This document shows, piece after piece, positions 1-37,371 of a stretch of 37,371 nucleotides of DNA; the first letter of the stretch is position 1, and each line of letters begins with the position of its first letter. The position numbers and the translations under genes are program-made. The notes below the pieces were generated by a model. It was given only the letters and a program-made list of their open reading frames with translations, was not told the DNA's origin and did no database searches. The stretch is taken from NCBI GenBank assembly GCA_030041435.1, contig JASHNW010000071.1, forward strand, positions 1 to 37,371, written 5' to 3'. Source of the stretch: Acidobacteriaceae bacterium. Lineage in GTDB: Bacteria; Acidobacteriota; Terriglobia; Terriglobales; Acidobacteriaceae.

Positions 1-180
1 GAGCTGGGAGCCGGGAGCTGGGAGCCGGGAGCTGGGAGCCGGGAGCTGGGAGCCGGGAGCTGGGAGCCGGGAGCTGGGAGCCGGGAGCCGGGAGCCGGGA
101 GCTGGGAGCCGGGAGCTGGGAGCCGGGAACTGGGAGCTGGGAGCGGGGAGCTGGGAGCTGGGAGCCGGGAGCCGGGAGCT
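1..180. repeat. Heptanucleotide tandem array GGGAGC(T/C), array 1
   Basis: After a partial unit at 1-5, 25 consecutive 7-nt units of consensus GGGAGCT or GGGAGCC run from 6 to 180. The first eleven alternate strictly C/T at the last base, giving a 14-nt higher-order period. Units near 125-145 carry substitutions (GGGAACT, GGGAGCG). The array probably continues left of the window and stops next to the cupin gene. Because 7 is not a multiple of 3, three units make a 21-nt, seven-codon period that stays open in several frames; this is not evidence of coding. Confidence 0.97.
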
Positions 181-186
181 GGTGAA

Positions 187-576
187 TTGGGAGGAGAGTT
201 GGCCGAGGAGAACGGCGGGGTGCGTGGGGTGGTGAGCGCGGAGTCGGCGGAGCATTACGTTTGGGGCGAGATGTGCGACGGGTGGCATCTGGTGCGCGAC
301 GAGGGGCTGAGCGCGATTGAGGAGCGGATGCCGGCGGGGGCGCGGGAACAGCGGCATTTTCATGTCAGGGCGCGGCAGTTCTTCTATGTGCTGGAGGGTG
401 AGCTGACACTGGAGGTGGAGGGTGTGCGGCATCGGATGCGCGCGCGAGAAGGGATCGAGATTGCTCCTGGCGAGCGGCATCAGGCGATGAACGAAGCCGC
501 TGCGGATGCAGGGGCAGACGCGCGCTTTCTGGTGATTTCGTCGCCGCCTGGGCAGGGGGACCGGACGGCCTGCTGA
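187..576 (+). CDS. Cupin-domain protein
   Basis: Single-domain cupin of about 129 residues. The glycine/histidine cupin motif 1 is visible ([20 protein letters not shown], about residues 57-76), and motif 2 follows ([10 protein letters not shown], about 92-101), with the usual metal-ligand pattern of His/His/Glu then His. Small cupins of this kind bind a metal and act as isomerases, dioxygenases or sensors; the substrate cannot be read from sequence. The start is uncertain: TTG at 187 directly follows the heptamer array, and TTG 199, GTG 223 or ATG 271 are alternatives. ATG 271 would still leave the cupin core intact. It lies 86 nt upstream of the S53 protease gene on the same strand, with no evident functional link. 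Confidence 0.8.
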
Positions 577-662
577 GCCATGGAGCGAGGATGCGCGCCG
601 GCGCCAAAGCGCAGGTAACAGAATTGCGCTAAGATGGCCGAGCATTCCTGGAGGTTCAGGCC

Positions 663-2249
663 ATGAGCACCCCGGCTCAGAAGCGCATCAACCTGCCCCG
701 TTCCGAACGCGTAGTTCCACCCTGGGCAACCCACATCGGCCGCACCGACGCACAACAGGTGATCAGCGTCTCGGTGATCGTGAAAAGAAAGAACCCTCTG
801 AGCCTGCGCGAGCTGGGCGGGCACAGGGTGTCGCGCGAAGAGTTCGACGCGCAATACGCGGCCGATCCGGCGACGTTTGCGGCCATGCGGAGGTTTGCGC
901 ATCAGCACGGCCTGGCAGTGGACGAGGCAGCGTCGAGCCTGTCGCGGCGGACGATCGTGCTGCGCGGGACGGTGCAGGCGATGGAGCGGGCGTTCGGCGT
1001 GGAGCTGCACGATTACGAGGAGACGGCGGATCCGAACGTGCCGGCTCCGCATGTGCGGGCAGGCCGTCGCTTTCACGGATTTACGGGGACGATTTCTCTG
1101 CCGGAGACGCACGCGGGGCTGGTGGACGCGGTGCTGGGACTGGATGCACGGCCGATTGCAAGGCCTCACTTTCGATTCCGGAAGGATTTGAAGAGCGCAG
1201 CGGCGCCTGCGGCCGGCGGGGAGCAGCCGGAGCCATTCAATCCGCCCCAGGTGGCCCAGCTCTATAACTTTCCAACGAACGTGAATGGGAGCGGGGAGAC
1301 GATCGGGATTCTGGAACTGGGCGGGGGATACAACACGAGCGATCTGGAGACGTATTTTCAGGGGCTGGGGCTGAAGGTGCCGACGGTGGTGGCGGTTTCC
1401 GTCGATGGCGGGACGAATTCGCCGACGAATGCAAACAGCGCCGACGGAGAGGTGGCGCTGGATATCGAGGTGGCGGCATCGATTGCCAACGGAGCGAACA
1501 TTGCGGTGTATTTTGCCCCGAATACGGATCAGGGATTCATCGACGCGATCACGACGGCGGTGCACGACACGACGAACTCGCCGTCGGTGCTGTCGATCAG
1601 CTGGGGAGGGCCGGAGTCGACGTGGGCGCAGTCGTCGATAACGGCGCTGGACGATGCGTGCCAGTCGGCGGGGGCGCTGGGGGTGACGATTACGGTGGCT
1701 TCGGGCGATAACGGGTCGTCGGACGGGGTGAGCGACGGGCAGAATCACGTGGATTTTCCGGCGTCGAGCCCGCACGTGCTGGCGTGCGGCGGGACGGAGC
1801 TGATCGCGTCGGGCACGACGATCGAGAGCGAGACGGTGTGGAACGACGGAAGCCAGGGCGGGGCGAGCGGCGGCGGATTCAGCACGGTGTTTGCGGCTCC
1901 GACATGGCAGACGGGGGTGGAGGGTTTCACCGGAACCATGCGCGGCGTGCCGGACGTGGCGGGGGACGCGGCGCCGGAGAGCGGCTACAACATCCTGGTG
2001 GACGGCGATCAGGAAGTGGTGGGCGGGACGAGCGCGGTGGCTCCGCTGTGGGCTGCGCTGATTGCGCTGATCAACCAGCAGAAGGGGTCGGCGGTGGGGT
2101 TCGTGAACCCGACGCTGTACACGGATCCGGGAGATTTTCACGACATTACGCAGGGAAACAACGGGGCCTATTCGGCGGGGCCGGGCTGGGACCCTTGTAC
2201 CGGCCTGGGTTCGCCGGACGGCGAGGAGATTGCGACGGCGCTGGGCTGA
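663..2249 (+). CDS. S53 (sedolisin/kumamolisin-type) serine-carboxyl peptidase with prodomain
   Basis: A 528-residue acid-active endopeptidase precursor. Residues 1 to about 185 match the Pro-kumamolisin activation domain; the catalytic domain follows. The catalytic residues are readable: Glu263 and Asp267 in GEVALD, Asp349 in ASGDNG (oxyanion hole) and nucleophile Ser457 in GGTSAVAP. The C-terminal calcium site is present (Asp494-Ile, then a Gly-rich loop ending at Asp510 in GPGWDPCTG). No signal peptide is visible, so the export route is unclear; some family members also lack a classical one. The start is supported by GGAGG placed 8 nt before ATG. All four key residues are intact, so it is probably active. 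The role is probably extracellular or acidic-compartment protein degradation (family knowledge). Confidence 0.95.
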   Translation: MSTPAQKRINLPRSERVVPPWATHIGRTDAQQVISVSVIVKRKNPLSLRELGGHRVSREEFDAQYAADPATFAAMRRFAHQHGLAVDEAASSLSRRTIVLRGTVQAMERAFGVELHDYEETADPNVPAPHVRAGRRFHGFTGTISLPETHAGLVDAVLGLDARPIARPHFRFRKDLKSAAAPAAGGEQPEPFNPPQVAQLYNFPTNVNGSGETIGILELGGGYNTSDLETYFQGLGLKVPTVVAVSVDGGTNSPTNANSADGEVALDIEVAASIANGANIAVYFAPNTDQGFIDAITTAVHDTTNSPSVLSISWGGPESTWAQSSITALDDACQSAGALGVTITVASGDNGSSDGVSDGQNHVDFPASSPHVLACGGTELIASGTTIESETVWNDGSQGGASGGGFSTVFAAPTWQTGVEGFTGTMRGVPDVAGDAAPESGYNILVDGDQEVVGGTSAVAPLWAALIALINQQKGSAVGFVNPTLYTDPGDFHDITQGNNGAYSAGPGWDPCTGLGSPDGEEIATALG

Positions 2250-2271
2250 GTGGAGCGGGGAGCGGGTCTGC

Positions 2272-2308
2272 GATTACGCGAAAATGCGTTACGCTAAAAT
2301 GCGTAATC
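2272..2308. repeat. TTACGC-core-GCGTAA element, upstream copy
   Basis: Three evenly spaced half-sites: TTACGC at 2274-2279, the core GCGTTACGC at 2286-2294 and GCGTAA at 2301-2306, each 15 nt from the next. The outer arms GATTACGC/GCGTAATC (2272-2279, 2301-2308) are a perfect 8-nt inverted repeat. It lies 13 nt upstream of the GTG start of the ATPase gene, a position suited to an operator or promoter-embedded site. The same architecture recurs just after that gene. Confidence 0.85.
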
Positions 2309-2321
2309 AGGGGCACGAATC

Positions 2322-3464
2322 GTGGCGAACCCGGAAAACCCGTTCATTTTCGGCGAAGTGATCGACGAGCCGTATTTCGTCAACCGGACAAGCGAGCTGC
2401 GGGACCTGGTGCGCGACCTGGCGGACGGGCAGAAGGTGTTCCTGCTGTCTCCGCGCCGCTTTGGGAAGAGCTCGCTGGTGGCCCTGGCCCTGCTGAAGCT
2501 GAGAAAAAAGCATATTCGCACCGTCAGCCTGACGGTGAGCAGTTATTCCAGCTACACACAGTTTCTGGAGAAATTTGCCGAGAAGGTGCTGCGGGCGGCC
2601 GGCCCCTGGGACCGCGTGAAGGACTGGGTGGCGCGATTCGGGCGGAACGTCAAGCCTGACATCAACTACAACATGACGACCGGCGAGGTGAGCGTGTCGC
2701 TGGGCCGCGGCGCGGGGTTCGATCCGGTACCGATTGCGCCCGAGATTTTTGCCATGCCGGGGGAACTGACCAGGAACGCAGGTTTTCGCATGGCCATCTG
2801 TCTGGACGAGTTCCAGCAGATCTCGGAGTTCGACAGCGGAACGGTGGAGAGCGCGATTCGGAACGAGGTGCAGGAGCAACGGGAAGTGGGCTATGTTTTC
2901 GCCGGATCGCAGCCCTCGCTGGTGAGGGAGATGCTGTCGGCGCGGCGCCCGTTCCACAAAGCGGGCCCGCAAATGTTTCTCGGGAAGATCGCGGCCGGGG
3001 ACTGGAAGGCGTACATCAGCCGGCAATTCGGACAACGAGGAAGGCGCCTGGAGGAGACGGCGATGGAGGCGCTGCTGGCGGCAGCGGATCTGATTCCGTA
3101 CGACGTGCAGCGCATTGCGCACGAGCTTTGGGATTATGCAGAGCTGAAGGACAAGCGGGAGCTGACGAACGCGGATGTCCAGTCCGTGATCGACCGTCTG
3201 GTTGCCGCGCAATCCACCTATTACGAGCTTCTCTGGGAACAGCTGACCGTGGGGCAGAGGGCGGCACTGCAGGCAGTCGCGGAGCGAGGACCCTCCGATA
3301 TTTACGCGCAGACAGTGCGGAGCGAATTCCGCCTGGGGCCGGCGTCGACGGTGCAGAGAGCGTTGCGGTCGCTGGACGCAAAAGACATCCTGGATCGCTA
3401 TGAGGACCGCACCTTTTTCGTGGACCCGCTCTTCCCGGTGTGGATTCGCGCGAAGACGGCATGA
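2322..3464 (+). CDS. P-loop ATPase of the AAA/STAND-like single-gene type
   Basis: A 380-residue protein opening with the NPFxFG...FVNR segment typical of stand-alone archaeal/bacterial P-loop ATPases of the ATPase_2/AAA group. The Walker A motif is SPRRFGKSSL (about residues 43-52). A Walker B-like LDEFQQ lies near 155-160 (CLDEFQQI), followed by a sensor-like FAGSQPSL. The C-terminal third looks like a winged-helix region (REL...GQRAALQAVAERGPSDIYA). The function of this family is unknown; members are often solitary and patchily distributed. The GTG start at 2322 gives the conserved N-terminus. The gene is bracketed by two copies of a TTACGC/GCGTAA element 1.2 kb apart, suggesting self-regulation or that the gene and repeats travel together. 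No toxin or partner gene is adjacent. Confidence 0.8.
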   Translation: MANPENPFIFGEVIDEPYFVNRTSELRDLVRDLADGQKVFLLSPRRFGKSSLVALALLKLRKKHIRTVSLTVSSYSSYTQFLEKFAEKVLRAAGPWDRVKDWVARFGRNVKPDINYNMTTGEVSVSLGRGAGFDPVPIAPEIFAMPGELTRNAGFRMAICLDEFQQISEFDSGTVESAIRNEVQEQREVGYVFAGSQPSLVREMLSARRPFHKAGPQMFLGKIAAGDWKAYISRQFGQRGRRLEETAMEALLAAADLIPYDVQRIAHELWDYAELKDKRELTNADVQSVIDRLVAAQSTYYELLWEQLTVGQRAALQAVAERGPSDIYAQTVRSEFRLGPASTVQRALRSLDAKDILDRYEDRTFFVDPLFPVWIRAKTA

Positions 3465-3468
3465 GCGG

Positions 3469-3501
3469 TTACGCCGAACGGCGTTACGCACTTTGGCGTA
3501 A
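3469..3501. repeat. TTACGC-core-GCGTAA element, downstream copy
   Basis: TTACGC at 3469-3474, the identical core GCGTTACGC at 3481-3489 and GCGTAA at 3496-3501, with the same 15-nt spacing and the same 33-nt length as the copy upstream of the ATPase gene. The spacers differ in sequence (cgaacg/actttg versus gaaaat/taaaat). In this copy the left arm extends to TTACGCC/GGCGTTA. It starts 4 nt after the ATPase stop codon. Confidence 0.85.
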
Positions 3502-3506
3502 CAGAC

Positions 3507-3670
3507 GGCTAAAGCCCAACGCATTTTCAGGCGCTTACGGCACGACTCGCACCCCAGCGAGCAAGCTCGCCGGGGACCCCGCTGAAGTCGTGCCCTGATA
3601 CAAGAGCAAGGAAATATTCTTCAACGAACTTGTGAGACAGGACACTCAACGAACTTGCGAGACAGGACGC
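3507..3670. repeat. Interspersed intergenic repeat, complete copy
   Basis: The left part (3507-3547, ending in GCTTACGGCACGACT) matches 16482-16522 at 38 of 41 positions. The right part (3584-3645, starting GAAGTCGTGCCCTGATAC) matches 17379-17440 at 55 of 62. GGCACGACT and AGTCGTGCC would pair as a hairpin around a GC-rich insert at 3548-3583. A 25-nt segment (TCAACGAACTTGTGAGACAG...) at 3621-3645 is repeated in tandem at 3646-3670 with two mismatches. No coding content is apparent. Confidence 0.85.
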
Positions 3671-3840
3671 TAATAGACTTCGCGGTGGAACAGGTCGTCC
3701 TTCTCTTCACAGGGCGAGCAGACGCAGCCGATGGCGCATCCGACGAGGATGGCCACACCCAGTGTGATCAGCACGGCTGGCAGGTAACTGCTGACCTCGG
3801 AAACGCGTGCCAGAAGTTCGTGCATGTTCAGATACCCCAT
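3670..3840 (-). CDS. Small single-pass membrane protein with clustered cysteines
   Basis: A 56-residue ORF reading from ATG at 3840 to TAG. GGGAG lies 6 nt before the start, a good ribosome-binding site. The protein has a short N-terminal helix (MGYLNMHELLARVSEVSS), one hydrophobic segment (about residues 20-41, YLPAVLITLGVAILVGCAIG), then a cysteine cluster CxxxCxCxxC (Cys35, 39, 41, 44) at the membrane edge and an acidic tail EEKDDLFHREVY. I do not recognise the family. The cysteines could bind metal, be lipidated or form disulfides. It lies on the same strand as hpnE but 177 nt beyond that gene's stop, with its own possible promoter region. A plus-strand ORF on the same bases looks less protein-like. 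Confidence 0.6.
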   Translation of the reverse strand: MGYLNMHELLARVSEVSSYLPAVLITLGVAILVGCAIGCVCSPCEEKDDLFHREVY

Positions 3841-3861
3841 AACCAGCTCCCATTGATATAG

Positions 3862-3885
3862 AAACCTGAATCCTTTGTCAGGTTT
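3862..3885. promoter_or_regulatory. Perfect 8-bp hairpin in the leader of the small membrane-protein gene
   Basis: AAACCTGA (3862-3869) and TCAGGTTT (3878-3885) form a perfect stem with an 8-nt loop, 21 nt upstream of the minus-strand start at 3840. Read on the plus strand, the stem runs into TTTTC and resembles a weak intrinsic terminator, although no convincing plus-strand gene ends here. A 5'-leader structure is the alternative. Confidence 0.4.
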
Positions 3886-3923
3886 TCTTCATCGTGGGGC
3901 CGGCGACACCATAATCGCAAATT

Positions 3924-3941
3924 TTGACCCTATGAGGTCAA
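3924..3941. promoter_or_regulatory. TTGACC-N6-GGTCAA dyad, candidate operator/-35 region
   Basis: A perfect 6-6-6 inverted repeat in an AT-rich pocket, unlike the surrounding GC-rich DNA. On the minus strand TTGACC could serve as a -35 hexamer, with GATTAT 19 nt downstream as a weak -10, driving the gene at 3670-3840. A symmetrical site overlapping a -35 would suit a dimeric regulator. This is an inference from symmetry and position only. Confidence 0.35.
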
Positions 3942-4017
3942 GTTTTTAATGGTAACCAAAACTAAAATGTGGAACCAAAGATGGAGCAGGGGTTGGTTTT
4001 GCGAGGGCTGGTGCACG

Positions 4018-5430
4018 CTAACTGGCTGAAAATAAACGCATCAGGCCTGTCGGTGGCAGTTCGGGAATGGTGAAATGCCGGGGGTCGCCGAGGGAGCGGC
4101 TGAGGGCTTCGGCAGCATCGTAGCCGCTGCGGGCGGCGCCTTCCATGGTGGCGGGCCAACCGGTGGCCGTCCAGTCGCCGGCAAGAAAGATGCCTGGCCA
4201 GGGGCTGGCGGGCGAGGGGCGGATGCGGTCCAGTTCGGGCCGGATGGAATACGTGGCCCGGACTTCTTTGACCACGGCGGATTTGAGCAGGCTTGCGGAG
4301 GCTACGGCGGGGAAGAACCAGGTCAGTTCCCGCATGGCGAGGTCGACGATCTGCTGGCGGGAGACGGAGACGAGGGATTTGGACGCGCTGACGACCAGCT
4401 CGAGGTAGCTGGCCTCGGAACCGCGATGGGCGGGCTGAAGGCGCGACTTGTTAAACATCCACTGGATGGTGGTGTCGAGCAGGACGGCGTGATCGAGGGT
4501 GGTGATCTCGCGGTCGAACCAGAGATGGATGCCGGTGATGGGAGAGTGCTCGAACTGGGCAAGGTGGGCGGCGAGCTCTTCGCTGGCTGCGTTGTGCGGC
4601 ATGGCGGGGAGCAGGGCGGCCATAGCTTCAAAGGAGAGCGCGAGGATTACGGCGTCGGAGGTAAAGCTGCGGTCGGACGAGCTGACGAGCCAGCCGCTGC
4701 CGGTGGGAGCGATGCCGGTGATGCTGGTGCGGAGACAAACCTCGCTGTTGCGGGCGCGGAGGTAGTCGATGGCGCGGCCGTAGAGCTGGCTGAGCGGGAC
4801 GGCGGGGATGCCCATGCGTCCGGCCTGCGGAGAGAGCAGGAAGGATTCGCGGAAAACTTTGGCGGCGTAATGGACGGAGATGCGATCGAGATCTTCATTG
4901 AGAGCGCTGACGAGAACGGGCTTCCAGAAGCGGTCGATGGCGCGCCGGGTCTGGCCGTGGCGGCGCAGCCAGTGAGCGAAGTCCTCCGGCGTGTCCGGGG
5001 GAAGGCCGCGCAGGAACATGCTGAGGCCGCTGGCGATGGCGAGCTTGTCGGCGATGGAGAAGGCGGGTGCACGGAGGAACGACAGCGAAGAATGGAAGGG
5101 CGCGGGCAGGGAGCCAGGGGCGATCACGGTGGGTTTGGTCCCGGGAGCGAGGAAGGTGAAGCGGTCGTACCAGCGAATGCTGTCCGTGGCGTCGAGGCGG
5201 CGGTAGAGGTCGATGAGAGCGGTGCAGCAGCCGATGAGAACGTGCTGGCAGTTGTCGATGACTTCGCCGGTGCCGGGATGTTCGTAGGAGGAGGCGCGTC
5301 CGCCGAGGTAGGGGCGGCGCTCGAGGAGCTGCACGCGGCAGCCGGCATCGGCGAGCGCGCAGGCAGCGGAGATGCCGGCGAGGCCGCCGCCGATGACGGT
5401 GACGGATTTCGCACCGGGCATGAGGGTCAC
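4018..5430 (-). CDS. hpnE: Hydroxysqualene dehydroxylase HpnE
   Basis: A 470-residue FAD-dependent amine-oxidase-fold protein. The N-terminal dinucleotide-binding motif is VIGGGLAG (residues 12-19), with the acidic end of the second strand in LLERRPYLGGRASS. The C-terminal FAD contact is LAGDWTATGWPATMEGA. In the HpnCDE route this enzyme reductively removes the hydroxyl of hydroxysqualene to give squalene, the substrate of squalene-hopene cyclase (established for the family). It is the last gene of hpnC-hpnD-hpnE: its ATG overlaps the hpnD stop by 4 nt (ATGA), so translation is probably coupled. Length and motifs are normal. A carotenoid-type desaturase is the alternative reading, but the neighbours decide for HpnE. 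Confidence 0.93.
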   Translation of the reverse strand: MTLMPGAKSVTVIGGGLAGISAACALADAGCRVQLLERRPYLGGRASSYEHPGTGEVIDNCQHVLIGCCTALIDLYRRLDATDSIRWYDRFTFLAPGTKPTVIAPGSLPAPFHSSLSFLRAPAFSIADKLAIASGLSMFLRGLPPDTPEDFAHWLRRHGQTRRAIDRFWKPVLVSALNEDLDRISVHYAAKVFRESFLLSPQAGRMGIPAVPLSQLYGRAIDYLRARNSEVCLRTSITGIAPTGSGWLVSSSDRSFTSDAVILALSFEAMAALLPAMPHNAASEELAAHLAQFEHSPITGIHLWFDREITTLDHAVLLDTTIQWMFNKSRLQPAHRGSEASYLELVVSASKSLVSVSRQQIVDLAMRELTWFFPAVASASLLKSAVVKEVRATYSIRPELDRIRPSPASPWPGIFLAGDWTATGWPATMEGAARSGYDAAEALSRSLGDPRHFTIPELPPTGLMRLFSAS

Positions 5431-6410
5431 CGGCGCCTCAGCAGGCGATTGAAGAAAACCTGCACGAGGCCGCGCAGCAGGATGGCGATGCGCGCGGCGA
5501 CAGGGACGGAGACGCGCTCGGAGAAGACATCGAAGTTGCGGGCTTCGATGCGGCGGAGGAGGTCGTGGTAGATGGCGATGAGGACCCAGAGGGCGGGGCG
5601 GGCGTCGGCGTCGATCAGGGTGAGCAGTTCCAGGCCGGATTTGTAATAGTCTTCGGCACGTTTTGCGACGCTTTCGAGCAGGCTGCGCTGGTTGAGTGTG
5701 AGCTGCCTCGAGTGGGAGAGCGCAGCGAGCTCTTCGACGCGAACCCTGAAGCGGTAAAGGTCCTCGAGGGGCAAATAGAGGCGGCCGCGCTCGGCATCCT
5801 CGCGGACGTCGCGGAGGATGTTGGTGAGCTGGAAGGCGATGCCGGTGTCTTCGGCGAGCTGTTCGGCGCGGGGATCGGTGTAGCCGAAGATGCGGATGCA
5901 GACGAGGCCGACGACGGAGGCGACGTAGTAGCAGTAGCGGCGGAGCGCCTCGAAGGTGGCATAGGTGACCCAGGGACGGGCTTCGCCGGCTTCGCCACGA
6001 TCGGGTTTGTCGGCGATAACGGGGTCGAGGTCCATGGCGGTGCCGTGAACGAGCTGGTCGAGGAGATCGAGGGGGATGTTGAAGCGGACGCGGGCATCGG
6101 CGAGGGCGATGAAGACGGGATCCGCTGTGGGCTCGCCGTTTGCGGCGCGATGCCAGGCCTCGAGCCAGGCGGCGAGGTCGGCGCGGCGCTGGTCGCGGGT
6201 GCGCGTGTCGTCGTCGGAGATATCGTCGGCGTGGCGCATGAAGGCGTAGACGGCGCAGATGGCTTCGCGTTTGGGGCGCGGCAGGGCGAGGAAAGCGTAA
6301 TAGAAGTTTCTGGCCTCGCGGCGGGCGATGGCGATACAGGACTGGTAGGCCGCGGAGACGACTGGGTCCGAATTATGAGGACAGGGAGCAGCGGCGGGCG
6401 ATGGGCTCAA
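5427..6410 (-). CDS. hpnD: Presqualene diphosphate synthase HpnD
   Basis: A 327-residue all-alpha trans-isoprenyl diphosphate synthase of the squalene/phytoene synthase class. The two aspartate-rich motifs that bind the diphosphates through magnesium are clear: HADDISDDD at 60-68 and NILRDVRED at 197-205, followed by GRLYLP. HpnD condenses two farnesyl diphosphates to presqualene diphosphate (family knowledge). It overlaps hpnC upstream and hpnE downstream by 4 nt each, so the three form one translationally coupled unit. The start at 6410 is ATG. Phytoene synthase is the main alternative, but the tandem with HpnC and HpnE argues for squalene formation. Confidence 0.93.
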   Translation of the reverse strand: MSPSPAAAPCPHNSDPVVSAAYQSCIAIARREARNFYYAFLALPRPKREAICAVYAFMRHADDISDDDTRTRDQRRADLAAWLEAWHRAANGEPTADPVFIALADARVRFNIPLDLLDQLVHGTAMDLDPVIADKPDRGEAGEARPWVTYATFEALRRYCYYVASVVGLVCIRIFGYTDPRAEQLAEDTGIAFQLTNILRDVREDAERGRLYLPLEDLYRFRVRVEELAALSHSRQLTLNQRSLLESVAKRAEDYYKSGLELLTLIDADARPALWVLIAIYHDLLRRIEARNFDVFSERVSVPVAARIAILLRGLVQVFFNRLLRRR

Positions 6411-7354
6411 GCGGCGCTCCTGGTGAAGAGCCGGCGGGTGAGGGCGCGGAGAAGCAGAGCCGCCTTGCGGGGTTTGGAGATGGCAGGGCGAGCGCGGAGG
6501 ACGTTGTAGTCCTGGCGCTCGATGGCGCGCAGGATCTCGAGGCCGCCCTGGGAGAAGAGATCGAGGTCGAGGGCCAGCTCGGAGTCGACCATGCGAACCA
6601 GCGGCAGTCCGGCGTGGAACATCTTTCTCGCGTAATCGACTTCGAAGCGCATGAGCTCGCGAAACTGCGGGGTGAAGCGGCCCGTGGCGATGTCGGTTTC
6701 AGTGACGCCGCAGCGGGCCATATCGTCCTGGGGGATGTAGACGCGGTCTTTGGCGTAATCGACGCGGATATCCTGCCAGAAATTGGCGAGCTGCAGAGCG
6801 GAGCAGGTTCGGTCGGAGAGGGCGAAGCGCTCGGCATCGCGGTAGCCGCAGGCGCAGAGCACGAGGCGGCCGACGGGGTTGGCGGAGTAGCGGCAGTAGC
6901 CGAGGACCTCCTGCATGGTGGGGAAGCGGGTGACGGTCTGGTCCTGACGGAAGGCAACGAGCAGGTCGGCAAAGGGCTCTTTGGGGATGCCGCAGGCGCG
7001 GATGGTCGGAGCGAGGGCGACAAAGACGGGATGGCGGGCTTCGCCGCGGTAGCAGGCGTCCAGCTCCTGGCCCCAGAGATCGAGCATGGCGAGCGCCGCG
7101 TCGTGGTCGCCGACTTCGTCGCCGAGGTCGTCGGAGACGCGGCAGTAGGCGTAGATGGCGTGGAAGTGCGGGCGGAAGCGCCTGGGCAGAAACCAGGAGG
7201 CAACGTGGAAGTTCTCGTAGTGGGTTTCGGCAAGGCGGCGGCACCAGGCGAGAGCTTCTTCGAGCGTGGGCGCCCGATCGGGAATGCGATAGTCGCGAGG
7301 AAGAGCGGACCATCCCTTTTCGATCAGATCGTGCTGTGCTGCATCAAGGGGCAT
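6407..7354 (-). CDS. hpnC: Hydroxysqualene synthase HpnC
   Basis: A 315-residue squalene-synthase-like protein, first gene of the hpnC-hpnD-hpnE set. The aspartate motifs are diverged in the way expected for HpnC: CRVSDDLGDEVGD (about 71-83) and NFWQDIRVD (191-199). HpnC converts presqualene diphosphate to hydroxysqualene by adding water (established for characterised homologues). The ATG at 7354 gives the usual N-terminus (WSALPRDYRIPD). The 3' end overlaps hpnD by 4 nt. A hypothetical gene lies 34 nt upstream on the same strand and may be co-transcribed. Confidence 0.93.
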   Translation of the reverse strand: MPLDAAQHDLIEKGWSALPRDYRIPDRAPTLEEALAWCRRLAETHYENFHVASWFLPRRFRPHFHAIYAYCRVSDDLGDEVGDHDAALAMLDLWGQELDACYRGEARHPVFVALAPTIRACGIPKEPFADLLVAFRQDQTVTRFPTMQEVLGYCRYSANPVGRLVLCACGYRDAERFALSDRTCSALQLANFWQDIRVDYAKDRVYIPQDDMARCGVTETDIATGRFTPQFRELMRFEVDYARKMFHAGLPLVRMVDSELALDLDLFSQGGLEILRAIERQDYNVLRARPAISKPRKAALLLRALTRRLFTRSAA

Positions 7355-7388
7355 TGTGGCTGGAATGAGGATCCTCAGGCGCTCCAGT

Positions 7389-7820
7389 CTATTTTAATTT
7401 GGCTTTCCTGTTAGCGGATGTGGCGATGGCGGGCGTGGGCTGGAGAAGGGTAAAGCGCTGCATGGAGTTCTCGAGCCAGGTGCGGCCGGTATAGGGGTCA
7501 TGCGGCGATTTGCGTTTCCATTTGGCGAGGATTTCTGCGAGTTCCGAGGGATCGACAGAAATGAAATCGAACCATGTCTTTCTGTCCGATCGGTGAGGAT
7601 AGCGCAGCAGGTTGTTCATCGAGTTGTCGATAGCCCTTACGACGTTCTCGTCATCCTCGTCAGGGTGAGGCCATGACGACAAGACCCGGCGCACCTCGTC
7701 CCGGGTCAATCCGAAGAGGGTCGAGAACTCCCAATCGGGGAAAAAGGGTCCCTCAAGCGCAGCCCTGAGGCATTCGCTGACGACGCCGCGCTCTTTTTGG
7801 TTCAGATCGGCCAGCGACAT
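7389..7820 (-). CDS. Conserved hypothetical protein, no function assigned
   Basis: A 143-residue, mostly helical protein. The N-terminus (LNQKERGVVSECLRAALEGPFFPDWEFSTLFGLTRDEVRRVL) resembles short uncharacterised proteins found widely in bacteria. It is rich in Trp and charged residues, with a basic C-terminal tail (NRKAKLK), no signal peptide and no membrane segment. It starts at ATG 7820 without a strong ribosome-binding site. The stop lies 34 nt before hpnC on the same strand, so it could be the first gene of the hpn operon, but nothing in its sequence links it to isoprenoid chemistry. Confidence 0.65.
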   Translation of the reverse strand: MSLADLNQKERGVVSECLRAALEGPFFPDWEFSTLFGLTRDEVRRVLSSWPHPDEDDENVVRAIDNSMNNLLRYPHRSDRKTWFDFISVDPSELAEILAKWKRKSPHDPYTGRTWLENSMQRFTLLQPTPAIATSANRKAKLK

Positions 7821-8002
7821 AAGGGAAGTCCGGGGGAAATTCTATCGGAGGAGGCGAAAAGCCTACATCGGCAAAGTTGAAGCTTCCCGTCCACAAAGGC
7901 GGCCTGAAGGAAGGCCGGTTCGCCTCCTTTGGGATGGCCTGGCGGTACTCTGGTGCGGGAATCCGAACTCGGATGATGGACTATCGCGGGGGCAAGGCGT
8001 TT

Positions 8003-8030
8003 GCTTCTTGCTGTGGGGTGAACCTGGCCG
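8003..8030 (+). repeat. 28-nt direct repeat, left copy
   Basis: The 28 bases from 8003 (GCTTCTTGCTGTGGGG... ending in GAACCTGGCCG) are identical to 11242-11269, in the same orientation. The two copies bracket the hpnG-dehydrogenase-dehydrogenase unit at 8163-11079. Flanks share looser similarity (GCGGGG(T/C)GCTCT...GATC). Confidence 0.9.
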
Positions 8031-8074
8031 GGGGAAGCCGGGGTTTGGCGGCGGCAGGGTCAGGGGCCTGGCTT

Positions 8075-8132
8075 TCTGCGGGGTGCTCTCCCGATCTTAG
8101 GTTTCTGCGGGCTGCTCTCCCGATCTTAGGTA
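8075..8132. repeat. 29-nt tandem duplication
   Basis: Two head-to-tail 29-nt units (8075-8103 and 8104-8132) with core GCTCTCCCGATCTTAGGT differ at two positions; a partial third unit (TCTGC) follows. The repeat lies just beyond the stop of the dehydrogenase gene at 8163. Confidence 0.9.
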
Positions 8133-8162
8133 TCTGCAGAATTCGTGTTTCTGAGCCTTTGC

Positions 8163-9215
8163 TTACGGGATGATAGCCGTCTTGATGTCGCCGGCGCGGT
8201 TCATGAGCTGGCGAAAGACCCGGTTGAGATCGGAAAGGGGAGCGTGGCTGGTGATGGTGTCGCTGCAGCGGAATTTGCCGCTGACGATGAGGTCGAAGGC
8301 TTTGCGGGCGGCTTCCGGGGTGTGATGGAAGCTGGCGCGGAGGGTGATGTTGTTGTAGTGGAGGCGATTGGTGTCGAGCTCGACTTTGGTTCCGGCGGCA
8401 CATCCGCCGAAGAAGTTGACGGTGCCGCCTTTGCGGACCATGTCCACGGCCCACTGCCAGGCGAGGGGGGTGGCGACGGCTTCAATGACGAGGTCGGGAC
8501 CGCGGCGCTGCGGCGTGAGGGCGCGCACAGCGGCGATGGGATCGGGGACGGCGGCGATCTGGACGACTTCAGAAGCGCCGAAGGTGCGGGCGGCGGCAAC
8601 CTGCTCGTCGCGCTTGACGACGGCGATAACGCGGAGCCCGGCAAGCTGGGCGACGTGCATGAACATGAGGCCGATGGGGCCGGCGCCGATGACGGCGACG
8701 GTGTCGACGGAATGGGGCTGGCATTCGTCGAGGCCGCGGACGACGCAGGCGAGCGCTTCGGTGAGAGCTGCGTGTTCGAAAGGAATGCCGGTGGGAATGC
8801 GGAGGGTGTTTTTGGAAACGATGCGAGCGGGGATGAGGAGGTACTGGGCGTAGGCTCCGTTATTGAAGAGGAGGTTGTCGCAGAGGTTTTCCTGATCGTG
8901 GCGGCAGTAGTAGCACTCGCCGCAGGGAGCGGAGTTAAGAGCCACGACGCGGTCGCCGGGACGGAAGGCGGTGACGCCCTTGCCGATCTCGTGGACGGTG
9001 CCGGCCAGCTCGTGGCCGAAGGGGATGGGCGGCTTGAGCATGCGGGCGTGGTAACCGCGGCGATAGACCTTGAGGTCAGTCCCGCAAGTGAGCGCGGCGT
9101 GAACGCGGACGACGATTTCTCCGCGGCCGGCTTTTGGCATGGGAACCTGCTCAATACGCAGATCTTCGCGCCCGTGGAGCACGGCGGCTGTCATATGCGC
9201 TGCCATCCTTACCAT
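8163..9215 (-). CDS. Zinc-dependent medium-chain alcohol/polyol dehydrogenase, copy 1
   Basis: A 350-residue MDR-family oxidoreductase. Catalytic zinc ligands: Cys44 (CGTD), His68-Glu69 (GHEL). Structural zinc cysteines: 98, 101, 104, 112 (CGECYYC...C). Nucleotide-binding GAGPIG at 177-182. The strand after it ends in VVKRDE rather than an acidic residue, hinting at NADP(H) preference (inference). The family interconverts alcohols or polyols with aldehydes or ketones; the exact substrate is unknown. It is the last gene of an apparent unit hpnG-dehydrogenase 2-dehydrogenase 1, starting about 19 nt after dehydrogenase 2 ends. Start alternatives are ATG 9215, 9206 or 9194; the last gives the commonest family N-terminus (MTAAVLHG) with AAGGA 11 nt upstream. 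Confidence 0.9.
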   Translation of the reverse strand: MVRMAAHMTAAVLHGREDLRIEQVPMPKAGRGEIVVRVHAALTCGTDLKVYRRGYHARMLKPPIPFGHELAGTVHEIGKGVTAFRPGDRVVALNSAPCGECYYCRHDQENLCDNLLFNNGAYAQYLLIPARIVSKNTLRIPTGIPFEHAALTEALACVVRGLDECQPHSVDTVAVIGAGPIGLMFMHVAQLAGLRVIAVVKRDEQVAAARTFGASEVVQIAAVPDPIAAVRALTPQRRGPDLVIEAVATPLAWQWAVDMVRKGGTVNFFGGCAAGTKVELDTNRLHYNNITLRASFHHTPEAARKAFDLIVSGKFRCSDTITSHAPLSDLNRVFRQLMNRAGDIKTAIIP

Positions 9216-9234
9216 TGTCTCAAAGCTGCGGGCT

Positions 9235-10356
9235 TCACGGATGGATGAAAATTTTCATCGACGCGGCGGTCGGGTTGGAGGCGACGCGGATGGCTTCGAC
9301 GGCGTCTTCGAGCGGGAAGCGGTGGGAGATGAGGCGGGTGAGGTCGAAACCGCTGGAATAGCCGTCGAAAACGAGGGCTTCCACGTCGGGCTCAATCTCG
9401 AAGGAGGAGCTGTAGGAGCCGAGCAGGGTCTTTTCATCCATGCAGACGACAGCGGGGTCGAAGGTGGCGGCGCCATGCTGGGTCTGGGCGAAGAAGAGCA
9501 CGCGGCCTCCGGGACGCGCGGCGTCGATGGCGGTGGGGATGAGGCTGTTGCCGCCGACGGCGAGGATGACGGCGTCGGCGCCACGGCCATCGCTGGCGGC
9601 GTGGGCGGCAGCGACCACATCGTCACGGCTGGCGTCGATGGGATGGTCGAGACCGTAAGCGGCGGCGAGGGCGTGGCGCTCGGGATAAAGGTCGGAGGTG
9701 AGGACTTTGGCGCCGGTGCGGGCGGCAAGGGCGGCGAGCAGGATGCCGATGGGTCCCTGGCCGATGACGAGGATGGTTTCGTCGGGAGCAAGGTCGAGGC
9801 GGCGCACGCCTTTGAGGACGGTGTTGACGGGCTCGACGAAGGCGGCCTGGTCGAAGGGGACGCGATCGGGGATTTTGATGAGGCCGCGGCGGACGATCCA
9901 GTCCATCACGCGGACGTACTGAGCGAAGCCGCCGCCGGAGGGCTCGAAGCCGGCGGTGCAGCCGACGCGCTTGTAGGCATCGCACTGGGCGAAGGTTTTT
10001 TTGCGGCAGTAATAGCAGTGGCCGCAGGGGGTGTGGTGGTAGACGATGACGCGGTCGCCGATGGAGAAGTTTTCGACGCCGTCGCCGATGGCGGCGATGA
10101 CGCCGGCGATTTCGTGGCCGAAGATGCGGGGTGCGGAGTGGGAGCCGGTGTGGATTTTCTTGAGGTCGGTACCGCAGACGCCGCAGGCATGAACGCGCAG
10201 GAGGACTTCGCCGGGGCCGATTTGCGGAACGGGGACGGTTTCGACGCGGACGTCGTTGACGCCGCGATAGACGGCGGCGCGCATGGTGGCGGGGATGATG
10301 GCCAGGCCGGAGTGCGGGGCTTGTTGCTGCGCGGCGTTGCTGGTAAGGGTTGCCAT
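9235..10356 (-). CDS. Zinc-dependent medium-chain alcohol/polyol dehydrogenase, copy 2
   Basis: A 373-residue MDR-family enzyme, a diverged paralogue of the neighbouring gene. Catalytic zinc ligands: Cys61 (CGTD) and His81-Glu82 (GHEIAG). Structural zinc cysteines: 111, 114, 117, 125. Nucleotide-binding motif GQGPIG. The next strand ends SDLYPERH, where the Asp suggests NAD(H) (inference). About 24 extra N-terminal residues precede the family core at Met25, but CGGAG 5 nt before the ATG at 10356 supports the long start. The start lies 18 nt after the hpnG stop on the same strand, so the two are probably co-transcribed. This placement makes it a candidate for a sugar/polyol redox step in hopanoid side-chain synthesis. 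Confidence 0.9.
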   Translation of the reverse strand: MATLTSNAAQQQAPHSGLAIIPATMRAAVYRGVNDVRVETVPVPQIGPGEVLLRVHACGVCGTDLKKIHTGSHSAPRIFGHEIAGVIAAIGDGVENFSIGDRVIVYHHTPCGHCYYCRKKTFAQCDAYKRVGCTAGFEPSGGGFAQYVRVMDWIVRRGLIKIPDRVPFDQAAFVEPVNTVLKGVRRLDLAPDETILVIGQGPIGILLAALAARTGAKVLTSDLYPERHALAAAYGLDHPIDASRDDVVAAAHAASDGRGADAVILAVGGNSLIPTAIDAARPGGRVLFFAQTQHGAATFDPAVVCMDEKTLLGSYSSSFEIEPDVEALVFDGYSSGFDLTRLISHRFPLEDAVEAIRVASNPTAASMKIFIHP

Positions 10357-10374
10357 GAAAACTCCGAAACTAAT

Positions 10375-11073
10375 TTACTGCCAATCCGCGAGGCAGCGGG
10401 GAACAAAAAACGCCAGTTGTTGCGCGGCGAGGTTACTGTTGCGCGCGAGCTGGCGCAACGCCCTCCAGGCACCGGGATGCACCGCGGCCCAGGCGACCAG
10501 CGCGGGCAGGCGGAGCTGCCCGTCGGCGCCGGTGAAGCGGTTGAAATCGGGGAGCTTGTCGCTGGGCCCGTCGGTGATGGCTTTGCAGCAGTAAAAGCCG
10601 AGGTTGCGGGAGCGGGCGAAACGGGCGACGGCAGCGGCTTCCATGTCGACCATGACCGCCTGGTATTGCAAGGCGAGCTGGCGCTTTGCGTCGGGGCCGG
10701 CGACGGAGTCGAGGGTAATGAGGCGCTGGCCTTTGGGCTGGTCCGGAGACGGGAGAGCGTCGGTGAGGAAGCGCTCGCCGGAAGCGGCGTCGATGACTTC
10801 GCGGACCGCGTACGCGCTGCCTGTCTGGAGTCCGCAGGAGAGCGAGCCGGCGTAGCCGATGGAGACGAAGGCGGTGATGGGGTGGTTTGCGCGACCGTAT
10901 GCGAGCACACCCTCGCAGGCGCGGGTAGCAGCCGCAGGGCCCATGCCGGCGCAGGCGGCGACGGCTTCCGTGCTGCCGATGCGGCCGTGGAAGATGTTGC
11001 CGCGCCTCTCCCAGCCGCGGACGAGGGGCTTCAGTTCGGAGGGGAGGGCGGCGATGAGGGCGATGGAATGCAT
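10375..11073 (-). CDS. hpnG: Hopanoid-associated phosphorylase HpnG (adenosylhopane nucleosidase)
   Basis: A 232-residue nucleoside-phosphorylase/nucleosidase-fold protein (MTA/SAH-nucleosidase-like). It starts SIALIAALPSELKPL, has the GMGPAAATRA substrate loop, the VDMEAAAVARFA region that contacts the ribose, and the catalytic-Asp segment AITDGPSDK. HpnG removes adenine from adenosylhopane to give ribosylhopane or its phosphate (known for homologues). The ATG at 11073 is preferred; a TTG two codons upstream (11079) is possible, and neither has a strong ribosome-binding site. It is the first gene of a three-gene unit with two zinc dehydrogenases. Generic 5'-methylthioadenosine nucleosidase is the alternative; the nearby hpnC/D/E and hpnA favour HpnG. 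Confidence 0.85.
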   Translation of the reverse strand: MHSIALIAALPSELKPLVRGWERRGNIFHGRIGSTEAVAACAGMGPAAATRACEGVLAYGRANHPITAFVSIGYAGSLSCGLQTGSAYAVREVIDAASGERFLTDALPSPDQPKGQRLITLDSVAGPDAKRQLALQYQAVMVDMEAAAVARFARSRNLGFYCCKAITDGPSDKLPDFNRFTGADGQLRLPALVAWAAVHPGAWRALRQLARNSNLAAQQLAFFVPRCLADWQ

Positions 11074-11241
11074 CTGCAACTACTTTAGGGCATTGGCGGG
11101 GGAGGCTTCTCCCACGCGCTGAAGAGTGAGCGTGAGGACAGGGGTGCAGGAGGAACTGAAGTTCCAGAACGGGCTCATATGCGGTACTTCGGGCCGAAAC
11201 AGCGGAGGAAGTAGTTTGACCCGCGGGCATGAAGAGAGTTC

Positions 11242-11269
11242 GCTTCTTGCTGTGGGGTGAACCTGGCCG
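11242..11269 (+). repeat. 28-nt direct repeat, right copy
   Basis: Identical over 28 nt to 8003-8030, same orientation, about 3.2 kb apart, just upstream of hpnG on its minus-strand reading. It also sits close before the degraded antitoxin gene on the plus strand. Confidence 0.9.
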
Positions 11270-11305
11270 CGGGGCGCTCTGGGATCGCGGCAGGCGGGAG
11301 GTGAT

Positions 11306-11562
11306 TTGGAAGCAGACGCAATAGGGCCATCGTCCGGATCGTTCTCGATAAGGAGCTTCTCCATGCGGCGGATCGGGCGGCGCGCCGAACGAAGCGCAGC
11401 CGTTCCGCGCTGACGCGCGATGCGCTGCGCGAGCATCTTGACCGGCTGGAGCTGCGCGCGAAAGAGGAGCGGGAGCGGGAAGGCTACCTCAGGCGGCAGC
11501 GGGGTCTGGCGGAAGTGAGGCTGTGGGAAGGGAAAGCCGTTTGGGTGGAAAACAACGCATAG
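11306..11562 (+). pseudogene. Ribbon-helix-helix antitoxin remnant (MazE/VapB/CopG-like), start lost
   Basis: The frame 11305-11562 reads NRAIVRIVLDKELLHAADRA (about 11320-11379), then RRTKRSRSALTRDALREHLD and a tail ending GKAVWVENNA, stop TAG. This is the beta-strand-helix-helix pattern of RHH antitoxins, with the C-terminal Trp-rich toxin-binding tail. No ATG, GTG or TTG exists in that frame before the domain. A TTG at 11306 with GGGAGG just upstream lies in another frame; one base deleted (or two inserted) between about 11309 and 11326 would explain this. No toxin gene (MazF, PIN) follows: the next 300 nt have no recognisable protein. I read it as an orphan, broken antitoxin. A rare ATC start is a weak alternative. 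Confidence 0.7.
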
Positions 11563-11879
11563 AGCTAGGGGCTATCTCCCCCACTCCGCGCCCACCGACG
11601 CCTCACTCTCGAATGAACTTCCGAAGCGGTCATTGAGCAATGCGGTAAGGACGGTTTTTCGCAGAATCAGCTCCAATTTCTCATAAAGAAAGTCATGTTT
11701 GCAGGGCACCCTGCCGGAACTGGACACGTGGTTTAGATAAGGTTGAGGCCTCCGCCAAGGAGGCACGATGGGACGCTTCCTGCTTGTACCTTCTCGGTCA
11801 TTCCAGCATTTTTTCTCAGCACGAGTGTTCGGTGCTGTGCAACGGCACGCGCTGTCGATGCTGCCGAAACCTCGTCTTG
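11563..11879. other. Intergenic stretch without a recognisable gene
   Basis: These 317 nt lie between the antitoxin remnant and the hpnA stop. A 64-codon minus-strand frame (11572-11766, GTG start, no ribosome-binding site) matches nothing I recognise. On the plus strand AAGGAGG precedes an ATG at 11768, but that frame soon becomes the antisense of hpnA. This is probably decayed sequence where a toxin partner might once have been. Confidence 0.5.
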
Positions 11880-12896
11880 CTATTCGCGACTCGCGCTCGC
11901 CTTCGGCGCGTAGCCGTGGTCGCGGAACCAGTCGATGGCGCAGCGCAGGGCCTGGTAGACGGGGACGTTGCGAAAGCCGAGTTCGCGTTCGGCTTTGGCA
12001 GAAGAGGCGAACATCATTTTTTTGCCCATGCGGACGGCCTCGACGGTGGCGCGAGGCTCTTTGCCGCGGATTTTGCCGGTGATGGTTTCGTCGAAGAAGG
12101 CGAACACCATGGCGACGGAGTGCGGAACCTTCATGGTGGGCGAGGGCAGGCCGGTGATGGCGGACATCTTGTCGAGGATCTGCTTGAGGGTGAGATTTTC
12201 GCCGCCAAGGATGTAGCGTTCGCCGGGGCGGCCGAGGCTGGGCGAGACGCCGTCGGCGTGGGTGCGGGCCACTTCGCGGACGTCGACGAGGTTGAGTCCG
12301 GTATCGACGTAGGCGGGGAATTTCCGGTTCAGAAAATCGACGACAATGCGGCCGGTAGGGGTGGGCTTGAGGTCGCCGGATCCGATGGGGGTGGTGGGGT
12401 TGAGGATGAGGACGGACTGGCCGGAGCGGGCGGCCTCAATCGCGACCTGTTCGGCGAGGAATTTGGAGCGCTTGTAGGGTCCGACCATGTCGGCGAGGGA
12501 AACGGGGGTGGCCTCGTCGACGATGGTGCCGTCGGCTTTGAAGCTCATGGTGGCGACCGAGGAGGTGTAGACGCAGCGGGGGACGGATTCTTCACGGGCG
12601 ATGCGCAGCAGGGCGCGCGTGCCTTCGACGTTGATGCGGTACATGGTGTCGGGGTCGCGGACCCAGAGGCGGTAATCGGCAGCGACGTGCATCACCACGT
12701 CGCAACCGCGAACGGCGGAGCGGAGGGATTCGGGATTGAGGAGATCGCCGACGGCCGTTTCGGCCGGCAGGCCTTCGAGATTGGCGAGATTGCTGGTGGG
12801 ACGGACGAGGAGGCGGAGGTCGGCGCCGCGCGTGGCGAGCTCGCGGGCGACGTGAGAGCCGACGAATCCGGTAGCGCCGGTGACGAAGATCTTCAT
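11880..12896 (-). CDS. hpnA: Hopanoid-associated sugar epimerase HpnA
   Basis: A 338-residue extended short-chain dehydrogenase/epimerase. Nucleotide-binding TGATGFVG at residues 6-13, TSSVAT at 111-116 and the catalytic YKRSK (Tyr141, Lys145) are intact. HpnA is found with hopanoid genes and named a sugar epimerase; its exact reaction is not settled. The start is ATG 12896 (MKIFVTGATGF). The reading frame stays open 125 codons further upstream only because it runs through the heptamer array and antisense hemQ, so longer models are wrong. No Shine-Dalgarno is seen (CCCAGCCTT precedes ATG). The array begins 6 nt upstream of the start, so any leader lies within repeats. An NAD-dependent dihydroflavonol-reductase-like role is the generic alternative. 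Confidence 0.88.
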   Translation of the reverse strand: MKIFVTGATGFVGSHVARELATRGADLRLLVRPTSNLANLEGLPAETAVGDLLNPESLRSAVRGCDVVMHVAADYRLWVRDPDTMYRINVEGTRALLRIAREESVPRCVYTSSVATMSFKADGTIVDEATPVSLADMVGPYKRSKFLAEQVAIEAARSGQSVLILNPTTPIGSGDLKPTPTGRIVVDFLNRKFPAYVDTGLNLVDVREVARTHADGVSPSLGRPGERYILGGENLTLKQILDKMSAITGLPSPTMKVPHSVAMVFAFFDETITGKIRGKEPRATVEAVRMGKKMMFASSAKAERELGFRNVPVYQALRCAIDWFRDHGYAPKASASRE

Positions 12897-12902
12897 AAGG
12901 CT

Positions 12903-13098
12903 GGGAGCTGGGAGCTGGGAGCCGGGAGCCAACGGCGAGAAGCCGGGAGCTGGGAGCTGGGAGCCGGGAGCCAACGGCGAGAGGCTGGGAGCTGGGAGCT
13001 GGGGGCCAGGAGCTGGGAGCTGGGAGCTGGGAGCCGACGGCGAGAGGCCGGGAGCTGGGAGCTGGGAGCTGGGAGCTGGGAGCTGGGAGCCGGGAGCG
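12903..13098. repeat. Heptanucleotide array 2, GGGAGC(T/C) with phase-locked 14-nt interruptions
   Basis: 28 seven-nucleotide slots (196 nt) in perfect register. Most are GGGAGCT/GGGAGCC. Three 14-nt interruptions of type AACGGCGAGA(A/G)GCC occupy exactly two slots each, keeping the phase. Decayed units (TGTAGCT, CGAAGCG) trail to about 13119, next to the hemQ stop. It fills almost the whole interval between hemQ and hpnA, both on the minus strand. Confidence 0.97.
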
Positions 13099-13125
13099 TG
13101 TAGCTCGAAGCGGGTAGCGCGGCGA

Positions 13126-13962
13126 TCATGGCTGCTCCAGAGAGAGCCAGGAGCCGAGCTGGCTGACAGGGAGGCGCACGCCGACATAGAAGGCGCCGAA
13201 GAGGCCGTAGAGGGCGCTGGCTTCGTCGAAGCGCATTTCGTAGATGAGGCGCTTGAAGACGCCGGGATCATCGGAGAAGAGATCGACGCCCCACTCCCAG
13301 TCGTCGAGGCCGATGGAGCCGGAGATGATTTGCTTCACCGTGCCGGCGAAGCGGCGGCCGATGAGGCCGTGTTCGTGCATCATGCGGGCGCGCAGCTGCA
13401 TGGGCGCGGTGTACCAGTTGACGTGCTCGCCGCGGCGCTTGTCCATGGGATAAAAGCAGAGGTATTTGGTCTCGGGGATGGCCGGAAAGAGGCGCGAAGC
13501 CATGGCGGCGGCGGAGCGGTCGACGACTTCCTGGATGCGCTTGTCCCAGTCGTCGCTGAACGGCGCGACGCCCTCTTTGGCGAGAACCGGATAGGTCTTG
13601 ACGGAGGACTCGTAGAGGCCGAGCTCGACGATGGAGAGATAGGAATGCGTGGGCTCAAGAAAGCTGCCGAATTCCGTGCGGGCCAGGCTGCGCTGGACGG
13701 CGGCGAGCTGGTCGATGGAGTCGCGGAAGTGGACGAACATGAGGTCGCCCTTGTGGCCGAGTTGGGCGAAGACGGCGGACTGACTGGGGCGCTCGCCTGC
13801 AGAGCCGCGCTCCATGGGCTCGAGCAGAGCGGCCGCTTCGGCGATGGCGCGGTCGCGGGCGGAGGGATCGAGCCGGCGCCAGGCTGCCCAGTCGAAGCGG
13901 AACATCTGGTGGAGCAGGCTGGAGCCATCGAGCGTGAGGGGAAAAGGGGGTATTTCGGGCAA
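13126..13962 (-). CDS. hemQ: Coproheme decarboxylase HemQ (chlorite-dismutase family)
   Basis: A 278-residue protein of the chlorite-dismutase-like superfamily, HemQ branch, which decarboxylates two propionates of coproheme III to heme b in the coproporphyrin-dependent pathway. Visible marks are FYPMDKRRGEHVNWY (catalytic Tyr of YPMDKRR, residue about 161), MMHEHGLIGRRFAG with the proximal-type histidine (about 186-188) and GLDDWEWGVDLFSDD. The start is TTG at 13962: GGAGGAA lies 4 nt before it, and this gives the usual LPEIPPFPLTLDGSS N-terminus. The frame stays open upstream into a GGGTACA heptamer block, so an ATG-based longer model would be wrong. No other heme gene is nearby. Confidence 0.9.
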   Translation of the reverse strand: MPEIPPFPLTLDGSSLLHQMFRFDWAAWRRLDPSARDRAIAEAAALLEPMERGSAGERPSQSAVFAQLGHKGDLMFVHFRDSIDQLAAVQRSLARTEFGSFLEPTHSYLSIVELGLYESSVKTYPVLAKEGVAPFSDDWDKRIQEVVDRSAAAMASRLFPAIPETKYLCFYPMDKRRGEHVNWYTAPMQLRARMMHEHGLIGRRFAGTVKQIISGSIGLDDWEWGVDLFSDDPGVFKRLIYEMRFDEASALYGLFGAFYVGVRLPVSQLGSWLSLEQP

Positions 13963-13980
13963 GGACTTCCTCCGGATCAA

Positions 13981-14015
13981 GGGTACAGGGTACAGGGTAC
14001 AAGGTGCAGGTTGCG
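13981..14015. repeat. Heptanucleotide block GGGTACA, array 5
   Basis: Five 7-nt units: GGGTACA three times, then AGGTGCA and GGTTGCG. It lies between the hemQ start and the acyl-CoA synthetase stop. The related block at 36123-36156 uses the same degenerate forms GGGTGCA and GGTTGCG. Confidence 0.9.
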
Positions 14016-14027
14016 GGGGGCAGCCGA

Positions 14028-15836
14028 TCAGCGTTTGGAGATGGATTCGTCGGCGTAGAACTCGGCGATTTCGATGGCGTATTTCTGCGCGATGATGCGG
14101 CGGCGGAGCTTCATGCTGGGGGTTAGTTCGCCGGAGTCGATGGTCCATTCTTCGTGAACAATGCGAAAGCGCTTGATGGTTTCGAAGTTGGCGAGGGTGG
14201 CGTTGATTCTGTCAATCTGCGCCTGATATTCCGCTCGGACCTGGGGATGGGTGACCAGATCGAACCGCGAGGAAGCGACGATGCCCTGTTCTCTGGCCCA
14301 TGGCTCGAGCGCGGCGAAATTCGGCGCTATGAGGGCGGAGGCAAATTTATGGCGGTCGCCGACGAGGGCGGCGTTCGCGACCAGAAAGTGCGCTTTGAGC
14401 TTGTTCTCGATGGGCTGGGGGGCAATGAATTTGCCGCCGGAGGTTTTGAGCAGCTCTTTTTTGCGGTCGGTGATGAAAAGGAAGCCGTCCTGGTCGATGT
14501 GGCCGATGTCGCCGGTGCGGAACCAGCCTTCGGCGTCGAAAACTTCGGCGTCACCTCGGCCCTTCCAGTAGCCGGGGAAGATGTTGGGGCCGCGGACGAG
14601 GAGTTCGCCATCTTCGGCGATGCGGCACTCGAGGTTGGGCAGCGGTCTGCCGACGGAGCCCATGCGGTTGGCGTTGGGAGTGTTGATGGCGAGGACGGGC
14701 GAGGTTTCGGTGAGGCCGTAGCCTTCGAGAATGCGGATGCCGGCAGAGGCAAACCAGTGCGCGGTGTCGAGGCCGAGGGGCGCGCCGCCGGCGATGAAGT
14801 AGCGGACGCGGCCGCCGAATCCGGCGCGGAGTTTTTTGTAGACCAGGGCGTCGGCGAGCTTCCAGGCCGGCGAAGCGGGCTGACGGCCGGCGGCCACGGT
14901 TTCGATGTGCTTCCGGCCCGTGCCGAGGGCCCAGGCGAAGAGGCGGCGCTTGAATCCGGACTCGGAGGATTTCTGCTCCGCGACCTGGCGCACCTTCTCA
15001 TAGACGCGCGGGACGGCGACGATGATGGTAGGACGGATCTGCTGCATGGTTTGCGGGAGCTGGTCGAAGGCGGGGCAGTAGGCAATGGTGACGTTCTGCG
15101 CGTAGAGGGCGTAGTCGAGATGGCGCGCAGTGATGTGCGAGAGCGGGAGGAAAGAGATGCAGGAGTCGGCGGAGGTGAAGCCGAATTCGGCGGTGGAGTA
15201 GTTGACGTTGCAGGCGATGTTGCCTTGGGTGAGCATGACACCCTTGGGGTCGCCGGTGGTGCCGGAGGTGTAGATGAGGGTGGCGAGGTCGTCGGGCTGG
15301 ACCTGGTGCGCGGTCCGATCGAAGTCAGAGCCGGCGGGCGTGGCGAGGAGCGAGGAAAATGTAACGGCGTTGGGCACATTTTCCTCGTCCATGATAACGA
15401 CGCGCTCCAGCGGCAAGGCAGCGCGGATGGAGGCGATCTTGTCGAGCTGGGTGCGCGTGGAGAGGAAGAGGACGCGGGAGCCGGAGTCGGCGAGCAGCGG
15501 GGCGATCTGATCGGCGAGGAGGGTGGGGTAGAGGGGGACGTCGACGATGCCGAGGGCGAGGCAAGCAAAGTCGGCGACGGCCCACTCCCAGCGATTTTCG
15601 GCGAGGATGGCAACGCGGTCGCCTTTGCGGATGCCCCAGGAGTGCAGCGCGGCAGCGACGGCGCGGACGCGCCGGCAAAATTCGCCGGAGGAGATGGGAA
15701 GCCATGCGCCGGAGGGGTCGCGCACGAGCACAGCCTGTTCGCGCCGGCTGGCTTCAAGGGTGAAGAGGATATCGTTGAGGGTCTGGAGGTTGAGCACCGC
15801 GCCGACTACTCTATCGGAGTGGAAGCGGGGGTGCAA
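14028..15836 (-). CDS. Long-chain fatty acid-CoA ligase (AMP-binding family)
   Basis: An acyl-CoA synthetase of about 590-602 residues that activates fatty acids to acyl-CoA through an acyl-adenylate. ANL-superfamily motifs in order: YTSGTTGDPKGVM (P-loop, about 190-202), PLSHITARH, EGYGLTETSP, WFRTGDIG with ITDRKKELLKTSGGK, and the C-terminal LTPSMKLRR lysine region. FadD15/long-chain type by length. Two starts are possible: TTG 15836 or GTG 15797 (VLNLQTLNDILF, the more family-like start). TTGCAC and TAGAGT 17 nt apart lie between them, hinting at a promoter that would give a nearly leaderless message from GTG 15797; this is tentative. HemQ follows 65 nt after its stop on the same strand. 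Confidence 0.92.
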   Translation of the reverse strand: MHPRFHSDRVVGAVLNLQTLNDILFTLEASRREQAVLVRDPSGAWLPISSGEFCRRVRAVAAALHSWGIRKGDRVAILAENRWEWAVADFACLALGIVDVPLYPTLLADQIAPLLADSGSRVLFLSTRTQLDKIASIRAALPLERVVIMDEENVPNAVTFSSLLATPAGSDFDRTAHQVQPDDLATLIYTSGTTGDPKGVMLTQGNIACNVNYSTAEFGFTSADSCISFLPLSHITARHLDYALYAQNVTIAYCPAFDQLPQTMQQIRPTIIVAVPRVYEKVRQVAEQKSSESGFKRRLFAWALGTGRKHIETVAAGRQPASPAWKLADALVYKKLRAGFGGRVRYFIAGGAPLGLDTAHWFASAGIRILEGYGLTETSPVLAINTPNANRMGSVGRPLPNLECRIAEDGELLVRGPNIFPGYWKGRGDAEVFDAEGWFRTGDIGHIDQDGFLFITDRKKELLKTSGGKFIAPQPIENKLKAHFLVANAALVGDRHKFASALIAPNFAALEPWAREQGIVASSRFDLVTHPQVRAEYQAQIDRINATLANFETIKRFRIVHEEWTIDSGELTPSMKLRRRIIAQKYAIEIAEFYADESISKR

Positions 15837-16211
15837 GATCAGGGCCGGGGAGGGGGACTTTTGCCGCTTCTTTGACGCAGGCCGCGGCTTCTCCGGGGCC
15901 GGGAGCCGAGCAAGTGTCGCGGCAATGGACAGAGACGCGTCAGGTTGAGCGTTTGCCCGTGACGGCGATCACATCCAGCGCGGTACTTTTGAGATATTAC
16001 TGGGTTGATTCATCGATCTTCCGGACTTCTATCGAAGAGCTTTTCGGAACGTAAGCGTCGGACCTGGCGAAGCCTTCGCCCGCCGAATCGCCGGCCCATC
16101 AGTACAAGGAATGCCCCCGCGGGCACAGTTGCGAATCCCGGACCGGGCACCGGCCGCGCCGGTTGCGAGCTGTCGCTTTCGTGAGCAGTCCAGCGATCCT
16201 GGAGAATACCC

Positions 16212-16415
16212 ATGGACAGCCTCCCTCATTTCCCAAAGAGTTTCCGGAGCAGGAGCCCGGTGCATGCGCCAGCCATCGAGATTTTCTGCGTGCACTGCTC
16301 GCGCAGCCTGGGCGCAGCTCGGAGCGTCACGTCGCGCCTGAAAAAGGAAACCAGGCACCTGTGCGCGGAAAAGCTGCTGTCCAGGGAACCGGCAGCGCCG
16401 CCGCCTTACAACTAA
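16212..16415 (+). CDS. Possible small protein, unknown
   Basis: A 67-residue ORF with GGAG 7 nt before ATG and mostly G/C third positions, as in neighbouring genes. It has a CxxC (IFCVHCSRSLG) and a later Cys (HLCAEK), a basic middle and a Pro-rich tail. I do not recognise it. On the other strand a 67-codon ORF (16010-16213) starts on the same CATG with GGGAGG 6 nt before its ATG; at most one is likely to be real. No neighbour suggests a role. Confidence 0.35.
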   Translation: MDSLPHFPKSFRSRSPVHAPAIEIFCVHCSRSLGAARSVTSRLKKETRHLCAEKLLSREPAAPPPYN

Positions 16416-16481
16416 CGTCCCGTCTCTGAAGATCCTTACGTCGTTCGACGAATCGAAGAGGCTGGAAAGACATCTCTCAGG

Positions 16482-16535
16482 GGCTTAAGCCCAGCGTATT
16501 TTCAGGCGCTTACGGCACGACTGAAATCGTGCGCT
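16482..16535. repeat. Interspersed repeat, left half
   Basis: 16482-16522 matches 3507-3547 at 38 of 41 positions and continues with GAAATCGTGC, which completes the GGCACGACT...AGTCGTGCC hairpin type in degenerate form. The right half of the element is not here but about 850 nt further on (17379-17440). Confidence 0.85.
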
Positions 16536-16658
16536 CGATTGCGACACGCGAATAGGAAGGCATGGTCGATACCATCGTCTAATTGTTCCGTCTGTGCCCT
16601 TCTGTTGTGATGACGGGGCGGTCCGAACTCAATCGGGTCACGTTAAGGAGCCTGAGAT

Positions 16659-17075
16659 ATGAGCAAAGAAGTCAATCTTGCGATCCTGGCGAAGTTCGCT
16701 GAAGCGGTGAACACGGGCAACTTCGATCTCTTCAGGGAAACCGTGTCTATCGAGAATATTGATCACGATCCCGCACGCGGCCAGGTCGCAGGGCCGGAAG
16801 GCTATCGTGCATTCTTCTCACGATTGCGGAGTGCATTTCCAGATTTGAGTGTGACGTTAGACACCATGGTTGCAGACGATGACGCCATAGCAATCGCCTA
16901 CACCTTAACCGGGACGCAAAGAGGTTCACTCATGGGATTCGCCCCGACGGGTAGAACAATGAAGATCCGCGGTATGCAAATCTCAAAATTCAAAGACGGC
17001 AAAATGGCAGAGCGCTGGGGAAGTTCGGATGAATTGGGCATGCTGCAGCAGTTGGGGGTTCTGGCGGAATCGTGA
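16659..17075 (+). CDS. SnoaL-like ester cyclase / NTF2-fold protein
   Basis: A 138-residue protein with the SnoaL-like polyketide-cyclase signature: IDHDPARGQVAGPEGYRAFFSRLRSAFPDLSV, then the VADDDAIAIAYTLTGTQRG strand region and GFAPTGRTMKIRGMQISKFKDGKMAERW. This NTF2-like fold includes aldol cyclases and many uncharacterised small-molecule enzymes; the substrate cannot be told. AAGGAG lies 8 nt before ATG. Codon use is less GC-rich than in flanking genes, and the gene lies between the two halves of an intergenic repeat, both hinting at acquisition by transfer. It is monocistronic. Confidence 0.9.
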   Translation: MSKEVNLAILAKFAEAVNTGNFDLFRETVSIENIDHDPARGQVAGPEGYRAFFSRLRSAFPDLSVTLDTMVADDDAIAIAYTLTGTQRGSLMGFAPTGRTMKIRGMQISKFKDGKMAERWGSSDELGMLQQLGVLAES

Positions 17076-17457
17076 ATCTCTGGATGTTTAGTCCCCGCAT
17101 TTGATGGTGCATTCTTGTCCACAGCGTGGAAGGAGGCACTATGGGGCAGGTTCTACACCGGGGCGCCACCAATGTTAGCTCGGGCCCTGTCACCGGCAAT
17201 ACAGAAGTCTGGGGCGAACTCGCAGCAGAAAAGCAACCGCGGATCCTTCGTCGCTCTGCTCCTCAGGATGACAGCGCTTGAATTTGTCTTTATTTGTCTT
17301 ACCAACCTGCAAATCTGGCAAATTTAGAAAATTTAGCAAATTGGAGAATCAGCGAGTTGTGGGTTTTCAATCGCCGTCGAAGTCGCGCCCTGATACAAAA
17401 GCAAGGGCACACTCTTCAACGAACTTGTGAGACGGGACACCGGGCTGTCGCCCGCGA
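17076..17457. other. Intergenic region with repeat remnants
   Basis: No gene recognised. It contains an AT-rich block of 9-nt near-repeats (17310-17345: GCAAATCTG, GCAAATTTA, GAAAATTTA, GCAAATTGG) and the right half of the interspersed repeat (17379-17440). Confidence 0.55.
17379..17440. repeat. Interspersed repeat, right half
   Basis: Matches 3584-3645 at 55 of 62 positions with no gaps, from GAAGTCGCGCCCTGATAC to GAGACGGGACAC. The left half is absent immediately upstream and instead occurs at 16482-16522. Confidence 0.88.
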
Positions 17458-18090
17458 TTATTCGGCAGTTCCCCTGAGGCCGAGGGCTTCGGCATTGCGC
17501 TGCATGGCGGCGATGCAGAAGGCGATGTGGTCATCGAGGAGGACGCCGAGCTCGGCGGCGCCTTTGACGATGTCGTCGCGGTTGACGCCGCGGGCGAAGG
17601 CCTTGTCCTTCATCTTTTTTCTCACGCCGGCAACTTCGACGTCGTGGATGGATTTGGTCGGCTTGACCAGCGAGCAGGCGGTGAGGAAGCCGGCCAGCTC
17701 GTCGCAGGCGAAGAGCGCTTTGGCGAGGTGCGTTTCGCGCGGCACGCCGGAGTATTCGGCGTGGCCGAGGATGGCGGTGCGAATCTCTTCCGGCCAGCCC
17801 TGCTGGGTGAGGATGGCGATGCCGATGAAGGGGTGTTCCTCGAGCGAGGGATGCCTTTCGTAGTCGAAGTCGTGGAGCAGAGCGGTGGCGGAGTATTTCT
17901 CGAGGAGCGCGGCGCGGGCGTCGCCAACGAGGCCGAGCGCATCGGCTTCGCGTTCGCCACAGGCGCGGACGCAACTTTCGACGGCGAGGGCGTGTTTCAG
18001 CAGGCTGGGCGACTGGGTGTGCTCCTGAAGCAGGGCCCATGCGCGCTCGCGGCCGAAGGAAGAATTGGCGGGCGAAGAAGGGGTAGACAT
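17458..18090 (-). CDS. HD-domain hydrolase
   Basis: A 210-residue protein with the HD-superfamily metal-binding pattern: LLKHALAVE (His), ATALLHDFDYERHP (His-Asp pair), HPFIG and LGHAEYSG (histidines), then a conserved Asp region (CDELAGFLTA). HD proteins are metal-dependent phosphohydrolases acting on nucleotides or related substrates; this subgroup is not characterised to my knowledge. The start is ATG 18090 (MSTPSSPANSSFG) with AGGAG 11 nt upstream; the longer open frame upstream is unlikely to be translated. It diverges from the XRE-family gene. Confidence 0.85.
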   Translation of the reverse strand: MSTPSSPANSSFGRERAWALLQEHTQSPSLLKHALAVESCVRACGEREADALGLVGDARAALLEKYSATALLHDFDYERHPSLEEHPFIGIAILTQQGWPEEIRTAILGHAEYSGVPRETHLAKALFACDELAGFLTACSLVKPTKSIHDVEVAGVRKKMKDKAFARGVNRDDIVKGAAELGVLLDDHIAFCIAAMQRNAEALGLRGTAE

Positions 18091-18171
18091 CGGAGAAACA
18101 GCTCCTTTGGTTTTTTTCGGGTTTTCCTGGGAATTAGCGGAAGACTCACAGTTTTCACTTGACAAGAAGGA

Positions 18172-18189
18172 TACCTTCCCGGCAAGGTA
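18172..18189. promoter_or_regulatory. TACCTT-N6-AAGGTA dyad in divergent intergenic region
   Basis: A perfect 6-6-6 inverted repeat lies midway between the HD-domain gene (minus) and the XRE-family gene (plus), 8 nt after a TTGACA (18159-18164) on the plus strand. It is a candidate operator for the adjacent XRE regulator, by position and symmetry only. Confidence 0.3.
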
Positions 18190-18270
18190 ATGCAAAGGTT
18201 GCGAGGGGCGCGACGAAGAACCGCGATCCCATGCAGCCCGGATCGCTTGCTCTGGCGTTCCGTACAATTT

Positions 18271-18807
18271 ATGGCAACCACCTTAGCAACCGTTGAGGCT
18301 CGCGAGGTAATACGTTGCGACAACTGTAGTCTGGTGCAATTCCGCACGTCGAATTCCCTGTGCAGGCGTTGCCACAAACCCCTCGAAATCGATGAGCCCG
18401 AGCCACTGGCGCCTCAGCTGGTGCCACCCGCAGCGCAGGCCAGCGAAGAGCCGGAAGGCATCGACGTGGCGCGAGCGGTGCGCGCGGTTCGGCAGGGACG
18501 CAACCTGAGCCAGAGGCAGCTGGCCGGGCGCATGCAGGTGCCGCGCACTTATATTTCGAAAATCGAAAACGCCAAGGCGGTGCCGACGCTGTCTTCGCTG
18601 GAGCGGCTGGCGAATGCGCTGGAAGTGGACATCTGCGAGCTGCTGCGCGACGGTCGCAGCCGGCGGGCGCGGGAAGCCGCGGCGCTGATGGCGGATCCGT
18701 TTCTGGCAGAGATTGCGCCGCTGGTGAATCAGCTGGACGGGTTCCAGCGCGCGATGTTTCTGAACCAGGTGCGCGAGCTGGCATGCGGGCGGCGGCGGCC
18801 GGCGTAA
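18271..18807 (+). CDS. XRE-family regulator with N-terminal zinc ribbon
   Basis: A 178-residue protein (from ATG 18271). The N-terminus carries two CxxC knuckles (CDNCSLVQF...CRRCHKPL, about residues 16-38), a probable zinc ribbon. A Pro/Glu-rich linker follows, then a helix-turn-helix of the Cro/C1-XRE type (ARAVRAVRQGRNLSQRQLAG, PRTYISKIENAKAVPTLSSL, about 68-112). The C-terminal part (PFLAEIAPLVNQLDGFQRAMFLNQVREL) is helical and may dimerise. An upstream ATG at 18190 in the same frame is possible but adds an unlikely Arg-rich leader. Targets are unknown; a dyad upstream is a candidate autoregulatory site. Confidence 0.85.
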   Translation: MATTLATVEAREVIRCDNCSLVQFRTSNSLCRRCHKPLEIDEPEPLAPQLVPPAAQASEEPEGIDVARAVRAVRQGRNLSQRQLAGRMQVPRTYISKIENAKAVPTLSSLERLANALEVDICELLRDGRSRRAREAAALMADPFLAEIAPLVNQLDGFQRAMFLNQVRELACGRRRPA

Positions 18808-18882
18808 CGGGCGTGTTGCAGGGCTGTAAGAATCCGACGGGCGCGGCGCGACGCGGCCGTCTCGGAGACGAGCGCCGGTCTG

Positions 18883-18888
18883 TATAAT
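18883..18888 (+). promoter_or_regulatory. Candidate -10 box for uppS
   Basis: TATAAT in the context TCTGTATAATTCGG, 105 nt before the GTG at 18988. No good -35 hexamer is visible at 16-18 nt spacing. Similar -10-like boxes with a following TCG occur at 25958 and 28071. Confidence 0.4.
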
Positions 18889-18987
18889 TCGGCATGGGGT
18901 GGTCGTCCTTCCATTCGCGGCGCGAGGTGCTGAGGCGCTCGGGCAGACTCGATGCGATAAGGACCGTGCCCGCCGAGCGCCGGCTCC

Positions 18988-19857
18988 GTGACCGTGAGGG
19001 GAGCGGCTCGAAAGGATCCGTTGACCCTGGATTCCAGCCGAGTTCATGAGTTGCCTGGCGACGAGGCGGCAGTGTACCGGCGTCTCGATGCGGAGCGCCT
19101 GCCGCATCACGTGGCGATCATTATGGACGGCAACGGGCGCTGGGCCGGAAAGCGCAGCCTGAAGCGGTTTCTGGGGCATCAGCAGGGGGCCGAAGCGGTG
19201 CAGTACGTGGTGGAGACCGCGTCGCGCATCGGGCTGCCGTGGCTGACGCTGTATGCGTTCTCGCTGGAAAACAATCTGAAGCGCCCGCGGGCGGAAGTGA
19301 ACTTTTTGATGCGGCTGCTGCGGACCTACCTGAGCAACAACGTGCAGCGCATGAACGACAACAACGTGCGCATTCGATACGTTGGGCGGACGGCGGAGCT
19401 GCCGGAGGAAGTGCGCGAGCGGATGGCCTGGGCGGCTGAGGCGACGCGGGGGAACACGGGTACGACGCTGACGCTGGCGCTGAATTACGGCGGGCGGTCG
19501 GAACTGACGGACGCTTTTCGCGGGTTGTGCGCCGAGGTGCAGCGCGAAGGGCGACGCCTGGACGACATCGACGAGACGGACATTCATCGCCACCTGTATA
19601 CGGCGCACATGCCGGATCCGGATCTGCTGATCAGGACTTCGGGGGAGATGCGGATTTCGAATTTTCTGCTGTGGCAGATCGCGTACACGGAGATTTTTGT
19701 GACGAACCGGCTGTGGCCGGACTTCCGCGGCATTCACATGCTGGAGGCGATCGAGGATTATCAGCGCAGAGAGCGGCGTTACGGCGGCCTGAACGACGGG
19801 TCGGAGTCCGACGATGTGGAGAGCCTGCCGGCGAATCAGCTGGTGGCGGGACGCTGA
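18988..19857 (+). CDS. uppS: Isoprenyl transferase, undecaprenyl diphosphate synthase type
   Basis: A cis-prenyltransferase of 278-289 residues that extends farnesyl diphosphate to the undecaprenyl carrier used in cell-wall synthesis. The catalytic Asp lies in IIMDGNGRWAGKR (about residue 47). YAFSLENNLKRP replaces the usual YAFSSENW-RP; LNYGGRSELTDA and DPDLLIRTSGEMRISNFLLWQ with LWPDF complete the family pattern. Two starts are plausible: GTG 18988 or TTG 19021, which has AAAGGA 4 nt upstream. It draws on the same farnesyl diphosphate pool as hpnCDE. A heptamer array begins 8 nt after the stop, and the usual cdsA neighbour is absent. Confidence 0.93.
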   Translation: MTVRGAARKDPLTLDSSRVHELPGDEAAVYRRLDAERLPHHVAIIMDGNGRWAGKRSLKRFLGHQQGAEAVQYVVETASRIGLPWLTLYAFSLENNLKRPRAEVNFLMRLLRTYLSNNVQRMNDNNVRIRYVGRTAELPEEVRERMAWAAEATRGNTGTTLTLALNYGGRSELTDAFRGLCAEVQREGRRLDDIDETDIHRHLYTAHMPDPDLLIRTSGEMRISNFLLWQIAYTEIFVTNRLWPDFRGIHMLEAIEDYQRRERRYGGLNDGSESDDVESLPANQLVAGR

Positions 19858-19864
19858 GCTCTCA

Positions 19865-19941
19865 GCTCAGTGCACAGTGCTCAGTGCTCAGTGCACAGTG
19901 CTCAGTGCACAGTGCTCAGTGCACAGTGCCCCGTGGAGAGT
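19865..19941. repeat. Heptanucleotide array 4, GCTCAGT/GCACAGT
   Basis: Nine 7-nt units alternating GCTCAGT and GCACAGT (19865-19927), then two decayed units in the same register (GCCCCGT, GGAGAGT). It starts 8 nt after the uppS stop and ends next to the stop of the convergent VWFA-like gene. Neighbouring units are partly self-complementary, so a transcript could fold. Confidence 0.95.
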
Positions 19942-19946
19942 CGTGA

Positions 19947-20897
19947 CTATTCGTGCGCGATACCGGCCGGGGCGACCCATACTTTTTGGGGCGCGTCCAC
20001 TTTCACATTGGAAGCGGTGGTTTTCACTTTCAGATTTTCCACCTCAGGCTTGCCTTTGAGGGCGGTAGTGAAGCTGAGCTCGTACTGGTTATTGAGACGG
20101 CGGCTGAGGTCGTCGAAGTACGGCTGCAGCGATACGGGATTGCCCGTACCGATCCAGTAGCTCTTGCCGCCGGTGGCCTCGTCGAGCTGAAGAAGAAGAT
20201 TCTGGCCGGCGTTGTTTTCATACCCGCTGCGGTCGGCGCGACCGTTGCTGAGCCAATAGATGGAGTACACGACGAGCCTGGCGCGCACCGAGTCGTCGAT
20301 GGCAGCCTGGACGTAGGGGTCCTCGGGATCGTATTGCCGCTCGTACTGGTCGACTCCATCGGTAATCATCATCACCTCACGGCGAGCTGTGGGATCCGTG
20401 GAGGGCCAGTTCTTCGCCAGGCTGGAGAGGCAAAAATAGGGACTGGCGGCATAGCCCGGCTCGCCGATGGGGAGGTGCAGGGTCTGCAGGGCTTTGGCGT
20501 GGTCAGAGGTCAGTGGGCCGGGCAGGACGGCGCGTCCGTTTTCCATGTAAGCAAATGCGAATTTGACGTTGGGGGGCAGGCTTTGAACGAAATGGGTGAT
20601 ATCGTCCCATTCGCGGCCGAGGCTTATACGCGCGCCGTCGTCGATGAGGAGAATCAGCTCCACACCGGACTGCGTACCGCGCAGCGGCTGCCAGTTGATG
20701 GCATTCGTGCGTTTGCCGTTGAGCTGGACGCTCATGCTGCTGCCGGCAACGTCGGACGCAGCCTGACTGGCGTTCTTCGGCAGGACAGTGACAACGGCCT
20801 GACCCTGTGCCTGATTTTCGTTTTGGGCGACAGCCATCGGGGCTGCGGCCAGGAGTCCGGCCAAAACCGCCGGCAAGTACAGAAATGCTCTTCCCAT
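19947..20897 (-). CDS. Secreted VWFA-like protein, degenerate MIDAS
   Basis: A 316-residue exported protein. The signal peptide is MGRAFLYLPAVLAGLLAAAP followed by MAVAQ. The mature part has a von Willebrand A-like fold: LILLIDDGAR (residues 81-90) occupies the place of the metal-site DxSxS, and MMITDGVD the place of the later TDG loop. The DxSxS serines are missing, so metal binding may be lost. Similar VWFA-like proteins are numerous in acidobacteria; their function is unknown. The start ATG 20897 has GAGAGGA upstream; the longer open frame has no signal peptide. It is followed on the same strand by the convergent heptamer array. Confidence 0.85.
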   Translation of the reverse strand: MGRAFLYLPAVLAGLLAAAPMAVAQNENQAQGQAVVTVLPKNASQAASDVAGSSMSVQLNGKRTNAINWQPLRGTQSGVELILLIDDGARISLGREWDDITHFVQSLPPNVKFAFAYMENGRAVLPGPLTSDHAKALQTLHLPIGEPGYAASPYFCLSSLAKNWPSTDPTARREVMMITDGVDQYERQYDPEDPYVQAAIDDSVRARLVVYSIYWLSNGRADRSGYENNAGQNLLLQLDEATGGKSYWIGTGNPVSLQPYFDDLSRRLNNQYELSFTTALKGKPEVENLKVKTTASNVKVDAPQKVWVAPAGIAHE

Positions 20898-21124
20898 ATA
20901 TTCAATTTCCTCTCCGTCCTTATGCCGCCCGCGGTAGCGTCCGGGCGGACGAAGTCCGGACCAGGGCAGGGAGAGCCGGCACAAAAGGCGGATCCCCCAC
21001 TTCGTTAGATGGGTGGAGAGAGCGATTTGTCTCACGAAGCGCAGTCGGGCAGCTTAAGGGGCGATGCGCTCCGGCTGCGCAGGCGGAGGGTGGAATCGAG
21101 TCGATACCCCGGTTGCAGAAGCGG

Positions 21125-21646
21125 TTAACGGGCGCGGTGGAAGTCGACACAATCGCGTCCGGAGCACAGGCGGTATTGGCCGGGGGCCGCGCCAGCGACC
21201 ATCTGCAGCGGCCTGGGGCTTTGTAATTGGGCATCGTGCGTGGATGGGACGCGCAAGAGGTCGTTGCTGCCGATATCCATCACCACGAAGTGGTTCGCGA
21301 CGAAACCGAAGCCGTAAGCTCCAGGGGAGAGCTGGTGGCCTGCGAAATCGAGTCTGGCCCCGGTGAGGAGGTAGGCCTGGTATTTTTGCTGGATGGCGCT
21401 CGAGTACCCGGAGGTGTCGACCAGAACAGCCAGCGTGTACGCGCCATCGGCAAAGTGGACGCCGGTTGCGTTGCGGAGCTGGGTGGTGGCGGAACGGCCG
21501 GCGAAGTAGACCGCGTCGGGAAGAATCTTCGCCGCGTCCGTTGCGGGAAGGATGGTGTCAGCGGTTTGGGCGACGGCGCCGGGAACGGAGAAGAGGGTGC
21601 ATAGCGCGGCGAGACAGCCCAGAACAAGGGTCCGGGAAGCTTTCAT
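21125..21646 (-). CDS. Secreted protein of unknown function
   Basis: 173 residues with a clear signal peptide (MKASRTLVLGCLAALCTLFSVPGAVAQ, cleavage after AVA). The mature part is beta-rich (GAYTLAVLVD, ARLDFAGHQLSPGAYGFGFV), ending CSGRDCVDFHRAR with two cysteines that could pair. I do not recognise a named family. GAGGTG lies 4 nt before ATG, and TATACT about 35 nt upstream of the start may be a -10. It lies upstream of the VWFA-like gene on the same strand with a 227-nt gap, so co-transcription is uncertain. Confidence 0.8.
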   Translation of the reverse strand: MKASRTLVLGCLAALCTLFSVPGAVAQTADTILPATDAAKILPDAVYFAGRSATTQLRNATGVHFADGAYTLAVLVDTSGYSSAIQQKYQAYLLTGARLDFAGHQLSPGAYGFGFVANHFVVMDIGSNDLLRVPSTHDAQLQSPRPLQMVAGAAPGQYRLCSGRDCVDFHRAR

Positions 21647-21782
21647 GGTTCACCTCAAGGGAGTTCGACTGCGAGTATAGTCCACGGGCGGGGCATTTTT
21701 CGCCGCATGCACGGCGTGGCGGATGCCGATAGTACTGGCGTGGGCGGGATTGTTCGCGCGGGGATTGTTAGTATCAATCGTG

Positions 21783-22901
21783 ATGCAAAAAGCAGGCGTG
21801 ATGCGAAATCCAGAGAGTTCGGAGCCGTCGCGGTGGAAGGCAGCGCGCGCGGCCATGGCGGCACGGGGAGCGGAGGCGCTGCTGATCACGCATTTGCCGG
21901 ATGTGCGCTGGCTGTGCGGGTTTACGGGATCGAATGCGGCGCTGGCGGTGACGGCGAAGAAGGCGGTGCTGTTTACCGATGGGCGCTATACGGCCCAGGC
22001 GCGGGAAGAGACGCGCGGGGCGCGGGTGACGATCGCGAAGAAGTCGGCGCTGAAAGAAGCGAGTGCGCTGCTGGAGAGCATGGCGGGGCGGGCGTGGTTC
22101 GATCCGGAGCATACGACGGTGGCGGACCTGGAGACGATGCGGTCGGCAATCAGCGGACCCAGGCGTCGAGGATTTTTTGCTGCGCTGGAGAGCCCGCTGA
22201 TTTCTGCGCTGCGCCAGGTGAAGGACGCGACGGAATTAGCGCTGATGGCGGAAGCGGCGCAGCTGGGCTGCTCGCTGTTCGAAGAGATTCTGCCGCGTAT
22301 GGAGAGCGGCGTGACGGAAATGGCGGTGGCGGCGCAGCTGGAGTTTCTGGCGCGGGGTTTGGGAGCGGAGGGAATGTCGTTTGAAACTATCGTGGCGTCG
22401 GGCTCGCGATCGGCGCTTCCGCACGGCCGGGCAACGCAGGCGAAGCTGCCGCGCAAGGGGTTCGTGACGCTCGACTTCGGTGTTATGCTCAATGGTTATT
22501 GCTCAGATATGACGCGCACCGTGCACCTTGGCAGGGCAGGCAGGGAAGAGCGATCGGCTTATGACGCGGTGCTGGCAGCACAGGAGGCCGGGGTCGACGC
22601 AGTGAAGCCCGGAGCGACCTGCGGAGAAGTGGATGAGGCGGCGCGCAGCGTGTTGCGCAGAGCCGGACTGGCGAAATACTTTACCCATTCAACCGGCCAT
22701 GGAGTGGGGCTGGAGATTCACGAGCAGCCGCGGGTAGCGGCGGGACAGGAGACGCGGCTGGAGCCGGGCATGACGATCACGATCGAGCCAGGAGTATATC
22801 TGCCGGGGAAGTTTGGAATTCGCATTGAAGATATGGTTGCGGTGACGGAGACCGGAGGGAAAGTGCTGACCCCGGTGACCAAAGGTTGGATCGAGTTATA
22901 G
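21783..22901 (+). CDS. Xaa-Pro aminopeptidase-type M24 metallopeptidase
   Basis: A creatinase/aminopeptidase-P-fold enzyme of about 366-372 residues. The N-terminal creatinase domain (LITHLPDVRWLCGFTGSNA, FTDGRYT) precedes the pita-bread domain. The five dinuclear-metal ligands are visible: Asp in TLDFGV, Asp in CSDMTRTVH, His in STGHGVGLEIHE, Glu in TIEPGVYLPG and Glu in GIRIEDMV. It removes N-terminal residues before proline (family role). Starts at 21783 or 21801 are likelier than the upstream ATG at 21723. It is 19 nt upstream of accB, giving the peptidase-accB-accC order seen in many bacteria. Confidence 0.93.
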   Translation: MQKAGVMRNPESSEPSRWKAARAAMAARGAEALLITHLPDVRWLCGFTGSNAALAVTAKKAVLFTDGRYTAQAREETRGARVTIAKKSALKEASALLESMAGRAWFDPEHTTVADLETMRSAISGPRRRGFFAALESPLISALRQVKDATELALMAEAAQLGCSLFEEILPRMESGVTEMAVAAQLEFLARGLGAEGMSFETIVASGSRSALPHGRATQAKLPRKGFVTLDFGVMLNGYCSDMTRTVHLGRAGREERSAYDAVLAAQEAGVDAVKPGATCGEVDEAARSVLRRAGLAKYFTHSTGHGVGLEIHEQPRVAAGQETRLEPGMTITIEPGVYLPGKFGIRIEDMVAVTETGGKVLTPVTKGWIEL

Positions 22902-22920
22902 GAGCCGCGCGAGACAAACG

Positions 22921-23445
22921 ATGAATGCGGAAGACATGAACGAGCTGAAGGAACTGATCGAGTTCCTGAAGGACAACAAGATCGGCGAGTTCGATCTGGA
23001 GCGCGGGGACCTGAAGGTTCGCATCAAGTTTGCCCAGGAGGGCGGCGCCGATATGGCCGGGCTGGCGCGCCTGCTGGCATCGCAGGCGGGAGCATCTGCC
23101 GGGGTGGCGCATATTCCTGGCGCAGTGCCCGGCGAGTTGCCGGCGATGCATGCGGGACCGGCGACGCATCCTTCGCAGCCGCCGGCGGCAGCGGACGAGG
23201 AAGCCAACCTGCACATTGTGAAATCGCCGATCGTGGGCACGTTCTACGAGTCGCCGTCGCCGGGATCGCCGGCGTTTGTGAAGATCGGCGACGTGGTCGA
23301 GCCGGGCCAGGTGTTGTGCATTGTGGAAGCCATGAAACTGATGAACGAGATCGAGAGCGACGGCGCCGGCGAGATCGTCAGGCGGTTCGTTCAGAATGGG
23401 CAGCCCGTGGAATACGGGCAATCGCTCTTTGCCCTGCGGCCCTGA
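22921..23445 (+). CDS. accB: Biotin carboxyl carrier protein of acetyl-CoA carboxylase
   Basis: A 174-residue BCCP. The N-terminal dimerising helix ([25 protein letters not shown]) is followed by a Pro/Ala-rich linker (about 55-95), then the biotinyl domain with [13 protein letters not shown] (thumb) and the biotin site EAMKLM, Lys139. It carries CO2 between biotin carboxylase and carboxyltransferase in the first committed step of fatty-acid synthesis. It is followed 5 nt later by accC on the same strand, a standard operon. Length and motifs are normal. Confidence 0.97.
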
Positions 23446-23450
23446 TCATT

Positions 23451-24824
23451 ATGCGTAAAGTTCTCATCGCCAATCGCGGCGAAATCGCGCTGCGTGTCAT
23501 CTGTGCCTGCAAGGAAATGGGCATTCGCACGGTCGCTATTTACAGCGAGGCGGACCGGCACTCGCTGCACGTGCGCTTTGCCGACGAGGCTATCTGCATT
23601 GGGCCGCCGCGCTCAGCAGAAAGCTATTTGAACGTGCCCGCAGTGATCAGCGCGGCGGAGATCGCCGATGTGGATGCCATTCATCCGGGTTACGGGCTGC
23701 TGAGCGAGAACGCGAACTTCGCCGAGGTGTGCCGGGCGTCGAACATCAAGTTCATTGGGCCGCCGCCGGAAGTGACGCGGCTGATGGGAGAAAAGGAGAA
23801 GGCTCGCCAGGCGATGAAGAAGGCAAGGGTGCCGATTCTGCCGGGGTCGGACGGCACGATCCAGAGCGAGGGAGAAGCGCTGGAGTGGGCGAAGACGGTC
23901 GGCTACCCGGTGATTCTGAAGGCTTCGGCGGGGGGTGGTGGGCGCGGCATGCGCGTGGTGCGGTCGGGAGAAGAGCTGCCGGGACTGTTTCAGGCGGCGC
24001 AGAGCGAGGCGGCCAACGCGTTCGGAAACGGCGAGCTGTATATGGAGAAATTCATCGAGCGGCCGCGGCACATCGAATTTCAGATTCTGGCCGATGAGCA
24101 TGGCACGGCGCTTTCGATCGGGGAGCGCGAGTGCTCGATTCAGAGGCGGCATCAGAAATTGATTGAGGAAGCGCCCTCGCTGATGGTGACGCCGAAGCTG
24201 CGCGAGGAAATTGCAAAGACGCTGAAGCGGTGCCTGGAGGGCGTGGGGTACCAGAACGCGGGGACGATCGAGTTCCTGATGGATGAGGACGGGAAGCTGT
24301 ACTTCATCGAGATGAACACGCGCATCCAGGTGGAGCATCCGGTAACGGAGATGATCACGGGGATCGATCTGGTGAAGGCGCAGCTGCGCATCGCGCAGGG
24401 AGAGAAGCTGTCCAGCATCGTGCCGGAGACGATTCCTCTGCGCGGGCATGCGATCGAGTGCCGCGTGAATGCCGAGCATCCGGAGAAGTTCACGCCGTCG
24501 GCGGGGAAGATTACGGCGTTCAATGTGCCGGGCGGGAACGGGATTCGCGTGGACACAGCGCAGTATTCCGAGGGTGTGGTGCCGCCGTATTACGACTCGC
24601 TGATTGCGAAGCTGATTGCGTGGGGCGGGGACCGCGAGGAAGCGATGGCGCGGATGCGGCGGGCGCTGGAGATGTTTGTGGTGGAGGGAATCCACACGTC
24701 GATTCCGCTCCATCAAAGGATCTTCCGGGACGAGGAGTTCAAGCGCGGGCAGTTCGACACGAAGTTTATGGAGCGGTTCTTCGAGCGAGAGAACCAGAAG
24801 AAGCTGGATCTGGCGGGTAACTAG
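23451..24824 (+). CDS. accC: Biotin carboxylase subunit of acetyl-CoA carboxylase
   Basis: A 457-residue ATP-grasp enzyme that carboxylates the biotin of AccB using ATP and bicarbonate. The N-terminus is [16 protein letters not shown]. The glycine-rich ATP loop is [12 protein letters not shown], the metal/bicarbonate site is [14 protein letters not shown], and the substrate loop is [20 protein letters not shown]. The start is ATG 23451, 5 nt after the accB stop; the frame opens earlier only inside accB. The stop TAG shares the tetramer CTAG (24821-24824) with the stop of the convergent gene. Confidence 0.97.
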
Positions 24825-25678
24825 ACATCGCAGATTTGGACTGCTTGGCGCAGGCTGGTGAGCGGGTCGCCGGTGGGCAGAAACTCGTGGGCGACGTAAT
24901 CGGAGAAGGGCAGGCCGGCGATGGCCTTCATCACCGCGACATACTGAATCTCCTGCGTGGCATCGATTTCGTGGCGGCCGGGTACGCCGCCGGTGTGGAA
25001 GTGGCCGATGACGCCGATGTTCGCAGAGATGGTGTCGATCAGGTCTCCCTCCATGATCTGCATGTGGTAGATGTCGTAGAGCAGCCTGACGCGGGGTGAG
25101 TTGACCTCGTGCATGACGCGAGCGCCCCAGGCGGTGTGGTCGGCCATGTAGTCAGGGTGATTCACCTTGCTGTTGAGCAGCTCGAGACAGATGGTGACGC
25201 CGTTGTCCTCGGCGATTTGCTTCACGCGATTGAGGCCGATGACGGTGTTGCGAGCGCCTTCCTCGTCCGACATGCCGCGGCGATAACCGGAAAAGGTGAT
25301 GACGTTGGGGACGCCCGCTTTGGCGGCGATGGGGATGTTTTTGCGGAAGGCGGCTTCAATGGCTGCGTGGTTCTCGATGCGGTTGAGGGCGTCGGGGATG
25401 GTGCCGCCTCCGGCGTAACCCATGGTGCAGAGAAGGCCGTAGCGGCGCGGAACTTCGTAATCGGGCACGTCGAGGAGATCGATGCCTTTGAGGCCGAGGC
25501 CGACGGCCCACTGGCAAAGCTCATTGAGAGAAGTATCGGCGTAGCACCAGCGACAGACGGACTGATGGATGCGGGCCTGGCCGGCGGCGGACCTGTTTTG
25601 CTGTGCGGGTGCGGGGAGGGCAGCGGTGAGCGAAGCGGCTGCTCCGGATTTGAGAAAGGCGCGGCGTGAGGGAGACAC
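24821..25678 (-). CDS. Tat-exported sugar phosphate isomerase/epimerase-like TIM-barrel protein
   Basis: A 285-residue xylose-isomerase-like TIM-barrel protein, closest to hydroxypyruvate isomerases (Hyi type). Twin-arginine leader [25 protein letters not shown] at residues 2-26. Metal/catalytic residues in the barrel: Glu in [14 protein letters not shown], Asp in [14 protein letters not shown], His in [13 protein letters not shown] and Glu near the end ([11 protein letters not shown]). Such proteins isomerise small sugars or 2-ketoacids; export of this one implies a periplasmic substrate (inference). It is convergent with accC, with overlapping stop codons, and preceded by GGGTACA-type heptamers. 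Confidence 0.88.
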
Positions 25679-25734
25679 GGGTACAGGGTACAGGTTTCAG
25701 GGTGCAGGGTGCTGCACGGAGGGGTCAAAGTGCA
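25679..25734. repeat. Heptanucleotide block GGGTACA/GGGTGCA
   Basis: In-register 7-nt units: GGGTACA twice, GGTTTCA, GGGTGCA, GGGTGCT, then decayed GCACGGA, GGGGTCA, AAGTGCA. It lies just upstream of the Tat-protein start and leads into the GGGAGCT array after a 3-nt phase shift. Confidence 0.85.
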
Positions 25735-25737
25735 GCC

Positions 25738-25898
25738 GGGAGCTGGGAGCTTGGAGCTGGGAGTTGGGAGCCGGTAGCTGGGAGCTGGGAGCTGGGAGCC
25801 GGGAGCTGGGAGCTGGGAGCCGGGAGCTGGGAGCCGGTAGCCGGGGGCTGGGAGCTGGGAGCTGGGAGCAAAAAGCAAAAAGCAAAAAGCCAAAAGCG
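25738..25898. repeat. Heptanucleotide array 3, GGGAGCT switching to AAAAGCA in register
   Basis: 23 consecutive 7-nt units. The first 19 (25738-25870) are GGGAGCN with a few variants (TGGAGCT, GGTAGCT, GGGGGCT). The last four (25871-25898) are AAAAGCA, AAAAGCA, AAAAGCC, AAAAGCG with no change of phase. The invariant part is AGCN; only the first three bases switch from GGG to AAA. Confidence 0.96.
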
Positions 25899-26018
25899 TG
25901 CTGGCCGGAAGCGATTATTGGGCTTCGCGCGCAAGGCGACGGTGGGCAGCGGTCCTGTAGAATCGTCGGCGTACCCCGGGCCCCCCAGGTTCAAAGATTC
26001 TCCACGGAGATTTTCGAC

Positions 26019-27962
26019 ATGCGTCGTAGCTGGCTGCTGTGCGTAGTTGCGTCTTTCGCTCTTAGTTTTTCTGCCGGCGCACAGACCTCGGCAGGACCGG
26101 AGCCGGTGCCGATGCCGCCGCCGATTGCGGCGCCCGCGGACATTCCGTATCCGGGAACGATTTCGCTGCTGGTCAATCTGACGAACACCACCGATCGGGT
26201 TGCGACGGTGCACGAGACCATTCCGGTGAAGGCGGGAGAACTGACGCTGCTTTATCCCGAGTGGATCCCCGGCAACCACTCGCCGACGGGTGCGATTGAG
26301 AAGCTGGCGGGACTGTTCGTGGCGGCGAATGGCCAGCGCATTCCCTGGGTGCGCGATCGCGTGAACATGTACGCGTTCCATATCAACGTGCCGCAGGGCG
26401 TGACTTCGCTCGATGTGGACTTCGATTATCTTTCGGCGACCAACCGTCAGGAAGGGCGCATCGAGATTTCGAACGTGCTGGCGAATTTGGCATGGAACAC
26501 GGTGGTTCTGTATCCGGCCGGATATTTCTCGCGGGACATTCGCTTCGCGCCGAGCCTGGTGCTGCCGCATGGCTGGCAGTACGCGACGGCGCTGGAGACG
26601 GCGGGCCAGGACGGCGACACGATCCACTTTCAGGACACGACGCTGAACACGCTGGTGGATTCGCCGCTGGTGGCGGGGGAATATTACAAACGCGTCGATC
26701 TGTCGACGGGGCCGGACAATCCGGTACATCTGGATGTTTTCGCGGACGAGGCGAAGGACCTGGAGATGACGCCGGAGGAACTGCAGATTCACAAGAATCT
26801 GGCCGTCCAGGCGCAGAAGCTGTTTGCGTCGCACCACTACAATCACTACGACTTCCTGTTTTTCCTGAGCGATGTGGTGGGCGGGCAGGGGCTCGAGCAT
26901 CATCAGTCGAGCGAGGACGGGACGCGGGCGAACTACTTTACGGACTGGAATGCCCAGACGCGCGGAGTGGATCTGCTGGCGCACGAATACACGCACTCGT
27001 GGAACGGGAAGTTCCGGCGGCCGGCGGATCTGTGGACGCCCAACTTCAACGTCCCCATGCGCGACGATCTGCTGTGGGTGTACGAGGGACTGACGCAATA
27101 CTGGGGCTACGTGCTGACGGCGCGGTCGGGCATGCGCAGCCCGGAAGCGACGCGCGACCTGATGGCGGGGATTGCGGCGAACTTCGAGACGGACCCGGGG
27201 CGGAAGTGGCGTCCGCTGGTGGATACGACGAACCAGCCGACCATCGATCTGCGCCGGCCGATGAGCTGGACGAGCTGGCAGCGGACGGAAGACTACTACA
27301 TGGAGGGGCTGCTGATCTGGCTGGACGCGGACACGAAGATCCGCGAGCTGAGCAACGGGCAGAAGTCGCTCGACGATTTTGCGAAGGAGTTCTACGGGAT
27401 CGACAACGGCAGCTTTGTGACGCGCGGCTACGATTTCGACGACATCGTTGCGGCGCTGAACAAGGTGCAGCCCTACGACTGGGCGAGTTTCCTGCGCACG
27501 CGGGTTTACGATCTGCATCCTGAGGTGCCGGAGGGCGGGTTTACGCAGGGCGGCTACAAGCTGGTCTACAACGACACGCCGCCCGCGTGGGAACGGCATG
27601 GAGGCGGCGCGGATGCCATGGCGTCGCGGTTCGGGATGAGCTTTGCGACCTCGCTCGGCATCAGCGTGATGGGCGAGGGGATGCTGGGCAGCGTGGTGTG
27701 GGACAGCCCGGCGTTCAAGGCCGGTCTCGTTCCCGGCGATCAGCTGGTCGCGGTGGATGGCGACGCGTTTGCGCCGCCGAAGCTGAAGGACGCAATCGTC
27801 AACGCGGAGAAGAGCAGCGATCCGATTATGTTCGTGGTGAAAGAGGGCGACCAGGTGAAGACTGTCAGCATCGATTACCACGGCGGGCTGCGTTATCCGC
27901 ATCTGGAGCGCGTGGAGGGGACGCCCGACCGGCTGGACGATATTCTGAAGGCGGTGCCGTAG
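26019..27962 (+). CDS. Secreted M61 family metallopeptidase with C-terminal PDZ domain
   Basis: A 647-residue glycyl-aminopeptidase-type protein. Signal peptide [22 protein letters not shown]. An N-terminal beta domain (residues about 45-240) is followed by the peptidase domain with zinc motif HEYTH (322-326) and the third ligand Glu356 in [12 protein letters not shown] domain lies near the C-terminus (about 550-610, [23 protein letters not shown]). Family members cleave N-terminal Gly/Ala residues. The start ATG 26019 has GGAGA 8 nt upstream. The frame is open further upstream only because of the heptamer array, so longer models are wrong. TAGAAT at 25958 is a possible -10. Confidence 0.92.
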
Positions 27963-28070
27963 GAGCAGGGAACGGGGTACAGCGCTCAGAAAAGCTGCGA
28001 CGCAGCTAGCAAGGCGTGTAACCTTCTCATTTTGCGTGTTTTATGGAAGGATTAGGCACTCTCTTCCGAG

Positions 28071-28076
28071 TATAAT
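28071..28076 (+). promoter_or_regulatory. Candidate -10 box (TATAAT) for the nucleotidyltransferase unit
   Basis: TATAAT in GAGTATAATCGCAG, 54 nt before the ATG at 28130. No convincing -35 at the right spacing. Confidence 0.45.
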
Positions 28077-28129
28077 CGCAGTGAGAGGGCAACACACTCC
28101 CATGGCCGATTGAGGCGGCTGCGACGTAC

Positions 28130-28351
28130 ATGTACCCGGAGAGAAGCATCCGCAGAGTGGACGATCCGGACCAGCAGGAGCGGGAAACTCTTCGCTACTG
28201 GCAAAGTCTGCCGGTCGGAGATCGCTTTTCGGCTGTGTGGGAAGCCAGCGAAGCGGCGTACAGTTTTGCTGCCGCATTCCGAGGAGAGCCGGCTCATGAT
28301 GCCCGCGGATCTGAAAGAACTCTTACGCGCGTTCCAGGCCCACGGGGTTAA
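28130..28351 (+). CDS. Small partner protein upstream of nucleotidyltransferase
   Basis: A 73-residue ORF with a charged helical core, QQERETLRYWQSLPVGDRFS followed by AVWEASEAAYSFAAAF. This resembles the short YW...ER-type proteins that often precede small nucleotidyltransferase genes (pattern recollection, not a search). It overlaps the next gene by 56 nt in another frame (that gene starts at 28296), so translation is probably coupled. Together they look like a two-gene toxin-antitoxin-type unit; which would be the toxin is not known. TATAAT lies 54 nt upstream. Confidence 0.6.
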   Translation: MYPERSIRRVDDPDQQERETLRYWQSLPVGDRFSAVWEASEAAYSFAAAFRGEPAHDARGSERTLTRVPGPRG

Positions 28352-28748
28352 GTACCTCGTCGTGGGCGGATATGCTTACGGCGTTCACGCCGAACCGCGG
28401 GCGACGAAAGACCTGGACATTTTCATCCAGCGCGACGAAGAGAACAGCGTGGCCGTGTACCGGGCCCTGGCCGCATACGGCGCGCCTGTGGGCGGGTTAT
28501 CCCCTGCCGATTTTCGCGATGGCTCATGTTTCCAGATTGGCCAGCCTCCCGGCAGGGTGGATATCCTCCAGCAGATCGACGGGGTCACATTTGACGAAGC
28601 CTGGCAGAACCGCGTGGAAGGATTCATCGACGGGGAAATTCGCGTGGCAGTCCTCTCTCGCGACGATCTGATCCGAAACAAGCTCGCCAGCGGGCGAGAC
28701 CAGGATCTGCTGGATGTGAAAAAGCTGCGCGCCGCTGAGCACAGTTAG
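28296..28748 (+). CDS. Nucleotidyltransferase-fold protein (MNT/AbiEii-like)
   Basis: A 150-residue minimal nucleotidyltransferase: KYLVVGGYAYGVHAEPRATKD with the catalytic pair in DLDI (about residues 34-42), then PPGRVDILQ supplying the third acidic residue, and the C-terminal LSRDDLIRNKLASGRDQDLLD typical of this group. Such proteins transfer nucleotides or act in toxin-antitoxin pairs (family knowledge). The start is ATG 28296 or 28299, preceded by GAGGAGA. The upstream small gene overlaps it by 56 nt. Its stop overlaps that of convergent aroA by 4 nt (TTAG, 28745-28748). Confidence 0.88.
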   Translation: MMPADLKELLRAFQAHGVKYLVVGGYAYGVHAEPRATKDLDIFIQRDEENSVAVYRALAAYGAPVGGLSPADFRDGSCFQIGQPPGRVDILQQIDGVTFDEAWQNRVEGFIDGEIRVAVLSRDDLIRNKLASGRDQDLLDVKKLRAAEHS

Positions 28749-30055
28749 CGCTGGACTACTCCTTCCAGCAGATCGAAGAACTCCGGGAAGGAGATGGCGG
28801 CCGATTCGGATCCCCGGATGAGGGTGTCTCCCTGGGCGCGGAGGGCGGCGACGGAGAAGGCCATGGCGATGCGGTGGTCGCCGCCGGAGTCGATGATGGC
28901 TCCGTGCAGCGACTGGCCGCCAGGGACGTCGAGACCGTCTTCGAACTCGACGACTTCTGCGCCCATGGCGCGAAGGTTAGCGGCGACAAGGGCGATGCGG
29001 TCGGACTCCTTGACGCGCAGCTCTTTAGCGTCGCGGATACGGATGCCGCTTTGCGTATACGGGCCGATGGCGGCCAGCACGGGCAGCTCGTCGATGAGCT
29101 GCGCGGAGAGCACGCCGGCGATGCTGGTTCCGGTGAGGCCGTGGGGCGGCGCGTTTACCTGGACGGTGCCGACCAGCTCGCCGTGCTTCTCTTCGAGGTT
29201 GAGCACGCCAATGTGCGCGCCGAGGGCGGTGAGCACGTCGAGCAGCGTGGCGCGGGTGGGGTTGAGGCCAAGCGCGTCAAAGATGAGATTGGAGCCGGGG
29301 AAGAGCGCGGCCGCGCAGAGGAAGAACGCAGCGGAGGAGATATCGCCGGGAACCTCCGCCTCGATGCCGGTGAGGGATTGGCCGCCGGCGATGGAGACCG
29401 ATTCGAGAGAGCGGACGATGGTAGCGCCGAAGGCGCGGAGGGCCAGCTCGCCGTGGTCGCGGGTGCGCACGGCTTCGCGGACCAGGGTTCGGCCCTCGGC
29501 CTGGACTCCGGCGAAGAGCAGGGCTGTCTTCACTTGCGCGCTGGGCACGGGCGTGGTGTAGTCGATGCCGGTGAGCGGAGCGCCGTGAATCGCGATGGGG
29601 GCGTGGCTGTCGGTGAGCTCGATGCGCGCGCCCATGGCAGTGAGCGGCTTGCGGATGCGTTCCATGGGGCGGCGGCTGAGGGAGCTGTCGCCGATGAGAG
29701 TGAAGCTGCCCGGCGGATCGGCAACCTGCGCAGCCAGCAGGCCGGAGAGCATGCGCATGGTGGAGCCGGAGTTGCCGCAGTCGAGGGGCGCAGCGGGCGG
29801 CTGGAAATGGCCGCCGGTTCCGGCGATCTCGATGGTGGCGCCGTCGCGGGTGACGCCTGCGCCGAGGGCGGCGACACAGCCGAGGCTCGAAGCGCAGTCG
29901 GCGCCGGTGGAAAAATTCGTGAGGCGCGTGGTTCCCGCGGCGAAGCCGCCCAGCAATGCGTAACGGTGGGAGATGCTTTTGTCACCGGGCAGACGAAGGC
30001 TGCCTTCGATGTTGCGGGCGGGGGTGATGAGGTGTTCGGTCGCAGCGGCCTGCAA
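28745..30055 (-). CDS. aroA: 3-phosphoshikimate 1-carboxyvinyltransferase (EPSP synthase)
   Basis: A 436-residue enzyme joining phosphoenolpyruvate and shikimate-3-phosphate in the shikimate pathway. Motifs: LPGDKSISHRYALLGG near the N-terminus, CGNSGSTMRM, SLSRRPMERIRKPL, VPGDISSAAFFLCAA, NPTRATLLDVL and ELRVKESDRIAL, ending GDHRIAMAF. The RPM-R and PGDxSSAAF forms resemble class II enzymes, but the Gly of the GNSG loop, corresponding to the glyphosate-contact glycine, is retained, so tolerance cannot be inferred. The start is TTG 30055 with GGAG 6 nt upstream. It is convergent with the nucleotidyltransferase gene. Confidence 0.95.
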   Translation of the reverse strand: MQAAATEHLITPARNIEGSLRLPGDKSISHRYALLGGFAAGTTRLTNFSTGADCASSLGCVAALGAGVTRDGATIEIAGTGGHFQPPAAPLDCGNSGSTMRMLSGLLAAQVADPPGSFTLIGDSSLSRRPMERIRKPLTAMGARIELTDSHAPIAIHGAPLTGIDYTTPVPSAQVKTALLFAGVQAEGRTLVREAVRTRDHGELALRAFGATIVRSLESVSIAGGQSLTGIEAEVPGDISSAAFFLCAAALFPGSNLIFDALGLNPTRATLLDVLTALGAHIGVLNLEEKHGELVGTVQVNAPPHGLTGTSIAGVLSAQLIDELPVLAAIGPYTQSGIRIRDAKELRVKESDRIALVAANLRAMGAEVVEFEDGLDVPGGQSLHGAIIDSGGDHRIAMAFSVAALRAQGDTLIRGSESAAISFPEFFDLLEGVVQR

Positions 30056-30171
30056 GAGTTGCTCCAGGGGAGTGGGATGTTTCTATCGTAAATGGTGGGA
30101 TCAGAGCTCAGGGATTGGGGCTCCGTTGGCGATTGATTTCCGCACTCTGGCTGTGCGAGTCTCAAATCGAA

Positions 30172-30858
30172 GTGAGTGCTGCGCTGAACGAGTTGTTTGC
30201 CGAGGAGTATCGCGCGTTGCGGCCGCGGGCTCCTATTCCTCCCATTGACGTCCGCTTCCGGCGTTTCACATCCCTGAATACGACCATCCGGCTGCGCGAA
30301 GGGCAGATTCGGGCAAGCCTTTCCGATTTACTGGAAGGGGCGCCGGAGCCGGTGCTGCGGGCGATTGCGCATATCCTGCTGGCGAAGTTGTACCGCAGGC
30401 CGATCGATGCGAGCCGGGCGCGGCAGTACCGGCGATTCACGACGAGCGAAGCGGTGGTGCGGCAGAGCGAGCGGATCCGGCAGATGCGCGGGCGCAAGCG
30501 GATCGGGCCGGCGCGCGGCGAGCACTACGATCTGGATGAAGTTTTCGAGTCGCTCAATGGGCGATTCTTTCACGGGCTGATGGGGCGGCCGCAGCTGACG
30601 TGGAGCGAGTACACGGCGACACGCCTGCTGGGGCACTACGATGCAGCGCACAACACCATCATGGTAAGCCGTGTGTTCGACCGGAAAGGGACGCCGCGGT
30701 TCGCGATCGAATACCTGATGTACCACGAGATGCTGCACCTGAAGCATCCTGTGAAACACCGGAACGGGCGGCGGTGCGTGCATTCGCGGGCGTTCCAGGA
30801 CGAGGAGCAGCTGTTTCCCGAACTGGAAAAGGCGAAGGCGTATCTGAAAACGCTGTAG
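30172..30858 (+). CDS. SprT-like zinc metalloprotein
   Basis: 228 residues from GTG 30172 (VSAALNELFAEEYRAL); an upstream in-frame start at 30115 is possible. The C-terminal half has the zinc-peptidase motif HEMLHLKHP (HExxH) in LMYHEMLHLKHPVKHRNGRR, followed by HSRAFQDEEQLFPELEKAKAYL. The first half carries FTSLNTTIRLREGQIRASLS and an Arg-rich QYRRFTTSE region, both seen in this SprT-like group. The HExxH is intact, so metal binding is likely; the substrate is unknown. No ribosome-binding site is evident. It diverges from aroA. Confidence 0.85.
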   Translation: MSAALNELFAEEYRALRPRAPIPPIDVRFRRFTSLNTTIRLREGQIRASLSDLLEGAPEPVLRAIAHILLAKLYRRPIDASRARQYRRFTTSEAVVRQSERIRQMRGRKRIGPARGEHYDLDEVFESLNGRFFHGLMGRPQLTWSEYTATRLLGHYDAAHNTIMVSRVFDRKGTPRFAIEYLMYHEMLHLKHPVKHRNGRRCVHSRAFQDEEQLFPELEKAKAYLKTL

Positions 30859-30903
30859 AGCGTCAGGAAAGGCAACCCTGCGGCCTGGATTTCGTCCGTG
30901 AAG

Positions 30904-31452
30904 CTAGAACGCCTCGGCAACCACGATGAGGACGCCGCGGTTGCCTGGAGAGGGAAGAAGCGAGCCACCGGCAAGACTCGATTGCGCGGGGCCCGTTCGG
31001 GCGCCCCAGGGGTTGATGCAGGCGGCCATTTGCAGCGGATCGTACTGGAATACGTCGCTGGCCGGACCCCCGATCGCCCCACTTCCCAGGCGCCGGAGCA
31101 TGCCATGACCGCCGGCGGCAACGCGCGACAGGATCGCGGCGGTGGTGATGGCACCGTCGCCGTTGCGCATGCCCGGCTCGCTCATAAATGCGTTGACGCG
31201 CGCCCGTGTGCGATTTTCCCCGAGGTTCCACCTGGTGGTGATCGTCAGCGGCTCGCTGGCTGCGGGAGCCGTCGAGGGCTCCAGAGAAACCTCCGCCGCC
31301 CGCGGCGACGAGGCGATGCCGAGGCTCTCATGCAGGATGGCGGTGAGCTGCACGGTTGAGCCAGTCGATTTCAGGCTGGGGCTGGCGCCACCGAGCGCAA
31401 CACTGGGTGCGGCAGCCAGGAGAACACAGAGCAGAAAGCGCATGGACAGCAT
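30904..31452 (-). CDS. Secreted protein of unknown function
   Basis: 182 residues from ATG 31452, with signal peptide MLSMRFLLCVLLAAAPSVALGG. The mature chain is predicted beta-rich: VQLTAILHESLGI, EPLTITTRWNLGENRTRARVN and the closing GVLIVVAEAF. This loosely recalls small spore-coat-U/pilin-like secreted beta proteins, but I cannot assign a family. AAGGA lies 10 nt before the start; ATG 31443 is an alternative. It stands alone between the SprT-like gene and lgt. Confidence 0.7.
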   Translation of the reverse strand: MLSMRFLLCVLLAAAPSVALGGASPSLKSTGSTVQLTAILHESLGIASSPRAAEVSLEPSTAPAASEPLTITTRWNLGENRTRARVNAFMSEPGMRNGDGAITTAAILSRVAAGGHGMLRRLGSGAIGGPASDVFQYDPLQMAACINPWGARTGPAQSSLAGGSLLPSPGNRGVLIVVAEAF

Positions 31453-31850
31453 GGGGAGGGTATCCTTCCGGGCGCTGCGGCCACTGCTCTCGAACGACCC
31501 AGGAGGTCGTTTCCGCGTGGGATCGTTATCCGTCAGCGCCTCACCCGTTAGTAACACTCTAGCGAGTTACCGATATGGGAACAATCGCATTTTAGTAATG
31601 CCACTTGAGTACACAACATCCTGCGGGCCCACGCTCGCCGCATTTCCAATCGTTCGATTCATTGAGATACGCGGACGTGCAATTGGGTGGCCTTCGTCCA
31701 GCGCAGGAGTGAATATTCCTGAGCCGGCGATGGCGCATTCGCAGGAAAGCGATGGCCTGCGCCGGACAAGCCCGGGATCCCTGGTCCTGGCCTTGGCGGA
31801 CGAGGCTGACGCGAGCCAATGCGCTGCCGGATCGGGCGGCAGCGCCGTCG
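31453..31850. other. Intergenic region, nothing recognised
   Basis: A 398-nt gap upstream of the secreted-protein gene and after the lgt stop. It includes a less GC-rich patch (31550-31620). The small minus-strand frame at 31592-31819 has no ribosome-binding site and no recognisable sequence. Confidence 0.5.
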
Positions 31851-32636
31851 TCAGGTGGTGTGGACTGGAGTCGAGGTCTCGGTCCTGAGGGCCGCGGCGC
31901 GGCTGCGGGCGTAGAGAACCAGGCCGAGGCCGAAGACGATGGCGCCGAGCGAAGCGAGCTGGGCGTTCGTCAATCCCCAGAGAATGCGGGGGTTGATGCG
32001 GATGAATTCGACGAGGAAGCGGGCGACGCCGCTGAGCATGAGGTATTCACCGGTGATCTGGCCGAGGGGGCGCGGGTTTTCAGGGCTGCCGCGGCGCCAG
32101 AGAATCCACGCGATGAAGAGCGCGCCGAGCAGCTCGTAGATGGGCGTGGGATGGACATGCTGCGTGGTGGGAACGAGGCCGTTGGGGAAGCTCATGCCCC
32201 AGGGAAGGCTGGTGGGTTTGCCGTAATCGCCGTCGCCGGAGATGAGGCAGCCCATGCGGCCGACGCCGTAGCCGACAGAGGCCGCCGGGGCTGCGAGGTC
32301 GAGCATGCGGAGCGAGCCGAGCTTGTAGACGCGCGCCTGCCAGAGCAGGGCGAGGATGGCGGCGATGAGGCCGCCGTACCAGGCGAATCCGGCGCGGTCG
32401 AAGAGGAGATCGGCGGGGTGGGAGAAGAGAAGGTGCGGAGTTTCGAATACGTGCCAGAGCTTGGCGCCGAGGATGCCGGCTACGGTGGAGACGGCAACGA
32501 TGCTGATGGCGTCGGCATCGATGCGCCAGCGGCGGAAATTGCGGTAGAGAACCCAGCAGCCGCAAACGGCTGCGAGCCAGAGGAGGATACCGAATGTGCC
32601 AATGGAGAAGCGGCCAATGTGAATATACGGATACAT
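31851..32636 (-). CDS. lgt: Prolipoprotein diacylglyceryl transferase
   Basis: A 261-residue inner-membrane enzyme that moves diacylglycerol from phosphatidylglycerol to the lipobox cysteine of prolipoproteins. Several membrane segments are visible (IGTFGILLWLAAVCGCWVL, YGGLIAAILALLWQ and the C-terminal LASLGAIVFGLGLVLYA). Family motifs are FAWYGG and GRMGCLISGDGDYG, the variant of GRxGNFIN found in several phyla, then HPTPIYE and a C-terminal EFIR region. The start is ATG 32636. It diverges from hpt with only 33-57 nt between starts. Confidence 0.9.
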   Translation of the reverse strand: MYPYIHIGRFSIGTFGILLWLAAVCGCWVLYRNFRRWRIDADAISIVAVSTVAGILGAKLWHVFETPHLLFSHPADLLFDRAGFAWYGGLIAAILALLWQARVYKLGSLRMLDLAAPAASVGYGVGRMGCLISGDGDYGKPTSLPWGMSFPNGLVPTTQHVHPTPIYELLGALFIAWILWRRGSPENPRPLGQITGEYLMLSGVARFLVEFIRINPRILWGLTNAQLASLGAIVFGLGLVLYARSRAAALRTETSTPVHTT

Positions 32637-32693
32637 AAACTCAGATAAATCGAGTATAGCGTCGGCAGGGTGCGATTAGAGATAATCAGACCC

Positions 32694-33245
32694 GTGAGCG
32701 CGACAACGGTGAACGCCGATTTGGAGGTTCTGTTCAGCCGCGAACAGATCCGGCATCGGGTGATGGAGATGGGGCGGCAGATCGACCGCGATTATGCGGG
32801 TGAGAAGATCGTTCTGGTGGGTGTGCTGAAGGGCGCGGCGATATTTCTGGCCGACCTGGCGCGCAGCATCTCGGTGGACAACACCTTCGATTTTGTGGCC
32901 GTGTCGAGCTATGGCAAGGGCCAGCGCACCAGCGGGGCGGTGAAGCTGATTAAGGACCTGGACCAGCCGATAGAAGGGAAGAACGTCATCATCGTCGAAG
33001 ACATTCTGGACACCGGGCTGACGCTGGGGTTTTTGTGCAGCCTGTTCGAGCAGCACCAGCCGAAGACGCTGAAGATTGCTGCCCTGCTGGACAAGCCGTC
33101 GCGGCGCGTGGAAAAGATCGATGCCGATTACGTGGGATTTACCATCCCCAATCGGTTTGTTATTGGATATGGGATGGATTTCGCGGAACGGTATCGGAAC
33201 CTGCCGGATATTTGCCTGATGCCGCCGGAGCTGGCGCCCCACTGA
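32694..33245 (+). CDS. hpt: Hypoxanthine phosphoribosyltransferase
   Basis: 183 residues from GTG 32694 (191 from an upstream GTG at 32670). It salvages hypoxanthine (and guanine) with PRPP. Motifs: VLVGVLKGAAIFLADL near the N-terminus, VSSYGKGQRTSG (flexible loop), VIIVEDILDTGLTL (the PRPP-binding acidic loop) and YVGFTIPNRFVIGYGMDFAERYRNLPDI. The cytosolic enzyme is of normal length. deoC follows 79 nt downstream on the same strand, so both may be a nucleotide-salvage unit. Confidence 0.93.
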   Translation: MSATTVNADLEVLFSREQIRHRVMEMGRQIDRDYAGEKIVLVGVLKGAAIFLADLARSISVDNTFDFVAVSSYGKGQRTSGAVKLIKDLDQPIEGKNVIIVEDILDTGLTLGFLCSLFEQHQPKTLKIAALLDKPSRRVEKIDADYVGFTIPNRFVIGYGMDFAERYRNLPDICLMPPELAPH

Positions 33246-33324
33246 CATCAGCCCGATTGCAACAGCCGGTCGGAAGCGGCGGGCGAAGTGCCGGGATTCA
33301 ACCGCGGCAAGAGGAGTATCTGCA

Positions 33325-34083
33325 ATGAGCACAGAGATTCATTTAATCGACGACGAAGAAGCGCTGGAATTCGTCGGCTTCGATGCGGAAGGCTTTGCGA
33401 AAGCGGCGCTGAGCTCGCCGGAGAAGCTGGCCGCGGCGATCGACCACACGCTGCTGAAGCCGGAGGCGAGGCGGGAGCAGGTAGTGAAGCTGTGCCACGA
33501 GGCGGCACAGCACAAGTTCGCCTGCGCGATGGTGAATCCGGTGTGGGCGGCGCTGGCCCACGCGGAACTGGCCGGGACGGGAATTCCGGTGGGCGCGGTG
33601 GTGGGGTTTCCGCTGGGGGCTTCGCTGGGGACGACCAAGCGCGAGGAAGCGGCGGCGCTGGTGAAGGTAGGCGCGCGCGACGTGGACATGGTAATCGGCA
33701 TCGGGCTGCTGAAGAGCGGAGAGAACCACGCGTTGCAGCAGGAGATTCGCGGGGTAGTGGAAGTGGCGCACGATGCCGGCGCGATCGTGAAGGTGATTCT
33801 GGAGACATGTCTGCTGACGGTCGAAGAGAAGCTGCGGGCCAGCGAGCTGGCGATTGCGGCGGGCGCAGATTTTCTGAAGACGAGCACGGGCTTCTCGACG
33901 GGCGGCGCGACGGTGGACGATGTGGCGCTGATGCGCGGTGTTGCGGGCGGGCGGTGCGGAGTGAAGGCTTCGGGCGGGATTCGGACGCTGGCGGATGCGC
34001 GGAAGATGCTGGAGGCAGGGGCGAACCGCATCGGGGCGAGCGCGAGCGTGGCGATTGTGCGGGAGCTGGCGGCGAGCCGCTGA
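33325..34083 (+). CDS. deoC: Deoxyribose-phosphate aldolase
   Basis: A 252-residue class I aldolase cleaving 2-deoxyribose-5-phosphate to glyceraldehyde-3-phosphate and acetaldehyde. Schiff-base Lys185 lies in DFLKTSTGF, the activating Lys214 in GVKASGGIRT and the proton-relay Asp121 in VDMVIGIG. The N-terminal 35 residues (with a run of acidic residues) extend beyond the core, which begins at AAAIDHTLLKPEA. AGAGGAG lies 8 nt before ATG. It is downstream of hpt. A hairpin without a U-tract follows the stop. Confidence 0.95.
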   Translation: MSTEIHLIDDEEALEFVGFDAEGFAKAALSSPEKLAAAIDHTLLKPEARREQVVKLCHEAAQHKFACAMVNPVWAALAHAELAGTGIPVGAVVGFPLGASLGTTKREEAAALVKVGARDVDMVIGIGLLKSGENHALQQEIRGVVEVAHDAGAIVKVILETCLLTVEEKLRASELAIAAGADFLKTSTGFSTGGATVDDVALMRGVAGGRCGVKASGGIRTLADARKMLEAGANRIGASASVAIVRELAASR

Positions 34084-34100
34084 ACCAGCTCGCAGCTGGT
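34084..34100 (+). terminator. Hairpin just after deoC, no U-tract
   Basis: ACCAGCT-CGC-AGCTGGT, a perfect 7-bp stem with a 3-nt loop, begins at the deoC stop. No T-run follows, so it is not a standard intrinsic terminator; it may stabilise the 3' end or pause polymerase. Confidence 0.3.
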
Positions 34101-34271
34101 CGCGGGTAGAGGCAGCCAGCAGGCGGTCAGCCGGAAACGCGCCGGCGAAACGCGGGATTGCGGCGAAGCCTGCAGCCTGCCACGGACCACAGGAAAACAC
34201 CGTATGATGGCATTCGTTCGGCCTGATTCGTGCGTTGGGCCACGCCGCCGTGGTGCGCCAACAGGAGATTT

Positions 34272-36119
34272 GTGAGCGAAGAGCAGCAGGGGAATCCGCA
34301 GCAACAGCCGGAGCAGGCTGATGGCGCCGCGCAGGCCGAGCACGCGTGGGAGGGAGATTACCGTCCGGCGTCAGCGGAAGCGCCGCGACCGGTGCAGGCG
34401 CACGTCGATCCGCTGCAGACGGAATTTCTGGTTCGGCTGGCGGATGCGCTGAACACCACGCTGGATCTGAAGACGCTGCTGGAGCGGACGGCGTCGCTGG
34501 TGCGGGCGGTGATCGACTACAAGATTTTCGCCATCCTGCTGATCAACGACCGGACAAACGATCTGCGGATGCGCTTCCAGATCGGACACAAGCCGGAGAT
34601 CGAGCGGCTGCGGATCCGGATGGGGCAGGGCGTGGTAGGGCAGGTGGCGCAAACGCGGCAGCCGATGCTGCTGAACGATGTGAGCAAGGCGGAGAACTAC
34701 ATCAACGCCAATCCGGAGGTGCGGTCGGAGCTGGCGGTGCCGCTGATCACCAAGAACAAGGTAATCGGCGTGATCGATATCCAGGCGGAGCAGCTGAATT
34801 ACTTCACGCAGGAACACAAGCATTTGCTGACGCTGACGGCATCGCGGATTGCCGGGGCGATTGAGAACGCGCGGCTGTACACGCGGGTGGCGCGGCAGGC
34901 GCAGACGCTGCAGGTGCTGAACGAGATCAGCCGGGAGATTACATCGATTCTGGATCCGGACGAACTGCTGGAGCGGGTGGGGCAGCTGATCCGGAGGCTG
35001 ATCGACTACCAGATGCTGTCGATCTGGCTGGTGAACGAACGGGACCAGGTGATGGAAAACCGGCTGGCTATCCGGTTTGGGGAGAGGTTCAATCCGCAGG
35101 AGAAGCTGCCGCTGGATCGTGGGCTGGTGGGCGCCGCGGTCACCGAGAAGCGGGTGATCAATGTGCCGGATGTGCGCAAGGATCCGCGGTACCACATGGT
35201 GAATCCGGATACGCGATCGGAGATGGCCGTGCCGCTGGTCTATAAGGGGCGATCGATCGGGGTGCTGGACATCGAGCATACGCGGGGGCACTTCTTCAAC
35301 GAGGACCACGAGCGCGCGCTGACGACGCTGGCCGGCCAACTGGCAATTTCGGTCGAGAATGCGCAGCTGTACCAGCGGGTGGCGCAGCAGGAGCAGCGGC
35401 TGGAGCGGGATCTGGCTATGGCGCGGGAGGTGCAGCTGCGGCTGCTGCCTCCGAAGAAGCCGCAGCACAAGCGCGCGGAGTTTGCGGCGAAGTTCCTGCC
35501 GGCGCGGACGATCGGCGGGGATCTCTACGACTTTCTGCAGTACGACGCGAACCGAAGCGCGGTGGCGCTGGGGGATGTGAGCGGAAAGGCGGCGCCGGCG
35601 GCACTGTATGCAGCGCTGGTGAGCGGGATTATGCGGTCGGTGGCGGCGCGCAAGCTGGCGCCGGGGGCGATGCTGAAGACGCTGAACGACGCGCTGCAGG
35701 AGCGGAAGCTCGATTCGCAGTACGTGACCATGCTGTTTGCGCTGTGGAACGACGAGAACCTGACAGTGCAGATTGCGAATGCCGGCTCGGTGCAGCCGCT
35801 GTTCTGCCGGGGCGAGGAGATCGAAACCATCCAGGCGGAGGGATTTCCGCTGGGCATGTTTCCCAGCGGGACGTGGGACGAGTTCAACATCTCGACGCAG
35901 CCGGGAGACTCGGTGGTATTCTTCAGCGACGGGATTGTGGACGCGCAGAATGCGGCGGGGGAAATGTTTGGGAACGACCGGCTGGTGGCGTGCGTGAAGA
36001 AGAACCAACACAAGACGGCATCGAAACTGGCAGAGAGCATTTTGGCGGAAGTGACCAGGTTCCAGGGGAAGCGGGACCGCTTCGACGATGAGACGGTGGT
36101 GGTGTTGCGGGTGATTTAG
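34272..36119 (+). CDS. GAF-GAF-SpoIIE (PP2C-type) serine phosphatase
   Basis: 615 residues from GTG 34272, with AGGAG 4 nt upstream. Two GAF sensor domains in tandem (about residues 60-205 and 215-375) precede a linker helix (QQEQRLERDLAMAREVQLRLLP) and a C-terminal SpoIIE/RsbU phosphatase domain. The phosphatase metal acids are in IGGDLYD, LGDVSGKAAPAALY, VVFFSDGIVDA and DDETVVV. Such proteins dephosphorylate anti-anti-sigma or related regulators in response to a GAF-sensed signal (family role). No STAS or anti-sigma partner is in the window. Cytosolic; no transmembrane segment. The N-terminal Gln/Pro-rich region is probably disordered. Confidence 0.93.
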   Translation: MSEEQQGNPQQQPEQADGAAQAEHAWEGDYRPASAEAPRPVQAHVDPLQTEFLVRLADALNTTLDLKTLLERTASLVRAVIDYKIFAILLINDRTNDLRMRFQIGHKPEIERLRIRMGQGVVGQVAQTRQPMLLNDVSKAENYINANPEVRSELAVPLITKNKVIGVIDIQAEQLNYFTQEHKHLLTLTASRIAGAIENARLYTRVARQAQTLQVLNEISREITSILDPDELLERVGQLIRRLIDYQMLSIWLVNERDQVMENRLAIRFGERFNPQEKLPLDRGLVGAAVTEKRVINVPDVRKDPRYHMVNPDTRSEMAVPLVYKGRSIGVLDIEHTRGHFFNEDHERALTTLAGQLAISVENAQLYQRVAQQEQRLERDLAMAREVQLRLLPPKKPQHKRAEFAAKFLPARTIGGDLYDFLQYDANRSAVALGDVSGKAAPAALYAALVSGIMRSVAARKLAPGAMLKTLNDALQERKLDSQYVTMLFALWNDENLTVQIANAGSVQPLFCRGEEIETIQAEGFPLGMFPSGTWDEFNISTQPGDSVVFFSDGIVDAQNAAGEMFGNDRLVACVKKNQHKTASKLAESILAEVTRFQGKRDRFDDETVVVLRVI

Positions 36120-36122
36120 ACA

Positions 36123-36156
36123 GGGTGCAGGTTGCGGGCGCAGGGACCAGGTTTCG
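36123..36156. repeat. Heptanucleotide remnant GGGTGCA/GGTTGCG
   Basis: Units GGGTGCA, GGTTGCG, GGCGCA (6 nt), GGGACCA, GGTTTCG directly after the phosphatase stop. It shares the forms GGGTGCA, GGTTGCG and GGTTTC with the blocks at 13981 and 25679. Confidence 0.7.
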
Positions 36157-36260
36157 GATTTGCGTCTCACTCGTTTGGGGCATTGACACGATCCAGAAGC
36201 GCTCCGATGATGATTCTCGCCTTTCTGAATCAATCATTAGCCTGAACGGGAGACCGAACC

Positions 36261-37136
36261 ATGTGCCGCCGTTTGCTTTGCCTTGCGCTTATTGCGCTGC
36301 TGCCGACATTTCTCGTTGCCCAACAAACATCTCAACCCGCGCCGTCTGCGGGTTCCAGCACCGCTACCGATAAAGGCCCTGCTACGGCGCCGTTCTCACC
36401 GCCTCAGCCGCACACCTTGCTGGATGGGACGCCGGTGAAGATGCGCATTAGCGAGACGGTTTCCTCAGCCGACGCGAAGACTGGTGAAGAGGTACCGTTT
36501 GAGGTGCTGGAAGATGTCGATGTTGACGGAATTCCGGTGATCGCCAAAGGAGCGGCGGCCATAGGAACGGTTACAGACGCTGAGCCAAGGAGGAGAATGG
36601 GACGGGCCGGCAAGCTGGACATCAGCATTAGCTATGTGAGGCTGGCCGACGGCGAGAAGGCTGCGCTTCGAGCGGTTAAGGACGAAAAGGGCGGCGGCCA
36701 TGTGGGCGCAATGACGGGTGCAATGGTCGCCACGTCGATTGTCTTCTTTCCGGCTGCTCCGTTGTTCCTGTTCATGCACGGGAAGGACATATCAATTCCA
36801 CAGGGCACCGAGATCACCGCATTTGCCCAGGGTGACATGCATTTGGATATGTCGAAGTTCAGCAAGACCGCAGACGCCACGGGCGGAAGCGTGTCGGAAG
36901 CGGCCAGCGCAGCTGCGGCTGGAACATGCTCCCTGGTGGTGAATTCGACGCCACCTGGGGCCGACATCCTGATTGACGGGGCCTTCGTAGGAAATACGCC
37001 TTCGACCGTCACCCTGAAGACGGGGAGTCACACGGTAGCTGTGACCAAGAAGGGGTACGCCGATTGGAGCCGCACCCTTAGTGTGACCGGGGGTACTGTC
37101 AACCTCGACGCGATATTGAGCGCATCCGGGGATTAG
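36261..37136 (+). CDS. Secreted PEGA-domain protein
   Basis: 291 residues with signal peptide MCRRLLCLALIALLPTFLVAQ, a Pro/Ser/Thr-rich stretch, a middle beta domain (TPVKMRISETVSSADAKTGE through DISISYVRLADGEK), a short hydrophobic stretch (GAMVATSIVFFPAAPLFLFM, about 152-171) and a C-terminal PEGA domain (SLVVNSTPPGADILIDGAFV through TLKTGSHTVAVTKKGY). PEGA domains are small beta folds on surface or periplasmic proteins. The exact role is unknown. GGGAG lies 8 nt before ATG 36261, and an intrinsic terminator follows at 37170-37194. Confidence 0.88.
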   Translation: MCRRLLCLALIALLPTFLVAQQTSQPAPSAGSSTATDKGPATAPFSPPQPHTLLDGTPVKMRISETVSSADAKTGEEVPFEVLEDVDVDGIPVIAKGAAAIGTVTDAEPRRRMGRAGKLDISISYVRLADGEKAALRAVKDEKGGGHVGAMTGAMVATSIVFFPAAPLFLFMHGKDISIPQGTEITAFAQGDMHLDMSKFSKTADATGGSVSEAASAAAAGTCSLVVNSTPPGADILIDGAFVGNTPSTVTLKTGSHTVAVTKKGYADWSRTLSVTGGTVNLDAILSASGD

Positions 37137-37169
37137 CGCGACCGTTTCTCGTACGGGACGGTGCAGGAG

Positions 37170-37194
37170 GGGCGTCCCCAGGGATGCCCTTTTT
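37170..37194 (+). terminator. Intrinsic terminator after the PEGA-domain gene
   Basis: GGGCGTCC-CCAG-GGATGCCC forms an 8-bp stem (one G-T pair) with a 4-nt loop, followed by TTTTT. It starts 33 nt after the stop codon at 37134-37136. This is the clearest rho-independent terminator in the window. Confidence 0.85.
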
Positions 37195-37299
37195 GTGTGA
37201 TTACGGATGTTCCCCGGAAGTACTATGCGCATTGGACTTTTGGGGATTAGCAGCCGGCGGCCAGGAGTAATACAAAGAGTAACGGGAGCCCCGACAGTT

Positions 37300-37371
37300 A
37301 TGAAGAAGCAAGCAGCATTGGTTTACCTCCTGGTCTTTTTGGCTGGTCTGATGGGCGCGTACTGTGTGCCG
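37300..37371 (+). CDS. Exported protein, 5' end only (cut by window end)
   Basis: 24 codons from ATG 37300 read MKKQAALVYLLVFLAGLMGA and continue YCVP, a signal-peptide-like leader. CGGGAG lies 12 nt upstream. The rest is outside the window, so the product cannot be named. The Cys near the end does not fit a standard lipobox. Confidence 0.55.
   Translation, partial: MKKQAALVYLLVFLAGLMGAYCVP

Follow-up and report, generated by a model that had tools for sequence, protein, structure and literature searches.

A putative inherited family of drifting heptanucleotide repeats at gene edges in Acidobacteriaceae

Cyanobacterial STRR sequences are intergenic heptanucleotide tandem repeats, and why such bacterial heptamer repeats should have a length of seven has been an open question since their first description. 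The question is raised again by a stretch of 37,371 nucleotides from an Acidobacteriaceae bacterium (the window), which carries arrays that resemble STRR sequences, by description only, in being intergenic heptanucleotide tandem repeats. A first-pass annotation of this DNA had read them as unrelated families and proposed a mechanism that sets unit length but not sequence. The genus makes the length question testable, since array-rich and array-poor species (labelled by their GGGWRCH counts) have common operons and the units can be aligned in register. In addition, a kept trimer beside drifting letters helps to tell an inherited unit length from a newly imposed one.

Contig C6, which begins with the window, belongs to a draft genome of 5.77 Mb in 134 contigs. 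Period-7 arrays were found by TRF and direct reading at seven of the eight places that had been proposed for them, the eighth (36123-36156) being scored neither by TRF nor by the period scan (Table 1). A second period scan with a score of at least 12 gave nine period-7 pieces and one period-9 piece, while in 40 dinucleotide-Markov shuffles of the window the mean was 0.07 arrays per shuffle, none of them with period 7. The longest array retains degenerate units (AACGGCG, AGAAGCC) in register and shows a 63-nt (9-unit) higher-order repeat. It fills the whole gap between the chlorite dismutase family gene and the epimerase gene, which we take to be hemQ and hpnA. Pfam matches were obtained for nine of the ten scanned ORFs flanking the arrays, with ORF 19947-21035 as the one without a match, and the claim that the window arrays lie at gene boundaries was borne out. 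The product of the minus-strand ORF 24821-25678 gave a twin-arginine signal match below cut-off, and the codon-based gene caller placed its start further in, at 25468.

Table 1. Repeat arrays of the window and the genes of the operon followed in relatives.
Feature	Coordinates	Strand	TRF span (copies)	Remarks
hpnA-like NAD-dependent epimerase	11880..12896	-		start codon 3 nt from array 12899..13122
hemQ-like gene, chlorite dismutase family	13126..13905	-
AMP-binding enzyme, acyl-CoA synthetase-like	14028..15836	-		anchor for orthologous loci
Heptad array, GGGAGCT/GGGAGCC alternating	1..182	+	1-179 (25.6)	G-rich on +; truncated by contig start, copies are the part inside the window
Heptad array, GGGAGCT/GGGAGCC	12899..13122	+	12900-13097 (28.3)	spans entire gap, hemQ stop to hpnA start
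Heptad array, GGGTACA/GGGTGCA	13980..14015	+	13980-14010 (4.4)	CTGTACC on the genes' sense strand; between AMP-binding gene and hemQ
Heptad array, GCTCAGT/GCACAGT	19865..19941	+	19868-19929 (8.9)	about 10 nt past stop codon; flanking genes called convergent
Heptad array, GGGTACA	25679..25712	+	25679-25710 (4.6)	adjoins start of minus-strand ORF 24821-25678
Heptad array, GGGAGCT/GGGAGCC shifting in register to AAAAGCA units	25734..25908	+	25734-25869 (19.4); 25867-25897 (4.4)
Decayed heptad-like run (CAGGGTG CAGGTTG ...)	36123..36156	+		unscored by both finders

Contig C129 ends in a similar alternating GGGAGCT/GGGAGCC array (L267). Since both contigs end in these units, the assembly may break inside one array. 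Immediately before the C129 array, an inverted repeat read by eye surrounds a stop codon. Rfam gave no match at gathering score anywhere in the window, and a known RNA family was set aside as the identity of the arrays. Short repeats of two copies lie at 8073-8137 and 3621-3668; their unit lengths, 29 and 25 nt, are not divisible by seven.

The dominance of seven extended beyond the window. In 40 stretches of the same genome (708 kb), 20 of 24 arrays had period 7, the others having periods 6, 9, 15 and 18, and shuffles gave none; with a stricter score it was 16 of 19. This sample was partly array-aware, since three of the 40 stretches (L094, L097, L098) contain previously listed array places; without them, the stricter-score count was 10 period-7 arrays and at most three others. 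The expectation that seven should prevail genome-wide was thus confirmed in the own genome, and it carried over to the congeners with 10 of 11 arrays. It was weaker further out, at 9 of 18 in the family sample and 8 of 15 in the class sample, the latter drawn from genomes picked for high pattern counts and including previously listed places (L223, L225). Thirteen stretches of Paracidobacterium and Silvibacterium, two of which (L246, L249) contain previously listed places, gave 3 of 5, and 250 kb of a Trichormus plasmid gave 4 of 7, three of these with core-free units. From these counts, the dominance of seven is strongest in the genus and weaker outside it.

The array families had been called unrelated, a description that the units contradict, since most have a common core. 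CAG/CTG or AGC/GCT was present in 51 of 55 units picked by period alone, against 24.8 expected, a count reached in none of 2000 permutations. Four units were core-free, and after duplicate removal the trimer remained in 32 of 36 units (16.4 expected). When all trimers were scanned at periods 4 to 16 in the own sample, 51 runs of at least five were counted at period 7 while no other period exceeded 16, with zero trimer runs at period 7 in the shuffled sample. Among these period-7 runs, AGC/GCT made up 19 of 51 in the own genome, 3 of 17 in congeners, 4 of 21 in the family and 13 of 27 in the class, and CAG/CTG made up 7 of 51, 7 of 17, 4 of 21 and 6 of 27, respectively. Among arrays with five units or more, AGC or CAG varied least of all trimers in 34 of 58 and did not in 24, with a mean mismatch of 0.151 in core windows and 0.235 in other windows. 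The core-unit, gene-overlap and least-variable-trimer counts use array pieces, so a long array may count repeatedly.

Units also change along single arrays without loss of register. Such morphing was seen at C4:2325, C55:18717 and C58:36218, with GCTCCCA passing to GCTATCC and then GCTAACC at C58:36239, and in the window GGGAGCT passes to AAAAGCA inside the array at 25734-25908. A run of 29 units in L264, counted until CTG failed, has CTG at the start of every unit and the remaining four letters in eight forms. Since the core trimer is frequent and often varies least, most families resemble versions of a single degenerate heptad. In another contig of the own genome (C102; L100, 11269-11297), a TTTAGGG array begins at a stop codon; its unit is identical in letters to that of plant telomeres.

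Different units are also seen at one orthologous place. At least one of the two gaps in the AMP-binding - hemQ - hpnA operon contains heptads in the own genome and in congeners G002, G005, G006, G008 and G010, and G007 has a short heptad run. The units vary by congener (GCTCCCA, GCTACTG, GCTGCTG, GCTACAG; CTGTACC, CTGTAAC, GCTGAAC, GCTATCC). In the hemQ-hpnA comparison, which leaves out G009 and G011, gaps without heptads measured 20 nt in G001, 2 nt in G003, -1 nt in G004, and 12 and 5 nt in two outgroups. A tree of the AMP-binding protein, made without G005 and G011, placed the array-poor G001, G004, G007 and G009 together (93/95) and the array-rich G002, G006, G008 and G010 together (100/99). 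No position was resolved for the own genome or for G003, and the array-rich species did not form one resolved clade. In G005 the AMP-binding - hemQ gap is enlarged (L118/L151), and a Y1 transposase gene of the REP-associated type lies among its heptad arrays. With 71-77% identity, the closest matches to a window protein came from metagenome genomes that carry the titles Acidobacteriaceae, Acidobacterium or Acidobacteria, among listed records from which those most similar to the window's own may be missing.

The position and orientation of the arrays were then compared with gene edges, taken from a simple codon-based caller for which stops are firmer than starts. All 33 array pieces of the own sample and the window had less than half of their length in genes, compared with 19.8% at random. 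Among own and congener arrays with room (at least 100 nt free), 18 of 25 lay within 12 nt of a gene edge after removal of duplicates, against 2.5 expected, and the G-rich strand pointed outward in 17 of 17 untied cases, with one tie. In a wider set, to which loci picked for their arrays were added (L243, L248, L254, L259-L262), 32 of 56 lay within 12 nt (5.3 expected), 27 of them G-outward, four C-outward and one tied. These edge figures were obtained after removal of four double-counted arrays (L102 = L184, part of L107 = L169), which reduced 99 rows to 95. Where attachment to a single edge was clear (51 arrays), the core pointed outward in 37 and inward in 8 with 6 ties, and by G versus C the direction was outward in 37 and inward in 13 with one tie.

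Paired arrays follow an order as well. Neighbours of opposite orientation within 300 nt had the G-rich array first and the C-rich one second in eight of eight cases, three of them at previously listed places (L223, L249 twice) and none from the loci picked for their arrays; seven other neighbour pairs had the same orientation, and two had an undecided member. Six further G-then-C pairs within about 250 nt were found at listed places of Paracidobacterium, and none in the reverse order. Two inverted pairs have arms with a common order of irregular units (L263, 32 nt, 97% complementary; L248, 35 nt, 89%), and in these one arm looks as if it had been copied from its partner. A third examined pair reached 81%, and L264 had no common unit order. 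A simple end-extension model was considered for these arrangements and set aside, since it accounts for the G-then-C pairs but not for how single arrays are oriented at gene edges.

Much of this anatomy has been described elsewhere. PMC4692102 reports G-rich heptameric repeats in Xanthomonas (GGGAATC) and Nostoc (GGGGAYT) that lie nearest the ORF they point away from, regardless of how that ORF runs. These repeats overlap stop codons and are arranged singly or as inverted pairs; in a comparison of two species their gene context was mostly the same, with changes in length and sequence. The acidobacterial arrays are alike in the 7-nt unit, the non-coding place close to ORF ends with the G strand outward, the overlap with stop codons, the single or inverted-pair layout, and a context conserved in relatives with varying length and sequence. 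They differ in having several units per genome linked by the CAG/AGC core, many of them without GGG, and in belonging to Acidobacteriota. Neither GGGNATC nor GGGGAYT, the unit forms of that account, describes them, since the units are GGGAGCT, GGGTACA, AGCGGAC, CTGATCG and others. The same source mentions three heptanucleotides in Calothrix. PMC4679880 describes TAACTGA heptamers in Beggiatoaceae and cyanobacteria, which are likewise intergenic and tandem and in Microcystis are mixed with other heptamers; unlike the acidobacterial arrays, the Beggiatoaceae genome has one fixed sequence, in which single-base variants rarely repeat. Both papers cite a 2007 survey in which heptanucleotides were over-represented in many bacteria and which suggested that DNA polymerase touches a stretch of 7 nt. 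The anatomy mostly matches the repeats of PMC4692102, and the polymerase-contact idea is already in print. No such arrays were found in the literature on heptamer or tandem repeats in Acidobacteria, judged by titles and the starts of abstracts. New, as far as the literature was searched, are the common drifting core, the several units per genome in the group and the test outside arrays reported below.

On balance, we are inclined to regard the arrays as one inherited, drifting intergenic heptad family that grows by local duplication and is kept at gene edges, with any function putative. Arrays would grow and shrink in 7-nt steps, each comprising a single unit or more, through replication slippage or unequal exchange, and could sometimes be copied inverted across a gap by template switching. 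Point mutation would change their units while sparing the trimer. Unit length would be inherited because point mutation alters sequence, while a change of period needs the same indel in every unit. In 21 long arrays, adjacent units differed by 1.44 letters, those three to eight apart by 2.04-2.25, and units in shuffled order by 2.07, with the register held to lag 49; this similarity of neighbours and the 63-nt higher-order repeat agree with a history in which single units or groups of units were duplicated and later mutated. Tolerance just past stop codons, together with transcription (G-rich non-template strand), may lie behind the edge preference and orientation, which is the least supported step of the explanation. 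Against an inherited family stand the four C-outward edge arrays of the wider sample and the inward core in 8 of 45 decided arrays, as do the four core-free units, the 24 arrays in which the core does not vary least and the failure of the array-rich species to form one resolved clade. Furthermore, heptads are reported to be over-represented across many bacteria that are not related, and inheritance inside a single class leaves this unexplained.

If replication itself favoured 7-nt slippage, for example through a contact of about 7 nt with the polymerase, any sequence could become a heptad array. The prevalence of seven here and the over-representation in many bacteria cited in PMC4679880 and PMC4692102 speak for it, as do the core-free period-7 arrays of the Trichormus plasmid. 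A length imposed on new duplications should make two-copy events at lag 7 stand out outside arrays. Such doublets numbered 8 in the own genome (0-12 at other lags), 4 in array-rich congeners (0-10), 3 in array-poor congeners (0-6), 4 in family loci without arrays (1-7), 3 in the class sample (1-9), 2 in other taxa (0-7) and 7 in the Trichormus plasmid (0-9). The counts are small in every sample, and the congener sets were recounted without overlapping loci; five short loci with all 80-mers in common, as runs of N would have, were kept in the base totals. Three array-bearing relatives (G017, G019, G036) did show an excess, with 7 against 0-4 at other lags. This favours general slippage and counts against the inherited-family reading unless the doublets are decayed heptads, which their flanks resemble by eye. 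Since the own genome, congeners, family loci and other taxa lack a lag-7 excess and the units have a common core, general slippage is an unlikely though tangible alternative. The proposal that length is set and sequence free was therefore half right: seven dominates, but the sequence is held to a core, and no excess at lag 7 appears in the own genome or its congeners. The arrays could instead be selected regulatory elements (G-quadruplexes, hairpins or protein-binding heptads) past stops or before starts. Their edge position and orientation, the G-then-C arms able to form long stems, the core conserved over the flanking letters and the anatomy in common with the G-rich repeats of PMC4692102 would suit such a role. 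Three congeners nevertheless have no arrays in the same operon, varied genes flank the window arrays, and many units have no GGG tract (AGCGGAC, CAGTGCA, GCTGATC), which speaks against the G-quadruplex as common factor. We consider selection for regulation rather doubtful.

Other processes that might write or release repeats fared worse. A mobile or enzyme-borne one (REP-associated transposase, reverse transcriptase or end-extension) would agree with the Y1 transposase gene in the G005 gap, and extension of two facing 3' ends would fit the G-then-C pairs. The transposase link was rejected on abundance, which does not follow the arrays: PF01797 is found in 12 of 12 genus genomes and peaks, with 6 matches, in the array-poor G004. 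A writing process of this type is quite improbable. Loss of mismatch repair, which would let repeats grow, is hardly credible: nothing was found in its support, and MutS1 scored above the family cut-off in 11 of 12 genus genomes, the own included, the twelfth being the array-rich G011, where MutS1 lies in pieces on two contigs. A further possibility is copying anchored on the CAG/CTG trimer, in which every cycle would extend an outward-facing 3' end at a gene by seven nucleotides, in a manner somewhat like that of telomerase. Length and trimer would then be fixed and four letters free, and two facing ends would give G-then-C pairs; we hold this to be improbable.

Traces of heptads extend through the class. 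At least one GCT-type heptad run was found in 122 of 299 of its genomes, where the reversed control also matches many. In two class families (f5, f7) this control (TCG at period 7) often exceeds the GCT pattern, and some of their genomes may have heptads with another core. CTG-type heptads like those of Acidobacteriaceae were also seen in a Rhodanobacteraceae MAG (G340, L126), which may reflect transfer, a shared origin or mis-binning of the genome.
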